A stretch of DNA of 64,000 nt from the NCBI GenBank assembly GCA_937916515.1, contig CALFSX010000278.1:33611-97610 (forward strand), given 5' to 3'. This document shows positions 1 to 64,000 of the stretch, piece after piece. Source of the DNA: an uncultured Planctomycetaceae bacterium (lineage in GTDB: Bacteria > Planctomycetota > Planctomycetia > Planctomycetales > Planctomycetaceae). The position numbers were made by a program, and so were the translations under genes. Each line of letters starts with the position of its first letter. Position 1 is the first letter of the stretch. The notes under the pieces are model-generated. The model was not told the DNA's origin. It was given only the letters and a program-made list of their open reading frames with translations, and searched no databases.

Positions 1-258
1 GCTCTTCATTTCGCTCAGCCGCTTTTGAAATCCGCAGGCCTGATCGGTGCATCCAGCGGTCATGTCGGCCGGATAAAAGTAAACCACGACGACTTCTTTG
101 CCCACGTGATCTATGGAATTCCACGTTTCGCCGTGATCGTCGATGGCGGAAAATTCCGGTGCAAAATCTCCCTGAGCCAGAGAAACCAACTGATTCTCGC
201 TGGCGCAGCAAAACGCGTGCGGCGCAATAATTAACGCTATAAGGGCAAGCCTGTTCAT
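1..258 (-). CDS. Peroxiredoxin (Bcp/AhpC-TSA type), secreted, truncated by window edge
   Basis: The reverse strand reads open from an ATG at 258 to base 1 (86 codons, C-terminus outside the window). A hydrophobic N-terminus (MNRLALIALIIAPHAF) looks like a signal peptide with a Cys-Cys near its end, so the protein is probably exported. The thioredoxin-fold peroxiredoxin signature is clear: residues around 61-75 read FYPADMTAGCTDQAC, giving the peroxidatic Cys at about 70 and a second Cys five residues later, the spacing known for the peroxidatic/resolving pair of Bcp proteins. The expected role is thiol-dependent reduction of hydroperoxides. It is transcribed away from the next gene. Substrate and reductant cannot be told from this fragment. 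Confidence 0.85.
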   Translation of the reverse strand, partial: MNRLALIALIIAPHAFCCASENQLVSLAQGDFAPEFSAIDDHGETWNSIDHVGKEVVVVYFYPADMTAGCTDQACGFQKRLSEMKS

Positions 259-784
259 TCGTTTTTGGGTAGTCGCGTCTGTGAAAAGACGTCAACCTGT
301 CTGGGATGGCAACCGCTGCGACCAGTGGAAAGACGTGGCAACAGCTGTTGAAGGTAGGTGGGATTTGAGGCGGTAATTCTCTCGCTTTATTATTTAAACG
401 ATACGTTCGCTCAATACTGCCGTCAAATGCAGAAGGTTTTCATAATGCCATTTTTCCTGACTATCCGGAAATCGATTGCACCGGCGGTCTCAGACGATTC
501 TGGCGAAACCGCTTGAATTTGCCACCTCACCGGCGAATAGCGAAAAATTCCAACGTGCGGAAGAAGGCGGTGGAGTGGTGTTTTCATCCGAAATTCATGC
601 GAATTCGCCTTGAGTGCGTAAAATGCAGCACGACAAACGTTTCAGGCAATTGAGGCAGCATGCTTTTCCGTTGCCGTCGTTTTCGTGCAGGGTACAATTC
701 CGACGCTGCAAGTTTCACTCAATCCATTAATTCCGTCGGTGTCGCAAAGCGTTGCTGGCGAACAAGTTCCAAGGAAAGACCAAC
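259..784. other. Intergenic region between divergent genes
   Basis: About 525 bases separate the peroxiredoxin start (minus strand) from the metal-binding lipoprotein start (plus strand). It must hold both promoters. No convincing gene, hairpin or RNA was recognised; a short open frame opposite the lipoprotein gene is a shadow. Confidence 0.5.
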
Positions 785-1153
785 ATGAAATCCGCCATCG
801 CACTTTTGCCACTCGTTTTGTTGCTTGGCTGTTCTGAAGAACGCATCGTTACTGCAGATGGCGATGCGTCCGCACCAGTCGCCAGCAACGACGCGATTCC
901 CGTTTCGTTTGCCGCTGGCGATACAGCAACATTGGCGGTTCCGGAAATGAGCTGTGCGATGATGTGCTTCCCCAAAGTTAAGGAAACACTGGAAGGCATC
1001 GAAGGCGTAACGGTTGTGGAACTGGTGCCTCAAAAGGAAGACGGAATCATCGATGACCGACGCGTAACGGTAAAGTTTGACGCCGAAGCCAGTTCAGACA
1101 AAGCCATCGCCGCCTTGGAATCTGCTGGATTTCCGGATTCAAAGTTTGAATAA
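785..1153 (+). CDS. Heavy-metal-associated (HMA) domain lipoprotein
   Basis: The protein has 122 residues. The ATG at 785 is chosen over an in-frame ATG at 752 because AAGGAAAG lies just upstream and the protein then starts with a clean lipoprotein signal (MKSAIALLPLVLLLGC, lipid-accepting Cys16). After a linker rich in Ala, Asp and Ser, residues about 49-122 have the layout of an HMA/MerP-like ferredoxin-fold domain: a strand ending in a Met-Cys motif, an amphipathic helix (KVKETLEGIEGV), central strands and a C-terminal AIAALESAGF helix typical of the family. The metal loop reads MSCAMMC, so the two Cys are separated by three residues rather than the canonical two (CxxC). The likely place is the periplasmic side of a membrane. 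Binding of Cu or Hg is inferred only from the family. Confidence 0.75.
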   Translation: MKSAIALLPLVLLLGCSEERIVTADGDASAPVASNDAIPVSFAAGDTATLAVPEMSCAMMCFPKVKETLEGIEGVTVVELVPQKEDGIIDDRRVTVKFDAEASSDKAIAALESAGFPDSKFE

Positions 1154-1285
1154 GAACCAGAAAACGTTTCGAGACGTTGCGTCGTATGTATGACGTCTGG
1201 TTGCCGCTTTTTTACGGCAGCCAGACTTTCCGCTGCCTTCGCACAATGTTCTACTTCAAAATCGTTTTGAGTCTGAAAGCTTGCC

Positions 1286-2731
1286 GTGATAAAGCCGCCC
1301 AGGCTTCAGCCACTCAGCGTTTTTGATATGTTTAAAATTGGAGTGGGACCATCCAGCTCTCACACGATGGGGCCGTGGCTGGCTGCTGGGAAATTCGTCG
1401 AACGTCTGTCTCGTAAAAACGATGTCAGCGTCGCTACAGTTGCGGTTGAGCTGTACGGGGCTTTAGCGAAAACCGGCAACGGGCACGGCACGGGTATCGC
1501 GGTTCAGTTGGGCTTGTGCGGATATTCTCCCAGAACGATCGATGTGGAATCGATCACGCCCACAATCAAAAAGATCGCTCAGGAAAAGCGGCTAAGCCTG
1601 CATCATTGCAATGAGATCGCGTTTGATCCGAAAGCCGACATTCACTTCCACCATGATATTCAACTACCGTTTCATCCCAACGGAATGAAGTTGACGGCGA
1701 CTTATTCTGACGGCACCGAATCCGCCGCAGTATTCTTTTCGATTGGCGGCGGCTTCATCGTAGAAGAAGGCGACGTGCAGAAAGCCGAATCGCTGGAAGA
1801 GTGTCTGATGCACCTTCCATGGCCGATAGAACACGCGAACGATCTGCTGCGTTACTGTTCAGAAAACTCCGCAAAGATTGCTGACATCGTTCTGCAAAAT
1901 GAACTGACCTGGCGCGCTGCAGATAAAGTGCGAGCCGGTCTGACAGACATCAAAGATGCCATGTTGGACTGCATTCACCGTGGCTGCCGAACAGGCGGAA
2001 CATTGCCCGGCGGGCTGAATGTTGAACGCCGAGCAGCAAGAATGGCCCACCGTCTGCTTGGCCACGACGTTCCCGAATGCCGTGAAACCTCGTTGGCGGA
2101 AGTTAAACAGCAGTCGCACGACTTTCAGCGAATTTTGAATTGGGTCAGCTGCTTTGCTTTGGCCGTGAATGAAGAAAACGCCGCTTTCGGTCGAGTCGTA
2201 ACGGCTCCTACCAACGGATCGGCGGGCGTGATTCCATCGGTGCTGTTGTACTGTTTGTGCTTTTGCGATCTGCCTGAAGACTGCTACATCAACTTTCTGC
2301 TGACAGCGGGTGAGATCGGTTGCATCTTCAAAAAGGGTGCGACCATTTCTGCTGCGTTGGGCGGCTGTCAGGCTGAGATCGGTGTGTCATCAGCGATGGC
2401 GGCCGCGGCTTTGGCGGAATGTCTTGGCGGAACACCCGGTCAGGCTGCCGAAGCCGCCGAAATTGCGATGGAGCATCATCTGGGAATGACGTGCGATCCC
2501 ATTGGCGGACTGGTTCAGATTCCGTGCATCGAACGAAACGCAATGGGGGCCATCAAGGCCATCACCGCTGCTCAGATGTCTTTACAACGCGATTGTGGCG
2601 AAGCGCGAGTTTCTCTGGATGCCGTCATTCGCACAATGTGGGAAACGGCTTTGGACATGAATGCCAAGTACAAAGAAACATCCGAAGGTGGCCTGGCGAT
2701 GCAGATTGCCGTCAATGTCAGCGAATGCTGA
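1286..2731 (+). CDS. sdaA: L-serine ammonia-lyase (L-serine dehydratase), iron-sulfur type, single chain
   Basis: The protein has 481 residues and opens at a GTG. It converts L-serine to pyruvate and ammonia in the cytoplasm. The N-terminal beta domain begins [20 protein letters not shown], the hallmark of the 4Fe-4S serine dehydratases. The C-terminal alpha domain contains [32 protein letters not shown] and [20 protein letters not shown], which carry the conserved Cys residues expected to hold the [4Fe-4S] cluster. Length and domain order match the single-chain SdaA/SdaB type. It stands alone: the gene upstream is a lipoprotein in the same direction 130 bases away, and the Bat-type cluster converges from downstream. 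No terminator hairpin is obvious after the stop. Confidence 0.93.
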
Positions 2732-2823
2732 AAGCGAGACAGCGAATCGCCCTGTTTTACCACCAGTTAAAACTGGTGGCTGAGTCAATGCAGCATAGTG
2801 CGGCACAACCAGGAGCGTTCTAA

Positions 2824-2850
2824 CCGCCGAGCCGCTCCGTTGTTGCTACG
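2824..2850 (+). repeat. Fragment of dispersed intergenic repeat (module 1 core)
   Basis: The stretch CCGAGCCGCTCCGTTGTTGC matches the core of the repeats at 13694, 15198 (reverse), 42834, 53863 and 61467 with one or two changes. The hairpin that begins the full-length copies is missing here, so this is a decayed or partial copy between two convergent genes. Confidence 0.6.
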
Positions 2851-2912
2851 AGAATGATGCGTGTTGAGGAAGACGTTGATTTATCGGTTGCAGGTCGTTG
2901 AACAAAGTGAAA

Positions 2913-4985
2913 CTACCAGTCGCGATCAACTTTGATTCCGCGTTGAAGTAGAGTTCGTATCTGCTTTTGCTTTTCAAGGTGCTCGCGTTCTCGTTCGCGA
3001 GCTTTCCTCAACGTCGACTCTGCCTGTTCCTGCTGAGTCTGCTGCTGTTGCTGGTCTTTCTGTTCCTGTTGCTCTTTTTGTTGTTGCTGCTGCTTGTCAT
3101 CCGGCGACTTGTCCTGTTCCGGTTGCTTGTTCTGTTCGTCCTGCTTTTGTTGCTCTTTGTCGCCGTCTTTTTGATCATCCTGATTCTGGTCTTTGTTGTC
3201 CTGATCTTCGTTCTGCTGTTGCTCTTGATTGTCTTGCTGGTTGTCTTGATTGTCGCTGACCAGCGGTTCGGCAATTTCCTTCAGGATTCGGTCGGTTTCC
3301 TTTTGTTCTGGCATTGCGGAGTCGGAATCTTTTGCGGCCAGATTCCTGGAGGCGTTGTCAGAATGCGTGGCGGCCTGCGGGGCCAGGTCGATGGCCTTTT
3401 TCATCGATTCAACCAGACCGGTCAGTTGTGCAACCTGTTTTTGCATTTGTTCCTGTTGAGCCTTCGCAGCTTTCTGTTCGTCCGTCAGTTCCGGCTGTTC
3501 CTGTGACGATTCTTCAATGGCATCCGTTTCCGATTTTTCCGGCAGCGATTGATCAGCGTTGGGGGCGATCTTTGAATCTGATGCTGCGTCCGTTTCGCCT
3601 TTAGCTTCAGCAGTTTCTTTCGCAGGCACTTCCTCACTCGGCGGCAAAGACTGCTTCAGGGCTTCCAGTTGCTGCTCAGCTGCCGGCAGTTCAGACTCCG
3701 CCTTTAGCGACAATACGTCGCTCCAATCAGTAATTCTTGATTGAGTCTCCGCCAACTGAACAAAGTCCTTCGCGGCCGCAAGTGTTTCAGTGTCGGCGCC
3801 TGTAGTGTCCACAACAGCAGCTTCGGTAGTGTCCGCTTCAGCGGGTGACTCTTTCGCGGAATCACTTTCAGAGTCATCGGTTTCATCAACCGCTGCCTGT
3901 TCGTTTGGCAGCAGCTTCGATTGCTCGTCGATGGCTCGCTGCAGCACTTCCTGATAAGGCGCAATCGCCATGTACAATTGATTGGTTTGATCAAGCCCTT
4001 CGGTTTCAACGTTCACCGCAGCGGCCATATTTCTGGAATCAAGTTCCGTTGCCGCCTGCAGCATTCGTTCGCCAATTTGATCGGCCATTTGATACAGCAA
4101 CTGTTCTGCCTGCTGCATTTGGTCTGCCTGAGCGTTCGGCTGGGTGCTTCCTGGCTGGTTACCGCCAGTTTGCGGCGGCCCACCAGCGGAAGCAGCGGCT
4201 GATTGTTGTATTTGCTGGCTGATCTTCTGCTTAAGCGGCTCAATTTCTTCATGCAGAGTTCTCAACGATTCAGACGTTTCCATCACGGCCTGCCGAAGAT
4301 AGGCGGTGTCCTGAGCGTTGCTAAGTGCTTTCGTTGTCGTTCGCAGCTGCGTCTGGCGATCTTCAATCATCTTCAGAAATTGCAGCAGGTCTTTTTCGTT
4401 GCGAGCTTTCTGTTTGTCGCGTTCTGCCCATTGCGATTGCAGATGTTTGATATACAACCGAATCAATTCGATGTTGTGTCGAGCATCCTGATGAGCTGGT
4501 TCAAGCCGCAGCACATCGCGATAGCTGCGAATAGACGTCAGCAGCATATTGATCGATTGTTCACGCGTTTCGCCTTCCGCCGCCGCCGGATCGTCACCCA
4601 GCTTTGATCTTGCCTGATCAGCTTCCAGGCAGCCAAGGTTATAGTGAGCTTTAACCGCCAGAGCTGAATCTTTCGCCAGCGAAGCTTTACGAAACAATCC
4701 TCGAGCCTGCTCCGCATCGTTGCCCGCCAACGCAGCGCACGCTTCATCGAACAGGATAATGGAGTTTTCCGGTGAGATTTCGCCCGCTTCAGCAAACGCG
4801 GTTTCCGCTTCAGAAAACTGATTATTGCGAAACAGCTGCAGACCTTCGTTGACCTTGTTCGACGCATCACCGGGCGAGTCGGCGGCAATCAGAAGGAACG
4901 AAAGCGACAACAGCACGACCATGCGAATTCGACCGGCTTTGCAATCAATGGCCGGTACCGTCACAGAAGAGCTTGTTGATTTCAT
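2913..4985 (-). CDS. TPR protein with Gln/Asp/Lys-rich tail, BatC/BatE-like
   Basis: The protein has 690 residues and its start overlaps the stop of the upstream VWA gene by 4 nt (ATGA), implying translational coupling. A membrane-spanning or signal segment (residues about 21-36, RMVVLLSLSFLLIAA) is followed by tetratricopeptide-like helices to about residue 180 (NEGLQLFRNNQFSEAETAFAEA and the AHYNLGCLEA region). Then comes a long coiled-coil/acidic section and an extreme low-complexity tail of Gln, Asn, Asp, Lys and Glu (about residues 585-670), ending in a basic-acidic helix and GIKVDRDW. In Bat clusters TPR proteins sit with the VWA proteins BatA and BatB; this one fits that position. The tail has no known function. 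A mirror ORF on the plus strand (Leu/Phe-rich) is an artefact of the Gln codons. Confidence 0.7.
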   Translation of the reverse strand: MKSTSSSVTVPAIDCKAGRIRMVVLLSLSFLLIAADSPGDASNKVNEGLQLFRNNQFSEAETAFAEAGEISPENSIILFDEACAALAGNDAEQARGLFRKASLAKDSALAVKAHYNLGCLEADQARSKLGDDPAAAEGETREQSINMLLTSIRSYRDVLRLEPAHQDARHNIELIRLYIKHLQSQWAERDKQKARNEKDLLQFLKMIEDRQTQLRTTTKALSNAQDTAYLRQAVMETSESLRTLHEEIEPLKQKISQQIQQSAAASAGGPPQTGGNQPGSTQPNAQADQMQQAEQLLYQMADQIGERMLQAATELDSRNMAAAVNVETEGLDQTNQLYMAIAPYQEVLQRAIDEQSKLLPNEQAAVDETDDSESDSAKESPAEADTTEAAVVDTTGADTETLAAAKDFVQLAETQSRITDWSDVLSLKAESELPAAEQQLEALKQSLPPSEEVPAKETAEAKGETDAASDSKIAPNADQSLPEKSETDAIEESSQEQPELTDEQKAAKAQQEQMQKQVAQLTGLVESMKKAIDLAPQAATHSDNASRNLAAKDSDSAMPEQKETDRILKEIAEPLVSDNQDNQQDNQEQQQNEDQDNKDQNQDDQKDGDKEQQKQDEQNKQPEQDKSPDDKQQQQQKEQQEQKDQQQQQTQQEQAESTLRKAREREREHLEKQKQIRTLLQRGIKVDRDW

Positions 4986-6019
4986 GTAACCACCTCAGCA
5001 GTTTCCACAGGTGTGCGGCGATAGGCGGGAATTGACATTTCAATCAGCAGTAACAGAAGACCCAGCACGCCGAACAATTGATACTGTTCGTGAAAGCGTT
5101 TCCGCTTTTCGGTGTTGATTTCGCCCTGAGTCAGTTTGGCCAACTGATCATCGTAAATTTGACCCAGGTCGTAGCTTAACGTTTGAGCCGGAATGTAGGC
5201 TCCCAGAGTTTTTTCGGCGATATCCTTCAGCAGCCCGTCGTCCATTTTTGACCACACTTCCTGACCTTCGTGCTGCACAAAGCCAATGCCTCCATCACTG
5301 CCTCGCTTTGGAATTCGAGCTCCTTCGCCGATGTCGCCCAGTCCCACGGTGATAATGCGGATGCCTCGCTGAGCGGCCTGGTCGGCGGCTTCCTGCGGAA
5401 ACGAATCCTGATCGCCTCCATCGGTAATCAGCACAATCGCCTGATCGCGATCCGCGCGAGTTTCCATGCTTTCCATCGCCTTGCGAATTGCGTCACCGAT
5501 TAAAGTGCCACCCTTTGGTGCACTATTGACGTCAACTTCGTCCAGCATCAACTTAAAGAACCCCTGATCGGTTGTCAGCGGAACCTGCACCACGGGAGCT
5601 CCCGCAAATGCAATCAAGCCAACTCGATCGCCATCCAGCTTCGGCAGCAGGTCCAGAATATCCGACTTCGCTCGTTCCAGCCGATTGGGCTTCACGTCCT
5701 CTGCCAGCATGGATCGAGAAACATCCAGCAACACGAAAACGTCAACTCCACGGCCCGACATTTCTTCGAAGTAGAATCCATAGCGAGGTCTGGCAACCGC
5801 AATAATCAGCAGCGTAAGAGCCGCCATTAACAGGATGGCCTTGACCCACGTTCGAGCTGTGTTGAAGGCGGGCATTAAGCGAGCGACCATGGCCTGGTCG
5901 ACAAACTGAGTGGCCGTGTGCCGCCGTTTGAAATGCGCACGCACAACCAGAAACCCGGCCAACGGCACAAGCCACAACGCAAACAAAACAGTTGGAAATC
6001 CCCAGTTCATATTGGGCAA
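4982..6019 (-). CDS. VWA-domain membrane protein, BatB/BatA-like
   Basis: The protein has 345 residues. Two N-terminal membrane helices (about 8-28 and 60-78) are followed by the family signature VARPRYG and a von Willebrand A domain starting at about residue 90. The metal-ion-dependent adhesion site is intact: DVSRS (DxSxS form) near residue 98, a Thr in the TLIGDAI loop, and ITDGGDQ further on. A last membrane helix (LFGVLGLLLLLIEMSI) lies near the C-terminus. This is the usual Bat layout, with the VWA domain between N- and C-terminal membrane anchors. It is the fourth gene of the cluster: the gene before it ends 156 bases upstream and the TPR gene overlaps its stop. VWA domains bind protein partners; the partner here is unknown. 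Confidence 0.85.
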   Translation of the reverse strand: MPNMNWGFPTVLFALWLVPLAGFLVVRAHFKRRHTATQFVDQAMVARLMPAFNTARTWVKAILLMAALTLLIIAVARPRYGFYFEEMSGRGVDVFVLLDVSRSMLAEDVKPNRLERAKSDILDLLPKLDGDRVGLIAFAGAPVVQVPLTTDQGFFKLMLDEVDVNSAPKGGTLIGDAIRKAMESMETRADRDQAIVLITDGGDQDSFPQEAADQAAQRGIRIITVGLGDIGEGARIPKRGSDGGIGFVQHEGQEVWSKMDDGLLKDIAEKTLGAYIPAQTLSYDLGQIYDDQLAKLTQGEINTEKRKRFHEQYQLFGVLGLLLLLIEMSIPAYRRTPVETAEVVT

Positions 6020-6175
6020 GCTAAGATTCTGTGTAAAAGGTTGTTCATCTAAAAACGGTGTTTGTTATATATTCCACGCGGCATAAATTGAGTCGGGTCA
6101 AACGGGAATCCGCCCACGGCTCAATGAATAAGTACAGTCTCGGTGATAGAGTTTACGCCACTTAGGTTCAGGCCG

Positions 6176-7243
6176 TTACGGCAGGCCGCGTAGGCGAGTG
6201 CTTCCCAATACCAAAGTTAACAGTACACAACTGAGCCCTGCCAGCATTGGGTAGACAAACGTTTCACGGTATTCCGTATACAGGCGGCCTTCGATTTCTG
6301 TTTTTTCCAGCTTGTCGATTTCGGCGTAAACCTGTTTCAGGGTTTCCGTATCCTTAGCGTTGAAGTACTGACCGCCCGTCTTTTCCGCGATCGACTTCAA
6401 AGTGGCCTCGTCCAGTTTTACCTGTTGAGGTGCCAATACGGTTCGCCCAAAGCGGTCTTCCACGGGGAAAGGGGCCAACCCGGTTGAACCGACTCCAATG
6501 CTGTACACCTTAATGCCAAATTCCACAGCAGCGTCGATCGCTTCTTCTGGCGAAATAATGCCCGCCGTGTTTTCTCCATCGGACAACAGCACAATCACTT
6601 TGCTTTTGGATTCCGCATCTTTCAGGCGAGCAACGCCCAGGGCCAGAGCATCGCCGATGGCAGTGGCCATTTCTTCCTCCAGCAACTGTTCGTTGATGAT
6701 ACGATGATTGCTGTCATAAATGGGTTCAGGAATCTTCACAGCCGATAGTACTTCCAACAGTGCTCCATGATCCAGCGTCAGCGGGCAAACAGCGGTCGCG
6801 AAGCCTCCAAAAGAAATCAGGCCGATTAAGTCATCCGGCCGTCCAGAGAACTCGTCTCCCCCAGCCACGAATTCTCGAAAAACGCTTTTCACGGTGTCCA
6901 GCCGATTCACCTGTTGGTTGTCCAGAGTGAAGTCCAGAGCCTGCATAGACCCTGATTTATCAACACACATTTCCACGGCAATACCTTCCGTGCGAATGCG
7001 AGTTTCTTCCTTCCCCAGTTGCGGGCGAGCCAACGCCACGGTAATCAGCACCAGTCCCAGCAGATTGATCCACGGCAACAGCCGCCGAACTCGTTGAGCC
7101 ATCGTGACGGGCAAATCCCGCAGCAGTTTCACACTGGAATACTGCACGGCGTGACGACGCTTTAATGCCAAATAAATCCCGATGGCCAGCACGGGAATCA
7201 GCAGCAGCAACGCCATTGGAGTCGCAAATCGAAAGGTGCTCAC
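6176..7243 (-). CDS. VWA-domain membrane protein, BatA-like
   Basis: The protein has 355 residues and its start overlaps the stop of the BatD-like gene by 4 nt. It has an N-terminal helix (residues about 9-27), a basic loop, a second helix (INLLGLVLITVALARPQLG), then a VWA domain with an intact MIDAS motif (DKSGS near residue 94), the TAIGDAL Thr loop and LLSDGENTAG. A C-terminal helix (FVYPMLAGLSCVLLTLVLG) anchors the end. It is a paralogue of the next VWA protein; two VWA proteins in tandem is the normal BatA/BatB arrangement. The 156-base gap to the next gene contains no visible gene or terminator, so one transcript is likely. Confidence 0.87.
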   Translation of the reverse strand: MSTFRFATPMALLLLIPVLAIGIYLALKRRHAVQYSSVKLLRDLPVTMAQRVRRLLPWINLLGLVLITVALARPQLGKEETRIRTEGIAVEMCVDKSGSMQALDFTLDNQQVNRLDTVKSVFREFVAGGDEFSGRPDDLIGLISFGGFATAVCPLTLDHGALLEVLSAVKIPEPIYDSNHRIINEQLLEEEMATAIGDALALGVARLKDAESKSKVIVLLSDGENTAGIISPEEAIDAAVEFGIKVYSIGVGSTGLAPFPVEDRFGRTVLAPQQVKLDEATLKSIAEKTGGQYFNAKDTETLKQVYAEIDKLEKTEIEGRLYTEYRETFVYPMLAGLSCVLLTLVLGSTRLRGLP

Positions 7244-8493
7244 GCTGACACCTCATCGTCAACAGATGTCGAAACACCAGCAAGCTGCGATGAAGTTTTG
7301 ACGGATGCGGACTTAACAACCTGCGACATTTTATCGGTGGTGCCACCCAACAGCGATTCCGCCGTTTTCAGTTCGATAAACTGTTTTGCCTTGTGCGTGC
7401 TCTGTTTCACCATCTCTTCATCGGGCTGATATCCGGCAAATTTCACCAGGTCCGCAGATTCCAGAAAGGCGCCCAGGCGGCGATCTTCTTCCGCGGAAAA
7501 TATCTTTCGCTGACTTACCTGTCTTAGAAATTCTTCGGTCGTTTGTTCGGGCGCTTTGACTCCCGTAGAACGTTCGATGTAACGGCGAACGACACCGGTT
7601 AACTGCACAAAGTACTCTTTGACGTCGGTTTCACTAAGCTTACTGGAAATCAGATCGTTCAGCTCTTTCCAGGCGAGCTGTTGAGGCGTCAGTTGTGGTT
7701 CGCTGGATTGTTTCCGCCTGGTTAACAGCCACGCGATTGCCGCCAGCGTGGCGAGTGCGATCACGATTCCCAGCCCCCAGTGCCACCACGTAACAGTGAT
7801 GTTTGGTGGAAGCGCCACAGGAGCGGCAACCGGACGCAAATCGTTCAGCGACGGAGCTTCTGCTTCGATCATGGTGGCAATCTGCACCTTAATCGCTTCG
7901 GTTTCGATTGTATGTTCCTGGCCGTCGCCCGTTGGACGGTGGTCGATAAATTTCACAACGATCGGCTGAATCATCGACAAGCCGGCCACCGTTGGTTCCA
8001 GAGTATAAACCTGCTGAATCAGCTTTCGGCCATCTGCAGTTTTGGGCAGAGGTTCATAGAAATCTCGAATGATGAAGTCACCCATTGACTGGCCAAAGGG
8101 CGGCGGCGTCACATCAACACCATCTTCCGCGATGACGGTCAGCGTTAAGGTCGGTTCGTCGGAAAGTCGGGGCTCTTTGGGCACGATATCAATCGATACT
8201 TTCACCGGGCCACGTTCCAGTTCGGAATGCAGAGCTTCGGGCGATCCGGTTTTGACTTCGGGAATCGAGGTTTCAGAACCGCATCCGCACAGCAATGCTG
8301 CCGACGTTACCATTAAAGCGACCGGCCAGATGGATAGTCTCGTAGTGGACGAGGTGACGAGTCCTTGTGTTTCGGGACTCCTGGCGTCGTCCACTACAAC
8401 AGAACGGTACATTCCATCTGGCCGCTCGCCTGACAGTAGCGAGTGACTGTTGCCACCATGTTTGCTTTTCATGCTTTCCGTGCAAACAATCAT
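7240..8493 (-). CDS. Lipoprotein/membrane protein in BatD position
   Basis: The 417-residue reading starts at an ATG that overlaps the stop of the DUF58 gene by 4 nt. A hydrophobic segment ending LLCGCGS looks like a lipoprotein signal at about residues 53-71, far from the first Met. The preceding leader is made by an in-frame palindromic repeat (8323-8424). The exported part has beta-sandwich-like sequence (VKVSIDIVPKEPRLSDEPTL; FIIRDFYEPLP), as in BatD/oxygen-tolerance proteins. A membrane helix follows (WWHWGLGIVIALATLAAIAW, about 236-255), then a cytoplasmic helical region (WKELNDLISSKLSETDVKEYFVQLTGVVRRYIERSTGVKAPEQTTEEFLRQ in outline) as seen in DUF4381/BatD-like proteins. The true start could lie inside the leader. 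The family assignment rests on layout and neighbours. Confidence 0.65.
   Translation of the reverse strand: MIVCTESMKSKHGGNSHSLLSGERPDGMYRSVVVDDARSPETQGLVTSSTTRLSIWPVALMVTSAALLCGCGSETSIPEVKTGSPEALHSELERGPVKVSIDIVPKEPRLSDEPTLTLTVIAEDGVDVTPPPFGQSMGDFIIRDFYEPLPKTADGRKLIQQVYTLEPTVAGLSMIQPIVVKFIDHRPTGDGQEHTIETEAIKVQIATMIEAEAPSLNDLRPVAAPVALPPNITVTWWHWGLGIVIALATLAAIAWLLTRRKQSSEPQLTPQQLAWKELNDLISSKLSETDVKEYFVQLTGVVRRYIERSTGVKAPEQTTEEFLRQVSQRKIFSAEEDRRLGAFLESADLVKFAGYQPDEEMVKQSTHKAKQFIELKTAESLLGGTTDKMSQVVKSASVKTSSQLAGVSTSVDDEVSA
8323..8424. repeat. Nested palindromic repeat inside a coding sequence
   Basis: Outer arms CGGCCAGATGGA (8323-8334) and TCCATCTGGCCG (8413-8424) are exact complements. Inner arms GTAGTGGACGA (8342-8352) and TCGTCCACTAC (8387-8397) are also exact, with a third short pair GAGTCC/GGACTC (8359-8364/8375-8380) around the centre. 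The element lies within the first 60 codons of the BatD-like gene and keeps the frame open, where it encodes a segment reading VVVDDARSPETQGLVTSSTT. It looks like a mobile or REP-like palindrome that landed in a protein leader. Confidence 0.75.
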
Positions 8494-9374
8494 CGCAGCC
8501 GCCTTTCGCGTGATTCAAAAAATCGCCGCAAACTGGTGGCGTACGGTTCTGTTGTGCTGACCTGCAACTGATCGACTCCCGCTCGTCGCAAACCCGTGGT
8601 CAACGCTTCTCGACGGTCCGCGGCCTGGCTGGCAAACAGTTCTCGCACTTTGGGATGTCGAGTATCCACGTCGACCATTTCACCGCTTTCCGCATCCTGC
8701 AACGTGATGAAGCCCACCTGAGGCAACTGTTCTTCTCGCGGGTCTGACACGGTAATAGCAACAAGGTCATGGCGTCCGTTGGAAATGGCCAGTGCCTTTC
8801 GCGACGCTTCGTTTTGGAAGTCGCTGATCAAAAACACGACGGCTCGCCGCTTGTAGACTTTGTTTAGATATTGCAGAGCCGCTTCAAGGTCGGTTTCGTC
8901 GCGAACCGGTTCAGCGGCCAGCATTTCGCGAATCAGCCGCAGCACATTTCCTTTGCCTTTTCTTGGCGGATAGTAAGCTTCTACGTTGTTGGCGAATAAC
9001 AGCAGGCCAACCTTGTCGTTATTTTTCAAGGCCGAAAACATCAACAACGCCGTCATTTCAATCATGACTTCCAGCTTCGATTGCGATCCCGAACCGAATG
9101 ATCCCGAGGCTGAAACGTCCACCAGAAACAGCACGGTGAGTTCTCGTTCTTCGCTGAAACGCTTGATAAACGGCACACCGGCGCGAGCCGTCACGTTCCA
9201 GTCAATCGTGCGAATATCGTCGCCCGGCTGGTATTCGCGAACTTCGTCAAATTCCATGCCTCGACCACGAAACACGCTGCGATACTGCCCGGCCAGCAAG
9301 TCGTTGACGGAACGATTGGCAACGATCTGAATTCGCTGCACCTTCTTCAGAATTTCGGCAACAGTTTGCGTCAT
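8490..9374 (-). CDS. DUF58 domain protein (VWA-like), first gene of Bat-type cluster
   Basis: The protein has 294 residues. It contains the DUF58 signature (GRGMEFDEVREYQPGDDIRT followed by IDWNVTARAG and FIKRFSEERELTV, about residues 36-81) and a VWA-like fold with DVSASGSFGS near residue 88. There are no membrane helices, so it should be cytoplasmic. DUF58 proteins are usually encoded just after a MoxR AAA+ ATPase and before BatA/B genes. Here the 526 bases upstream have no gene and the next gene is a phosphoesterase, so MoxR is absent from its usual place. The stop overlaps the next start by 4 nt. Confidence 0.88.
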   Translation of the reverse strand: MTQTVAEILKKVQRIQIVANRSVNDLLAGQYRSVFRGRGMEFDEVREYQPGDDIRTIDWNVTARAGVPFIKRFSEERELTVLFLVDVSASGSFGSGSQSKLEVMIEMTALLMFSALKNNDKVGLLLFANNVEAYYPPRKGKGNVLRLIREMLAAEPVRDETDLEAALQYLNKVYKRRAVVFLISDFQNEASRKALAISNGRHDLVAITVSDPREEQLPQVGFITLQDAESGEMVDVDTRHPKVRELFASQAADRREALTTGLRRAGVDQLQVSTTEPYATSLRRFFESRERRLR

Positions 9375-9900
9375 TGGAAAATTCGATCCGTGAAAGGATC
9401 ACCTGCACTCAAAATATCTCGATACACAATCAAAATCGCAATATTCAACACCACAATTTCGCAACCGCTGTTTACGGTGCAGGTTGCTTGAAGTGATTTT
9501 CGCTGGTCGGTTGCCGGAAGGCTGCCTGTTCCGCTGATTTAGTTCAAAAATAACGAAAACTGCAGCAAAATCGAGCCGATCAACGGAGACTCGAGTTTCG
9601 AAGTCGCGGCAGGCTTGCCATGCAGAAACAGCCACCATCACCGCCAGAATCCGGCTACGAATTTTTACCGCCACGCCATAACTCGTCAAGCGGCGCGGCG
9701 TGGCCGAATAAGGGATGAACGCCGGACGATAAATGCCGCGCCAGCCTGACCTGTTGATAGCGGACGATAAATGCCACGCTGCCAAATTGCTTCTTCCGGC
9801 AATCTACATTTTATTGCCGACGAAGACGAAGAAGTGAGTTGACTTGCGGGAAACTGCTGCAGCGGAAGAATCTGACGAATCACTTTCGCAGTAAGTACTG
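9375..9900. other. Intergenic region upstream of the Bat-type cluster, with short repeats
   Basis: This region should carry the promoter of the minus-strand cluster. It has a 15-nt direct repeat CGGACGATAAATGCC at 9723-9737 and 9761-9775, and an inverted pair GGCGCGGC/GCCGCGCC (9692-9699/9735-9742). Minus-strand open frames here are made by the repeats and show no protein-like features. Confidence 0.5.
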
Positions 9901-10617
9901 TCAATCTTCGTTCAAGCCATGAGCAGTTGGGTTGCCACCTGCACGAAGAACTTCGTTGGCTTTGCGGACGATCTTTTCTTCGATCCCGCTGGCACGCATG
10001 TGTTCTATCGTTTGTTCGATGTCGTATTCGACTCGCCGAAATTCGACGACGCCATCTTCAATCACCGCATAAGCGGCCCGGCAATCTCCGTCTCGCGGTT
10101 GCCCGACGCTGCCAGGATTGATCACTCGACAATTCCCCACCGTTAAATCCATGGGCACGTGAGTATGTCCGACGCAGACGAAATCGACGTTCACGTGTTC
10201 CAGCCGAGCGGCCCATTGTGGTTCGACTTCGGCCACGTATTCGTCCATGGGATCTCGAGGAGTTGCATGAACCAGCAGAAAAGAATGATCGCCCAATGTA
10301 AACTGCTGAGTCACGGGCAATTGTGCCAGCCACGTTAGTTGCGAATCGCTAAGCACTTCAAAATGATGAGGTCTCATCGCGGCCGCCATGCGTCGAAAAG
10401 TTCCTCCCGGCCTCACGGTCACTCGTTGAGCAACCGAATGATCGTGATTACCTCGAACACAGTAGTCAGCATTCTTCTGCAGCCATTCAATGCATTGAAC
10501 GGGATTGGTGGCATAGTCGACCACATCGCCCAAAAACAGACACGCATCAAACTGTTCGTCAATCGCCGCCAACGCTGGCCAGTTGGAATGGATGTCGGCG
10601 AGAAGCAGAATTTTCAT
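9901..10617 (-). CDS. Metallophosphoesterase, YfcE/MJ0936-like
   Basis: The protein has 238 residues when read from the ATG at 10617; an in-frame start 69 bases earlier adds a segment with no family match, so the later start is preferred because MKILLLADIHSN is the standard family opening. All dimetal-site motifs are visible in order: DIHSN, GDVVDYA, GNHDHS, VHATP and GHTHVPM, with the final VINPGSVGQPRDGD typical of this family. The predicted role is cytoplasmic phosphodiesterase/phosphatase activity; no substrate can be named. It is monocistronic, between the Bat-type cluster and the kinase gene, on the same strand as both. Confidence 0.88.
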   Translation of the reverse strand: MKILLLADIHSNWPALAAIDEQFDACLFLGDVVDYATNPVQCIEWLQKNADYCVRGNHDHSVAQRVTVRPGGTFRRMAAAMRPHHFEVLSDSQLTWLAQLPVTQQFTLGDHSFLLVHATPRDPMDEYVAEVEPQWAARLEHVNVDFVCVGHTHVPMDLTVGNCRVINPGSVGQPRDGDCRAAYAVIEDGVVEFRRVEYDIEQTIEHMRASGIEEKIVRKANEVLRAGGNPTAHGLNED

Positions 10618-10853
10618 AACAATAAGCGTACGACTCAGGAATACGGCGGTCATTTCAACAGGTGGCCACGCCCCATTCTGAATCAAAGTTGCACCGATTG
10701 CACGCCTTCAACGCCAACGCCGGAAAATATCAGCCGGATTCCGCTTAGAACGCAGCGCCAAAACATACGCCGCCCCTGAGGCAAGATCAGCGTGCAGCAA
10801 AACGCACGTCCAGGCATCCGGAGTGCATTGGCCAGCAATGCTTAGCTCGACTT

Positions 10854-12995
10854 CTACTTCGTTTGCTTTTCCGCCAGGCACAAACCCAGAGCCAGTGAAT
10901 ATCTACCTGGAACAAGGTCTATTCGAGTGGCGTAGAACGCGTGATCCTGATTGTCCACAAATTCGCCTTCCAGCTTCAACATGGGAACGACCGAATCCCA
11001 GGACGCAGCAATGGAACTCATTGACTGTCCATCGTTGGCTTTTACGCGAGATCCCGAACTGTCCAGTTGCATCAAAACCTTGCAATCGTTGTCCAGAACG
11101 TAAAGCCGATTAATTGCGTGAAACCGTCCACGAATTTCGTTTTCGATCAGTCGTTCCAGACTGGCTTCGATTCTTACGAAACCGAACGGTTCTTCTGTTT
11201 CGTCATCAAACACAGGTACGGTTGCAGCCAGCAAAGGAGTTGGCGACTTTCCCCAGGACGCAGTTGTTGGATCCGGGCATTCGGACGACAGTGCCACAAA
11301 AACTTCGTCCGGCTTGCCTGCGAGTGCTTTTTTCATGCACGAAGTCAGGTTGCCGGATACAAGTCGACTTGCAGGAATCGACCGCACGTTGGAAACATCA
11401 TCGATCGGGCGTTCAATTCGGACCAGTTCCTGAAACTTACTGCCATCAGCTTTGGCAAATGACACCGCACAGAAGTCGCAGTTGGTCTTCAACAATCCGG
11501 AGAAAATCACTGACAGATGACTTCGCAACACGGATTGTTCGTCATCTCGGCGTCCGGCAATGGAATTCACAATTCCCTGAATCGGCGGCAACGAAGACAT
11601 AAACCGGACGTTGCGTTCCAGATCTCTCACAGCTGACATCATCGCTGTGCGAAGTTCTCTGGCTTCGCTGCGACTGTTGGAATACTTCTGCCGACGCTCA
11701 CTTCTGCCCGCCATCCACTGCTGAACGGCATCAGCCACTTCAGCCGCTGATTGATATCGAGAATGTGGCTTAAACTGCATTGCCTTAACGCAAATGGCTT
11801 CAAGGTCAGCCGGAATTCCCGACATGTAATCACGAGGGCGCGGCGTTGCTCCGCCGGAAATCTGCTTCAGTAATTGAGCAATAGGAACCGCATTGCCCTC
11901 CTGCACACTGCTGTTTTGATGGGGCGCAGAAGCTGTCAGCATCGCAAACAGGATGGCCCCAAGCCCGTACACATCAGTACGGCTGTCAACTTTATCCAAC
12001 TGTCCGGCAGCCTGTTCAGGAGCCATGTACAGGGGAGTCCCGATAACTTCGCCCGCCATTGTCTTGGTGAAGGAACTATCTGCAGAAAGCGGCACTCCCG
12101 ACATGTGACCTTCTGTTTCGTTGCCGTCATTGACTTTTGCAAGCCCCCAGTCCAGAACAATAACCTGACCGAAGTTGTCCAGGGCAACGTTTTCCGGCTT
12201 CAGATCACGATGAATGACTCCACGAGAATGAGCATATGCGATGGCCTGACACACGCCGATGAAGGCTGTTAACAGACGATGCAGGTCCATCGTGACATCT
12301 TCGCCGGCAATCTTTTTGTCGTGGTATTCTTCAATCGCATCGACAAGAGTTCGCTTGCCTACAAAACGCATCGCATAGAATGGTTGCCCCGTGGTTTCGT
12401 CAGTTCCGAACTGATACAGCGGGACGATATTCGGATGTTCCAGACGCCCGGTGATTTCCGCTTCTCGACGGAATCGTTCCCATGCTCGCGGATGCTCTGC
12501 CGCATCGGCGTTCATTTCTTTTAGAGCAACGGAACGCAGCAATCGTTCGTCGCGAGCCAGCCAAACGGTACCGAGCCCGCCTTTGCCCAGTTCGCGGGTC
12601 AGAGTAAACCGTGACTTTAGACTGCGTTCGTCTGCATGGCTGCTGATCGGCAACTGTTGAATCATCGCATGTGTCGATGAAATGGCAGAATCGTGGAAGG
12701 CGGCGCCGGTCACCGTAATTCCGAACTGACTGGACCGAGCTGCCTCAAGCCGAATCGATTGCTTCATTCGCAATGCGGCATCGGCTGAAAGTCCAGGTGC
12801 AACGGATGTGTCTCCATCTCGCGAACGCTTGCCGACATCGGACAGCGAATCGTTAATCATCTTCGACAGCTTCGCATAATTTCTGGACTGCTGGCTGGCG
12901 GCGATCTTTTCGTCAATGGTTCGTTGTTGATCGTTGGTCAGAGTTGCTGACAGCGACTTACTGATCAATTCTGAAATTTTCTGGTCGTTAGGCAT
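10854..12995 (-). CDS. Ser/Thr protein kinase with C-terminal Cache-like sensor region
   Basis: The protein has 713 residues. The ATG at 12995 is preferred over one 42 bases earlier because AGGAGG lies about 8 bases upstream; it overlaps the sigma factor stop by 8 nt. Residues about 130-410 form a Hanks-type kinase: GKGGLGTVW loop, Lys159 (VALKE), Glu180, HRDLKPEN (262-269) and DWG (282-284) in place of DFG, then GTPLYMAPEQ. The N-terminal 120 residues are helical and charged. After the kinase, the region from about 440 on (NVRFMSSLPPIQGIVNSIAG; RLYVLDNDCKVLMQ) resembles a double-Cache sensor domain. There is no membrane helix anywhere, although Cache domains are usually extracytoplasmic. Overlap with the sigma gene suggests a signalling pair in which the kinase controls or responds with the sigma factor. 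Confidence 0.85.
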   Translation of the reverse strand: MPNDQKISELISKSLSATLTNDQQRTIDEKIAASQQSRNYAKLSKMINDSLSDVGKRSRDGDTSVAPGLSADAALRMKQSIRLEAARSSQFGITVTGAAFHDSAISSTHAMIQQLPISSHADERSLKSRFTLTRELGKGGLGTVWLARDERLLRSVALKEMNADAAEHPRAWERFRREAEITGRLEHPNIVPLYQFGTDETTGQPFYAMRFVGKRTLVDAIEEYHDKKIAGEDVTMDLHRLLTAFIGVCQAIAYAHSRGVIHRDLKPENVALDNFGQVIVLDWGLAKVNDGNETEGHMSGVPLSADSSFTKTMAGEVIGTPLYMAPEQAAGQLDKVDSRTDVYGLGAILFAMLTASAPHQNSSVQEGNAVPIAQLLKQISGGATPRPRDYMSGIPADLEAICVKAMQFKPHSRYQSAAEVADAVQQWMAGRSERRQKYSNSRSEARELRTAMMSAVRDLERNVRFMSSLPPIQGIVNSIAGRRDDEQSVLRSHLSVIFSGLLKTNCDFCAVSFAKADGSKFQELVRIERPIDDVSNVRSIPASRLVSGNLTSCMKKALAGKPDEVFVALSSECPDPTTASWGKSPTPLLAATVPVFDDETEEPFGFVRIEASLERLIENEIRGRFHAINRLYVLDNDCKVLMQLDSSGSRVKANDGQSMSSIAASWDSVVPMLKLEGEFVDNQDHAFYATRIDLVPGRYSLALGLCLAEKQTK

Positions 12996-13614
12996 TCTGG
13001 CTAACCTCCTGCTCTGCAAACCATTTTGTTCCCACACATTTTGCCAGAGCCAGTCGAGCTCTATGCAAACGTACCCAAAGATTTGCTGGAGTGATGTTCA
13101 GCTCCTTACAGATTTGATCAGTGTCCATTTCTTCCATCACGCTCAGCACAAACACGTCAGCCTGACCAGCAGGAATGTGGCTTAAACAACCTCGCACAAC
13201 TTCCCAGACTTCCTGAGATTCCAGCTGGTCATCCGGCGTCACCGCAAACGCACCGTTCTTCCAGTTACCCTGCTGATTGAACAACTGAGACGATGGATCG
13301 TTGCTGTCGTCAGACTTTCCGTCGCGATCGTACCGATTTCTCATCCGTACATGATCAACGATTTTGCGTTTCAGAATTCCCAGCAACCAGGCACGTTCAG
13401 CTCCCTCGCCCGTAAAACGTTCTCGATAACGAATGCCGGCAAGAAAGGTTTCCTGAACAACTTCTTCTGCCGCGTTTGTGTCGCGCAGCCGCGAAAAGGC
13501 GTACCGGTAAAGGTAGTCACCATATTCGTCCACCCAGACTTCCGGGTTGGCCGACGAGCCTGAATTTTTCAGGTCTGAGCTGCTCAGGCCTGCGTTTTCG
13601 TTGGAGTTATCCAA
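12988..13614 (-). CDS. ECF-type RNA polymerase sigma factor
   Basis: The protein has 208 residues. Region 2 is clear (YGDYLYRYAFSRLRDTNAAE followed by EVVQETFLAGIRYRERF, about residues 31-68), as is the -10-recognition helix region (RAWLLGILKRKIVDHVRMRN). A non-conserved linker follows. Region 4 is at about 145-200 (GQADVFVLSVMEEMDTDQICKELNITPANLWVRLHRARLALAKCV), a helix-turn-helix for -35 contact. No anti-sigma gene adjoins; instead the stop overlaps the Ser/Thr kinase gene by 8 nt. ECF factors paired with Ser/Thr kinases are a known planctomycete arrangement. Target genes are unknown. Confidence 0.92.
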   Translation of the reverse strand: MDNSNENAGLSSSDLKNSGSSANPEVWVDEYGDYLYRYAFSRLRDTNAAEEVVQETFLAGIRYRERFTGEGAERAWLLGILKRKIVDHVRMRNRYDRDGKSDDSNDPSSQLFNQQGNWKNGAFAVTPDDQLESQEVWEVVRGCLSHIPAGQADVFVLSVMEEMDTDQICKELNITPANLWVRLHRARLALAKCVGTKWFAEQEVSQNA

Positions 13615-13693
13615 ACCATCACCTTAATTCATAATCGGCCAACGTTCTATTTCTTATGGTCGAAACACGTTGGGGATTCCTTACAGATTTTCC

Positions 13694-13885
13694 TGACAAG
13701 GGCTTCGTCCTTGACCCCGTGGCGTGGTATGCGGAAAGACGTGGTACGTTCGAATTGCCGAACCGATGCGCTGTCGCTGCGATAAACTTGCGGGCATTGT
13801 GCTCGCAACATTTTAAGCAAGAATTCAACGACGGCTTCGCCCGGCCGTGAAGAGTTTTCATGCGGAAAAACACGGGTTAAACAGT
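13694..13885 (+). repeat. Dispersed modular repeat, copy A
   Basis: It begins TGACAAGGGCTTCGTCCTTG, runs through the GGCGTGG...ACGTTCGAAT...CCG core, and ends near TTTTAAGCAAGAATTC. It is followed by a third segment (AACGACGGCTTCGCCCGGCCGTG in part, ending CACGGGTTAAAC) that is shared with copy C at 42834. It lies between the ECF sigma gene and the zinc-ribbon gene, so it fills most of a 338-base intergenic stretch. Open frames across it on both strands are by-products. Confidence 0.8.
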
Positions 13886-13952
13886 AAAATTCAACGGTTG
13901 CGGTTGAAAGCTCTGCTGTCGCAAATTGCGATGCTGAATTATCAGGTAATGT

Positions 13953-14909
13953 TTATTCCGGAGCTGCTGAACCGTCTCCGCCAGACGCCCCGGGCTTACG
14001 CTTTCGACCTCGCCGACGACGTTTGCGTTTTTCCCCACTTGCGGGCCCCGCTTGTGGCCCCGTGGAATCGCCTGGTTTTGCGCTGTGATCAGCAGCAGAC
14101 ACCTGAACGACGGGCTTTGCGGAAGGCGTTTCGCCGGACTGATTTTCGGTTCTGGCAGTCGTTGCCGGGGTTTTGATATCAGCAGCTTCTCCGCTGCGAT
14201 TGCCCCCTTTGCGAGAACGACGGCGGCGACGGCCCTTGCGATGTTCGGTTGATGGTTCACCGTCAGCGGAAGTTGACGAACCAACCTGGTTGCCGGAATC
14301 GCCAACGTCCTGTCCAATCGACGCAGCTTCATCTTTACCAGAAGTCTGATTCGACGGGCTTTTGTTGGTCCTGCGAGATCGATCGGGCTTCGAGCGGTCT
14401 GGCCTTGAACGGTCCGACTTTGATTCGCTGGATCGCTGCCGAGATCCCGGTGCTGGCTTTTCGCCGGATGATTGCAGTAACGGCGATGATTCTATGCCGA
14501 TACCAAACTCGGCCCACTCGTCTTCTTCGGCCCCTGTTTCCGGTCCAGTCGCTGGCGAAGTATCATCCTCAGGAGCCGCTTCGGCTCGCAAATAGCCAGT
14601 ACCGCGAAACGGCTTCTTTTCTTTCGGTTCGACATATTCTGAAACCGGAGTAAACCCTTCCTTTGCAGGAAGCTCTTCCACCAACTCGGCTTCTGTGGGT
14701 GTCGTGTACTCGTCGGTTTGGTAGGTAATAAATCGTGAGATATCAACCGGCGGCGGCGGCTCTTCAACAATCGCCATAAAGCATGGAGGATCGCTGCAGC
14801 GGCACGTGCGTGAAGCGACGGCTCCGCGAGTTCTCACGGTGCGAGAACACTTGGCGCACTTCCAAACGCGGAAGATCCCGAGTTCTAATTGAAGGATGGG
14901 GCCCTTAAT
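13953..14909 (-). CDS. Zinc-ribbon protein with acidic middle and Arg/Lys-rich tail; probable AUU start
   Basis: The first conventional start in this frame is a GTG at 14837, but that would cut through a Cys cluster. Reading further upstream gives KGPILQLELGIFRVWKCAKC and then Cys36, Cys38 and Cys43, a probable zinc ribbon (C18, C21 plus C36/C38/C43). No ATG, GTG or TTG exists between this and the in-frame TGA upstream. An ATT at 14907-14909 has GGAG at 8-nt spacing, so an AUU start giving 318 residues is proposed. The middle is acidic and low in complexity. The C-terminal third has two basic blocks (GRRRRRSRKGG and KRKRRRRGRKRKPG), suggesting nucleic-acid binding. Function is unknown. Confidence 0.6.
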   Translation of the reverse strand: MKGPILQLELGIFRVWKCAKCSRTVRTRGAVASRTCRCSDPPCFMAIVEEPPPPVDISRFITYQTDEYTTPTEAELVEELPAKEGFTPVSEYVEPKEKKPFRGTGYLRAEAAPEDDTSPATGPETGAEEDEWAEFGIGIESSPLLQSSGEKPAPGSRQRSSESKSDRSRPDRSKPDRSRRTNKSPSNQTSGKDEAASIGQDVGDSGNQVGSSTSADGEPSTEHRKGRRRRRSRKGGNRSGEAADIKTPATTARTENQSGETPSAKPVVQVSAADHSAKPGDSTGPQAGPASGEKRKRRRRGRKRKPGASGGDGSAAPE

Positions 14910-14957
14910 GGCAAATTCTCCGGCTTTCAGGCGTTTCGCAGCTGCTTGGTTTCACTG

Positions 14958-15198
14958 TTGTTAGATTCTTACTGCAGGGAACATGTTCACGTTGAGTCAA
15001 GTTTTCTGAGCGACAGCGGAGCGTTTCCGAGCGGCAGCTCGAATGGTCTGAGGCACAGCCTCGTTAGATTCTTACTGAAAAGATTGCGTGCACGATGCGA
15101 GGATATTTATCGTAGCGACAACGGAGCGGCTCGGCGATTCAAACGTACCACGTCTTTCCGCATACCACTCCACTGGGTTAAGGGCGAAGCCCTTGTTA
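14958..15198 (-). repeat. Dispersed modular repeat, copy B (modules 1 + 2)
   Basis: On the minus strand it starts TAACAAGGGCTTCGCCCTTA at 15198 and continues through the core CCGCTCCGTTGTCGCTACG to AGTAAGAATCTAACGAGGC. Module 2 follows directly (GAGCTGCCGCTCGGAAACGC; CGCTCAGAAAACTTGACTCA), ending in a second TAAGAATCTAAC near 14958. Copy F at 61467 has the same two-module order. The 484-base gap it lies in contains no other recognisable feature. Confidence 0.82.
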
Positions 15199-15393
15199 CG
15201 GCAAATTGTCGCAACCAGAATCAGCGTTTCCAGGCAAAACCGATCCAAACACGAAACGAGCGGCACTTCGCACTGAATTCAGATTGTCGCCCTGAAACCG
15301 CTATCCTGCAACCGAGCTTGCAATTTCGCACTCAGAGAACCTTGGTTTTGCCTGCCTATTGCGAAAAATCAAAGGCAATTCCGCAGAGGACCG

Positions 15394-18300
15394 CTATTGA
15401 TCTTTAAGCGAAACCTGCGGCACATCATTCTCAACCGGAACGGAAGTTATTGTCGCAGACGTCTGATACGTCGCAGATATGCTGCCTTCAACGGCAATCA
15501 GCACTCCATCTGCAGCGATATTGGTCAGGATTGACGTCGCCCCGGACGGCCAGCGAATGGTCAGCTTTTCCACGTTTGCTGTGTCGCCGAAACCAAAGTG
15601 TAACCGACGCTGATTGCTGGCCTGATATCCGTCACCTGCGGAGACCTGTTTCCAGACTACGTTGCCACTAATCTCAGCTTCCACCGTTGCTCCGCAGGCA
15701 TCGCGAGCAGTTTGTCGGGCATGCAACTGAACGTCCAGCCAGTGGCCGTATTCTTTAGTGGTGTTCGAAACCAGCATTGTGGGAGAAGCGATGTTGGACA
15801 CCACAAAATCTGTTCGACCGTCCTGATTCCAGTCAACAGTCGCCAGCGAACGTCCCAATGCATTCCGTTGAAACGGTTCACCAAGCTGCTTTGGGTTTAG
15901 CTGCTGGAAGTGCGTTCGATGGCTGCCGTCAAAAAACTGCAAAGGCATTTTGTACTGCCCATTGTCGTCACGAAAGTCAGCCACATGACCGTTGGCCACC
16001 ACGATATCCAGAACTCCACGATTGGCTGCGTCCAAAAACTGAGTTCCCCATCCAACATACTGCAGCCCGGAACTTCGAAGCCCTGCCGTTGCAACCGCAT
16101 CCTGAAAGAAACCACCTTCCTGTTGCAGGTAGAGACAATTGGCTTCACCTTCAAAATTTGTAACAAACAAATCCAGGTGTCGATTGCCATCCAGGTCGGC
16201 AGCCGCCACTCCCATGGCCGCCGTTGGATCACCCAGCATGTTCACCGCCAGGCCACGTTCAGCAGCGATGTCCTGATACACATCAGAATCAACAACCGGA
16301 TGAAGCAGGAAATTGGGAACCTGGTCGTTGGCGATAAACAAAACCGGCCTGGGATCGCCGTTCGAAAACATCGCAACAATCCCAAGTCCTTTCGCCAGAT
16401 CCTTTGGGGCAGCATCCACGACTCGCCGAAATGTGCCATCCGCCTGTGACAACCAGACATGATCTTCAGCGCCTGAAAAATCGCGAACCGAACAACGATT
16501 TCGGCCACATTCCACCTTAAAGACATTCTCCCCCGACAGATAGTTGACGTCGTAAATGTCTGGATTGCCGTCGCCATTCAGGTCCAGAATCAGACAGCTG
16601 GATGTCCATGCCGCTTCTGTCAGTCCGCACTGCTGAGCCACATCATCAAACGTGCCGTCTCCATTGTTGATCAGCAATTGATTAGCTCCAATGCAGGCGA
16701 CGTAGATATCCGGAAAGCCATCGTCATTGAAGTCACCAACGGAACACCCCTGCCCATAGCCGTCGTCTTTGAGCATAGCAGCATCGGCGACGGCGAACCC
16801 CTGTTGTGCTGAACGGTTTCGGTACAGCACGTCATAGTATTTTTCCACAGCAGCGGGGACGCTCTGCCCCTTGGCCCAGGGCTCACCCTGAGTCAGAAAA
16901 ATGTCCGGCTGCAGATCGCCGTCAAAGTCGACAATCCCCACGCCGCCTCCGGTGGATTCAAAGATCCGGACGTCTCGAGCAAGTGGATCAGCACTTTGGT
17001 AATAGGTGAAGTCAATGCCCGCATCCACAGCGGAATCAGTAAAGCTGATCCCTGCAGCATCCAGTGCAAGTTTTGGCGTTGATGCAGAGCGTTCCAGTAG
17101 CGTGTCGATGCCAGGCCAATCTGCCAGGTCGAACAGTGCAGCGATATTAATCGAGGCGAGTTTGTGCGTGGAATCCCCAGTCCCAGCCTCGTTTGCCCCT
17201 TTTTCAGCTCTGTCAATCCATGCCGACGGCCCAAAACGATCTTTGGCCAGGTTCGACCACGCCTCCGCTTCCTGCTTTCTGCCAATGTCGTTTAGCAGCG
17301 AAATTAATTCCGCAAAGCTTTCGGCCTGTTGCCCCTGAGAGATCAATACACGTTCCATCACCTCAATACATCTTTTCAAATCATTACAACGCTGCACGCA
17401 CAAATCTGCGTTCATGTGATTCAGACTGGTCAACACCTGCCCCAGCTGAAACATTGAACGGCGATCATGGGGAGCATCCTGCACGGCTTTCCAAAAACAA
17501 CGAGCGGCAACTTGCGGGGCTTCCATTTTTCGAGCCCACAAGCCCTGCACATATTGCACGCCAGCAGAATCCTTAACGCCTTCCGGCAAATCACGACACC
17601 ATTGTTGAAATGCGATGGAATCCGAGTTCAGCAGCAGTTCGCCAAGTAGCGCATGAGCGTCTGCCCAATCCGGGCACTTCGCGACTACTCGCTTCAAACC
17701 TGCCTGAGCAGCAGCAGGGTCGTTTCTGCTTAGGGCAGACTTTGCCTGAAACATCCAAACGTACGGATCGTCAGACAACGACGAAGAACACTTCGGAAAG
17801 TTCGTAACGTTGCCATATGGCCGTTCTGGTTCCATCAGTGATACGAGATCTGGTATCTTGATTCTGTAGGAAGAAAGTATCTGCAGCAAATACGGTCTGG
17901 CCTGCGATGTCAGCCCCGTTGCATTCAACAGGCCAACAAGCCGTTCGCTCACTTCAAATTGATTGCTGTTTAAGGAACTCAGGTACCGCAACTCATCGAT
18001 ACCTTCTTCGTATTTGCAGTTAATCAGAAACAGCTCAGAGCGAGCCTTCGCAATTGAAATAGCAAGTTCGGTACCGTCGCGTGGAACTCGCTTCCAGATT
18101 TCCAGAGCCTCACGAGTATCGCCCATGCCAAAGGCTGCACGCCCCAGAATGAACTGACACTGCTGCCACCTGTCATCGGTTTCCGGAATGTCCTTAACCA
18201 GTTCAGTAGCTTCCGCGTACCGACCATATTCCAAAGCTTCCGTCGCCGCCGCCAGCGTGTCAACGGGCTTGCTGCGTCCGCACCCAGCCATCGCCAGGCA

Positions 18301-18405
18301 GATCAGCAAAAGACATGGTTGCCGCCAGCCGGTTTGTAGACGCGAAGCCGCGTTACTCGGAAGACTTCTTCGAAGTTCCGGTAAGCTTTTCAAACATCTT
18401 TGCAT
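15394..18405 (-). CDS. Lipoprotein with TPR, FG-GAP/VCBS and ASPIC/UnbV domains
   Basis: The protein has 1003 residues. An N-terminal lipoprotein signal (CLLLICLAMAGC, Cys about 42) places it in the envelope. Residues about 45-430 are TPR-like helices (AAATEALEYGRYAEATELVK; AEAWSNLAKDRFG). From about 455 come FG-GAP/VCBS-type blades with Ca-binding loops: DFDGDLQPDIFLTQG, DFNDDGFPDIYVA, DLNGDGNPDIYDVN, DLDGNRHLDLFVTNF and DWNQDGRTDFVVSN, as in CRTAC1-like proteins. The last 110 residues are an ASPIC/UnbV domain (RRLHFGFGDTANVEKLTIRW). Its start lies inside the end of the cytochrome gene (53-nt overlap), so the two are coupled. The substrate or partner is unknown. Confidence 0.88.
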   Translation of the reverse strand: MQRCLKSLPELRRSLPSNAASRLQTGWRQPCLLLICLAMAGCGRSKPVDTLAAATEALEYGRYAEATELVKDIPETDDRWQQCQFILGRAAFGMGDTREALEIWKRVPRDGTELAISIAKARSELFLINCKYEEGIDELRYLSSLNSNQFEVSERLVGLLNATGLTSQARPYLLQILSSYRIKIPDLVSLMEPERPYGNVTNFPKCSSSLSDDPYVWMFQAKSALSRNDPAAAQAGLKRVVAKCPDWADAHALLGELLLNSDSIAFQQWCRDLPEGVKDSAGVQYVQGLWARKMEAPQVAARCFWKAVQDAPHDRRSMFQLGQVLTSLNHMNADLCVQRCNDLKRCIEVMERVLISQGQQAESFAELISLLNDIGRKQEAEAWSNLAKDRFGPSAWIDRAEKGANEAGTGDSTHKLASINIAALFDLADWPGIDTLLERSASTPKLALDAAGISFTDSAVDAGIDFTYYQSADPLARDVRIFESTGGGVGIVDFDGDLQPDIFLTQGEPWAKGQSVPAAVEKYYDVLYRNRSAQQGFAVADAAMLKDDGYGQGCSVGDFNDDGFPDIYVACIGANQLLINNGDGTFDDVAQQCGLTEAAWTSSCLILDLNGDGNPDIYDVNYLSGENVFKVECGRNRCSVRDFSGAEDHVWLSQADGTFRRVVDAAPKDLAKGLGIVAMFSNGDPRPVLFIANDQVPNFLLHPVVDSDVYQDIAAERGLAVNMLGDPTAAMGVAAADLDGNRHLDLFVTNFEGEANCLYLQQEGGFFQDAVATAGLRSSGLQYVGWGTQFLDAANRGVLDIVVANGHVADFRDDNGQYKMPLQFFDGSHRTHFQQLNPKQLGEPFQRNALGRSLATVDWNQDGRTDFVVSNIASPTMLVSNTTKEYGHWLDVQLHARQTARDACGATVEAEISGNVVWKQVSAGDGYQASNQRRLHFGFGDTANVEKLTIRWPSGATSILTNIAADGVLIAVEGSISATYQTSATITSVPVENDVPQVSLKDQ

Positions 18406-20314
18406 GTTGCTGCGCCTTTTCTGTGTCGCCGGTTTCCAGATACGCTTCTGAAAGCCAGCCGTGTGCCAATGCCAGTGACGGATCGATTTTTAAAGCTGCC
18501 TCCGCTGCCTCAATTCCTTTCGGAAATTCACGAAGCTGCCCCATGACATGGGCCATGCGACCGAGATATCGAGAACGCGTTGGGTTAACGGAATGGAGTT
18601 GTTCGTAAGCCTTCCGAGCTTCTTCAAGTTGGCCCGTCTGATGCATCATCGAAGCCATCGCTTCCAGTGCATCTTCGTGCCGGGGCTGAATCTGTAGAAC
18701 AGTCGACCAGGCTCTTGCCGCCATTTGTGGCTGGCCCGCCTGCACCATTGCCTTTCCTAAGGCAAAGATGCAATCAACATCCTGCTGATTCTGTTCGACC
18801 AACGGAATCAGCACCTGAACGGCCTGTTGGGCAAGTTTTGAATCGCCGTTTAAGTAAGCCAATTCCGCTTGAAAAACCCCAAGTGCCCGATTGACTTCGT
18901 CGTCGCTCAGGTTAACGCCGGGCTCATCAAACACAATAATTTCGGGTGCTGCATCCGGATTTTCGGAACGGCCCTGTTGAGGCACTTGCTTCAGAATTCT
19001 GTGATCTGTTTGCGACGCATGAACGTCGGCCGCCCCAAACGTCGGCATGTGACATGCGACACACGAATCCGCACTGCTGATTTTCAAGCGTTCCGTGAGT
19101 GGCTCAGAGCACTCCGTCTTTCCGGTTTCGTGACACTGCAAGCAACGTTGCCGATAAAAAACCGCTCGCTCCGTTTTGGGAGGTCGGCTGTGTGGGTCAT
19201 GGCAGCTGATGCAGGTGAGCTCACCGGAACTCTGTTGATAACAAACGCTGGAATACATTTGCTCAACCTGGCTGACAGCCGCCGCCGTACCACTTTTCAC
19301 GCCTTCTGTTTTGACCAATGTCACCCAAATGTCACTTAGATTCATACCGGGACGAAAACCGTATTCCGACTGTCCGACCTGCAGGACTCGACGACGCCCC
19401 TGCAAGTGACACTGCGTGCAGACGGCATCTCGGCGAGCCGACGAAAGGTGAATGGGGTTCACAATTGGATCTGTTGACGCAATGTCAGGCTTTGCCTGAT
19501 GAAAGTCGATGTGCTCACCACCGGCTCCATGACAACGTTCACAACCAATCGCATGTTCGTGAAACGCCGGTTCTGCAAATCGGTCGTTGTCTGTGGGGTG
19601 AGGATTCGCGCGGCCGGAATGGCACGACAAACAGGCATGCGTGACACGCCGCTCAAAGCGTTCGTTGAACTCAGGCGCATAGCCCGGCGACAACCCCCAT
19701 TTGGGGCCATCCGCATACCAGCTGATCATGGACTGATTCAATCGACCATCGACGTTTGTCAGATACGAACGCCCTCGTTCCCCCGATCCCACCGACAAGT
19801 CGATCGGAATGGCCTGATCGTAGACAAGTTCGCCGTCGCCGGACGTACGGCGTTCGTGGTGAAACACCTTTCCGTCGTGCGATTCAACTTGATACGAAAA
19901 CTCCGGAAGTGTGGTGAATTCCGATGTGCTGAGATCTTCCAGCCCATCACCCTGGCTTGTCGCAAACATCGAATGCGACATTGGGTGAGTCTTATATTCG
20001 TCCGCAATTCCGGAATGGCACGCGTTGCACGCCTGACTGCCGACGAAGTGTTTCGCAAAAGTGGTTGGTGCGACATCGGCTGAAGGTTTGGCTGCATCGG
20101 CTACAGGATCCGGAACAGCGGCAATCTGCTGATCCGCCGACTTCTTTCTGGCGGACGGCCTTACCAGCTTGTTTTCATTTTCTTTGCCGCAACCGATCAG
20201 GAACAACAGCACAAGCACAGTCAAAGTATGCCCGTGAATGATGCAAGGCATAGTGCATGCCTGCCCCGCAGGCAGAGTGCTGAATCGGACTACCTTTGAA
20301 TGTTCGACGTTCAT
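18353..20314 (-). CDS. Seven-haem c-type cytochrome lipoprotein with C-terminal TPRs
   Basis: The protein has 653 residues. The lipoprotein signal TLTVLVLLFLIGC ends near residue 42; an in-frame ATG at 20251 (residue 22) is a credible alternative start because the preceding codons form a small palindrome (TGCCTGC-CCC-GCAGGCA, 20258-20274). Seven CxxCH haem motifs are visible in order: CNACH, CLSCH, CERCH, CTQCH, CISCH, CLQCH, CVACH. The section around them matches the cytochrome c554-like/multihaem family found with TPR domains. Residues about 470-645 form TPRs (FQAELAYLNGDSKLAQQAVQ; AARAWSTVLQIQPRHEDALEA). It lies between two UnbV proteins in one transcription unit. Electron donor and acceptor are unknown. 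Confidence 0.9.
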   Translation of the reverse strand: MNVEHSKVVRFSTLPAGQACTMPCIIHGHTLTVLVLLFLIGCGKENENKLVRPSARKKSADQQIAAVPDPVADAAKPSADVAPTTFAKHFVGSQACNACHSGIADEYKTHPMSHSMFATSQGDGLEDLSTSEFTTLPEFSYQVESHDGKVFHHERRTSGDGELVYDQAIPIDLSVGSGERGRSYLTNVDGRLNQSMISWYADGPKWGLSPGYAPEFNERFERRVTHACLSCHSGRANPHPTDNDRFAEPAFHEHAIGCERCHGAGGEHIDFHQAKPDIASTDPIVNPIHLSSARRDAVCTQCHLQGRRRVLQVGQSEYGFRPGMNLSDIWVTLVKTEGVKSGTAAAVSQVEQMYSSVCYQQSSGELTCISCHDPHSRPPKTERAVFYRQRCLQCHETGKTECSEPLTERLKISSADSCVACHMPTFGAADVHASQTDHRILKQVPQQGRSENPDAAPEIIVFDEPGVNLSDDEVNRALGVFQAELAYLNGDSKLAQQAVQVLIPLVEQNQQDVDCIFALGKAMVQAGQPQMAARAWSTVLQIQPRHEDALEAMASMMHQTGQLEEARKAYEQLHSVNPTRSRYLGRMAHVMGQLREFPKGIEAAEAALKIDPSLALAHGWLSEAYLETGDTEKAQQHAKMFEKLTGTSKKSSE

Positions 20315-20379
20315 TCTTGTCTCTGTTCTGCTGCGTCACTTAAACAAACGACCTAAATCGCCAGTCAGCGGGCTGCTCA

Positions 20380-22149
20380 CTATTCCGCCAAAGGTTCGAC
20401 AAGCTGGTTTAGTTGTCGGTGATCGTGAATCTGCAATTGCTGATGAATGCCGGACGGCCATTCAATTTTTACCTTCCATGGTCCGGTGTCTTCACCAACA
20501 CCGAAAAACAGAGTACGGTTGTGAGAGGCACCGAAGCTGGTTCCGCCGGCAATTTCCTGCACAAACGGACGCTCGTCACTTCCGAAAACTCGCACCTTTG
20601 CTTGAAACGCCGAACGATTGCTGGATCGACCGATCAACTTAAAACGCAATCCAACACCAACTTTTGATCTGTTTTCCAGAAGTGCCACGGGTGAGTTGTG
20701 ATGCACGACGCACAGGTCCAGGTCGCCGTCAGCATCAAAATCTGCCGCCCCTACTGCTCGCCCAACGGCTTTGCGAGTGAAAAAATCACCGGCAACACTG
20801 GGGCGTTCCTGCCAGTTGCGACCATCGAAGGAAAATACCTGCGGTGTCATTTCGTAACCTTCGCCATCGAAATAGCGAGGGTCAATGTGCCCGTTGGTAA
20901 CAAACAAATCTTCATATCCATCCAGATTAAAATCGCTCATCACAGTACCAAACGCCAACTTCGGAAGACTCGGTTCCCGCAGCCCAACCAGACCGCTCAC
21001 ATCCTGCAGTCCTTGAGGCCCAAGATTGCGATACAACGTGTTGTGCTCTCCCGTGAAGTGAGTCAGAAACAGATCTGGAAAACCGTTGCGATCGTAGTCT
21101 CCAAAACCAACGCCCATGCTGGCCTGAGCTTCACCCGTTGCACAATATCCTCCGCCAAGAAACAAAGACGATTCTTTGAACGACGTGCCTGTTCCATCGT
21201 TGATAAACATAAAGTTGGCGGTGGTGTCGTTGGCCACGTAAATATCCGGCCAGAAATCATCGTTCAGGTCCGCAATAACAACGCCCAACCCTTTGTTGCC
21301 TTCACCAAACAAACCTAGTTGTTGCGACGATTCCGTGAAGCTGCCATCGCCGTTGTTCACGAAGCATTCATCTGGTTCGGGTTCTACGTTTCGCGGATGG
21401 CAAATCGAAGGGATACCGTCTTTGTCGAGACATTCAACCGGGTTGTTGGGGTCGTAGATTGAGTAGTTACAGACATAAAGATCAAGATCACCATCACGAT
21501 CAATGTCGCCCCAGGCAACGGTTGAACTCCACGCGGTCTTCCCACCTTGCATGTCAGCAGTGGTTTCGATGAACGTTCCATCACCCATATTCCTGAACAG
21601 GCGATTCTCGCGAGCATTTGCGACGTACATGTCATCAAAACCATCATTGTCAAAATCACCAACCGCAACTCCATGGCCAAAGCCACGATCCATCAGCCCA
21701 CTTTCTGCAAACCGGTCTTGAAAGCTTCCGGATATGGACTGGCGAAACAGGGAATCAGAAATCGTGGCATCACCACACGGGTCGCCTCCCTGAGTCAGGT
21801 ATAGATCCGTCATACCATCAGCGTCAAAGTCGATCCACCCACAACCTCCACCAGTGGATTCCACCATTAAGGCTTTGGGGCTGGCTCCGTTGTCGTACGT
21901 GAAATCAATTCCGTGGTCTGCGGCGACATCCACGAAGTCGGGAAATTCCGGCATTGGAAATTCGACCTGTTCAGCAGAGCGACGTTTGTGTGGCTCAAAC
22001 CTGAACGCCGGCGCGGCGGCATCTGACGAACTGGATGCAGTTTCCGTGGTTTCAGATTCGACCGTCTCGCTCTTACCGCACCCGCTGCAGGAAATCAGCA
22101 GCATACTGAACAACACCAATCGCCAGTTTAAAGTTAGCCTGGCTTTCAT
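20380..22149 (-). CDS. FG-GAP repeat lipoprotein with ASPIC/UnbV domain (CRTAC1-like)
   Basis: The protein has 589 residues from the ATG at 22149, chosen because it is followed at once by the lipoprotein signal WRLVLFSMLLISCSGC; an in-frame start 183 bases earlier adds a non-conserved leader. Seven FG-GAP/VCBS loops of the DxDxDG type are visible: DFDADGMTDLYLTQ, DFDNDGFDDMYVA, DIDRDGDLDLYVC, DLNDDFWPDIYVA, DYDRNGFPDLFLT, DFNLDGYEDLFVT, DFDADGDLDLCVV. They imply a Ca-binding beta-propeller. The C-terminus is ASPIC/UnbV (GGTSFGASHNRTLFFGVGED). It is the first gene of the block; the cytochrome gene follows after 65 bases. Adhesion, assembly or cofactor binding are possible roles. Confidence 0.88.
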   Translation of the reverse strand: MKARLTLNWRLVLFSMLLISCSGCGKSETVESETTETASSSSDAAAPAFRFEPHKRRSAEQVEFPMPEFPDFVDVAADHGIDFTYDNGASPKALMVESTGGGCGWIDFDADGMTDLYLTQGGDPCGDATISDSLFRQSISGSFQDRFAESGLMDRGFGHGVAVGDFDNDGFDDMYVANARENRLFRNMGDGTFIETTADMQGGKTAWSSTVAWGDIDRDGDLDLYVCNYSIYDPNNPVECLDKDGIPSICHPRNVEPEPDECFVNNGDGSFTESSQQLGLFGEGNKGLGVVIADLNDDFWPDIYVANDTTANFMFINDGTGTSFKESSLFLGGGYCATGEAQASMGVGFGDYDRNGFPDLFLTHFTGEHNTLYRNLGPQGLQDVSGLVGLREPSLPKLAFGTVMSDFNLDGYEDLFVTNGHIDPRYFDGEGYEMTPQVFSFDGRNWQERPSVAGDFFTRKAVGRAVGAADFDADGDLDLCVVHHNSPVALLENRSKVGVGLRFKLIGRSSNRSAFQAKVRVFGSDERPFVQEIAGGTSFGASHNRTLFFGVGEDTGPWKVKIEWPSGIHQQLQIHDHRQLNQLVEPLAE

Positions 22150-22386
22150 GGCTTTGACAGCTTTCACTTCAGAACGTGTGGATAGTCTAATGGGCAAAGG
22201 CGAATGAGGAGACACAATGCTTGACTTGCAACCAACAAAAGTAAGAGGACGTTTACTAAGGACCGTCAATCGGCTGACAGCACTCAAAAACACGTCGCCG
22301 ATACTGGCGCCCTCGACTGCGTGTTGTCGCATTGTCTAAACAACTTACGCAACAGTGTGCGAATTTGCTGGCCCGTAAATGCAAAA

Positions 22387-22416
22387 ACTCCGCGTCGTAC
22401 TGCTACGACGCGGAGT
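22387..22416 (-). terminator. Rho-independent terminator after the DUF1559 gene
   Basis: Perfect 13-nt arms ACTCCGCGTCGTA (22387-22399) and TACGACGCGGAGT (22404-22416) enclose a 4-nt loop. On the minus strand the stem is followed by TTTTT, as expected for termination of the gene ending at 22452. Confidence 0.88.
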
Positions 22417-22451
22417 ATACTTCATACTTCCATCAACACTTAAGCTTAAGC

Positions 22452-23534
<1,083 letters not shown>

Positions 23535-23673
23535 GACAGTCATCCTCGAAAAAAAGGAACATAAATTCAGCCGAATGGCTGGATGAATTCCAAGCCTTAG
23601 CGGAAGCACAATCAATAGCAAAGTCTCTTGTTTCTTTGACAAATGCTAAAGCTCCGCAAGACCTGTGAAGGGC

Positions 23674-24144
23674 TTATGGAATTGCCAAATCAAACTCGTT
23701 TGATTTCTCTTCAACAGTGAACTCGAACGGGGTCGATTGCGCGCTTCCATAGTCTGCCGGAAATTTTTCACTTTTGGTTGTTTTCATTTCACCACGCTTA
23801 CCAGTGCCACCTGAACGCTGCTGCATCATGGCTTCTCTGACGGAATCGTTGGACATATCAACCGGCCCACTTAACGCGGAAGCAGCACTATCCACCAAAA
23901 ACACTTTGTGCTTGCCAGCAACTGCTCCCGCCTTGCCGGATTGTGCATTCAGCACAAACTTTCCTTCTTCGTTGGTTCTACCTGCCGATGCCGGTCCCGA
24001 TTCTGGGGTGAAATTCACGTTTACCCCAGCAAGTGGCTGATTACCTTTGGTTAGCCTTCCAGTCACCGGATACAACGTCGGGCCATCAGAACCACCACAT
24101 CCTGCAATCAGGACCAACGCCAGAGTTAGACAAAAACGATTCAT
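23674..24144 (-). CDS. Small lipoprotein with carboxypeptidase-regulatory-like (transthyretin-like) fold
   Basis: The protein has 156 residues from the ATG at 24144; longer frames exist but MNRFCLTLALVLIAGC is a textbook lipoprotein signal. The mature part starts with a beta-strand pattern YPVTGRLTKGNQPLAGVNVN followed by GRTNEEGKFVLN, as in carboxypeptidase regulatory-like/PEGA-like beta sandwiches, and ends in a region matching FPADYGSAQSTPFEFTVEEK seen in many planctomycete lipoproteins. It lies directly before a DUF1559 gene, the same pairing as at 43094/43858. No enzyme motif is visible. Confidence 0.8.
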   Translation of the reverse strand: MNRFCLTLALVLIAGCGGSDGPTLYPVTGRLTKGNQPLAGVNVNFTPESGPASAGRTNEEGKFVLNAQSGKAGAVAGKHKVFLVDSAASALSGPVDMSNDSVREAMMQQRSGGTGKRGEMKTTKSEKFPADYGSAQSTPFEFTVEEKSNEFDLAIP

Positions 24145-24924
24145 GTAATTGCTCAAGAAAATAAGTGATTGAAGAAAACCTGAAGCTCTGCCTGATCGCA
24201 ATAGCTCAACAACAGACCGGAATACCGGAGTCACTTCGCAATGCAACCAGGAAATTTTCTTTTCATTGTTAAGAAACAAATAACGCAGTTCAAGTCCAAC
24301 CTGCCGGGTGTTCATGCAATAAAGCGACATTCCGACCAGAGCGAAACCCTGTGTGTTACCGTTGTGTACTACTTACTACATTTTATTGCAAGCAAATCAT
24401 AAATTCGGAGCCTGAACCATCAAACAATTCGGCCCCGGCAAATACATCAGTATTCGTCATCGAACATATCCGTTTGCCACAAATTCATCAAAATGCCCCA
24501 AACTTCGATTGGATAATCAACCGCCAGCTGCGTGTTCAAGTGCCTCAACATTGTGGCTTTTACTCGCCATTTAAGGAATCTCAGCAAAAGCAATTTGTAG
24601 CGTGATGGACGGCGTTAAGAATTGAACCAAACAATCACACACCAGATCTGCTGGCCCGACCTCGGCTTAAGACCGTCCTGCCTGGCCCAGCCACGGTCAT
24701 AAACACCGTAATGGCTGGCCCCCAGCCCAATGTCGGATTCGCCTTTATTCTGGTAGCGCTGCGGTGTTGATTGCCAACCGACTATCGAAAACCCTTGAAC
24801 CTCCCAAAACTCAAAGCCAGAAGGTCCTGGCCAGGTTTATTTTGGAGCATTGAGACATTCCGCATGACCTGTTCACGGTGTGATTAAGAACGTTGCCGGA
24901 CGCATTTGAAGGACGGGGGCCAAG
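24145..24924. other. Intergenic region without recognised gene
   Basis: About 780 bases between two minus-strand genes. It must contain the promoter of the lipoprotein/DUF1559 pair. A plus-strand frame (24351-24605) lacks a ribosome-binding site and any protein-like pattern. Repeated GGCCCAGCC/GGCTGGCCC-type words near 24650-24740 can pair locally, but no clear terminator was found. Confidence 0.4.
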
Positions 24925-26163
24925 TCACTTTCGTTCCGGAGGGTATCGCCGAAAAATTCCGTTGGCGATTTCCCAGTCACCGCATTGAATGGCATATTCA
25001 GCGATCTGGTTCAACAACCCGCGAGAAACCTCACTCACGTGCGGCAGACGTCGAATTTCTTCTGCCAGCTTGACTCCCACGGCGGCGATTTTTTGCAGCT
25101 CAGCCGCTTCTGGTAATCGATCGGTGGCACGGCAAACCAAGGCCAATTCGTTGCGACTTTGCCAACCCAACGGATGTAACTTAATCGCCTGCCTTAGCGC
25201 CTGCTCCGCCGTTTCCATGTCTCCGGCCAGTCTGGAATATTTCCCAAGCCACAGCCACAGCACAGGATCAACGATGCTTTCCGCGTTGACAGATGCCAGC
25301 AGGTCTTCAGCCGAATTCATATCGCCTTCTTCAATCGCAGCCTGCAGCAGCACATCCAGCAGCGGACTGGACTGCGGCAGTTCGTTGTGCAGTTGCTTAG
25401 CTGCAATCAAAGCACTTGCCTGTTTTGCCTTCAAAGATTCAGAAGGAGACGTCAGAAACAGGGCTCGCGTATTTCTGGCCACATGCACAGCATGAGCAAC
25501 CTGCAGATCGACATTTTCTTCGGCACTGTCCAACCACCGAGCGGTAATCTGATCGCCGTCGCTAAAGCTCAACTCTTCCAGGCTAACCAGATAAACGTAG
25601 TGGTCCGGCTGGTCGGATCGCAATTCAATCGCAGCGGAAATATCTTCCAGCAGCCGGCTTCTTTGAAATGTCATGGCGTAAAAGAAAATCCGCGTGCGTC
25701 TGGCATCCGCAAATCGCTCATCAATTTCCAGCAGCTGGTCGGCCAGGCTCATGGCCTCAAGCGGTTTGTTGAGATACTGAAAGTTCACTTTCATCAATGC
25801 CGCTGCTGCGTCGAACCCTCTAGGGCCATCCAACGGGATTTTCTCGTAGGCACTTGCCGCTTCAGAGTGCTCATTCAAATGAGACCTTCCTTCCCCCAGA
25901 AGGAACCACGGCAACGGATCGCCGGGATCAACGTTGGTCCACTGACTGGCTGTCTCAACGACCTTCGTCCAGTTGCCGGACTTTTCAGCCTTGCGGCAAA
26001 TTTCACGAAACCGGTCAACCGTTTCTGACAATTGCAACTGTCGATAAACGACAGCTGCAGCAATCATTCCAACGACCACAATCGCTGACAGCCACTTTGC
26101 TTTTCCAGGCTTAATCAATGGAAAAAACCTCCTGTAAGGCAGTGGTTGAAAATAGAACACCAA
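24925..26163 (-). CDS. TPR-containing membrane-anchored protein
   Basis: The protein has 412 residues. One N-terminal membrane helix (WLSAIVVVGMIAAAVVY, about residues 24-40) is preceded by basic residues, so the bulk should face the periplasm. The rest is all-helical with TPR-like repeats (CRKAEKSGNWTKVVETASQW; PLPWFLLGEGRSHLNEHSEA; AEQALRQAIKLHPLGWQSRN). It resembles the protein encoded just upstream in overall plan and in the end segments, so the two look like a tandem duplication. No catalytic motif is visible. Confidence 0.7.
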   Translation of the reverse strand: MVFYFQPLPYRRFFPLIKPGKAKWLSAIVVVGMIAAAVVYRQLQLSETVDRFREICRKAEKSGNWTKVVETASQWTNVDPGDPLPWFLLGEGRSHLNEHSEAASAYEKIPLDGPRGFDAAAALMKVNFQYLNKPLEAMSLADQLLEIDERFADARRTRIFFYAMTFQRSRLLEDISAAIELRSDQPDHYVYLVSLEELSFSDGDQITARWLDSAEENVDLQVAHAVHVARNTRALFLTSPSESLKAKQASALIAAKQLHNELPQSSPLLDVLLQAAIEEGDMNSAEDLLASVNAESIVDPVLWLWLGKYSRLAGDMETAEQALRQAIKLHPLGWQSRNELALVCRATDRLPEAAELQKIAAVGVKLAEEIRRLPHVSEVSRGLLNQIAEYAIQCGDWEIANGIFRRYPPERK

Positions 26164-26200
26164 AGACGCGTAACGTTAGCCGAATTGCCGTTGCACCAGC

Positions 26201-27460
26201 TTACCGAAGTGCCGACGAACGGCGGGGCGTCAATCGCTTTTTCAGTGTTTCGGCAATCCTGGTCGCATTGCAATCTACGGCGTATTGCCGAATTCTGTTC
26301 AGCATTTCGACGTCCAGGTCCACGACCGTTGGCAGACGCAGTAATTGAGACCGAAGCTCGCGACCTTCGGCGGCAAGCCTTTGATGCAGTTCAACATCCG
26401 GAGACTGTTTTCGCCGCAGCAAATTGGCATATTCGTGGTGAGCCAGCGGACTAATCGGATGCAGACGCAGCGCTTCATTGATCGAAGCCTCCGCATCTTC
26501 AAGCTCATCATAAGTGGTGTGATACCAGGCTCGAAAAACCCAGACCATATGGTCGTTTGCAGCGGAGCCGTCTACCTGCTTCAGCAGTTCTCCCACTCGA
26601 TCAACGTCAGCCGCCTGGTACGCTCGATACATTAAATATGTCAACAAAGTCGAATCGTGCGGCGCGGCTTCCAGGAAAAACTGAAGCTGTCTACTGGCTT
26701 CTTCATCCAATGCAATCGAATCGTCTGTTCTTGCACCATCCACGGACATCGCCAGCTTCATGGCTGTATGCACTCCAAGTCCGATTTTGAACCGAACTTC
26801 ATCCGGACTGGATGCCAGCCAGCGACTGTTCAGGTCTGAACCGTTCGTAAACGAAAGCATGTCGGCCAACAACAGATACGCGTAGGATTCCCGGGGTTCA
26901 GCTCCCGCATCGATGGCTCTGTCAATCGCTGCGATTAATTCCGGACGTTGCAGGTTCATTGCGAAGAACGAAATAATTCGCGAATGAATCTCCAGAACTC
27001 TCGGATCCATCGCAATAATTTTTTCGCTGGTCTTCAATCCATCCAACGGACGGTTAAGTGCCGTCCATTCAAGGTTGGCTTTTTCGATCAATGCAAACAA
27101 CACCTTGGGATCAGATTCGGGAACATGTCCCAGAAAGAACGCAAGGTCGTCCAGTTCGTCAAGTTCCTGAGAAGCTTCTGCGGCAAACCACCACGGCGCT
27201 CCGTCTTCCGGATTCCACTCGGCCCATTCTTCCGCAGTCTGCCGCATAAATCGCCAGTCTTCCTGGTCGCGAGCCTGCAAACATTTCTGGCGAAAACCTG
27301 ACGTCTTGTATGCTCGTGCCGCCTGATAAGCTGGCCAGATGGCAAGAATTAACGCCACTGCAAGAACCCAAACCCATCGTCGAGACCGGGAAACTTTGGG
27401 TAGACTGGATTCCTTGACATCATCTGCTGACACTATTGATCGCCCTTGCTCAGCCGCCAT
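26201..27460 (-). CDS. TPR-containing membrane-anchored protein, paralogue of the next gene
   Basis: The reading gives 419 residues from an ATG at 27460; a GTG at 27538 would add 26 residues and neither has a clear ribosome-binding site. A membrane helix (WVWVLAVALILAIWPAYQA) follows a basic stretch. The remainder is helical and parallels the downstream protein: FRQKCLQARDQEDWRFMRQT matches the start of its repeats, and EASINEALRLHPISPLAHHE and MLNRIRQYAVDCNATRIAET match the final ones. The genes are 37 bases apart. The pair probably acts together in the envelope, but nothing shows how. Confidence 0.7.
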   Translation of the reverse strand: MAAEQGRSIVSADDVKESSLPKVSRSRRWVWVLAVALILAIWPAYQAARAYKTSGFRQKCLQARDQEDWRFMRQTAEEWAEWNPEDGAPWWFAAEASQELDELDDLAFFLGHVPESDPKVLFALIEKANLEWTALNRPLDGLKTSEKIIAMDPRVLEIHSRIISFFAMNLQRPELIAAIDRAIDAGAEPRESYAYLLLADMLSFTNGSDLNSRWLASSPDEVRFKIGLGVHTAMKLAMSVDGARTDDSIALDEEASRQLQFFLEAAPHDSTLLTYLMYRAYQAADVDRVGELLKQVDGSAANDHMVWVFRAWYHTTYDELEDAEASINEALRLHPISPLAHHEYANLLRRKQSPDVELHQRLAAEGRELRSQLLRLPTVVDLDVEMLNRIRQYAVDCNATRIAETLKKRLTPRRSSALR

Positions 27461-27628
27461 AAAATGATCGTTCGCGGTCCGGTGGCCGTCAACGTTATTG
27501 AGCGTGTTTGTGAAATGAAAGCCCCGCGAAGTGCCCACGAGTTTACGGTACGTTCATAGCGGATTCAAGCTTCGAGTGACTGAGGCAACATTGCAGAAAC
27601 ACGCCGTCGCTGGCTGATGAAGAACGAA

Positions 27629-27675
27629 AAAGCCTGAATTCATGCCGCGGGGTTGGGCGGTTGAATTCAGGCTTT
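27629..27675 (-). terminator. Probable terminator hairpin
   Basis: Exact 14-nt arms AAAGCCTGAATTCA (27629-27642) and TGAATTCAGGCTTT (27662-27675) flank a 19-nt GC-rich loop. On the minus strand the stem runs on into TTTTCGTTCT. It lies 73 bases after the stop of the secreted protein gene at 27748. Confidence 0.65.
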
Positions 27676-27747
27676 GAATTGGCAAGGACGTTTATTCTTG
27701 TCTGGCAACGTTAAGCGACGTGTGGTTCATCCGTCGCCAAAGTGCGA

Positions 27748-28239
27748 CTATTTGCTGGCGGCGATTCTAATCAGATACCAACGATTGCCATCGTTGGCAT
27801 CAACCGTATAGAAGTCCCGAGCGAAGCTGCCTGTGGCCGCAGATTCCAACACCGTGAGGCGAACCGTTTTACCCGATTGATTGACAGCCTGATAATCGCC
27901 AGCAGCGATGCCAGGTGGCAATGGCACGCTATCAACTTGAGTATCGCTTGCTGCATCAGCGACCCCGCCAGCATCAGCCTTCACACATTCAACCGGCGTA
28001 GACTGTGATTGAACGATTGTGTCGTGAGTTGACACGGTGGTCATCACGGTTCTGTTGTGAGTCAGCTGATCGGAAGCGGCAACTTCGCCATCCGGCTGCT
28101 GAGCCAACGCCAGCATGGAAGCGGCTTGCCTTTCGTCACGACGCGCCAAAGCGGCCTGCATCGCAGTCTGGTCGCCGTCCCACGCAGCCATAAACAGGCC
28201 CGTCACCAGAACCAAAAGTAGAACTCGAGCATTCATCAC
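27748..28239 (-). CDS. Secreted protein of unknown function
   Basis: The protein has 163 residues. It starts with a short signal peptide (MNARVLLLVLVTGLFMAA). The mature part has an Ala/Gln-rich helix (MQAALARRDERQAASMLALAQQ), a polar low-complexity stretch, then a small C-terminal unit SGKTVRLTVLESAATGSFARD ending FYTVDANDGNRWYLIRIAAS, which looks like one beta hairpin domain. No family was recognised. A hairpin terminator follows. The context does not point to a function. Confidence 0.6.
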   Translation of the reverse strand: MMNARVLLLVLVTGLFMAAWDGDQTAMQAALARRDERQAASMLALAQQPDGEVAASDQLTHNRTVMTTVSTHDTIVQSQSTPVECVKADAGGVADAASDTQVDSVPLPPGIAAGDYQAVNQSGKTVRLTVLESAATGSFARDFYTVDANDGNRWYLIRIAASK

Positions 28240-28320
28240 TAAGTTTCCTGACCACTTTCAAAACTGTAACCCCGTTGGAGTCTTTCTCCAAAAATAATGC
28301 GAGCACGGTGCAGGCATGTA

Positions 28321-28386
28321 TTCTGAGCGACAACGGAGCGTTTCCGAGCGGTAGCTCGAATGGGCTGCGGGCCAGCCCGCGTTAAG
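28321..28386 (-). repeat. Dispersed modular repeat, copy G (module 2 only)
   Basis: Read on the minus strand it is AACGCGGGCTGGCCCGCAGC, then CATTCGAGCTACCGCTCGGA and AACGCTCCGTTGTCGCTCAG. It matches module 2 of copies B and F, but the small internal hairpin has a different sequence (GCGGGCTGGCCCGC here, GAGGCxxTGCCTC there), i.e. a compensatory-looking stem. It sits just upstream of the secreted protein gene. Confidence 0.75.
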
Positions 28387-28608
28387 TCCTATCGACTTTG
28401 TCGCCTTGGCAACTCTGGCAAATTCTGCTGAGCCTGACGAACACGTTTGTTACGCAAACCATTCTGCCAACATCGTCGATTGTGACGATTATTCACCACC
28501 GCCAAATTATGTGATGAAAGCCAATTTTGTTTCCGCCGGAATCCTTCACTGACACCAGAACACCGCTTCAAAATGAAGCCTTCACGATTCAGCAGAAGCA
28601 TCGACTCA

Positions 28609-29787
28609 TCACTGAACGCGTTTTCGCACAATGACCTTTTGCGGAATAACGACAGTTTCGGTTTCGACAGAAGCCTCGTGCACAGCCGGGGCGACTGTTC
28701 TTGCGGTTTGATGTTGTGAATGCATCTGCAGACTCATCAGGTCGATAATTGGCATCGGCTCACTATTGGGTGCGGCAGCTGGTGGTGCAGACGGTTCGAA
28801 CAGAGTTCCCTTTAGAGCGTCAACTTCTTGCAGAATGTCCGACATGGGCTCGACGGTTGGCAGAGTCGCTTCATTCATTTCCACGGCCGGCAACGGCACT
28901 GATTCTGGCTGTAAAACTTTTGTTGGTGGCGGTTCGACCAGCTTGCCCTGTGGTGGAACAACCGGGCGACCGTTTGCCGACGGCTGTGTTTGTCGTGGTT
29001 TTGGCATCGGTGCTGCCGCTTCATCGTCGAACGCTGGCGGCGCCGGAAGTGGAGCTGGTGGAGGCACAACGGCATTTTCCTGTGCATCCGAAAATTCAAC
29101 AGAAGAACGAGCATTCATCGGCGACGAATCAACAGACATCCGTTCTCCGTGATTCTGACAGCTGCACTGCCCGGAAGAACTGTATGTCGCTGAGCTGTTG
29201 GAAAAATCAACGGCGGAATACACTGATTGCGGAGCCGCACAGGTGCTGCCTTCATACATCTCCAGCGGTGCGGCACAACTCGGTGCGGCACATGAAGGTT
29301 CAGCAGCACAACTTTCGCACGAACCGCACTGATGGCAATCACCGCAGCTTCCGCACTGGCAACCGTAAGAACGAGAAGACGCTGTTGCCAAAGAATAGTC
29401 TGTCAGGCACTGCGAATATTTTTGAGTGATCGGCCAATCCAATTTAACAGTTGGCGGCGCAACTCCTGGAGACAAACGAGGTATCCGAATCTTCTCTTTG
29501 AAGATCTGTCGGCGCGACGGCGTCGGCATTGTGGGCAGAGAAGCAGTTCGCTGAATTGACTGCCTGCCTGTGTAAGCGACAGGTTGATAGGCGACAGGCT
29601 TATAGGCAACCTGTTGATAAACCGCCGGAGCATAGGCATTAGGAACGCCAATATTCACTGGCGTGCAGTTCGTTGCAGGATAATTCACGGCGGCGCAAGG
29701 AGAATAACAGCGGGGCGGCGCGAAGCAGCAGCACCCGGATGCAGACAAAAAAGTGATCGCCAGCAGGATCTTGTATGAACCAGGCAT
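28609..29787 (-). CDS. Cys- and Pro-rich envelope protein with VAY repeats
   Basis: The protein has 392 residues from the ATG at 29787, which has GGAAG at 7-8 nt; longer frames add an implausible leader. The start YKILLAITFLSASGCC looks like a lipoprotein or signal sequence. Next come short repeats (QQVAYKPVAYQPVAY), then a dense Cys cluster (about residues 135-180; CQCGSCGDCHQCGSCESC followed by two SCAAP units), and a long Pro/Ala/Glu-rich region. The Cys pattern is suited to disulfide cross-linking or metal binding in a cell-wall-like layer. No family was recognised. Some planctomycete cell-surface proteins are very Cys-rich, which makes a structural role a reasonable guess only. Confidence 0.65.
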   Translation of the reverse strand: MPGSYKILLAITFLSASGCCCFAPPRCYSPCAAVNYPATNCTPVNIGVPNAYAPAVYQQVAYKPVAYQPVAYTGRQSIQRTASLPTMPTPSRRQIFKEKIRIPRLSPGVAPPTVKLDWPITQKYSQCLTDYSLATASSRSYGCQCGSCGDCHQCGSCESCAAEPSCAAPSCAAPLEMYEGSTCAAPQSVYSAVDFSNSSATYSSSGQCSCQNHGERMSVDSSPMNARSSVEFSDAQENAVVPPPAPLPAPPAFDDEAAAPMPKPRQTQPSANGRPVVPPQGKLVEPPPTKVLQPESVPLPAVEMNEATLPTVEPMSDILQEVDALKGTLFEPSAPPAAAPNSEPMPIIDLMSLQMHSQHQTARTVAPAVHEASVETETVVIPQKVIVRKRVQ

Positions 29788-30380
29788 AATCGTTCTTCCG
29801 AAGCGGCAGGGCCGCAATACTTCCCGAATTTCCAGCGGCATGGTTGTGAGAGCAGCAGATTGAAATTCGGCCGCTAAACCAGCACTAGCATTCATGAATG
29901 TCGGTGACTTCTCGCCAGAAAATCTGCGCGTGAAGCTGGACCGTCATTGGAAATGATCGGATGTGAAGATGCGCAAGCTTTAACGATTTTTCCAATTCTC
30001 CCGATTCTGGCGGTTGATTTCGGAACGACCGCCGTCAAACCTTTCAATTCGACTCAAGAATCTGCCGGTGACCGTCTTGAATTCAGCCCACCTGAACCAA
30101 ACAACCACCCGCAAATGCGGCAGGAGCCTGAAACCTGGGATTCACTGAACCAACTCGCCCTGCAGCGGTTTTCCTCAAAAGACACGGTGATCTTTCGCTA
30201 TACGAAAACTCGCACAGGTTGACTTTCGTACAGCGAACGAGCACGAACTTCCTCCGCATTCAAAATCGTAGGCTGCTGCAAACGCCGCAATCCTTGGCGT
30301 TGAATTTTAAGCGATAGCCAATTCACAATTGCGACGCCCGCAGAATACGGTCACGCCTTGTGTGATATGAAACACCAAAC
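29788..30380. other. Intergenic region upstream of the hybrid kinase
   Basis: Nearly 600 bases between divergent genes. An open frame at 29947-30222 has no ribosome-binding site or recognisable motif and is not called. No repeat of the dispersed family is present. Confidence 0.4.
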
Positions 30381-31903
30381 ATGAATCCTCCACGCCTTCA
30401 AAATAGGCTGGCTGTTCTTAATTCGTTACAGAATGGGCTGCCGGTTGTTTCGTCTGAATTTCGGATCGAACTGGTCAGCCCTTCAGCTCGAGAATTGACT
30501 GGCTGGAATCAGCAGGATGCCGTTGGCCAGAAGGTAGAAACGGTTTTTCGGATTGAGGGCGTTGATGATCTGCCACAGTTTCTGGCGCAGCTGTCTGAGC
30601 CCCTTTCTGTTCAGGACGCAGTGCTGCTGTGCAATGATGGCAGACAGCGTAACATCCGTTGGAATGCGACTCCCATCCAGTACGAACAGTCTTCAGAAAG
30701 TGAATTCGTAATTGTTTTCTACGAAATAACTCAGGAAAAGTATCTGACGCAGCGTACCGAAAACTTCGATCGCATTCAGTCGCTGGGAATTCTTGCGGGA
30801 GGCATTGCTCATGACTTCAACAATAACCTTGCCGCAATTCAGGCATCCATCGATTGCGTCACATCGGTGGATGCCCCCACAGAACTCCAATCGCTCAATA
30901 TTACTCGCCGGGCCTGCATGGAAGCTCGCCAGCTGACTCAACAGCTGCTGGCGTTTTCCAAGGGTGGAGTCCCCGTGCGAAAGCCGCATCGCATCGAAGA
31001 TATCCTGAGACTTCCGCGGCGCTGTCGTCGTCCGGCAGGCGACTTGGTATCAACTGGCAGGTCAGTATGAATCTGCCACTGGTGTTGGTTGACCCAGGCC
31101 AGATGACTCAGGTGTTCAACAATATCATTCTAAACGCCGTGCAATCTGCGCTTCCACAAACGGAACCAACGGTCGTTATCACGGTTGATGAAGTGTCCAG
31201 CGCAGAAGCCGACCAATATCCTGGTAAGCCCAACCTGGAAGCTGAACATTCCCTGATTCGAGTTGTCATTTCAGACGACGGTCCAGGATTTGCGCCCGGC
31301 ATTTTAGGCCGAGTCTTCGAACCGTATTTTTCTGCTTCTCCCAACGGTTCAGGGCTGGGCCTGACCAGTTCATTCTTTATTGTTCGTAATCGCCAGGGAG
31401 ACATCCGCGCGGCCAACAGTGCTGACGGAGGTGCTAAAGTGACAGTGCTGATCCCCAGTATCGCGACGAATCCAGCAGCTCCGCCAATGCCAGCCCTGAA
31501 CGCTTCAAAACAACAATACCGAGTGCTGTTACTGGATGATGAAGACCTTGTACGCGACAGCATCGCGATGCTGCTGAAAAGTCTGGGCCACGACGTGGTT
31601 GAAACCAGAAATGGAGACGAAACGCTTACCAAAATGCGGGAGGAAACACTTAACAGCAGCAGTCGCTGCCAGGTGGCGTTGCTCGATCTAACAATGCGAT
31701 ATGGCCGAGGCGGTGCGGAAGTTGTTGAGGAACTTAAACAGCTGCTGCCTGAAATTATCTGTGTCGCAATCAGCGGATACAGCGATTGCCCCGTGATGGC
31801 TCAGCCGCAGAAGTTCGGCTTTCACGCAGTTCTAACCAAGCCGTTTTCCAGAAAAGAACTGGAAGAACTTTTTGCCACAGTTGCCGCCTGTTTTCCAGGG
31901 TAA
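30381..31903 (+). pseudogene. Hybrid sensor histidine kinase/response regulator, frameshifted
   Basis: Two overlapping frames form one protein. The first (ATG 30381, stop 31070) has a PAS domain (about residues 10-110) and a HisKA box with GGIAHDFNNNLAAI. The second frame continues from about 31007 to 31903 with ETSAALSSSGRRLGINWQVS, the ATPase N-box (FNNIILNAVQS), G boxes (DDGPGFAPG; GSGLGLTSS) and a receiver domain (LLLDDEDLVRD; phosphoacceptor Asp in ALLDLT; Lys in LTKPF). Joining them near 31003-31010 restores a continuous kinase, so about 1 nt (or 4 nt) has been lost. It is either a recent inactivation or a sequencing error. No membrane helix is seen, so the intact protein would be cytoplasmic. 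Confidence 0.8.
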
Positions 31904-31973
31904 CACAGGTCGCCTGTTAGCGGTGTGCCTGTCTATGTTTCTCTGCAGTGCCGTCACTCTGCCGCCGCGCACG

Positions 31974-32009
31974 AAAAAAGGGGCGTCGGATTAGTGACGC
32001 CCCTTTTTT
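31974..32009. terminator. Bidirectional terminator between convergent genes
   Basis: Exact 14-nt arms AAAAAAGGGGCGTC (31974-31987) and GACGCCCCTTTTTT (31996-32009) with an 8-nt loop. The A and T runs on both sides make it a terminator for the kinase gene (plus) and for the sigma factor gene (minus), which converge here. Confidence 0.92.
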
Positions 32010-32040
32010 GTGATCTTGTCACAAGCTGTTTCTTATTTTT

Positions 32041-32820
32041 TTAGTCGCTGAATTCTGGTCGGCGACCGTTCAGCTGCTCTTTCAGTCGGTTCACGATGCT
32101 GGAATGCATCTGACTGACGCGAGATTCTGAAAGTCCCAGAGTTGATCCGATTTCTTTCATCGTCAACTCTTCGTAGTAGTACAAAATGATGATCAATCGC
32201 TCATTGCGATTCAGGCCTTTGGTGACCACTTTCATCACGTCCAGTTTCTGGATACCGCCCGTTGGGTCTTCACCCTTGGCGTCTTCCAGAACATCGACTT
32301 CACGAACATCTTTATAGCTGTCCGTTTCGTACCACTTCTTATTCAGGCTGACAACGCCGATTGCAGACGCTTCCGACTTGTGCTTTTCGAATTCCTGAAT
32401 CGTGAGACCCATTTCATTCGACAGCTGCACGTCAGTTGCAGGCAGACCGGTTTTAGCGATGACTGCCTTGCGAGCTGCTTCCAGCTTGCTGGCTTTGCTG
32501 CGAACCAGACGAGGAACCCAGTCCATCGTTCGCAGCTCGTCAAGCATTGCACCTCGAATTCGAGGCACACAGTACGTCTCAAACTTTACGCCGCGTTCCA
32601 TGTCGAACGCTTCAATAGCGTCCATAAGTCCGAATACGCCTGCAGAGGTCAGATCGTTCAGATCCACGCCTTCAGGCAGTTTCGCCCAGACACGTTCTGC
32701 GTTGTATTTCACAAGCGGCAGATATCGTTCCATCAAGCGATTTCGCAGACTTTGGTTGGACTGGTCCGCTTTGAACGCAATCCAGACATCTACGATGTCT
32801 TCGCTGATCTTGGTAGCCAT
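32041..32820 (-). CDS. RNA polymerase sigma factor, FliA/WhiG (sigma-28) family
   Basis: The protein has 259 residues, preceded by GGAGG 6 bases before the ATG. It has sigma-70 regions 2 (RYLPLVKYNAERVWAKLPEG; DLTSAGVFGLMDAIEAFDME; VKFETYCVPRIRGAMLDELR), 3 and 4 (LNRNERLIIILYYYEELTMK; LGLSESRVSQMHSSIVNRLK), as in FliA/WhiG. It has no region 1.1, as expected. The window has no flagellar or chemotaxis genes beside it, and the nearest gene in the same direction is a Flp pilin more than a kilobase upstream. Its target promoters cannot be assigned. A bidirectional terminator follows. Confidence 0.94.
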   Translation of the reverse strand: MATKISEDIVDVWIAFKADQSNQSLRNRLMERYLPLVKYNAERVWAKLPEGVDLNDLTSAGVFGLMDAIEAFDMERGVKFETYCVPRIRGAMLDELRTMDWVPRLVRSKASKLEAARKAVIAKTGLPATDVQLSNEMGLTIQEFEKHKSEASAIGVVSLNKKWYETDSYKDVREVDVLEDAKGEDPTGGIQKLDVMKVVTKGLNRNERLIIILYYYEELTMKEIGSTLGLSESRVSQMHSSIVNRLKEQLNGRRPEFSD

Positions 32821-33940
32821 TCAATCCTCCATGACGAACAACAACTGTTTATTCGAATGAGTTGCCGTGTCGCTACTCATCGGTCCAAACAGCCTCACGG
32901 GTTCAGCAGAATCGTTACAAAGCAACCAACAGCAGGTTAATTTTCTGTTCACACTTCGTCCCGCGAAGAAGTGTGAAGAAACCAGTTCTGGTGACTCTGC
33001 GATTTTGCAGATCTCGAAAGGTACGCGTGCTCGTTAAGCTCCCACAGGTTCTGTAATTTTTCGATCAAGACCAGATTTCGCAATTGGTCATTGCGACCCG
33101 CTTTCTGATTTCAATCATTCTCAAACGCTTCCATGCGTTTGAAAAAGTTGCACTGAATTTCAGACGTCCATCTGTTGGACAACTGAAGCTGCATCAGCCC
33201 AGCTCACAATCAAATTTTGATTCATTCAAGCCGTCAGCGACTGCTTGAATGCTTCTGCGATTTGCTTGCGAGGACGGTTGATAATGCAGCTGAAAAGTGG
33301 TCGCAATAGCGATGGACCGAACAATTTCCAGCTTTTTTGTGTCAGGCAATGGGTTCGGCAAATTCAACCGGACACAGCCCGTCGCCTCGGCAGAAACAAA
33401 CCTCCCGTTAATAATTGACACTCATTTGACACTTTGCAGATGCACTTTCTGCAGGAACACGAGCTCGTGGAAAGGTTCCAGTTGCGTTCGTGTCGTCAAA
33501 TGAAGCAGCCTCAATTCGCCGAAAACTCGCGATTCATGAAGCTCGCGGTTGCCGCTTGTGGCTCACGCAAAGACACAGATCCAAAGATCCTGGACCGGTC
33601 GCCTGCTGAATTCCAATGACAGCAAGGCCCCCATTGCGTGTCAGGACGACAATGGCGTGTGATTGTGTCTTTGGCTGAACAATTAAGCCCCAGTGTCAGG
33701 GACGCGGGCTTCTAAAGCACGTTCTCAACGATCAATCTTAAATCGCAAACGACTTCGACGCGGCTTTCCCTGTGCCTCACAGGCCAGGAACTGAAGGTCT
33801 GGCTTACCGGGGCGGCGGTTTGATCAGGAAACGTATTCCGCCATCGTTCCCGTATGGCAGGTATCAAAGTTGCGACCGTCACGAAGAAGGACGCCCACAG
33901 CCGGCGCCGAGCATAAATCGGGGCAGCGCGCAAAAAGGAA
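32821..33940. other. Long intergenic region with hairpins
   Basis: Over 1.1 kb between the sigma factor start and the pilin terminator with no convincing gene; small minus- and plus-strand frames lack ribosome-binding sites. Two clear inverted repeats are present: TCAAACGC/GCGTTTGA (33121-33128/33135-33142) and CATTCAAGC/GCTTGAATG (33223-33231/33243-33251). A small RNA or a long leader for the sigma gene is possible but nothing shows it. Confidence 0.4.
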
Positions 33941-33968
33941 GGAGTTCGTTTCCGAAGAAACGAACTCC
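33941..33968 (-). terminator. Terminator of the Flp pilin gene
   Basis: Arms GGAGTTCGTTTC (33941-33952) and GAAACGAACTCC (33957-33968) are perfect. On the minus strand the loop reads TTCG closed by C-G, the stable UUCG tetraloop, and is followed by TTCCTTTTTG. It lies about 100 bases after the pilin stop. Confidence 0.82.
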
Positions 33969-34072
33969 CTGATTTCCTTTGGCCGGTGCGGCAATGCGGC
34001 CGTGAAGCTTGTTCACAACCAGCGTTCCGCGTTTTTTCAGCCGACAGCCAGCGCCTCGAAAGGCAGCTTGAC

Positions 34073-34246
34073 TTATGTCAGGTAGTTGCCAACTTCCTGG
34101 AACTTGCTGTTTGCACTGCTACCGATTGTTGAAATCGCAGTCAAACATACAACGATGATCAGAGCCAGCATTACTGCGTACTCAACTGCAGTTGGGCCGT
34201 CTTCAGAAACCAGGAACTTCTTTACGCTCTTTGCGAAATTTTTCAC
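34073..34246 (-). CDS. Flp/Fap-type (type IVb) pilin
   Basis: The protein has 57 residues from a GTG at 34246 with a GGGGG stretch about 8 bases upstream; a TTG 15 bases earlier is also in frame. The class IVb prepilin pattern is complete: a basic leader (KNFAKSVKKFLVSED), Gly followed by PTAVEYAVMLAL with Glu at +5 and Tyr at +6 of the mature end, and a hydrophobic helix. It would be assembled by a Tad-type secretion system. No tad or cpa genes are in the window, so this is an orphan pilin gene. A strong terminator follows, consistent with high expression of a single-gene transcript. Confidence 0.9.
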   Translation of the reverse strand: MKNFAKSVKKFLVSEDGPTAVEYAVMLALIIVVCLTAISTIGSSANSKFQEVGNYLT

Positions 34247-34803
34247 GTTAAATACCCCCAAAGGAAATCATAGATGAGTGACAGTCGGGACCCCTCCTGA
34301 CTGCCAAAACTTGGCCTCGCAAAAAAGAATTGCGATGACCGATTGGCTTGCTTGCTTGCTTGCTCGCTCGTTAGTTTGAGTGAACAACGGAAACTTAGGT
34401 CACAGATTTCGATGGGCAAATATTTTCCGAACAAAAAATTTAGACCGCTTATATCGCCGGGAAATCACGGCCAGACCGCTAAACAATCTCCCCCTGGAAG
34501 TGCCCGATTAAGCCGCTCATTGCTCTGACGCGTTGAATCTATATCTCTGGAGTGCTTCGACTTGTCGAAGCTTACTCTTATCGACGGTCAGGAAATCGGA
34601 AAGCGTGGCGATTTGAGGTGCTGCTTTTAACGAAAAACGGTGACGAATCACCGCACTCCATAGATTCACAAGCTCGCGGCGAAAGACGAAACCAGTGCTC
34701 GCCGCATATTTCGACGCGTTGAGGCAGGTTCCTGCCGGGGATCTTTCGCGTGACGCAGGTGGAGCGTGATGACCAATTTCAGCCGCTTGCGCAGACAAAA
34801 CTG
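34247..34803. other. Intergenic region upstream of the pilin gene
   Basis: It contains the pilin promoter region and, at 34346-34370, a short tandem repeat. A long minus-strand frame (34517-35020) reaches into the hydrolase gene in another phase and looks like a shadow; its part outside the hydrolase gene shows no family features. Confidence 0.4.
34346..34370. repeat. Tetranucleotide tandem repeat (GCTT/AAGC)n
   Basis: The plus strand reads GGCTTGCTTGCTTGCTTG, then CTCGCTCG: four GCTT units followed by two GCTC units. It lies about 100 bases upstream of the pilin start, where slippage could alter promoter spacing. Confidence 0.7.
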
Positions 34804-35691
34804 CTATTGGCGGTGATGCGATTTCATAAACGCAGCAACTTCGCGTTGTATCAGTCGTCCGGAATTCGCCATCAGATCGTTGTGGCCAGTTCCTGGTAGG
34901 ATCACCCACTTTTTCGCAACGCCCGTTGCCGACTTTTCCGGAGCCGCAGCGAACAGCGTCTGCCCCAGTTTCTGCTTCACAACCCGATCCATGTCGCCGT
35001 GCAGCATCAGGATTGGACACGAAATCTTCGGAATACGCTTGTCTGAGGGATATCGATCAACCAGCACAGCACCCACTGGAAGCCACGGATAAAGGCTGGC
35101 TCCCGTATCGACCATCGATGAAAACGTTGAGACCACAAACATGCCAGCGGGAACCTGCTTCGCTTCGCACTGTTTTGCCGTGAGATAAACGGCTGCAGCG
35201 CCTCCCAACGATGTTCCGGCGATAAAAATGTCCTGCGGTTCATAGCTGAGCGTTTTTGTGGCGTATTCCCATGCAGCATCGCAATCCATTTCGAGCCCCG
35301 ATTCGGTCATCGTGCCGTCGGAATCTGCATAGCCGTGATAGTCAATGGCCAAAACGTCCGCTCCAGCACTGGCGATGATTTGGTACCACGAAGTCCGCAT
35401 CGCTCGATTACCCGCGTTGCCGTGGAAATAGATCACCAACGGCCTTCCGCCGGTTTCGATGCTGTTCATTCCTGACTTCTGCTGCAACAGCCACCCTTTG
35501 ATGGCGACGCCATCTGCAGTTGTCAGACTCACGTCTGTTGCCGCAGGAAACAAGTGCATGGTTTCGCGAAAACGGGCAACCGTTAACGGGCCGGTTTTAA
35601 CCGGGTGATACAACAATTTGCGTTGGAAGAAGCCGAGCAAGATGACTACCAGTGTATAAATGACCAACATTGAGCGTAAAAAACGCTTCAT
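34804..35691 (-). CDS. Alpha/beta hydrolase, membrane-anchored (BEM46/ABHD-like)
   Basis: The protein has 295 residues from the ATG at 35691, which begins MKRFLRSMLVIYTLVVILLG, an N-terminal anchor; an ATG 60 bases earlier adds a non-hydrophobic leader. The hydrolase fold is clear: oxyanion segment YFHGNAGN (around 88-95), nucleophile elbow GTSLGG with Ser161, acid in LMLHGDMDRVV and His in LPGTGHND. The order matches BEM46/ABHD13-type serine hydrolases. Substrate is unknown. It is monocistronic and is followed by over 500 bases without a gene. Confidence 0.85.
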   Translation of the reverse strand: MKRFLRSMLVIYTLVVILLGFFQRKLLYHPVKTGPLTVARFRETMHLFPAATDVSLTTADGVAIKGWLLQQKSGMNSIETGGRPLVIYFHGNAGNRAMRTSWYQIIASAGADVLAIDYHGYADSDGTMTESGLEMDCDAAWEYATKTLSYEPQDIFIAGTSLGGAAAVYLTAKQCEAKQVPAGMFVVSTFSSMVDTGASLYPWLPVGAVLVDRYPSDKRIPKISCPILMLHGDMDRVVKQKLGQTLFAAAPEKSATGVAKKWVILPGTGHNDLMANSGRLIQREVAAFMKSHHRQ

Positions 35692-36106
35692 GGAATGTCC
35701 CCAGGTCTTTTCGGACGTTGATTCGGGATCTGAACTCTTTATCGCAACCACGTGTCAGCCTTGAGTCTGGATTTGTGAAATTGCAGCGGTTGAACGGCCC
35801 CGTCGGAAAGGACGTTAACATGTTTTGGGTGTCAGTAACATGAATTGGATTAAGGGATCCGGGGTTAAGTCGTTCGGGGTTCGGGGCAGGTTTGATTCGT
35901 GACAGACGTAAAAAGCCCTATGTTCGGAAACTTCGGCAACATCTGAAATGTCGCTCCAGCCTTCGCAGCTGAATGTCGCGGAACGTCCGAATTGTAATTG
36001 CAGCCGGTTTCCACAGACAATTGATGTAGACTTTTTGCAACATCCACTGGTTGCGCTGCGCAATCCGACTGCTTCCTCACATCAGCAAAATTGATTCACG
36101 CGTCTC
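35692..36106. other. Intergenic region between divergent genes
   Basis: About 415 bases separate the hydrolase (minus) from the membrane protein operon (plus). It should hold both promoters. No gene, terminator or dispersed repeat was recognised. Confidence 0.4.
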
Positions 36107-37714
36107 ATGCCAGTCGTTTTGGAAAATCCTGAACACGACTCAGAACCCAGCCCAAAGCCAGCCGCTTTGCCGGATGCTTCTGTGCTGGAGGACAAAACGC
36201 CGGAATGGTGTCGCATGTCTGCGCCGGCCACTGGATTTCTGTTTGGGCTGGGACTGATCTTAGTCGTGCTGTTTGCAAATCGCCCGCTATGGCATTCGGA
36301 CCTGTGGGACCATATCAACTACGGGCAATATACAATCGATTCCGGTTCCATACCGAATACGGAACCACTATTGCCTCTGGCGGAAGGTATGCCATGGGTG
36401 CCAACCGCCTGGCTATCGCAGGTTTCGATGGCAAAGACGCTCAGCATAAAAAACCTGGGGCTTCCCGCTTTGCAGTTTGGACACGGTTTACTGGTGATTG
36501 CCTCACTAACGGCCGTTGGCCTTGCCATCGTGCGGAAGTCTCATTCTGTGCTGTTCGCAATGATCGGCTATCTGGTCTTTCTGGCGGTTAACTGGCATCA
36601 GTTTTTGATTATTCGCCCGCAAACGGTGGGAGTCGTCTTTTACGCGATTCTGATCTGCGTGCTCACAACCAATACAATTCGCCGCAGGTTCGTGTGGTTT
36701 GTTCTGCCAATGATGTTTAACGTGTGGGCAAACAGTCATGGTTCGTTCGCCATGGGACTGGCCATGATGGCCGTGTATGCCGCTGGGCGTGTGGCCGACA
36801 TCTGGCTGCAAACCAAATCGCTGAAATTGGCGATCAACAATCAAACCAGCATCCGGCTTGTTCTGTTAACTCAGCTGTGTGCGATTGCCGCATTGGTGAA
36901 TCCGGTCGGTCTGGAAATTTACGCCGAAGTCTTGCGAGTCGGTCGTCACCCGAACATCACTTCGATGTTTGAATGGGCTCCGCTGACATTGCGAATGCAA
37001 CAGGGACAGATGACAGCAGCTGCCTGCGTGCTTCTGTTCTTGTTGTTGCAAGCGAGCCCTCGACGGCTAAGAATCGACGAACTGGCCGCGTTGCTGGTGA
37101 CTGGTGGCATGGCACTGTGGTCTGCCCGAATGCTTAATTGGTTCGCTCCAATTGTCGCGATTTCCATCGGCGTTCATGGCGCCGCAGTCTGGCGAATGCT
37201 GCGCAACGTGAAACTTCCTCAACCACCAGCCAATCGCAGCGGCTTATGGACGGTCGTCAGTCTTGGACTGTGCTGGATCTTCTTCGGTTTTACCGCATTG
37301 GGCACTCAGACGATTCACGGAAAAACTCCCGATGTAAGACGATCCGTTTCGCGATCGACGCCCGTAGAAACGGGCAGATTCTTATCCGAACACGCCGAAC
37401 TTCCGCCTGGAATCGCGTTCGTTCCAGCAGAATGGGCGGGCTATCTGATGCATGTCGGACCACCCAGGTTTGCGCCGATGGTCAATCTTCACGTGCACGT
37501 TATTTCAGCCGAAGTCTGGAACGACTATCTGCGAATCTTAAACGGATCATCAGACTGGGACGGACTGCTGGACCGCTACGGAATCAACCTGCTGGTGGTC
37601 GATGCCAGCCGTCAGACGGTGTTATTACGTCTGCTGCGAAACAGCGACGAATTTGTTCGCCGGTACGAAGACAACCAATCAGTGGTGTTCGAGCGCAAAG
37701 AAGCGGTGCGATAG
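36107..37714 (+). CDS. Polytopic membrane protein, possibly GT-C-type glycosyltransferase-like
   Basis: The protein has 535 residues. After a Pro/Glu-rich cytoplasmic start there are roughly ten membrane helices to about residue 425 (GFLFGLGLILVVLFANRPLW; VLFAMIGYLVFLAVNWHQFL; FVWFVLPMMFNVWANSHGSF and others), then a soluble C-terminal domain. The loop after the first helix, SDLWDHINYGQYTIDSGSIP, resembles the acidic first loop of GT-C transferases that use lipid-linked sugars, but no definite catalytic motif can be confirmed. The stop is directly followed by the ATG of the next gene, so the two form one unit. The role is inferred only. Confidence 0.6.
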   Translation: MPVVLENPEHDSEPSPKPAALPDASVLEDKTPEWCRMSAPATGFLFGLGLILVVLFANRPLWHSDLWDHINYGQYTIDSGSIPNTEPLLPLAEGMPWVPTAWLSQVSMAKTLSIKNLGLPALQFGHGLLVIASLTAVGLAIVRKSHSVLFAMIGYLVFLAVNWHQFLIIRPQTVGVVFYAILICVLTTNTIRRRFVWFVLPMMFNVWANSHGSFAMGLAMMAVYAAGRVADIWLQTKSLKLAINNQTSIRLVLLTQLCAIAALVNPVGLEIYAEVLRVGRHPNITSMFEWAPLTLRMQQGQMTAAACVLLFLLLQASPRRLRIDELAALLVTGGMALWSARMLNWFAPIVAISIGVHGAAVWRMLRNVKLPQPPANRSGLWTVVSLGLCWIFFGFTALGTQTIHGKTPDVRRSVSRSTPVETGRFLSEHAELPPGIAFVPAEWAGYLMHVGPPRFAPMVNLHVHVISAEVWNDYLRILNGSSDWDGLLDRYGINLLVVDASRQTVLLRLLRNSDEFVRRYEDNQSVVFERKEAVR

Positions 37715-39010
37715 ATGAACACCAACACTTACACTAAAGCCCGGCGGATTGGCTGGAATACTGTTGGCGTTGTGCAGCTGGTATGCGTTGTTGCATTGGC
37801 GGTCGGCTGGCTGCTGCTGCCCCGTCACGCTCAGCAGCGAATTCTGGCTGACGTTGAACACGTTCGCCCACACACAGACGTCACATTCATCAACAAACAA
37901 CCAGCAACGATCGCTCCACTGTACAACGACGACAGCGTCGTGACGGATGCTGAGCTTGCGGCTGTCATTGAAAAAGTTGTGCCACGATTCAGCCGGAAAA
38001 AACTGCGGCCAAACTATGTGGAACATGCATTACGAATCTGGCATTCCAAAATCGAATTCGCAAAGCCCGATTTAGTTTCTGGCCCACAGATGGTGGACTA
38101 CCTCACCGATTCTGCCGCGTATGTAGATTCATGGGGGACGGACGCTGCGCCGATTCTGGAATCGGTTGACGAAGGAATTCATGTTCGCTGGGGCAAGGAT
38201 GGATCGACAAGCGTGCATCACGACCATCTGCTGGCTTGTCTGGCAGAAGCGGGCGTAAGCCTTGATCAACCAGTGTTCACGATTTCGAAACGCAGCGACG
38301 TGCAGCAGGTACTTGCTCAAGCATTGCGAGACTTTCGGCTGGACGAACGTGAAACCGAATGGTCTGTAATGGCATTCGCACTATATCTGTCGCCTCAACA
38401 GACGTCTGAATGGCACAACGCGGAAGGACGATTGATTACCTTCGACACGTTAGCTCACCGATTGATGCGGCAACGGCGAAGTCAGGGAGTTTGCCTGGGA
38501 ACTCACCGAGTCTATTCCTTAATGGCGTTGCTGCGTTTAAACGAAGATCATGGCGGCCAGCTGATCAGCTCGGAAACCCAGGCATCCATCAGTCAGTTTC
38601 TGCATCAAACGAAGGAATTGCTAATCGCATCACAAAGCGAAGACGGTTCGTGGCCTCCCAACTGGCACGACGGAGTTCACGCGACTGAGCGACGCGATCC
38701 TGATGAAAAGCTTTATCGCCGAGTCATCTCAACCGGCCATCATCTGGAATGGCTGGCCATCGCGCCCGTGGAATTTCACCCGCCTCACAATCAAATCGTG
38801 CAGGCGGCCCGCTGGGTGATCGACAATACGCAAAACACCCCACAGGACGTGATTGACGCAAATTACACCTATTATTCGCACGTCGCCAACGCTCTGGCAT
38901 TGTGGCGAGGCACAAATTTGTCCGGTTTTTGGACGAAATGGCCGGCCAATTCGCTACAGGAAGAAGCTCAAAACAGGGAATTCACTGGAAAAACAGTCGA
39001 CAATCCTTAA
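37715..39010 (+). CDS. Membrane-anchored protein of unknown function, helical-barrel-like C-terminus
   Basis: The protein has 431 residues and begins directly after the stop of the preceding gene. One N-terminal helix (VVQLVCVVALAVGWLLLP, about residues 19-36) anchors it. The C-terminal half is helical with a segment LLIASQSEDGSWPPNWHDGV that recalls the QW-type motif of alpha/alpha-barrel (prenyltransferase/terpenoid-cyclase-like) proteins, followed by HHLEWLAIAPVEFHPPH and YTYYSHVANALALWRG. No catalytic motif is identified. Zero spacing implies it works with the polytopic protein. The response regulator starts 77 bases later. Confidence 0.6.
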   Translation: MNTNTYTKARRIGWNTVGVVQLVCVVALAVGWLLLPRHAQQRILADVEHVRPHTDVTFINKQPATIAPLYNDDSVVTDAELAAVIEKVVPRFSRKKLRPNYVEHALRIWHSKIEFAKPDLVSGPQMVDYLTDSAAYVDSWGTDAAPILESVDEGIHVRWGKDGSTSVHHDHLLACLAEAGVSLDQPVFTISKRSDVQQVLAQALRDFRLDERETEWSVMAFALYLSPQQTSEWHNAEGRLITFDTLAHRLMRQRRSQGVCLGTHRVYSLMALLRLNEDHGGQLISSETQASISQFLHQTKELLIASQSEDGSWPPNWHDGVHATERRDPDEKLYRRVISTGHHLEWLAIAPVEFHPPHNQIVQAARWVIDNTQNTPQDVIDANYTYYSHVANALALWRGTNLSGFWTKWPANSLQEEAQNREFTGKTVDNP

Positions 39011-39086
39011 CAATCCACGGAGCTTCTAAAGCCAGGACGCACCCTAAACAGTTCGCCGCCGCCTCAAAGACTGAGGTTACAGCCAC

Positions 39087-39503
39087 ATGGTCATCGAAAC
39101 ACCCCAACCATTTCAGCTTTTAATAGCCGACGACAGTCGCGGTTTTCGTGAAATTCTGCGCGAGCTGTTGGAACCTCGTTTGCTGGTTTGTATTCACGAA
39201 GTGGAATCAGGCGAAAAAGCCGTTGAGTATTCTCAGGAATATCACATCGACATTGTGCTGTTGGACATGCACATGCACGTGATGACCGGTCTGGAAGCCA
39301 TGAAGCTGCTGAAGGATCTGAACGCCAACCGCCCCTGCATTCTGATTACGTCTGACGCTAACGATGCGTTGCGGCGAGACGCTGAAAAAGCGGACGCATA
39401 TTCCGTACTAAGCAAACCCGTGCATCGTCAGGAACTTTGCACCACCGTCTCGAATGCCCTGGAACACGCGTACAACGACCCTGGACTTGGCGTTTCCGCG
39501 TAA
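39087..39503 (+). CDS. Single-domain response regulator (REC)
   Basis: The protein has 138 residues and consists only of a receiver domain. The acidic pair (IADDS, about residues 14-18), the phosphoacceptor Asp in VLLDMHMHVMTG, the switch residue Thr/Ser in ILITSDAN and the conserved Lys in LSKPV are all present. It has no output domain, so it should act through a protein partner, or as a phosphate sink. No histidine kinase is adjacent. The pair of genes upstream lies in the same direction 77 bases away and may be co-transcribed. Confidence 0.92.
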   Translation: MVIETPQPFQLLIADDSRGFREILRELLEPRLLVCIHEVESGEKAVEYSQEYHIDIVLLDMHMHVMTGLEAMKLLKDLNANRPCILITSDANDALRRDAEKADAYSVLSKPVHRQELCTTVSNALEHAYNDPGLGVSA

Positions 39504-40008
39504 CGCAGTACAAAAGTGTCAGGCGCTGGCTGCGTTCCAAAATCGGCAGACCTGCCGACTCCGTCCACAGACTAAACTTCCAGCCACCGCTATTACAGCA
39601 GTGTACCTTTTCTGGTGGGCGTTTCTGACTCGTGCGAACCAGCCTGCATAGTCCGGTTGGCGTTTCCCCGGCCACAAGTCAGCCAAATTTGCTGTAGCCG
39701 ATTTGCAGCGTTTGCCTGCCTATGCGGGAATTCTACGGCGGTTTTGACGGCAACTATACGCCTGGGCGCGGTTGTAGTGTCTCCAACGCGCGTGACGTTC
39801 GTCCGATTTCTTCCCATGTCGACCTCTGGGAGGCCGCTATCGGTAAACGTGAACCTGGGGCGATTGTCTTTCCGATCACACAGATACGGGCCCGAACAGT
39901 ACGTCTGTTAAGCAGACGTATTCCATTGGCAAGGCAGCTAATGGTGAGTTCTCTTGAGTGAGCTATTTAACAAAATACTCAGACAGCTCGACGTATGGAG
40001 ACGGAATA
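39504..40008. other. Intergenic region before the TpsB-like gene
   Basis: About 500 bases with no recognised gene. Small frames on both strands are shadows or random. A ribosome-binding site GGAGACGGAATA precedes the ATG at 40009. The region probably carries the promoter of the transporter gene. Confidence 0.4.
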
Positions 40009-41808
40009 ATGAACAACGGTATAGTCATATCTTCACTAACCCCTACAAGCTGGCGAACCCGCTTGACGGTTGTGACGTGCGCAATGGTGTTGGCTACCAC
40101 GGCCATCTCTTCCAGCAGCGCTCAGGATTCTGAACGATACCGCCCCAACACGCCTTCCGTCACGCGAAACCATCGGCACCAACTTCCGTACATGCCCGCC
40201 AATCCTGTGGAAGGTTCGTACGACGTATTGGTGGATCAACTGAAAGGCGTCATGGTTCTTGCACATGCAGACCGCCTGCAGGATCCAATTTCAACGTTCG
40301 ATGGCCTTCGTGTCGACCCCGCCGCAGACCTGCATGTTGCTCGCGAAGATCTGTTTCGCGAAGCCGTGCGTTCTTACATGGACCAGCCGATCACGCTGCA
40401 CATGCTGAATCAGATGGCCTACGACATTGTCCAGGTTTATAAGCGATTCGGGCAACCGGTTGTTGATGTCACAATTCCAGCCGGTCAGGATATTACCGAC
40501 GGCATCGTACAGATTGTCATCGCAGAGTCCCGCATAGGTGCCATCCGCTACGAAGGCAATTGCTGGTTCAATGACTGCACCTTACGACAACAGTCGTGGA
40601 TTGCGCCCGGTCAAAGAATTTACATGCCGTGCCTGCATCAGGAACTGCAATGGTTCAATCGAAGCCCGTTTCGCAGTGTTGGAATGAGATTTGAACCGGG
40701 CACCGCAGAAGGCACAACAGACGTTGTCTACGAAGTCTGCGATCAGCAGCCCGCTCGATTTTTCATGGGATACAACGACAGCGGCCCACGCGTGACCAGT
40801 CGAGAACGCCTGCTGTTTGGATTCAACCTTGCAAACCTGGGCGGACACGATCGTCAGTTGAACTACCAATACACAACGGACGCCAGGTTTAGCGACACGA
40901 TAGAAGTTCACTCGCTAAGCTACGAAATGCCGATTTTCGAAAACCGTGACACGTTCACGTTACTGGCCAACTTTGGTGAAGTTGATACCGTAGTCGACGT
41001 TCCGATGGCAGCTCGACAAAACAGTAGTGGCCATTTCTGGCAGGTCTCCGGACGCTACAACCACACGCTGTGCGAAGACGAGTGCCAGCTGGACACATTA
41101 ACTCTGGGCTTTGACTTCAAAGGTGCCAACAACTTCGCAGACTACGGATTGTTTCCGGCAACGTATTCCGGCCCGGAAGTGCAGGTGTTCAACCTGATGG
41201 CTGGCCTGTCCAGCGAACAGACGTATTCTGACGGAACGACCCGCTATGCGATTGACGTATTTGCAAGTCCGGGAGGCCTGCTGCCGAACAATCACGCTCG
41301 TGATTTTAAGCAGGTGCGTTCCAATTCTCTGGCAACCTACATGTATTCGCGAGCTACTTTGGAACGCGTTTACGACATCGATTGCCGCAACGACTTTGTC
41401 GTGCGTGCCACGGGGCAACTGGGAAGTGGACGCCTGCTGCCCACAGAACAACTTGGTTTTGGTGGCTATAATTCGGTCCGTGGGTACGACATGAGAACCC
41501 TGAACGGCGATCACGGCTACTTTGTGAACCTGGAATATCGCACAAAGCCGTGGAAGGAATGCTGCAACGGAAAACTGAGCAGCCTGACCTTGCTGGGATT
41601 CAGCGACTTCGGGCAACAGTTCAATTCCGGCAACGATATCAATCAACCAGACAAAGAATTTCTGGCCAGCGCCGGTGCAGGACTTCGATATGCTCTGGAT
41701 CCCAACTGCTCAGTTCGTCTGGACTATGCCGTGCCGTTCACGTCCGTCAGAGGCGACCACAAAAACGAAAGCGGACGAATCCACCTGGGTGCCATACTGT
41801 CGTTCTAA
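40009..41808 (+). CDS. TpsB/ShlB-family outer-membrane transporter (two-partner secretion-like)
   Basis: The protein has 599 residues from the ATG at 40009, chosen for its upstream GGAGA; an in-frame start 51 bases earlier lacks one. A signal peptide ends in AISSSSAQ. Residues about 90-220 contain POTRA-like units (ITLHMLNQMAYDIVQVYKRF; GIVQIVIAESRIGAIRYEGN). A beta-barrel follows with the VRGYD motif (about residues 493-497; GFGGYNSVRGYDMRTLNGD), the conserved L6 tip of TpsB/BamA proteins. Several Cys pairs are unusual for an Omp85-type protein. No TpsA exoprotein is encoded in the window. It probably moves a secreted protein across the outer membrane, or inserts outer-membrane components. 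Confidence 0.85.
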   Translation: MNNGIVISSLTPTSWRTRLTVVTCAMVLATTAISSSSAQDSERYRPNTPSVTRNHRHQLPYMPANPVEGSYDVLVDQLKGVMVLAHADRLQDPISTFDGLRVDPAADLHVAREDLFREAVRSYMDQPITLHMLNQMAYDIVQVYKRFGQPVVDVTIPAGQDITDGIVQIVIAESRIGAIRYEGNCWFNDCTLRQQSWIAPGQRIYMPCLHQELQWFNRSPFRSVGMRFEPGTAEGTTDVVYEVCDQQPARFFMGYNDSGPRVTSRERLLFGFNLANLGGHDRQLNYQYTTDARFSDTIEVHSLSYEMPIFENRDTFTLLANFGEVDTVVDVPMAARQNSSGHFWQVSGRYNHTLCEDECQLDTLTLGFDFKGANNFADYGLFPATYSGPEVQVFNLMAGLSSEQTYSDGTTRYAIDVFASPGGLLPNNHARDFKQVRSNSLATYMYSRATLERVYDIDCRNDFVVRATGQLGSGRLLPTEQLGFGGYNSVRGYDMRTLNGDHGYFVNLEYRTKPWKECCNGKLSSLTLLGFSDFGQQFNSGNDINQPDKEFLASAGAGLRYALDPNCSVRLDYAVPFTSVRGDHKNESGRIHLGAILSF

Positions 41809-41815
41809 CCTGGCA

Positions 41816-42556
41816 CTACGCACTGGCCCGGCGAGGCGCGAAGCCGGTGCTGGAATCGAGTTTTTGAATGCGAGCTGACATGACTTCCAGAGTGTCGGCG
41901 ATGAGCTTTTGTTGTTGAACGACGCTGTTAAGCACTTCGGTCAACGACTCCAAACGAATGCGACTGGCTTCGTGGTGCTTTTGCAACAGCATCGTAACCT
42001 GCTGCAGGTCAGAAGGACCGCTCGCTTTTGCTGCTTCCTGACTGGCCCGAGCATTTTCAGCGACCGCTTTTAACAGCTCAACAACGCCGTCGTCGGGAGT
42101 GTGTGAAAGGTCTTCAACAAGAGCGATCTGCTCGCCAATGCGATCCAGAAGCCGTTCCATGTCAGATATGTCAGCAGCTGGTTCGTCGCAAAACGCAAAC
42201 GAATCTTCATCCAGAGTAATTCGGTCTTCTGCCGCCGCCAGCCGGAACAGCAAAGTGTGCCCGGCGATTTCGATCATGTCGCCATCAGCCAGCAGACACT
42301 GTTGTGTGGGCGTACCGTTGATCAACAACTGCGGACGTGTATGAGCACAAGTGAGATTGATGGAGTCTCGTTCAACATGCAACCGCGTATGAACTTCAGG
42401 AATGTCGCGATCGCCGAAACGCAGATTGCACTGTGCTCCACTGCCGATCAAAAATTCCCCAACAGTAATGGGTTCAACTGGATGGCGTCCGGCAGCCGAA
42501 GCGACTCGAAAATAGCCGACCGTGTCTTCCGGATAGATTTTACCTGAGTAATTCAA
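41816..42556 (-). CDS. FHA-domain protein with C-terminal coiled coil
   Basis: The protein has 246 residues if read from a TTG at 42556, which has GGAG at 6-nt spacing; a GTG at 42631 adds 25 residues that do not look conserved. An FHA domain (residues about 20-110) has the phosphopeptide-binding signature: FLIGSGAQCNLRF, then EVHTRLHVER and LINGTPTQQCLLADGDMIEI. The C-terminal half (about 130-240) is helical and heptad-like (AENARASQEAAKASG; LTEVLNSVVQQQKLIADTLE). FHA domains bind phosphothreonine peptides made by Ser/Thr kinases such as the one at 10854. It converges with the TpsB-like gene. Confidence 0.82.
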   Translation of the reverse strand: MNYSGKIYPEDTVGYFRVASAAGRHPVEPITVGEFLIGSGAQCNLRFGDRDIPEVHTRLHVERDSINLTCAHTRPQLLINGTPTQQCLLADGDMIEIAGHTLLFRLAAAEDRITLDEDSFAFCDEPAADISDMERLLDRIGEQIALVEDLSHTPDDGVVELLKAVAENARASQEAAKASGPSDLQQVTMLLQKHHEASRIRLESLTEVLNSVVQQQKLIADTLEVMSARIQKLDSSTGFAPRRASA

Positions 42557-42833
42557 GACGCTCTCCAGTATCGAATTCCGCAATTCAATGACGCGACGGA
42601 GTCTGCGCGCCGTGATGCAGCATGGCTTCACTTTGAAGAATCGACTGCCGTCACAATCGGCCTGAGCCGTATTTTAAAAATTAAGTAAAGTTTTGCGGCT
42701 GCAACGAATTCGACAGCGAAGTGCAGTGCAGACATCAACCGTTGTATACGGTTGTCACCACCCGAGTTACGTTAAGCGGCAAACCCTGGAACAAGCAGAT
42801 TTTGCCGAACTTGCGAATGTGTCCGGAAATCCC

Positions 42834-43052
42834 TAACAAGGGCTTCGCCCTTGACCTATTGGCGTGGTTGGCTGGAAGACATGGGACGTTCGAATCGCCG
42901 AGACGCTCCGTTGTCGGTACGACCAACACGCGCGCACCGATCGCGCATCATTTTGAGTAAGAATCTGATAATGGCTGTGCCCAACGCCGTGAAAGGTTTT
43001 GCGTTGGACTGTACAGTCGTTTAACCCGTGGCCTTCGACCACGGGTTAAACA
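42834..43052 (+). repeat. Dispersed modular repeat, copy C (modules 1 + 3)
   Basis: It begins TAACAAGGGCTTCGCCCTTG, contains ACGTTCGAATCGCCGAGACG and GCTCCGTTGTCGGTACGACC, and ends the first module with TTTTGAGTAAGAATCTGATA. Then comes the segment shared with copy A, ending in a hairpin around CACGGGTTAAAC. It lies between the FHA gene and the second lipoprotein/DUF1559 pair, the 537-base gap being otherwise empty. Confidence 0.82.
43019..43051. terminator. Strong hairpin, possible terminator
   Basis: Thirteen-nt arms (TTTAACCCGTGG at 43020-43031 with one further pair, and CCACGGGTTAAA at 43039-43050) enclose a 7-nt loop. It lies 42 bases beyond the minus-strand lipoprotein stop and at the end of copy C. 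There is no clear U-run on the minus strand, so termination is uncertain; it may simply be part of the repeat. Confidence 0.4.
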
Positions 43053-43093
43053 TGGAAATGATCCTTCACCGCGTTGGAAGGAAACGCTGCCCG

Positions 43094-43597
43094 CTATTTG
43101 CTTGACAGGTCAAAGTTGAACTCAGTTGCTGACGCGGACACGTCTGCTTCAAGCTCTGACTTCTTGTTGTACTTTTCAGGAACAAGTTCCATCGCTTTCG
43201 TTGGAACTTCGGCTCCCTTACCGTCCGCTTCAACTTCCCCATCTTCTTCTTCTTCTGAATCGTTCAGACCCAGAATTTTGCGAGTCGTGCTGATCCGGAC
43301 GACCTTTTTCCCGGGTACGACACCGTCCTGGTTTGTGTCCAGTCGCAGATAGTAATTTCCGCTGGCATCAGACTGACCGTACGAAAACTGGCTGGTTTCA
43401 GGATCTTCGAATGTAATCACGGCTCCCACAAGTGGAGTGCCATCCAGATTGATCGTGCCGGTTACGTTAACAAGGTCCAGCTTGGAATAGTCTGCGCTGG
43501 GAGCAGTGCTGCAACCCGCGACAAGCAGCAACAGGGCTACCGCAAACGTTGCACGAATCCGACCATCGTCGAAAAAGAAAGTATCGATGTTAGACAT
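43094..43597 (-). CDS. Small lipoprotein paired with DUF1559 gene
   Basis: The protein has 167 residues from the ATG at 43597; an in-frame ATG at 43624 is possible. The signal ATFAVALLLLVAGC is a lipoprotein signal. The mature part starts VTGTINLDGTPLVGAVITFE, then SDASGNYYLRLDTNQDGVVP, a carboxypeptidase-regulatory-like beta sandwich of the same kind as the protein at 23674. An acidic stretch (LNDSEEEEDGEVEAD) follows, and the end LVPEKYNKKSELEADV matches the LPxKYN pattern common in this planctomycete lipoprotein group. It lies beside a DUF1559 gene, 260 bases downstream of it. Confidence 0.8.
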   Translation of the reverse strand: MSNIDTFFFDDGRIRATFAVALLLLVAGCSTAPSADYSKLDLVNVTGTINLDGTPLVGAVITFEDPETSQFSYGQSDASGNYYLRLDTNQDGVVPGKKVVRISTTRKILGLNDSEEEEDGEVEADGKGAEVPTKAMELVPEKYNKKSELEADVSASATEFNFDLSSK

Positions 43598-43770
43598 TTG
43601 TTTCAGTTCTGAAATTGGTTTCATTTCATTGACGTCATTGCAAAATGACCACTGGACAATTCCAGTGGTCGCAATACTCTGAAGGAAGCACTCGCCCGCA
43701 GTCTTCGCTGTGCGGCAACAAGACTCAGGCAACATTGGCCAACAAACGCCCCTGCCAGCCTCGACGCTGA

Positions 43771-43860
43771 ATCAGTTCCCAGAGCGACAAAGCAGCGGCT
43801 CCAGCGTCCCACGTTCTTCCGCATGCCACGCCACCGGTTCAAGGGGCGAAGCCCTTGTTA
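43771..43860 (-). repeat. Dispersed modular repeat, copy D, overlapping a stop codon
   Basis: Read on the minus strand it begins TAACAAGGGCTTCGCCCCTT with one extra C relative to other copies, then GGCGTGGCATGCGGAAGAAC, GTGGGACGCTGGAGCCG and TTTGTCGCTCTGGG. Its first three bases (TAA) are the stop codon of the DUF1559 gene, so the repeat begins exactly where that reading frame ends. Confidence 0.78.
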
Positions 43861-44862
43861 GTATTCCCCGACAACTTCGCCACCGCCGATTGAGCCCAGC
43901 GAACGATAGACGTTGATGTCAATGTTTTCGGAGATGAAGCGAACTGAACCATCGGCGAGCGTAAAGTTGGCTCCACCAATGTGATAACTGCCAAAGCTTA
44001 GTTCTGCCAGAACTCCCGGGATGGATGGATCCAGGCGAGAATTGATTTTCGAGAACGCTGAACCAAGACCTTCAGAGTATTCCGTACCGCCAAGGTCACC
44101 CGGAATGCAGTCCCATCCACCGGTTGAGGGTGCACCGAATTGCCAATAGTCCATCCCCTGACCGTCACGCACATACGAGGGATCGGTGTAAGACTCTCCA
44201 ACCATCAAAGTTGACGAAGTACCATCGGTGATGTCGCGGATTCTTGTGCTGCTGCAGCCGAAGAAGATTCCGTCCAGCCCTTTTTGTTGCTCCAAGGCCA
44301 CCTTCGGTGAGTACGCTGCGGGGATTGTGGAAAGGTCATCAGAAATCGCATTCGATCCAGACACGGCTCGATAGCTAACCGGAACGCGCCCGACAATTCC
44401 GTTGTTGTCAATGTGTTCAGGTACGGCCATGCTGGCACAGCGAAACGCTGAAATCAGAGTGCCGCACGCGATTTCATTCGCTGCACCCGAATCCCAGTTG
44501 CCTGGCCCCGATTCCTGGAAGACAAATGTCTGGTACAGATTGGCCTGTTCAATTTGCGGCAGAATCATGGCTGACCAAAGCGTTTCGCGTTCATCAAAAC
44601 CGAACGGGAACGTGCCCACGGTGTCGTGATAGTTGTGCATCGCCAGCCCCAGTTGCTTCATGTTATTTTTGCACTGCGTTCTGCGAGCTGCTTCGCGAGC
44701 CTGTTGAACGGCGGGCAGAAGCAAGGAAATCAAAATGGCGATGATCGCAATCACAACCAATAGTTCGATAAGTGTAAAACCTCGAACCTGTCGACGGTTG
44801 ACGGTGCGTTTCAGTGGACTGAATGCCGTTGCGGAGGAATCAAATTTATGAGCTGTGGTCAT
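43858..44862 (-). CDS. DUF1559 protein with type IV pilin-like N-terminus
   Basis: The protein has 334 residues from the ATG at 44862; an upstream frame adds a non-conserved leader. The prepilin helix [20 protein letters not shown] begins at about residue 27, so this leader is longer than that of the homologue at 22452. The motif [20 protein letters not shown] follows, and the C-terminal [20 protein letters not shown] carries H-x9-DG. The last residues GGGEVVGEY match the NVVGEF end of the other homologue. The stop codon is contributed by repeat copy D. It is presumed a surface or pseudopilin-like protein. Confidence 0.92.
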
Positions 44863-45395
44863 TTTCTTTTCTCTGTCTACGACGCCGAACTTGATGGTTT
44901 GGCAGTACAACATGCCGGAAACCAGCAAAGCCATTCACGTGCTTTGCGATACCGGTGTAAGGTCGCGACAAGTGTTAAGATTCCTGGAAGACTTCAGGAA
45001 AATATGACTCAGGAATGCAGGATCAAAACCGCTCAGATACTCCAATTGTGGCGGCCCACATTTTTTTATTGGGCCCGACTTCACCATTTACATCAGGGGG
45101 AGCTCACTGCGTGGTTGCAGGCTTCAAACGGAGCCTCAGGCGAGTTGCGTGACTAAGTCACAGGACGCCCTGAACGATCGTGTGAGTCGTTTGAGAGCAC
45201 ACCCGTCACACTCCACCAGAAGACGATTGGAATACCAATTCTGGAGAAAACTGGTGGCTTCGCAGTTGCGACGCAATCGCCTTAAATGCACAGAAAGGTG
45301 CCATCCACGGCGCCATAAAACGGGCGGTTCAGTGCTTAATCAAAACAAAGGTCAGCGCAATGCGGTCTGGAAATCAGGTTTCAGGTTGATGATCA
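44863..45395. other. Intergenic region without recognised gene
   Basis: About 530 bases between minus-strand genes. It should hold the promoter of the DUF1559 gene. Plus-strand frames in it lack ribosome-binding sites and motifs. No repeat copy was seen. Confidence 0.4.
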
Positions 45396-46754
45396 TCACA
45401 CGGACGCCGCGGACGGCAGGCAGAGTTCGAACACCGCACCGCCAAGTTCACTATTCCTGGCGGTCAGGTAGCCACCGTGATCTTCTGCGATGCGTTTGCA
45501 GATGTTTAACCCCAGGCCAACGCCCTGTTTTCTGGTCGTGAAAAACGGCTTAAAGATTTCGCTCAGAATGGCTTCCGGAATCCCAGGACCGGTGTCTGAA
45601 ACCAGTATGCAAACCATGCCTTCTGTGTGTGCCTGCACGCTGAATCTCACAATGCCGCCATCCGGCATCACGTTTAGCGCGTTCAGTCCCAGGTTCAGCA
45701 CCAACTGCTGAATCTGATCTCGATCTGCGTCTAAGGCAAGGTCGCCCACGCTTTCTTCAAAGGCCAGCTTTACGTACTGTTTTCGCGCTTGCCCTTCCAG
45801 AAGTCGCAGTACATCGGGAATGATCTCACGCAACACCAGCGATCTTCGTTCGGCCGGCGACGGGCGAGCAAAGTCCAGCAGCGACGTGACGGATTGTTCC
45901 ATCCGCCGGATCTGGTCTTCCACAATTCGAACGTCTTCAGTCGGCAGTGTGGTGATGTCTCCGTCGGATTGAGTACTCTGAATCAGCATCTTGATGGCTG
46001 TCAGAGGATTGCGAATTTCATGAGCCACACCCGTCGCCAGTTGAGCCAGCGTCGCCATTTGTTGAGCACGAAGCGCTTCCTGTTCGCGAATGGCGTCCGT
46101 TCGTTCCTGTTCGGCTTTCAGCGATTCCGTAAGATCTCGCACGATGATTACAACGGGCGACTGATCGTCTTCACCGATCTTTCGTACAGATACGGAAGCC
46201 GGAAAAATTTCACCGCTGCGACGTCGTCCACTGGTGGACGCCGCTTCTCCAACTGCGGTTGATGCCAGACTGATTTCCGGCAGAACTTCAGAAACCGGCT
46301 TTGCCAGAATTTCTTTCGGAGCATGACCGAACAACTCATACGCCGCAGCGTTGTAAGACAAAACGGTGCCGGACGAATCAACCGTAATAATGCCATCGCC
46401 TGCATTGGCCACAACTGTGCTGGACAACGCCTGAGCTTCCAATGCAACTCGGCGAAGCGGACTGATAATGACCCACCACAACAGCGGCGCGCAAATGAAG
46501 GTGAGTAACGCCGAGTCAATCAGCGCTTCCCACAGCTTGGAAAGATTGGCCGGCAACAGACGCGGCAGCAGAAGCATAACGCCCGCTTCCACGGCAAAAA
46601 CAACAACCAGCACCAGCGCCAGTATGCGCCAGGGAGTTGTAAACAATCGCAGCAGGATGCTGTCTTTCGCGGTGTTTTCAGTTGAAGATTGGCTGCGCAT
46701 CCGAAATCCGGGCAGAGGGAAACTTATTAGTTGATCTGAAAAATGTCCGGACAT
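45396..46754 (-). CDS. PAS-domain sensor histidine kinase, NtrB/AtoS-like
   Basis: The protein has 452 residues from the ATG at 46754 (GGAG 7 bases upstream); a much longer frame starting at 47204 crosses the divergent promoter region and is rejected. Two membrane helices (about residues 38-60 and 72-95) are followed by a PAS domain (VVANAGDGIITVDSSGTVLS...), a HisKA box with ATGVAHEIRNPLTAIKML, and the ATPase domain: N-box NLGLNALNVMPDGG, G1 DTGPGIPE, F/G2 FFTTRKQGVGLGL. It is a complete transmitter without a receiver. The neighbouring gene on the other strand is a metal efflux adaptor, and no response regulator lies beside it. Confidence 0.88.
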   Translation of the reverse strand: MSGHFSDQLISFPLPGFRMRSQSSTENTAKDSILLRLFTTPWRILALVLVVVFAVEAGVMLLLPRLLPANLSKLWEALIDSALLTFICAPLLWWVIISPLRRVALEAQALSSTVVANAGDGIITVDSSGTVLSYNAAAYELFGHAPKEILAKPVSEVLPEISLASTAVGEAASTSGRRRSGEIFPASVSVRKIGEDDQSPVVIIVRDLTESLKAEQERTDAIREQEALRAQQMATLAQLATGVAHEIRNPLTAIKMLIQSTQSDGDITTLPTEDVRIVEDQIRRMEQSVTSLLDFARPSPAERRSLVLREIIPDVLRLLEGQARKQYVKLAFEESVGDLALDADRDQIQQLVLNLGLNALNVMPDGGIVRFSVQAHTEGMVCILVSDTGPGIPEAILSEIFKPFFTTRKQGVGLGLNICKRIAEDHGGYLTARNSELGGAVFELCLPSAASV

Positions 46755-47228
46755 CGCCGATCTCCAGTCTGCCACAGCATAATTTATGCACACCACAACT
46801 ACGACTGGCGCGCTAAAGATGCCGCCATTCAGCGAAAAGTCGCCTCCGCAATATTGGTGGGTAATGCAATCCATGTGCCACCAGTCGAAGTTACGAAATA
46901 CAGATTCAGACGCCCTCAACCGGAAGAAACCGAAGGGAAACAGCGTTCCGGATTCCAAATTGACTGGACAGAATCTGTCCATCGCCTGAGATACTTCTGT
47001 CCAATTCTGAAGGCGATAAACGCCCACAACGTGCACATTGTGCGGCTGTTTCTGCGTTTTAAACTGCTCCGCACGATTCGAGTCAGTAGTTTGGCCGTAA
47101 TCCCCCTGCTTAACGATGTTTGGCACCGAACGTGCTTTGTCTATTCCCTCAGTCTCTCCGCTTGATCGGGGAACCCGCAAAAACAGGCAACAGAAATCCA
47201 GCACGAACCTGAATAGGTGATCCCGCAG
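46755..47228. promoter_or_regulatory. Divergent promoter region between sensor kinase and RND efflux genes
   Basis: About 470 bases separate the two starts. It must serve both directions. No operator, riboswitch or RNA was recognised, and open frames on both strands here look random. Confidence 0.4.
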
Positions 47229-48725
47229 ATGACCGTCAATCCTAATAAAACAACATCACGCACTTCGCATCTCTTTTCCAAAGCGACTTCCGGACTATTT
47301 CTGGTTGCGGTGGTTGCCTGTGGTTGGCTGGTCATCAGACAGCTGAACCCATCTTCAACCGGCGACGAAACGGCAGACACCGAGACTGACGCCGCAGACG
47401 AAACCGCCGCAGACGAATCTGAATTCACCCTGCCCGAAGCGAAGGTTGTCAAAGCAAACTTTGTGACGGAAACGTCCAGCAAGCGAAGTATCGAAGACGT
47501 AAGAACCGTTTCCGGTCGTCTGACCTACGACGAATCGCGTCACATTGAAATCAAAGCTCCCGTTTCGGGCGTGCTCGTAGACGTGCTGGTCAAACCGGGA
47601 GACGCCGTGGCAGAAGGCCAGCTTCTGGCGATTTTAAACAGCCCTGAAATTGGCAAAGCGCGGGCGTCAGTGCTTAGCGAGCAATCCAAGCTGAACGTCA
47701 CCGTAGTGCAATTGGATCGACTTGAGGAAGTTACCAACAATCTGCGCAGCCTGTTTGCCGCGTTGGATGAAAATCAAGAACTGAATGAAATTGAAGGCCA
47801 GTTCAACGACAAGTCACTGGGCACATATCGCCAGGAAATTATGGCGGCCTATTCAGAACGACTGCTGGCCAATCAACTGGCTGCCGCAGCCAGGCCATTG
47901 GTGGATTCCGGCTCAATGCCGCTAAGAACTTTGCAGGAACGCGAAAACAACCGCCACGTGGCAGATGCCAAGTTCCGCTCCGTTCGTGAAATCACGGCCT
48001 ACGACATTGGCATTCGCAAACAACAGCTGGAAGCCGAACAGCGAGACGGAAACCGGCAGGTCATGATTGCACAAAACCACCTGACCACACTGCTGGGCTT
48101 TGCAGACAAAGATACAGCAGAGGCCACCAGTGAGTCGCTGTCAAGAATGGAAGTGCGAGCTCCCTTTGCTGGCACTGTAGAGGAACGATCCTACGCCAGA
48201 CGAGAACGCGTTGAACAATCAGATTCGCTGTTTGTGCTGGCCAATACAGAATCGCTGTATGTATCCGCGGACATTCGCGAAAACGAATGGGCGGCGATGT
48301 CTGTGCAGCCCGGCCAGGAAATCGAAGTGGTCGCTCCCGCAATTCCGGATCGAACATTCAAGGCCAAGGTTCACTACATTGGCCGAGTGGTCGAAATGGA
48401 AAGCAATTCCCTGCCGTTGGTTGCCACCATTTCCAATACCGATGGCCTGCTGCGTCCGGGCATGTTTGTTCGAGTGGCAATTCCAGTTGCTCATTCAGGC
48501 AGTGTTGTCGCTGTTCGATCAGAATCAGTTATGCAGCACGAAAATGAAAAGTTCGTCTTCGTTTCATTGGGCGACGAAACGTTTCGCCGAGTTGACGTGC
48601 AGACAGGCGTTCACAACGAAGAATGGGTTGAGATTACGGAAGGCCTGAACGAAGGCGAGGCCGTTGTGGCCGGTGGAGCGTTTCTGCTGAAATCAGAACT
48701 GCTGCTTGCCGGTGAAGAAGAGTAG
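47229..48725 (+). CDS. RND efflux periplasmic adaptor (membrane fusion protein), CusB/CzcB-like
   Basis: The protein has 498 residues. The ATG at 47229 has AGGTGA about 9 bases upstream; a GTG at 47217 is the alternative. An N-terminal anchor (SGLFLVAVVACGWLVIRQL) is followed by an acidic linker (GDETADTETDAADETAADES). The lipoyl-like halves are clear (EIKAPVSGVLVDVLVKPGDA; MEVRAPFAGTVEERSYARRE), with a helical hairpin between them and a beta-barrel section (ENEWAAMSVQPGQEIEVVAP; LRPGMFVRVAIPV). Adaptors of this kind join an inner-membrane RND pump to an outer-membrane channel. The pump gene follows after 123 bases; no outer-membrane channel gene is present. Confidence 0.9.
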   Translation: MTVNPNKTTSRTSHLFSKATSGLFLVAVVACGWLVIRQLNPSSTGDETADTETDAADETAADESEFTLPEAKVVKANFVTETSSKRSIEDVRTVSGRLTYDESRHIEIKAPVSGVLVDVLVKPGDAVAEGQLLAILNSPEIGKARASVLSEQSKLNVTVVQLDRLEEVTNNLRSLFAALDENQELNEIEGQFNDKSLGTYRQEIMAAYSERLLANQLAAAARPLVDSGSMPLRTLQERENNRHVADAKFRSVREITAYDIGIRKQQLEAEQRDGNRQVMIAQNHLTTLLGFADKDTAEATSESLSRMEVRAPFAGTVEERSYARRERVEQSDSLFVLANTESLYVSADIRENEWAAMSVQPGQEIEVVAPAIPDRTFKAKVHYIGRVVEMESNSLPLVATISNTDGLLRPGMFVRVAIPVAHSGSVVAVRSESVMQHENEKFVFVSLGDETFRRVDVQTGVHNEEWVEITEGLNEGEAVVAGGAFLLKSELLLAGEEE

Positions 48726-48848
48726 CCGCCCCTCAACAACAAACAGACGGCTCTACTCATTCCCTGCGACACAAACACTGGCTGGCCCCGCAACTTCTGC
48801 AAGCGGCCGTCACTTTGCTTATTCATCACCTGCTGAAACCAATATTCC

Positions 48849-51800
48849 ATGCTCACCAAACTCATCGAACTGTCTCTCACCAACAGAATGCTGGTGCTGA
48901 TTCTGGTGTTTCTGATGGCCTGTGGCGGTCTGTACTCTGCCATCCATCTGCCCATCGACGCCGTTCCTGACATGACCAACGTGCAGGTGCAGGTGGTGAC
49001 CGACGCGGGCTCACTGTCGCCGGTGGAAGTGGAACAATATGTCACCTATCCCGTTGAAGCGGTGATGGGCGGGCTGCCCGATGTGGAAGAACTTCGCAGC
49101 GTTTCCAAGTTCGGAATCTCCGTGGTAACGATCGTCTTCCAGGAAGGCACCGATATTTATCGAGCTCGTCAGCTCGTGACCGAACGCCTGACTGACGCTG
49201 CTGACGCCATTCCATCGGGCTATGGCACACCTGCCATGGGGCCGCTGACAACCGCTTTGGGCGAAATTCTGCAGTTCGAAGTCCGCAGCGACACCCATAC
49301 CCCCATGGAACTGCGAACTATGCTGGAATGGGACGTTGCTCCCAAGCTGCGTGAAGTTTCCGGAGTAACCGAAATCAACACTCATGGCGGCTTCTATAAG
49401 ACATTCGAAGTTCAGCCTGACCCCAACCGTCTGACAAGTTACGGTGTATCTTTGCAACTGCTGTTCGAACGCCTTCAGGAAAACAATGCCACAGCCGGCG
49501 GCGGCTATGTGGTTCACAACGGCGAACAAAGATTTATTCGCGGCGTGGCTTTGCTGAAGAACGAACAGGACATTCGAGACGTCGTTGTCCGCCGCGAAGC
49601 GGATGGCACTTCAATTCTTGTCAAAGACGTTGCCAACGTCACCATCGCCCCCATGACACGACAAGGCGCGGTTACTCGCGACGGTCGTGGAGAAGCAGTC
49701 ACTGGCCTGGTGATGATGCTGATCGGCGAAAATTCGCGTGAAGTCGTCGTTAGAGCAAAAGAACGGCTGACGGAAATCGAAAAAACGCTGCCCGATGGCG
49801 TGACTCTGGAAGTCACGTACGACCGAGCCGCATTGATTGGCCGAACTCTGGACACCGTTTTACGCAACCTGGCAGAAGGCGGAATTTTCGTCATCGTCAT
49901 TCTACTGATGATGCTGGGAAGTTTTCGAGCTGGATTGATTGTGGCTTTGGCCATTCCTTTGTCGATGCTGTTCGCCACCAACTTAATGCACATGTTTGGC
50001 ATTACCGCCAGTTTGATGAGCCTGGGAGCGATCGACTTCGGCCTGATTGTGGACAGCTCAGTCATTATGGTGGAAAACTGCATTCACCGGCTATCTCACG
50101 ATAACAAAGACACACCTCACGTAGACGTCATTCGAGATGCGGCGGTCGAAGTACGTAAGCCGACCATGTTCGGCGAACTCATCATTTCCGTCGTCTATCT
50201 GCCCATCCTGTTGTTGCAGGGCACAGAAGGCAAGCTGTTTCGCCCGATGGCACTCACCGTTCTGTTTGCGTTGGCAGGGTCTATGGTTCTTTCCATGACT
50301 TTGATGCCCGCGCTGGCGTCGTTGTGTCTGCCAAAGAAGATGAAAGAAAAGGACATCTTTCTGATTCGCTGGCTGAAGTTTATCTACGAACCAATCGTCA
50401 CACGAGCGATTGCTCACCCCTATGTAACCGTGGCAACGGCTCTGGTTGTCTTCACCGTCAGTATTCCTGTGGCGATGAATCTGGGAGCCGAATTCATGCC
50501 TCGCCTGGAAGAAGGCGACCTGCTGATTGAAGCGTCTCGCCTGCCAAGTGCCACCCTTGAAGGGTCGATCGAAATGTCGACTCAGATTGAACAGATCGTG
50601 GGAGCTTTCCCTGAAGTACAAACCGTCTTCTGCAAAACCGGTCGACCGGAAATTGCCAACGACGTGATGGGCGTCCACCAGACAGACGTGTGGGTGTTGC
50701 TGAATCCAGTCCACGAATGGCCAACGCCCAAAACGCGTGACCAGCTGATTCAGGAATTGTCGGACCAACTGAACGCACAGGTTCCCGGCGTTGCCTTCGG
50801 GTTTACTCAACCGATTGAAATGCGAGTTGACGAATTGGTGGCTGGCGTGAAAGCTGACGTGGCTGTTCTTCTGTACGGTGACGACCTGCAGATTCTGGCC
50901 GACAAGAGTAAGGAAATCGAAGCGGTACTACGACAGATTCCAGGAGCTGTCGATGTGAAGGCCGACTATCAAGCGAACCTGGCAACGCTGACCATCAAGA
51001 CAATACCGGAGAAACTGGCACTGTACGGCATTAACGCACAGACCGTTCTGGACGTCGTTTCTGCATTAGGCGGCCATCAGGTTGGTCAGATTTTTGAAGG
51101 TCGAGCTCGCTATCCGGTGATGGTGCGAATTCCCGAAGAATGGCGGAAGAAGCTATCTCTGCTGAAACAGCTTCCCGTGTCTGAAGCCGGTGGCAAGGCT
51201 GTTCCACTAAGCGAGCTGGCCGAAATTTCAATGGAAGAAACACCACCCACAATCGAACACGATGCCAATCGACGACGAACCTTCATTTCGGCAAATGTTC
51301 GTGGACGCGATGTGGCCACGTTTGTCACGGAAGCTCAGCGTACCGTGGAAGATAAAGTGAACATGCCAGCTGGCTACGAAATTCGCTGGGGGGGAGACTT
51401 CGAAAACCTGCAATCTGCCAGCAAGCGATTGATGATTATTACACCCATTGTGCTGGTCATCATTCTCATTCTGCTGCACACAAGTCTGGGTTCTGCACGT
51501 CTGGCGATGCTGATCTTTCTGGCTGTGCCAATGGCTGCGTCCGGCGGAATTTTTGCTTTGTACATGCGAGGACTGCCGTTCAGTATCTCGGCTGGAGTAG
51601 GTTTCATCGCGCTGTTTGGAGTCGCCGTTTTGAACGGTCTGGTCTGGGTCAGTGCTGCCGAACATCTGCGTCACACAGGCATACCGTTGCTGGATGTCAG
51701 CCACGAAACGGCTCTGGCCAGACTGCGGCCCGTATTGATGACAGCGATGGTCGCCAGTCTCGGATTTCTTCCGATGGCACTTTCCAATGGTGACGGAGCC

Positions 51801-51950
51801 GAAATGCAACGACCTCTGGCAACCGTGGTCATCGGCGGTCTGATTACCTCAACACTGCTGACATCGATTGTCATTCCCTGCATCTATCCCTGGTTTGCCA
51901 ACGGCCTGACGCGAGTCAAGCTGACACACCACGGCGTGGAAGATGAGTGA
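48849..51950 (+). CDS. Heavy-metal RND efflux pump (CusA/CzcA family)
   Basis: The protein has 1033 residues, the expected RND length. Helix 1 (MLVLILVFLMACGGLYSAI) is followed by VPDMTNVQVQVVTDAGSLSP, a hallmark of the heavy-metal group. The proton-relay helix has DFGLIVDSSVIMVENCIHRL. Later segments NLGAEFMPRLEEGDLLIEAS, the duplicated periplasmic halves, and FGVAVLNGLVWVSAAEHLRH are all standard. The DSS in the helix 4 motif differs from the more common DGA. Function would be proton-driven export of a metal cation with the adaptor. The metal cannot be decided from the sequence. Confidence 0.93.
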   Translation: MLTKLIELSLTNRMLVLILVFLMACGGLYSAIHLPIDAVPDMTNVQVQVVTDAGSLSPVEVEQYVTYPVEAVMGGLPDVEELRSVSKFGISVVTIVFQEGTDIYRARQLVTERLTDAADAIPSGYGTPAMGPLTTALGEILQFEVRSDTHTPMELRTMLEWDVAPKLREVSGVTEINTHGGFYKTFEVQPDPNRLTSYGVSLQLLFERLQENNATAGGGYVVHNGEQRFIRGVALLKNEQDIRDVVVRREADGTSILVKDVANVTIAPMTRQGAVTRDGRGEAVTGLVMMLIGENSREVVVRAKERLTEIEKTLPDGVTLEVTYDRAALIGRTLDTVLRNLAEGGIFVIVILLMMLGSFRAGLIVALAIPLSMLFATNLMHMFGITASLMSLGAIDFGLIVDSSVIMVENCIHRLSHDNKDTPHVDVIRDAAVEVRKPTMFGELIISVVYLPILLLQGTEGKLFRPMALTVLFALAGSMVLSMTLMPALASLCLPKKMKEKDIFLIRWLKFIYEPIVTRAIAHPYVTVATALVVFTVSIPVAMNLGAEFMPRLEEGDLLIEASRLPSATLEGSIEMSTQIEQIVGAFPEVQTVFCKTGRPEIANDVMGVHQTDVWVLLNPVHEWPTPKTRDQLIQELSDQLNAQVPGVAFGFTQPIEMRVDELVAGVKADVAVLLYGDDLQILADKSKEIEAVLRQIPGAVDVKADYQANLATLTIKTIPEKLALYGINAQTVLDVVSALGGHQVGQIFEGRARYPVMVRIPEEWRKKLSLLKQLPVSEAGGKAVPLSELAEISMEETPPTIEHDANRRRTFISANVRGRDVATFVTEAQRTVEDKVNMPAGYEIRWGGDFENLQSASKRLMIITPIVLVIILILLHTSLGSARLAMLIFLAVPMAASGGIFALYMRGLPFSISAGVGFIALFGVAVLNGLVWVSAAEHLRHTGIPLLDVSHETALARLRPVLMTAMVASLGFLPMALSNGDGAEMQRPLATVVIGGLITSTLLTSIVIPCIYPWFANGLTRVKLTHHGVEDE

Positions 51951-52079
51951 TCTGCGATCGTTGGTCGCCAGCGATTGACGGAGTGGTTCAACGCAGTGCA
52001 GTGAGTGCCATGAGTGCACTCACTGCAGGCGGTTTACGAGAAACAGCTACCTGAAAAGCACTTGAACAAGTGCCAACCA

Positions 52080-53549
52080 CTACGGCTGAACGGAACAGTC
52101 TGTTGTGTCGCACTGGTAGTCAAAGAACCGGCGTTCTTTGATAACTTTGGCGACAGACATCGGAACCATTTGTTCCCAGCTGGGATCGCAGGTGCTGATT
52201 TTCTCCAGAACTTCTCGAGAGAAAATTCCCAGGCAATCCGGGTTGTAATTATCCAGATGGTTAATGCCGCCTCGATCGTACAAATAGCCATACAGCTTTT
52301 GCAGTTCTGGCTTAATGTCCAGATTTTCGCAGGTCATCAACTGACCGGATTCCTGATCAAGTAACGGATAGGTATAGATCTTCAGGTCGTTCTTAAACAG
52401 CCTTCCGAACGATTCCAGAATTCCGCCATCCAGAGCGGTGTAGTATTTCTCGTCGAAAAGGTCTCGTAAGCTGCCGGCTCCCATTGTGATGGCGATACGC
52501 TCTCGCGTGTATCGCGACAGGTACGCGGCAAGGCGGTAGTATTCGAAGTAATCGGAAATTAAGACTGTCATACCGCAGGCAGCCATCACGTCGGCTCGAG
52601 CCAGAAAGTCTCGATGATTGATTTCGCCTTCGGCCTTCAGGTTTCTCATGGTAATTTCCATGATCTGAGCGACCGGCTTTCCGTTAACATCGGGTAGTTC
52701 CGAAAACTTTTGATGAGCACAGCTCATCATATCGATATTCACATTACACACCGGACGAAAGCTGCCGCGTTCAACCAGAATTGGCTTGCGATACAGAAAT
52801 TCAGACGGCTGCAAAACGTCGCCATTGGCGGAGAACATCGCCGCACCGGTCAGACCGAGCTCAACCAATTTCAGGCTCATCAAACGATTGTCGACTCGCC
52901 GAAACGCGATTCCGGAAAACTCAATCATGTCGATTTCGATGCGCGAAGTCGACAATCCGTCAAGCAGCGAATCCACAAGCAGTTCCGGTTCGTGGTTAAG
53001 AGCAAACGCTCCATAAACCAGGTTCACGCCGACAATCCCCAACGCTTCCTGTTGCAATGCTGTTTCGCTGTCCAGCATGCGAACGTGAATAATAATCTGA
53101 CTGTCTTCGTCGCGCGGGTGAGCCTGAAATTTGATGCCCATCCAGCCGTGACATTCGGTGCCACCCTTGTAGCCTCGAGCAGCAACGGTGTCTGCAAAAG
53201 TGAAGAACGTACTGGTTTCTCCTCGGTCGTCTCGCAATCGTTCCAGGTTCAGCTGATGTTCCTGGTCCAACATTGCCTGCAGTCGTTCACGACACACATA
53301 ACGGCCGGCTCGCCCATAAATGGCGTCGCTGACTTTCATGTCGTAAGCCGACATGCTTTTAGCGATCGTTCCCGCACCACCGCCGACACGGAAGAACCAA
53401 CGCACGACTTCCTGCCCCGCACCGATCTCGGCGAAAGTACCATAACGGCGTGGATCCAGATTAACGCTGAGAGCCTTCTGGTGAGTATTCAAGGTGTCGT
53501 TGGATGGCGATCCGGGAAATGTGTGATGCATAGCGTGGCTTTTGCTCAA
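52080..53549 (-). CDS. Conserved protein of unknown function (ALSVNLDPRRYGTFAEIGAG family)
   Basis: The protein has 489 residues. It opens with ALSVNLDPRRYGTFAEIGAG and QEVVRWFFRVGGGAGTIAKS, a pattern recognised from a widespread bacterial family whose database names vary and are not supported by experiment known to me. There is no signal peptide and no membrane helix. Several compact blocks stand out: SAYDMKVSDAIYGRAGRYVC, NLVYGAFALNHEPELLVDSL, AACGMTVLISDYFEYYRLAA and LDNYNPDCLGIFSREVLEKI. Such length and conservation suggest an enzyme. It is transcribed alone and toward the RND pump gene. No function is claimed. Confidence 0.7.
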   Translation of the reverse strand: MSKSHAMHHTFPGSPSNDTLNTHQKALSVNLDPRRYGTFAEIGAGQEVVRWFFRVGGGAGTIAKSMSAYDMKVSDAIYGRAGRYVCRERLQAMLDQEHQLNLERLRDDRGETSTFFTFADTVAARGYKGGTECHGWMGIKFQAHPRDEDSQIIIHVRMLDSETALQQEALGIVGVNLVYGAFALNHEPELLVDSLLDGLSTSRIEIDMIEFSGIAFRRVDNRLMSLKLVELGLTGAAMFSANGDVLQPSEFLYRKPILVERGSFRPVCNVNIDMMSCAHQKFSELPDVNGKPVAQIMEITMRNLKAEGEINHRDFLARADVMAACGMTVLISDYFEYYRLAAYLSRYTRERIAITMGAGSLRDLFDEKYYTALDGGILESFGRLFKNDLKIYTYPLLDQESGQLMTCENLDIKPELQKLYGYLYDRGGINHLDNYNPDCLGIFSREVLEKISTCDPSWEQMVPMSVAKVIKERRFFDYQCDTTDCSVQP

Positions 53550-53862
53550 AAACGGGTGCCAGAAGGCACTTGAAAATCGAAATTCAGACCGCCTGAATGG
53601 GAAAACTACTCGGTTTTACTATCGCTCGGAAGTGATTCGACTTGCCCGCTGCAGTTTTCTCACGCAATGAAAACCGAATAAATCGTTTAAGTTTGAGGCG
53701 CTTTCGATGTCTGGCAGGTTGTTAAGCGAATCAATTCTCGCGGCCAGCTTCGTGTGCGTTTGTCGTTCAGATTGCTGATTATCGCCGGAAGCAGTCGTCA
53801 ATACGTTCACCTTAGCGTGCACGTTCGGCTGCGACCTGGAGTTGTGAAGCTTCACAGTTGCC

Positions 53863-53996
53863 CAACAAGGGCTTCGCCCTTGACCCAGTGGCGTTGCATG
53901 GGGAATACGTGGAACGCTTGAACCGCCAAGCCGCTCCGTTGTCGCTACGGCCAACATCCGCGCAACGTGCGCGCATCCTCTAAAGTAAGACTCTAA
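53863..53996 (+). repeat. Dispersed modular repeat, copy E (module 1)
   Basis: It starts CAACAAGGGCTTCGCCCTTG, runs through GACCCAGTGGCGTTGCATGG and GCCGCTCCGTTGTCGCTACG, and ends AAGTAAGACTCTAAG. It lies upstream of the radical SAM gene, in the gap after the divergent conserved gene. Confidence 0.82.
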
Positions 53997-54180
53997 GTTG
54001 CGAGTTCCAGGCTCGCAGCGGCAAAAAACAATTCAGACGTGCTTCTTGGTGGGAATTTTGCTGCCGCTGCTCAATAATGGAAGGCAGTGTGAAATTGAGC
54101 CCACTCATTAAACTGCACACGCTGCTGTGAGTCGTTTTTCATGTGATGGCGAAACATCCTCACGCGAAAGCTTCAATTGG

Positions 54181-54202
54181 AACCAGGGGTTTGCCCCTGG
54201 TT
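54181..54202. repeat. Short perfect hairpin upstream of radical SAM gene
   Basis: AACCAGGGG (54181-54189) and CCCCTGGTT (54194-54202) are exact complements with a TTTG loop. It ends 25 bases before the ATG at 54228, in the expected mRNA leader. It may be a small palindromic repeat or a translation-control hairpin. Confidence 0.65.
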
Positions 54203-54227
54203 GGAAAATCTGCTTCAGGAAGTCGAA

Positions 54228-55613
54228 ATGTATACGCTCAAAATGGCCAAACGAATGCTGCTGGAGACCAACAAGCGTCTTCTGTGGAAGCTGTTCTGGA
54301 ATATGGGCGTGAAAGGAACTCGATCGGTGCTGAAGCATCGTTCTCGAATGAAGAAAGGCGTGTTCTTTCCACCGTTTTTGTACGTTTCGATTATCAACAG
54401 CTGCAATCTTCGCTGCCAGGGATGCTGGGTCGATGTCGCTTCAAAGCAGCAAACCATTGACGTTGCTGCAATGAACAAGCTCATCAACGAAGCCAAGGCG
54501 GCAGGCAACGTGTTTTTCGGAATCGTCGGTGGCGAACCGTTCATGCATCCGGAACTGTTCGAGATTCTGGAAGGCCATCCGGACTGCTATTTCCAGGTCT
54601 TTACAAATGGCCAGTTCATCACCGAAGAGAAAGCGAAACGCCTGTTCAAGATGGGCAACGTCACACCGCTGATCAGCGTGGAAGGCAACGAAATCATCAG
54701 CGATCAGCGTCGAGGACGCAGCGACGTCTACAGCAAGACGTTGGCGGGTATTGAAAACTGCCTGAAAGCCAACGTGATGACGGGTGTCTGCACCAGTCTT
54801 GCTCAAAGCAACATCGATCACCTGCTGACAGAAAAGTGGATGGACCGCTTGATCGAAATGGGAGTTCTGTACACATGGTTTCACGTGTATCGACCAATGG
54901 GCCCCGATGCCACGCCGGAACTTTGTCTGACGCCGGAACAGCAACGTAGAGCTCGCCAGTTTGTTGTCGACATGCGAGCTAAGAAACCGATCATCATTGT
55001 CGATGCGTATTACGACGGCGACGGCAAGGCCTTATGCCCGGCGGCCAACGGAATCAGCCATCATATTAATCCGTGGGGCGATATCGAACCGTGTCCGATT
55101 GTGCAGTTTTCGAAGGAATCCATTCATTCATCTGCCGACGACGAACGCAGCCTGTTCGACAAGTTCACAAAATCAGAATACCTGGCAGACTTCCGCAAGC
55201 TGGCTCAGGAAACCACTCGAGGCTGCATTGTGCTGGAACGTCCGGAACTGCTGCAACAGGTTGTTGAAAAACACTCAGCGAAAGATTCCACCGCTCGAGG
55301 CACCGCCATGCAGGAACTCAAGAACATGGTGCCACGCACTTCGCAGTACCATCCGGGGCACGAAATTCCCGAAAAGAACCTGTACTATCGCTTTGCTAAA
55401 AAGTTTCTGTTTAACGACTTTGGAGTCTACAACGGGAACGACCACACCAAAACAGCGGCGCCGTATATCGTTAAGGAAACATCCGGTGCGCCAGCGGCAA
55501 CTCTGCAACTTGCAGATGCGGGAGGCTGTTGCGGCGGCGGTTCAGAACCGACAGGCTGCTGCAACGAACCCGATGTCGTTACGTTAAAACCTGCGGCTGA
55601 GGCATCTGAATAG
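54228..55613 (+). CDS. Radical SAM protein with SPASM-like C-terminus
   Basis: The protein has 461 residues from the ATG at 54228 (AGGAAG upstream). Residues 59-66 carry CNLRCQGC, the CxxxCxxC [4Fe-4S] site that binds SAM. GIVGGEPFMHPELFEIL gives the GGEP motif for SAM methionine binding, and QVFTNGQFI and PLISVEGNEI follow. A second Cys group (ALCPAANGISHHINPWGDIE, then PCPIVQF) is SPASM/twitch-like, for an auxiliary cluster. The C-terminus has a Cys/Gly stretch GGCCGGGSEPTGCC. The basic helical N-terminus may touch membranes. Substrate is unknown. The genes after it are a small membrane protein and a sulfatase; it does not look like the sulfatase-maturing enzyme. Confidence 0.88.
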   Translation: MYTLKMAKRMLLETNKRLLWKLFWNMGVKGTRSVLKHRSRMKKGVFFPPFLYVSIINSCNLRCQGCWVDVASKQQTIDVAAMNKLINEAKAAGNVFFGIVGGEPFMHPELFEILEGHPDCYFQVFTNGQFITEEKAKRLFKMGNVTPLISVEGNEIISDQRRGRSDVYSKTLAGIENCLKANVMTGVCTSLAQSNIDHLLTEKWMDRLIEMGVLYTWFHVYRPMGPDATPELCLTPEQQRRARQFVVDMRAKKPIIIVDAYYDGDGKALCPAANGISHHINPWGDIEPCPIVQFSKESIHSSADDERSLFDKFTKSEYLADFRKLAQETTRGCIVLERPELLQQVVEKHSAKDSTARGTAMQELKNMVPRTSQYHPGHEIPEKNLYYRFAKKFLFNDFGVYNGNDHTKTAAPYIVKETSGAPAATLQLADAGGCCGGGSEPTGCCNEPDVVTLKPAAEASE

Positions 55614-55691
55614 TTTCACGCTGCTGAAAGCTGAGCAAAACAGAATCGTGCACACCTACTGGTCGCGATTTTAGATTGGCAAGGTTTACTG

Positions 55692-56012
55692 ATGAGCGAT
55701 CCGGAAAGTACGGAAACGACGCAAACCAAAGTCGGCTGGCCCTGGCAGTTGAAGGCCGGAATCACGCTGCTGGCGTTGTCGAGTCTTTGCGTGGCAATAA
55801 CCGTTGCGATGTTGGCAGACTGCTATTCTGCGGTGGCCGCATCCTCAACCAGCCCCAAACCGTCCGAACTTGCTGAGGGCATTGCCAACGCATTGCGATA
55901 TTCTTTTCCTGCAGCGCCGCTTGCCGTGGCTGGATTGACACTGTTGCTGTCTGGTGTGCTGCGGCACGTTCAAGCAAATCCGACTGCCGCGAATTCCACA
56001 CGGAGAAGCTGA
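55692..56012 (+). CDS. Small two-helix membrane protein
   Basis: The protein has 106 residues with AAGG before the ATG. Two hydrophobic helices are visible (AGITLLALSSLCVAITVAML, about 22-41, and PLAVAGLTLLLSGVLRHV, about 76-93). No family was recognised. It lies 78 bases after the radical SAM gene and its stop is 2 bases before the sulfatase start, so it is likely co-translated with the sulfatase. Confidence 0.65.
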   Translation: MSDPESTETTQTKVGWPWQLKAGITLLALSSLCVAITVAMLADCYSAVAASSTSPKPSELAEGIANALRYSFPAAPLAVAGLTLLLSGVLRHVQANPTAANSTRRS

Positions 56013-56014
56013 AA

Positions 56015-57469
56015 ATGCAGCTGCATCGATTTTTTATTGTTTTGTTTTCTGTGTGGCTGTCTCCGCCTTGTAGCGCGCAGGACGCTGCGCCGGCCCCTCC
56101 ACCGAACATTGTGCTGATTGTCAGCGATGATCAGGGGTACAGGGACCTGGGCTGCATTCGTGGCCACGACATCATCACGCCGCACCTGGACCGTCTGGCT
56201 GAAGAAGGAACTCGGCTGACAAGCTTCTATGTTGCATGGCCAGCGTGTACGCCCAGTCGAGGTGCGTTTTTGACAGGCAGGTACCCGCAACGCAATGGCA
56301 TCTACGACATGATCCGGAATGAAGCTCCGGACTACGGTTATCTTTACCAGCCTGCAGAATACGAAGTGTCGTTTGAACGCATCGGCGGGATGGACGAGCG
56401 AGAAATTCTGCTGCCCGCCGTTTTGAAACCCGCCGGATATCGGTCGGCAATTTTCGGCAAATGGGACCTGGGATCGTTGCACAGATACCTGCCGACGTCT
56501 CGAGGGTTTGATGAATTCTATGGGTTCGTTAACACCGGCATCGACTATTTCACTCACGAACGCTATGGCGTGCCATCCATGTATCGTGACATTAAGCTCA
56601 CAACCGAAGATAAGGGCACGTGCTGCACAACGTTGTTTCGGCGGGAAGCCGTTCGCTTTATTGAACAGAATCGCAAGCAGCCGTTCTTTCTGTATCTGCC
56701 CTTCAATGCGCCTCATAACGCTTCGAACCTGGATCCGAAGATTCGCGGGGGAGCTCAGGCTTCTGAAGAGTTCCTTTCGATGTATCCGGAACTGGCACAG
56801 AAAGCGGAGTTCGTTCAAGGCACCAAATATGGCAAGCCCGCCAGCCAGCCCAATTCGCAGATGCGAACGCTGTCTTACAGAGCTTCCGTAACAGAAATGG
56901 ATGCGGCTATCGGCGAGATCATGACTCTGCTGGATCAGCACAACATTGCCGACAACACGTTAGTCATTTTCTTTTCCGACAACGGCGGCAGTGGTGGAGC
57001 CGACAATGCTCCATTGCGCGGCCGAAAGTCTCAGATGTTTGAAGGCGGAATACGAGTCCCCTGCATTGTTCGCTGGCCGGGACACGTGCCTGCCGGAAAA
57101 GTATCCGATGAATTTCTGACATCGCTGGAAGTACTTCCAACAATCGCAGCAGCAGCCGGAATCCCATTGGATGCCAGCATCACCCTTGATGGCTACAACA
57201 TGCTGCCGACACTTCGCGGCGACGAAGTCTCGCCAAGAAAAAATATGTTTTGGCAACGGCGGGACGAGAAGGCGGCCAGAGTTGGCGATTGGAAGTGGAT
57301 CCAAACATCCAAAGGTGAAAGCCTGTTCAATCTGGCCAGAGACATCGGCGAAAAGCACGATCTGTCAAAGGAAGACCCCGCCAGGACAAAACAACTATCA
57401 ACAGCATTCACGCAATGGAAGCAGGAAATGGATTCCGCAGAACCACGTGGCCCCTTTCGCGATTTTTGA
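56015..57469 (+). CDS. Sulfatase (S1 family, arylsulfatase-like), secreted
   Basis: The protein has 484 residues and a signal peptide ending CSAQDA. Sulfatase motifs are complete: NIVLIVSDDQGYRDLG (metal-binding Asp pair), CTPSR at 78-82 with Cys78 to be turned into formylglycine, TGRYPQRNGI, GKWDLG, a middle HNASNLDP region and FFSDNGGSGG (metal-binding Asp-Asn). The substrate is probably a sulfated polysaccharide or ester; which one cannot be seen. Many planctomycetes hold large sulfatase sets. Its start is 2 bases after the small membrane protein. Confidence 0.92.
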   Translation: MQLHRFFIVLFSVWLSPPCSAQDAAPAPPPNIVLIVSDDQGYRDLGCIRGHDIITPHLDRLAEEGTRLTSFYVAWPACTPSRGAFLTGRYPQRNGIYDMIRNEAPDYGYLYQPAEYEVSFERIGGMDEREILLPAVLKPAGYRSAIFGKWDLGSLHRYLPTSRGFDEFYGFVNTGIDYFTHERYGVPSMYRDIKLTTEDKGTCCTTLFRREAVRFIEQNRKQPFFLYLPFNAPHNASNLDPKIRGGAQASEEFLSMYPELAQKAEFVQGTKYGKPASQPNSQMRTLSYRASVTEMDAAIGEIMTLLDQHNIADNTLVIFFSDNGGSGGADNAPLRGRKSQMFEGGIRVPCIVRWPGHVPAGKVSDEFLTSLEVLPTIAAAAGIPLDASITLDGYNMLPTLRGDEVSPRKNMFWQRRDEKAARVGDWKWIQTSKGESLFNLARDIGEKHDLSKEDPARTKQLSTAFTQWKQEMDSAEPRGPFRDF

Positions 57470-57550
57470 CACGGCAATTTAGCCACGGAGAACAGCAATC
57501 CAGGATTGTTTCCGTGTTTCTTCCGCACTTAGCCTGCATCCTTCGCCAGA

Positions 57551-58990
57551 TCACTTCGCAGCGGAACCGAGCGACTGAATCAGCGTCCCCACGGGCCACA
57601 TCAGAAACGATGCCGCCATGCCGGGAAGCAATTTGAAGACGTCTGCGTCGTAGCCAATCATATTCCAGGCGACTACAGTTCCAACGCCAGCGGCCATCAT
57701 AAGCACAATTGTCAACGACGAAAGGCGCACTCCCAGCAAACGCAGCAGAAGAGCTGGCCCCAGACCTGCGCCAAGTGAGGACCACGCAATCAGCACCAGA
57801 GCAAAAACTCCCTGGCCTGCGAATAGGGCAATGGACAACGCAAGTCCGGCCACGGCAAGCGTCGCAATTTTGGAGGCGACGTAAGAATCTTTCCATTTGG
57901 GATTGATGTCCTGAGTGATGGCTCCTGAACAGACCAGAATCTGTGAATCCGCAGTCGACATCGTTGCGGCGAACAAGCCCGCCAGCGTAAGGCCAATCAA
58001 AACGTCAGGCAGCAATCGAAGAGCCATTTCCGGCATCGCCAATTCCGTTGCCTGCGCTTCGGTAAGCCCAGCGGTCAGTGGGATGTCCAGCAGGTCAGGC
58101 ATGTAAGCTCGTGCGTAAAGTCCGACGGCGATGCTGGCCAAAAAGAAGGGAATGAACCACAGAAAATAGATCAATCGTGCTCTTTGGATTTCATTAACTG
58201 AGCGGATCGCCATAAACCGCACAAGAATGTGCGGCTGGCCGATCACTCCAAATCCGCCGAAGACCATCCCCAGCAGATACATCGAAAATCCAAACTTCAG
58301 GTCGATCGGAAACCACCGTACCAGATCAGCGTCCTGAGCCTTGAGATTGTTCCACACATCCGTCGGCCCACCAACCTCGCGGCTGGCTGCAATCAGCAAT
58401 GTTGCCATCGCAAATACCATCACAAAAGACTGTGCGGCATCCGTCCAGATCGATGCTCGAATCCCGCCCGAAAAGCAATAAACAACGACGATAACTGCAC
58501 CGATAATCGCGCCGACGGCAGGTTCCCATCCGAACAGGGATTGCAAAGCCGTGCTTCCGGCCTTTAGCTGAGCTGCTGCGTAAACGCCAAGAAGCACAAA
58601 GCTCATCAGCCCACCAAGCACAATCACAACTCGCTTTTCACCGTCGTTTGAAGTGCCCAGCAGTGCGGGAACTGTGGCGATGTTCATTCGCTCAGATTCA
58701 CGGCGAACTCTTGGATGAACGAGTATCCAGGCGGCAAAATCGCCGACGACCCAGCCCACCATCATCCAGATTGATTCGATACCGACTCGATAGCTGTACG
58801 CAATCTGACCAATAAACATAAAGCCGCTGTTGTTGGTGGCCACTGCCGACAACGCTGCCAGCCATGGCGGAACGTTGCGTCCGGCTAACAGGTAGTCATC
58901 TGTCGTGCTTTTGCGAGAAAACGATGACGAAACACCGATGACAACAAACACAGCCAGAAAACAGAGAAAGCTGACGACCACAGTTGTCAC
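57551..58990 (-). CDS. Sodium:solute symporter (SSS family)
   Basis: The protein has 479 residues from a GTG at 58990, preceded by AAGGA at 7-nt spacing; a longer frame from 59062 adds a polar leader that crosses the ect promoter region. It has 12-13 membrane helices. Characteristic elements are DDYLLAGRNVPPWLAALSAV near the start, AYSYRVGIESIWMMVGWVVG, and RESERMNIATVPALLG in the first third. The family couples Na+ entry to uptake of proline, betaine, sugars or similar solutes. Its divergent position next to the ectoine genes, sharing one 166-base regulatory region, suggests uptake of a compatible solute. That link is inferred. Confidence 0.87.
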   Translation of the reverse strand: MTTVVVSFLCFLAVFVVIGVSSSFSRKSTTDDYLLAGRNVPPWLAALSAVATNNSGFMFIGQIAYSYRVGIESIWMMVGWVVGDFAAWILVHPRVRRESERMNIATVPALLGTSNDGEKRVVIVLGGLMSFVLLGVYAAAQLKAGSTALQSLFGWEPAVGAIIGAVIVVVYCFSGGIRASIWTDAAQSFVMVFAMATLLIAASREVGGPTDVWNNLKAQDADLVRWFPIDLKFGFSMYLLGMVFGGFGVIGQPHILVRFMAIRSVNEIQRARLIYFLWFIPFFLASIAVGLYARAYMPDLLDIPLTAGLTEAQATELAMPEMALRLLPDVLIGLTLAGLFAATMSTADSQILVCSGAITQDINPKWKDSYVASKIATLAVAGLALSIALFAGQGVFALVLIAWSSLGAGLGPALLLRLLGVRLSSLTIVLMMAAGVGTVVAWNMIGYDADVFKLLPGMAASFLMWPVGTLIQSLGSAAK

Positions 58991-59064
58991 GATAAATTCC
59001 TTGAAAACGCTGCAATTTGAGCTCGGGTTGACGAGCATCGAAGCGGGAGTATAATTGCACAAGC

Positions 59065-59086
59065 ATTAATTGCATATACAATTAAT
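59065..59086. promoter_or_regulatory. Perfect palindrome in the ect/symporter intergenic region, candidate MarR operator
   Basis: ATTAATTG (59065-59072), 6-nt CATATA, then CAATTAAT (59079-59086): a perfect 22-bp dyad. A TAATTGCA word also occurs at 59052-59059 and 59067-59074. A possible ectA promoter overlaps it: TTGCAC (59055-59060), 16 nt, TACAAT (59077-59082). MarR-type regulators bind such AT-rich dyads, and a MarR gene ends this operon. Confidence 0.6.
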
Positions 59087-59156
59087 AGTCACGCACGCAT
59101 CTTGCAACTATCAGTGATTTTTCAGCAAAATTAAAGAATCAGCCCCGTCACGCCAC

Positions 59157-59663
59157 ATGGTTAACGAAAAGAAAACGTGCAAAATACGTTCAGCAACAAT
59201 CAGTGACGCCTCCGGAATCCTGCAGCTGGTACGCGACTCGGGAGTGCTCGACACCAATTCTGCGTACCTCTACCTGCTGTTGTGCCGAGACTTTGCTGAC
59301 ACGTGTCTGGTGGCCTTGCAGGGCGATTCGCTGGTGGGATTCGTCACGGGCTACCGCCTGCCACGCCAGCCTTCCACTCTGTTCGTCTGGCAAATCGGCG
59401 TCGCTTCAAACGCAAAGCGTCAGGGGATTGCATCATCACTGCTTCATCAGTTGGTAGAACGATGCGACCCGGCCACGGTCTCTGCAATTGAAGCAACGAT
59501 TGCACCGTCAAACTCAGCCTCTCGAAGTCTGTTTGAGTGCCTGGCACGCACGCTTGATTCGGCGATCGTAGATCTGCCGAACGAGGGCTTTGTCGAAAGT
59601 GACTTTCCTCCCGGCGACCACGAGGCGGAACCGCGGATTCGAATTGGCCCGATCGCACGATGA
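59157..59663 (+). CDS. ectA: L-2,4-diaminobutyrate N-acetyltransferase (EctA)
   Basis: The protein has 168 residues. It acetylates L-2,4-diaminobutyrate with acetyl-CoA to give N-gamma-acetyl-2,4-diaminobutyrate. The GNAT fold is evident: SATISDASGILQLVRDSGVL with DTNSAYLYLLLCRDFADTC is the characteristic EctA opening, and VWQIGVASNAKRQGIASSLL is the acetyl-CoA motif. The end SEDFPPG-like block (ESDFPPGDHEAEPRIRI in outline) is also standard. It is the first gene of the ectoine operon. Confidence 0.95.
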   Translation: MVNEKKTCKIRSATISDASGILQLVRDSGVLDTNSAYLYLLLCRDFADTCLVALQGDSLVGFVTGYRLPRQPSTLFVWQIGVASNAKRQGIASSLLHQLVERCDPATVSAIEATIAPSNSASRSLFECLARTLDSAIVDLPNEGFVESDFPPGDHEAEPRIRIGPIAR

Positions 59664-59744
59664 TTTGCTGCGAGTAGGCCACAAACAAACACAGCGACTT
59701 TTACTTTACCTCACACAAAGACCACACCACCCAAGGGATATTTG

Positions 59745-61007
59745 ATGGAAATTTTTGAACGACTGGAAAGCAACGTCCGTGGATACTGCCGAAGTTTTCC
59801 CACGGTGTTTGAAACAGCGCATGATGCGATTCTGGTAAATGAAGCCGGCGATGAATACATCGACTTCTTTGCCGGTGCGGGGGCGTTGAACTATGGCCAC
59901 AACAACCCGACTCTTAAGAAAGCCCTGATTGACTATGTGTCCGCTGACGGCGTGCTTCACGGGCTGGATATGTCCACGTCCGCCAAGCGAGCGTTCCTTG
60001 AGACGTTTGAAAAACTGATTCTGCGGCCTCGGCAGATGGACTACAAAATCATGTTTCCAGGGCCGACGGGCACAAACGCTGTGGAAGCTGCGTTAAAGCT
60101 GGCTCGCAAAGTGACGGGGCGCCACAACATTGTTTCCTTCACAAACGGGTTTCATGGAATGACGCTCGGTTCCCTGGCACTCACAGGCAACAGTGGCAAG
60201 CGTGCGGGAGCTGGCGTTCCACTGAACAACGTGACGCACATGCCGTTTTGTGATTACCTGGGAACAGAAACCGATACCATTGCGGCGTTGGAACGCTATC
60301 TGGAAGATTCCAGCAGCGGCATGGATCTGCCAGCCGCGTTTATTCTGGAAACAGTTCAGGCAGAAGGTGGAGTCAACATCGGAACGCGAAGCTGGCTTGA
60401 AGCCCTTGCGACTTTGGCCAAACGTTACAAAGTGCTGCTGATTGTAGACGACATCCAGGTCGGGTGTGGTCGCACAGGGCCATTCTTCAGTTTTGAACCG
60501 TTCAATCTGCAGCCAGACATTATTTGCCTGTCTAAGTCGTTGTCCGGCTTCGGATTGCCAATGGCTTTGACATTGATGAAACCCGAACTGGACATTTTTG
60601 AACCCGGAGAACACAACGGAACATTCCGCGGCCACAATGCAGCCTTCGTAACGGCCACTGCAGCACTGAAAACATTCTGGCAAAACGATTCGCTGACTCG
60701 AAAAGTTAACCGCAATGCGCGGCAGGTTCGCGATGCACTTCTGGACATCGCTGCCGATCACGACGCAGAAGTTCGAGGTCGCGGGATGATTCAGGGGATT
60801 GAGTTTGCTGACCAAACGATTGCTTCACGAATTTCCCAGGAAGCATTTTCAAGGGGGCTCATTATCGAAACAGCGGGCCCGAACGATGAAGTCATCAAGA
60901 CACTTCCTCCGCTCACGATTTCCGATGACGTGTTAACTCGCGGGCTGGAGATTCTTCAACAAAGCACGCTGGCCGCAACGTTCAGTGAACCTGCTGTCGC
61001 CAACTAA
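59745..61007 (+). CDS. ectB: L-2,4-diaminobutyrate transaminase (EctB)
   Basis: The protein has 420 residues from the ATG at 59745 (AGGG 8 bases before; the TTG three bases earlier is unlikely). It moves the amino group of glutamate to aspartate semialdehyde, yielding 2,4-diaminobutyrate. It begins with IFERLESNVRGYCRSFPTVF, typical of EctB. PLP-site features are GPTGTNAVEAALKLAR, the Asp in LLIVDDIQVGCGRTGPFF, and the Schiff-base Lys264 in CLSKSLSGFG. The C-terminal RGRGMIQGIEF also fits. It lies 81 bases after ectA. Confidence 0.96.
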   Translation: MEIFERLESNVRGYCRSFPTVFETAHDAILVNEAGDEYIDFFAGAGALNYGHNNPTLKKALIDYVSADGVLHGLDMSTSAKRAFLETFEKLILRPRQMDYKIMFPGPTGTNAVEAALKLARKVTGRHNIVSFTNGFHGMTLGSLALTGNSGKRAGAGVPLNNVTHMPFCDYLGTETDTIAALERYLEDSSSGMDLPAAFILETVQAEGGVNIGTRSWLEALATLAKRYKVLLIVDDIQVGCGRTGPFFSFEPFNLQPDIICLSKSLSGFGLPMALTLMKPELDIFEPGEHNGTFRGHNAAFVTATAALKTFWQNDSLTRKVNRNARQVRDALLDIAADHDAEVRGRGMIQGIEFADQTIASRISQEAFSRGLIIETAGPNDEVIKTLPPLTISDDVLTRGLEILQQSTLAATFSEPAVAN

Positions 61008-61075
61008 CAGCCAACAGCCTCTGCGACACAATGCTGTTTGTCGCTTGAAAACGTACCGAAACATAGAGTCCACCA

Positions 61076-61459
61076 ATGATCGTCAGAAACCTTCGTGAAA
61101 TCTCAGGAACGGAACGTGAAACGTCTGCCAAAACCTGGACAAGCCGGCGCCTGTTACTGAAAAGTGATGGCATGGGATTTTCATTGCACGACACGATCCT
61201 GTACGCAGGAACGGCGACTGAAATGGAATATCAGAATCATCTTGAAGCAGTGTATTGCATTGAGGGACAAGGAAGATTGAAGGACCTGACCAATGATAAA
61301 GAGTACAGCATTGAACCCGGAACCATGTACGCGCTAAGTCAGAACGAGCGTCATATTCTATTTGCCGACACGCAACTGCGAATGGTGTGTGCCTTTAATC
61401 CGCCAATTGTTGGTTCCGAAACGCACGACGAAAACGGGGTCTATCCTTTGCTTGAATAG
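61076..61459 (+). CDS. ectC: Ectoine synthase (EctC)
   Basis: The protein has 127 residues, the normal length. It cyclises N-gamma-acetyl-diaminobutyrate to ectoine. It is a cupin that opens MIVRNLREISGTERET. Glu57, Tyr85 and His93 are present in the positions reported as iron ligands for a characterised EctC (Glu57, Tyr85, His93). VCAFNPPIVGSETHDENGVY closes the domain. It lies 68 bases after ectB. Repeat copy F begins 7 bases after its stop. Confidence 0.97.
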   Translation: MIVRNLREISGTERETSAKTWTSRRLLLKSDGMGFSLHDTILYAGTATEMEYQNHLEAVYCIEGQGRLKDLTNDKEYSIEPGTMYALSQNERHILFADTQLRMVCAFNPPIVGSETHDENGVYPLLE

Positions 61460-61466
61460 AAGTTTT

Positions 61467-61695
61467 TAACAAGGGCTGCGCCCTTGACCCGGTGGCGTGG
61501 CTGGCTGTAGGACGTGGGACGCTGGAATCGCCGAACCGCTCCGTTGTCGCTACGGTCAACAGGCGTGCAGCATTTTGAATAAGACGCTGACGAGGCGGTG
61601 CCTCAGACCATTTGAGCTGCCGCTCGGAAACGCGACTACGTCGCTCAGAAAACTTGACTCAACGTGAACAAGTTCGCTGCTTTATGAAATCTAAC
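61467..61695 (+). repeat. Dispersed modular repeat, copy F (modules 1 + 2)
   Basis: It begins TAACAAGGGCTGCGCCCTTG, continues through GGCGTGGCTGGCTGTAGGAC and ACCGCTCCGTTGTCGCTACG, then TTTTGAATAAGACGCTGACG. Module 2 follows (AGGCGGTGCCTCAGACCATT; GAGCTGCCGCTCGGAAACGC; TCAGAAAACTTGACTCAACG). Both the order and the ending match copy B. It separates ectC from ectD. Confidence 0.85.
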
Positions 61696-61716
61696 TGGAC
61701 AGCGACATGTCTCAAC

Positions 61717-61784
61717 CAGCCGCAGGGCGTTAGCCCCGGTTTTCTCAGTAACCCGCACTAACCGGGGCTAACGCCCTGCGGCTG
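61717..61784. repeat. Large perfect inverted repeat between ectC and ectD
   Basis: Arms at 61717-61741 and 61760-61784 (25 nt, exact; core GCAGGGCGTTAGCCCC) enclose an 18-nt loop. An outer pair TGGACAGCG (61696-61704) and CGCTGTCCA (61824-61832) encloses it. The stem could stop transcription or protect the mRNA, or it may be a REP/MITE-type palindrome. Confidence 0.88.
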
Positions 61785-61914
61785 ATGTGAGGTGCAGAAA
61801 TACTGACGTTTCATTGAACCTACCGCTGTCCAGCGAAGTGTATTTCCTCGCACATTGAAGAAGCTCCGGTTTCTATTTCCAAACTGCCTCCACTATCAAA
61901 TCCGCGTCAAAACA

Positions 61915-62796
61915 ATGACAAATCAAACAACTGATCCGTATTATTCCCGCACGTCCGAACAATGGGAAGCTGCCCCGCGCCAGGATCCTACATCCTCGGA
62001 CGCTCCCGGGCCGCTGACCACCGACGAAGTCTGGAACTACGACCACAACGGATTCCTGTTCGCTCAAGGCCTGTTCTCACAGGAAGAAACGGAAGAACTG
62101 TTGAGGGAAGCCAATTCGCTTGCCGAAAACTGGCCTGAAGATCGCCCCGGAATTGTTCGCGAGCCCAATTCAGATGTTGTTCGTTCGATCTTTCGGCTGC
62201 ACAAACACAGCGACGTTTACAGAAAAGTGTTTGCCGACCGAAGGTTGCTGGATAGAGCGAAACAGTTGCTGGGAACCGATGTCTACATTCACCAATCGCG
62301 AGTCAACTATAAGCCTGCGATGAATGGTAAAGAATTCTTTTGGCATTCCGACTTCGAAACATGGCATGTGGAAGATGGCATGCCGAACATGCGAGCCCTC
62401 AGCGTTTCCGTTTTTCTTAGCGAAAGCCACGAATTCAACGGGCCGTTGATGCTGATTCCCGGCTCACATGAAACTTACATTCGCTGCACCGGAACAACTC
62501 CGGAGAATCACTTTGAACACTCTCTTCGACGACAGGAACACGGCGTTCCGACTTGTGAAGCACTGGAAAAGCTACTGGAAGATCGTGAAATTGTCGCTCC
62601 CAAGGGGCCAGCCGGATCCGTTCTATTCTTCGACTGCAACACGATGCATGGTTCCAACGGCAACCTGAGCCCATCCCCTCGTGTGAATCTGTTCGCCGTT
62701 TATAACAGCGTTGACAACGCCATTGTCGATCCATTTTGCGATCGACCTCCCAGACCTGAATACCTTGCTGAACGAAGCATTGAGGCCATTCAATAG
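61915..62796 (+). CDS. ectD: Ectoine hydroxylase (EctD)
   Basis: The protein has 293 residues from the ATG at 61915; a TTG 60 bases earlier is also open. It is a non-haem Fe(II)/2-oxoglutarate dioxygenase that converts ectoine to 5-hydroxyectoine. The EctD consensus is intact: FFWHSDFETWHVEDGMPNMR at 141-160, with iron ligands His144 and Asp146, and the distal His245 in NTMHGSNGN. Arg and other conserved residues in LSPSPRVNLF fit 2-oxoglutarate binding. The 455-base gap from ectC is repeat-filled, so ectD may have its own promoter. marC follows after 3 bases. Confidence 0.96.
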   Translation: MTNQTTDPYYSRTSEQWEAAPRQDPTSSDAPGPLTTDEVWNYDHNGFLFAQGLFSQEETEELLREANSLAENWPEDRPGIVREPNSDVVRSIFRLHKHSDVYRKVFADRRLLDRAKQLLGTDVYIHQSRVNYKPAMNGKEFFWHSDFETWHVEDGMPNMRALSVSVFLSESHEFNGPLMLIPGSHETYIRCTGTTPENHFEHSLRRQEHGVPTCEALEKLLEDREIVAPKGPAGSVLFFDCNTMHGSNGNLSPSPRVNLFAVYNSVDNAIVDPFCDRPPRPEYLAERSIEAIQ

Positions 62797-62799
62797 CTT

Positions 62800-63414
62800 A
62801 TGGACATCACCAAACCTTTTATCGATGCAGTTGTGCTGATGCTGGTACTGTTCAATCCGCTGCTGATGAGTGCTTATCTGCACGACGTGATGGCGAAGCT
62901 GTCTTCGGCGACCTTTACAAAGGTGATCTGTCGTTCCTTTTTGATCAGTGGTACTGTGTTTTGCTTTTTCGCATGGGCAGGCGATAGATTTTTTTCGAAC
63001 ATACTGCAGGTTCGTTTTGCCGTATTTCTGATCTTTGGCGGGATTGTCTTTCTTGTCATTGGAATTCGTGCAATCGTGTTTGGCGTACAGATGATCGGCG
63101 AACTGCGAGGCGATGCGGCACACCTGGCGGGGGCAATCGCGATGCCATTTTTGATTGGGCCGGGCACCATTAGCGCCAGTGTACTGGCTGGTTCAAAGTT
63201 GCCAGTGGGATTCGCCTGGTTATCAATCGTCGTCGCCTTGCTGGCAAGTTGCCTGATGCTGATTGGCACGAAACGACTTTTTGATTATCTTCAGGGCCAC
63301 AGCGAACTGCTTTTGCAGCGATACATGGAAGCGATCGGTCGTGCTTCTGCCCTTGTGATCGGCACCATCGCTGTGGAAATGATCCTGAAAGGGATTGATT
63401 TGTGGCAGTCCTGA
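62800..63414 (+). CDS. MarC-family integral membrane protein
   Basis: The protein has 204 residues with six hydrophobic helices. Characteristic segments are VVLMLVLFNPLLMSAYLHDV in the first helix and MPFLIGPGTISASVLAGSK, the family's PxLxGPG-type motif. FLIFGGIVFLVIGIRAIVFG and the C-terminal YMEAIGRASALVIGTIAVEM also match. MarC proteins have no firmly proven transport substrate. Its start is 3 bases after the ectD stop, so it is part of the ect transcript, suggesting a link to hydroxyectoine or osmotic adjustment; this is inferred. Confidence 0.88.
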   Translation: MDITKPFIDAVVLMLVLFNPLLMSAYLHDVMAKLSSATFTKVICRSFLISGTVFCFFAWAGDRFFSNILQVRFAVFLIFGGIVFLVIGIRAIVFGVQMIGELRGDAAHLAGAIAMPFLIGPGTISASVLAGSKLPVGFAWLSIVVALLASCLMLIGTKRLFDYLQGHSELLLQRYMEAIGRASALVIGTIAVEMILKGIDLWQS

Positions 63415-63423
63415 CGGCGGCAC

Positions 63424-63978
63424 ATGCTGCTGATCCGTTTTATCTTTTCGAATCGGGTTCACTTGGAACAGTCGGATTCAATTGGCTTTCAGATTCTGCG
63501 TGCGATTCGGCGGATAATTCGTCGAACTTCAGAACATTCGCGCAGCGTTGGAAAGCACGGTGGAGTCAGCGTACCGCAGATGCTTTGCCTGAAAGCCATT
63601 TCGGAGTTTCCGGACGATGCCGAAGTGACGGTCGCGATGGTGGCCAGCGATGTGCAACTGTCGGCTCCAACCGTTTCGCGAATTCTGGACAAGATGGAAA
63701 ACAGCGGTTACGTTTGTCGAGAACGGAAAAGCAAAGATCGCCGGCGCGTATGCGTTTCGCTTACTGAACAGGGATGGCAGCGAATCGAAAATCTTCCGAC
63801 GCCCCTGCACGAACAATTTCTGGAACGACTTGCCACTCTGGACCCAATTGAATGCCTTGGCCTATTGAAGGCATTGGAACGGACAGTCGAACTGATGGAC
63901 GCCAAAGGAATCGACGCATCACCGTTGCTCACCCCGGAACTTGAAGTCGGGCCCGACAATACCATTCAGGAAGACTGA
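63424..63978 (+). CDS. MarR-family transcriptional regulator (EctR-like position)
   Basis: The protein has 184 residues and begins 9 bases after marC. A winged helix-turn-helix is clear: VSVPQMLCLKAISEFPDDAE, VTVAMVASDVQLSAPTVSRI, LDKMENSGYVCRERKSKDRR, VCVSLTEQGW. MarR regulators act as dimers on palindromes. Some methylotrophs control ect genes with a MarR protein (EctR1) encoded beside them. Here the gene is at the 3' end of the ect operon, so it could autoregulate the operon through the palindrome at 59065. The C-terminal 25 residues are acidic and unconserved. Effector is unknown. Confidence 0.9.
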   Translation: MLLIRFIFSNRVHLEQSDSIGFQILRAIRRIIRRTSEHSRSVGKHGGVSVPQMLCLKAISEFPDDAEVTVAMVASDVQLSAPTVSRILDKMENSGYVCRERKSKDRRRVCVSLTEQGWQRIENLPTPLHEQFLERLATLDPIECLGLLKALERTVELMDAKGIDASPLLTPELEVGPDNTIQED

Positions 63979-64000
63979 GTGGGCTTATCCCAGCCGGGAA

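Follow-up and report, generated by a model that had tools for sequence, protein, structure and literature searches.

A dispersed multi-hairpin repeat family in the Planctomycetaceae, possibly a non-autonomous single-strand DNA element

The window, which is the whole 64-kb stretch of DNA that was analysed, carries members of a hairpin-rich repeat family at all eight places where an earlier note had claimed them. These are listed here, with the hairpins and the different repeat that adjoin them.

2799-2863, forward strand: fragment of the module-1 core, without head and tail (nhmmer match C278:36409-36473, model positions 39-103, E 2.3e-10)
13693-13826, forward strand: full-length module 1 (nhmmer E 1.4e-33)
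13830-13852, forward strand: hairpin of the earlier note's 'module 3', immediately following the TCAAC junction (from the sequence)
14962-15067, reverse strand: module 2, the right extension of the long form (nhmmer E 7.8e-33)
15064-15198, reverse strand: module 1, making the long form M1-M2 with 14962-15067 (nhmmer E 1.8e-39)
about 28274-28385, reverse strand: variant copy with a GCGGGC-TGG-CCCGC head, a module-2-like second hairpin, and a right hairpin and tail resembling those of module 1 (from the sequence and nhmmer)
42833-42966, forward strand: full-length module 1, then a module-3-like hairpin (nhmmer E 8.6e-41; hairpin from the sequence)
43777-43861, reverse strand: module 1, 5′ part only (nhmmer model positions 2-93, E 4.2e-15)
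53862-53996, forward strand: full-length module 1, flanked by CCAA on the left and CTAA on the right (nhmmer E 3.5e-37)
61466-61588, forward strand: module 1 of a long form (nhmmer E 3.5e-32)
61588-61694, forward strand: module 2 belonging to that long form (nhmmer E 4.6e-33)
about 61695-61832, forward strand: a different, REPIN-like repeat, H, CTGGACAGCG...GCCGCAGGGCGTTAGCCCCGG...CTGTCCAG, continuing from the right end of the 61466 copy (from the sequence)

The 'module 3' (13830 and 42967) is genuine, consisting of another junction with a hairpin after it, and the claim that the repeats are not genes is consistent with the data. The copy at 28.3 kb had been described as module 2 alone, which is wrong given its module-1-like right hairpin and tail. 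Its small stem differs in sequence yet still pairs, as had been observed (GCGGGC/CCCGC compared with GAGGC/GCCTC), and forms like it are also present in congeners (L194 and L211). The arms of repeat H resemble the repeats that flank a Y1 gene at another place in the genome (L066).

With up to two mismatches, the 22-nt head occurs 423 times (201 + 222) in the 8.33-Mb genome that contains the window (G000), compared with no occurrences of a reversed control pattern, therefore chance is excluded. Eight contigs, together 785,707 bp, contain 81 module-1 and 38 module-2 matches. At the same mismatch threshold there are 60 copies of the head in a genome of another genus (G012), and the head is absent from all seven congeners searched. 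With a covariance model, as the earlier note had suggested, the family was detected in 20 of 150 genomes of the host's family. Twelve G012 copies, each at the end of a contig, have different flanks, and 11 of the 12 read CCT|AACAAGGG. The repeat had no match in the plasmid, phage, and viral collections searched, the viral scan being for the exact 23-mer only, and no description of the family was found in a literature search. Contigs C302 and C314, considered as strain variants, are an assembly duplicate (100% identical over 15,283 bp). The family is a non-coding multi-hairpin repeat dispersed hundreds of times in this genome, and its relatives in other genera have diverged.

Placement is extragenic, with 13 of 78 copies lying more than half inside an ORF call compared with a mean of 66.2 (minimum 54) in random placement. 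Copies are often found directly after stop codons (19 out of 67, compared with 5.0% among 2559 TAAC sites used as control). This intergenic position, the multi-hairpin structure, the presence of GAAA loops in some relatives, and strong covariation across genera would suit an RNA element, either a transcribed structured RNA or a terminator, that has been duplicated and kept for its function in place. Across genera, 16 out of 19 pairs have changes on both sides, amounting to 74 cells compared with 12.2 +/- 3.2 when shuffled and 12-27 in slid controls. The structural selection proposed in the earlier note is therefore supported between genera; within the genome the signal is weak, with no covariation above shuffles in one analysis and a second analysis resting largely on one pair (C-G 22 and U-A 16 of 42). 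However, departures from pairing are G·T in 22 and A·C in 26 cases across genera, and 35 and 43 in module 1. In module 2 they are 52 and 24 with pair 82-94, and 21 and 22 in a second departure count that excludes this pair, which is normally U-G. With G·T no commoner than A·C, there is no pointer to selection at the RNA level. Likewise, none of 4227 Rfam families matches the window at gathering score, orientation to the genes is mixed (25 same and 14 opposite among 39 tandem cases), and near-exact copies are absent from congeners. An RNA element is not supported by this evidence and is quite improbable. The stems are apparently kept by compensatory changes at the DNA level. A point against the DNA element proposed below is that seven copies, each folded as DNA over its entire length, improve only mildly on shuffles (z -0.85 to -2.41).

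The left border of the repeat is YCY|AAC, mostly CCTAAC, with the head hairpin beginning two bases after it. The right border, CTAA|, follows either module 1 (at about 133 nt) or a linked module 2 (at about 237 nt), the right hairpin lying about 20 nt before it, and copies chain head-to-tail at this CTAA junction. Once duplicate left/right pairs had been merged (163 groups to 128 rows) and loci L061-L066 excluded, the sequence outside the left YCY|AAC had 0.00-0.12 bits at each of 12 positions (117 left ends), and that after the right CTAA| had 0.16 bits and then 0.01-0.09 bits (92 right ends).

BOX, ERIC, and other bacterial MITE-like repeats are short, intergenic, modular, structured, and non-autonomous, and this family is alike in each of these respects. 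CTAA on both sides, as seen in 29 of the 82 arrays for which both ends are present, could be read as the 4-bp target duplication of a classical MITE mobilised by a DDE transposase. However, inspection revealed no terminal inverted repeats (left AACAAGGGC..., reverse complement of the right end TTAGAGTCTTACT...), and the left and right tetranucleotides are independent. Where the left is not CTAA (37 arrays), the right is identical to it in one and is CTAA in 26. Equal tetranucleotides were found in 30 pairs compared with 31.0 in shuffles, and since this is no excess, the target-site duplication that the earlier note had raised is unsupported. A candidate parent insertion sequence in G012, with inverted repeat CCAATACCGTTCAATTG beside the head (L092 and L104), was rejected because this inverted repeat also occurs without the head (L067 and L071). 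The element, the sole insertion sequence with its ends in the repeat, therefore sits inside the repeat as an insertion. Based on the MITE definition in the available part of PMC3733652, this family differs in having neither terminal inverted repeats nor target duplication; the DDE-MITE reading is highly improbable and already disfavoured.

A natural empty site, CTAA^C, was identified for an M1-M2-M2 array (L020) inserted within another repeat, the uninterrupted relatives of which show CTAA^C. Comparison with C215:70348-70487 gives 82% identity straight across the junction, in a single case with one mismatch adjoining the junction; the 108 complete arrays in this analysis include copies counted twice, as locus and as contig. 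Alignment with one region of G004 covered only about 45-52 kb of the window, at 71-77% identity, and intergenic sequence could therefore not be compared for orthologous empty sites. The nearest module-1 neighbour has the same form, long or short, in 30 out of 71 cases (expected 35.5), and the composite forms as clades are therefore rejected; a tree count gave 28 form changes, without a shuffle control. Such intermixing of long and short is what would be expected if either of two right ends can be used. A spread without transposition, through segmental duplication and through recombination or gene conversion among the repeats, would account for a mosaic copy in which a module-1 head is joined to a module-2 tail (L002) and for tandem copies that are 97% alike (127/131, L288), whereas the existence of an exact empty site and the failure to see shared flanks between copies argue against it. 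This route is very unlikely.

The explanation proposed, with a probability of about one half, is that the family is a non-autonomous, hairpin-dependent single-strand DNA element whose spread depends on a Y1/HUH-type transposase from another source. The hundreds of dispersed copies, the sharp borders, the lack of visible shared flanks, the absence of near-exact heads in seven congeners, and the one empty site support the suggestion in the earlier note of a non-autonomous mobile element, and the outcomes it had named as contrary (no further copies, no covariation, and flanks indicating segmental duplication) were not encountered. The hairpin ends would be recognised by the transposase provided in trans. 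The left CCT/CTAA motif may be the target site and the right CTAA the cleavage site of the element itself, and a single left end could be combined with either right end, yielding the 133-nt short and 237-nt long forms. Lagging-strand insertion would predict an orientation bias within contigs, and no clear one was seen; nor did any IS608-like guide stand out on the 5′ side of the hairpins.

There are six Y1 transposase genes in G000, and Y1 proteins called class-3-like by their Y----Q motif are among those present (L063 and L066). The model found no repeat copy flanking 30 class-3-like (Y----Q) Y1 genes. At 30 other Y1 loci (L061-L066 and L147-L170) there is one real copy, a full-length module 1 whose head is degenerate, lying about 1.4 kb away from the Y1 gene in L062, and none of the six G000 Y1 genes has a closer copy. 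One such copy is about what copy density predicts by chance. Weak partial matches occur in L166, L170, and L062; among the 60 Y1 loci searched in total, at least four genes are present twice. Y1 is found in 18 of the 20 repeat-bearing genomes of the family, not clearly more often than in others (p 0.44), and two repeat-bearing genomes, G003 and G091, have no Y1 match. Class-3-like Y1 is found in 16 of the 20, compared with 77 out of 130 other family genomes (p 0.059), likewise no significant co-occurrence. No enzyme of this kind could be assigned to the repeats, Y1 genes being widespread in the family and unlinked to them. A TnpB/omega-RNA reading is unsupported, with PF07282 in none of six genomes.

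Movement might instead involve an enzyme that is not Y1/HUH, such as a tyrosine recombinase of the integron type that works on folded single strands at a YYYAA^C core (G^TTRRR on the other strand). The border YYYAA^C matches the integron core site, and the head-to-tail arrays of modules look like cassette arrays. An integron-integrase model scored over the cut-off in six of ten genomes tested, including two stretches of G000 (C142 and C43), of which C142 (13.2 kb) has four copies of module 1, including one that the contig end truncates, more than the average of about one per 10 kb. In attC the R′′/R′ pair is RYYYAAC...GTTRRRY. Both borders of the repeat, however, read YYYAAC in one direction, and because the matching GTTRRRY is missing opposite, no pair of the attC type can fold. 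Across nine integrase loci, the repeat model matches only C142 (L288), at least 4.6 kb from the integrase, apart from two weak matches in G004; no match lies in C43 (L289). The scatter of hundreds of copies is also unlike cassettes. The attC reading is therefore rejected on structure and context although the border motif fits, and a non-Y1/HUH enzyme in general is unlikely.

Among known systems, the single-strand element proposed here resembles the palindrome-associated transposable elements (PATEs) of Haloquadratum. In the available part of their description (PMC3119063), these likewise have no terminal inverted repeats, palindromes near the termini, and no target duplication, are too short to code, have a conserved terminal oligonucleotide read as the target, and exist as divergent copies. 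The palindromes of PATEs resemble the ones that IS605-type transposons carry in the same genome, whereas here PF07282 (TnpB) is lacking as stated, and no Y1 element with the ends of the repeat was present at the Y1 loci read, which cover part of the genome. Unlike PATEs as so described, this repeat has a head hairpin adjoining the border, two alternative right ends, and a bacterial host. REP, BIME, and REPIN sequences with TnpA_REP (RAYT), and the CnGA-foot repeats with class 3 TnpA_Y1 of Planctomycetes, are covered in the available parts of PMC6006769, PMC8266576, and PMC3733652. In common with REP-type sequences, the repeats are high-copy, extragenic, non-coding hairpins whose 5′ foot carries a tag. 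By comparison with these accounts, the foot here is CTAA/YCYAA rather than GTAG/GT[AG]G, CGTC, or CnGA, the unit measures 133-237 nt, contains several hairpins, and has a right end that is defined, and the repeat was not found next to the Y1 genes of the 60 loci.

It is possible, as a tentative extension, that this is a new, Planctomycetaceae-wide class of single-strand DNA element with its own insertion site at the right end, which would therefore allow head-to-tail growth, excision with one left end and either right end, and a dedicated enzyme belonging neither to a known TnpB-linked IS605 system nor to GTAG-type RAYT. Many copies adjoin or provide the stop codon of the neighbouring gene, therefore gene calling and gene ends in planctomycetes are affected. 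If the proposal is true, about one copy per 10-20 kb of the genome derives from a hairpin-dependent mobile family, which would offer a large natural data set on end and target choice by single-strand elements and would pose an orphan-enzyme question, namely which protein moves the repeat.

The repeats that the earlier note placed in the window are present there in the sequence and belong to a very large family: the head hairpin of module 1, AACAAGGGCTTCGCCCTTGACC, occurs 423 times at up to two mismatches (control 0) in the organism's own genome (8.33 Mb, 343 contigs). Contigs C302 and C314 (L297 and L298) are identical across 15,283 bp, an assembly duplicate, therefore genome-wide copy counts are slightly inflated. 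A profile search of eight contigs (785,707 bp), a non-random sample picked for holding heads or the window, gave 81 module 1 and 38 module 2 matches. Module 1, of approximately 133 nt, has at its left border the head hairpin CAAGGGC-TTC-GCCCTTG, followed by a long-range GGCG...CGCC pairing, a near-invariant core around CGCTCCGTTGTCGCT, a right hairpin, GCGCGCACCGTGCGCGC, and the tail AGTAAGACTCTAA. Module 2 (approximately 104 nt) is organised likewise, with different stems, GAGGC-NGT-GCCTC and CGAGC-TGCC-GCTCG, the core common to module 1, a weak right hairpin, and the tail AAGAAGTCTAA. A hairpin termed module 3 lies directly after the module 1 junction at window 13830-13852, from window 42967, in locus L043, and at C214:69103.

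Among 108 complete arrays, some copies being counted twice as locus and as contig, 50 are module 1 alone (short form), 48 are M1-M2 (long form), and four are module 2 only, with M1-M2-M2 (two), M1-M2-M1 (two), M2-M1 (one), and M1-M1-M2 (one) as rarer forms. On inspection, three of the module 2 only arrays are distinct, one of which retains remnants of the module 1 right hairpin and tail in front. By these counts and this inspection, module 2 mostly occurs as the right-hand extension that makes up the long form. In sequence space the two forms lie mixed together: for 30 out of 71 the nearest neighbour has the same form (35.5 expected). Tandem arrangements include three module 1 copies at C115:34274-34668 (L122; period 134, junction altered to CTTTC|AAC), two head-to-tail module 1 copies identical at 127 of 131 positions on contig C142 (L288:3692-3955), and four diverged relatives, repeating every 170-175 bp or so, in the congener G004 (L214:2427-3088).

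The left border is YCY|AAC (n=117; position -3 C 75, T 27; -2 C 94; -1 T 82, C 26) and the right border is the end CTAA| (82-83 out of 92 per position). Outside the borders the sequence is near random, at 0.00-0.12 bits on the left, and 0.16, then 0.01-0.09 bits, on the right. One array, L020, sits within a different, REPIN-like repeat, H. Uninterrupted H, for example C215:70348-70487, aligns straight across the L020 junction at 82 % identity, indicating an empty site of CTAA^C. A duplicated CTAA target would make the left and right tetranucleotides match; they are equal in 30 of 82 arrays, against 31.0 in shuffles, and where the left tetranucleotide is other than CTAA (37 arrays) the right matches it once and is CTAA in 26. 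On the left, the exact border can be placed to within two or three bases; comparing C278:32159 with its paralogous site C153:50801 (70 % identity) suggests AAC to be part of the element.

The repeats lie outside genes: 13 out of 78 have more than half their length within an ORF call, against a mean of 66.2 for random placement. Among the 67 copies whose left border reads TAAC, the TAA is the stop of an ORF of 100 codons or more in 19, compared with 5.0 % of 2559 control TAAC sites, intergenic or not (p 1e-9).

Repeat H is also found directly after M1-M2 copies, for example at window 61695-61832. In locus L066 (contig C184), a class-3-like Y1 transposase gene (Y----Q; ORF 1345-1845) lies between arms of H (GCCGCAGGGCGTTAGCCCCGG...).

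Compensatory stem changes, for which the earlier note proposed a test, are seen across genera; within the genome, covariation between copies is not above shuffles in module 1, and in module 2 it is mainly confined to one pair (C-G 22, U-A 16 of 42). Across genera, in an alignment that had been fitted to structure, 16 of 19 pairs have changes on both sides (74 cells; shuffles give 12.2 +/- 3.2 and slid controls 12-27). Conserved RNA normally tolerates G-U far more than A-C. Here, G·T departures are about as numerous as A·C departures: 35 and 43 in module 1 copies, 22 and 26 across genera, and 21 and 22 in module 2 when one normally U-G pair is left out (52 and 24 with it). Neutral decay of inserted copies could account for part of this equality, which is therefore stronger evidence against an RNA function of each copy than proof of DNA recognition. 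Whole-element folding energy in seven copies is only slightly better than in shuffles (z -0.85 to -2.41).

A covariance-model search of the family, as the earlier note had proposed, found relatives (model R1, E of 0.001 or below) in 20 of 150 genomes and eight of 58 genera, counts that are minima, the best 22 candidates per genome being scored. Near-exact heads are absent from all seven congeners searched; G001-G005 are among the R1-positive genomes, with the repeat in diverged form. Relatives' heads have changed stems with pairing kept: GCGGGC/GCCCGC (G108), GCGGC/GCCGC (G001), GAGGGC/GCCCTC (G150), and AAGGGCT-GAAA-AGCCCTT (G156). In G012, from another genus of the family, there are 60 near-exact heads, and several contigs end inside similar copies with differing flanks, which suggests recent activity of the repeat. 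The border CCT|AACAAGGG is present at 11 of 12 contig-end copies, other copies in this genome being more variable there. Also in G012, an IS with the inverted repeat CCAATACCGTTCAATTG, probably IS4-like judging from its end, occupies one and the same position immediately 3′ of the head hairpin in both L092 and L104, with different inner sequence in each; it possibly targets these repeats. Among the matches listed, the 23-nt head is also found without mismatch in MAGs of Clostridia and Defluviitaleaceae, which are unrelated (L068, L069, L073, L075, and L076), three with 11, 5, and 16 near copies and one with heads as inverted pairs approximately 83 bp apart; these are convergent or transferred hairpin repeats.

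A carrier enzyme was sought through Y1 (HUH-type), TnpB, and integron-integrase genes, none of which could be tied to the repeat. Y1 genes are present in 129 of the 150 family genomes and class-3-like Y1, our own label from a four-protein alignment, in 93; for the 20 repeat-bearing genomes the figures are 18 (p 0.44) and 16 (p 0.059). R1 had no matches flanking 30 class-3-like Y1 loci. Thirty other Y1 loci gave weak partial matches and one real copy, a full-length module 1 with a degenerate head (L319:233-373, contig C131) approximately 1.4 kb from the L062 Y1 gene, which carries one stop. At a density of about one repeat per 10 kb, this is no more than chance. No match to PF07282 (TnpB) was found in the six genomes searched. 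Integron-type integrases are present in this genome and elsewhere, including one on the 13.2 kb contig C142 (10258-11085) that also has four module 1 copies, the nearest 4.6 kb away; no link is drawn, since at the other eight integrase loci the repeat was absent or gave weak matches only.

Searches of the open PMC literature on planctomycete REPs, MITEs, and repeats listed no description of this repeat family, and it is none of the GTAG, CGTC, or CnGA REPs. A palindrome-associated transposable element (PATE) is defined by its tie to an IS605-type element in its own genome; this tie was tested here and not found, therefore the repeat is not classed as a PATE. Taken together, hairpins near both ends, the lack of inverted repeats and of duplication, the short, fixed left motif that equals the element's own right end, the high extragenic copy number, and head-to-tail chaining fit the PATE definition given for Haloquadratum (PMC3119063) and the logic of IS200/IS605 and REP systems (PMC6006769, PMC8266576, and PMC3733652). 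By analogy, the repeat would work like a PATE.
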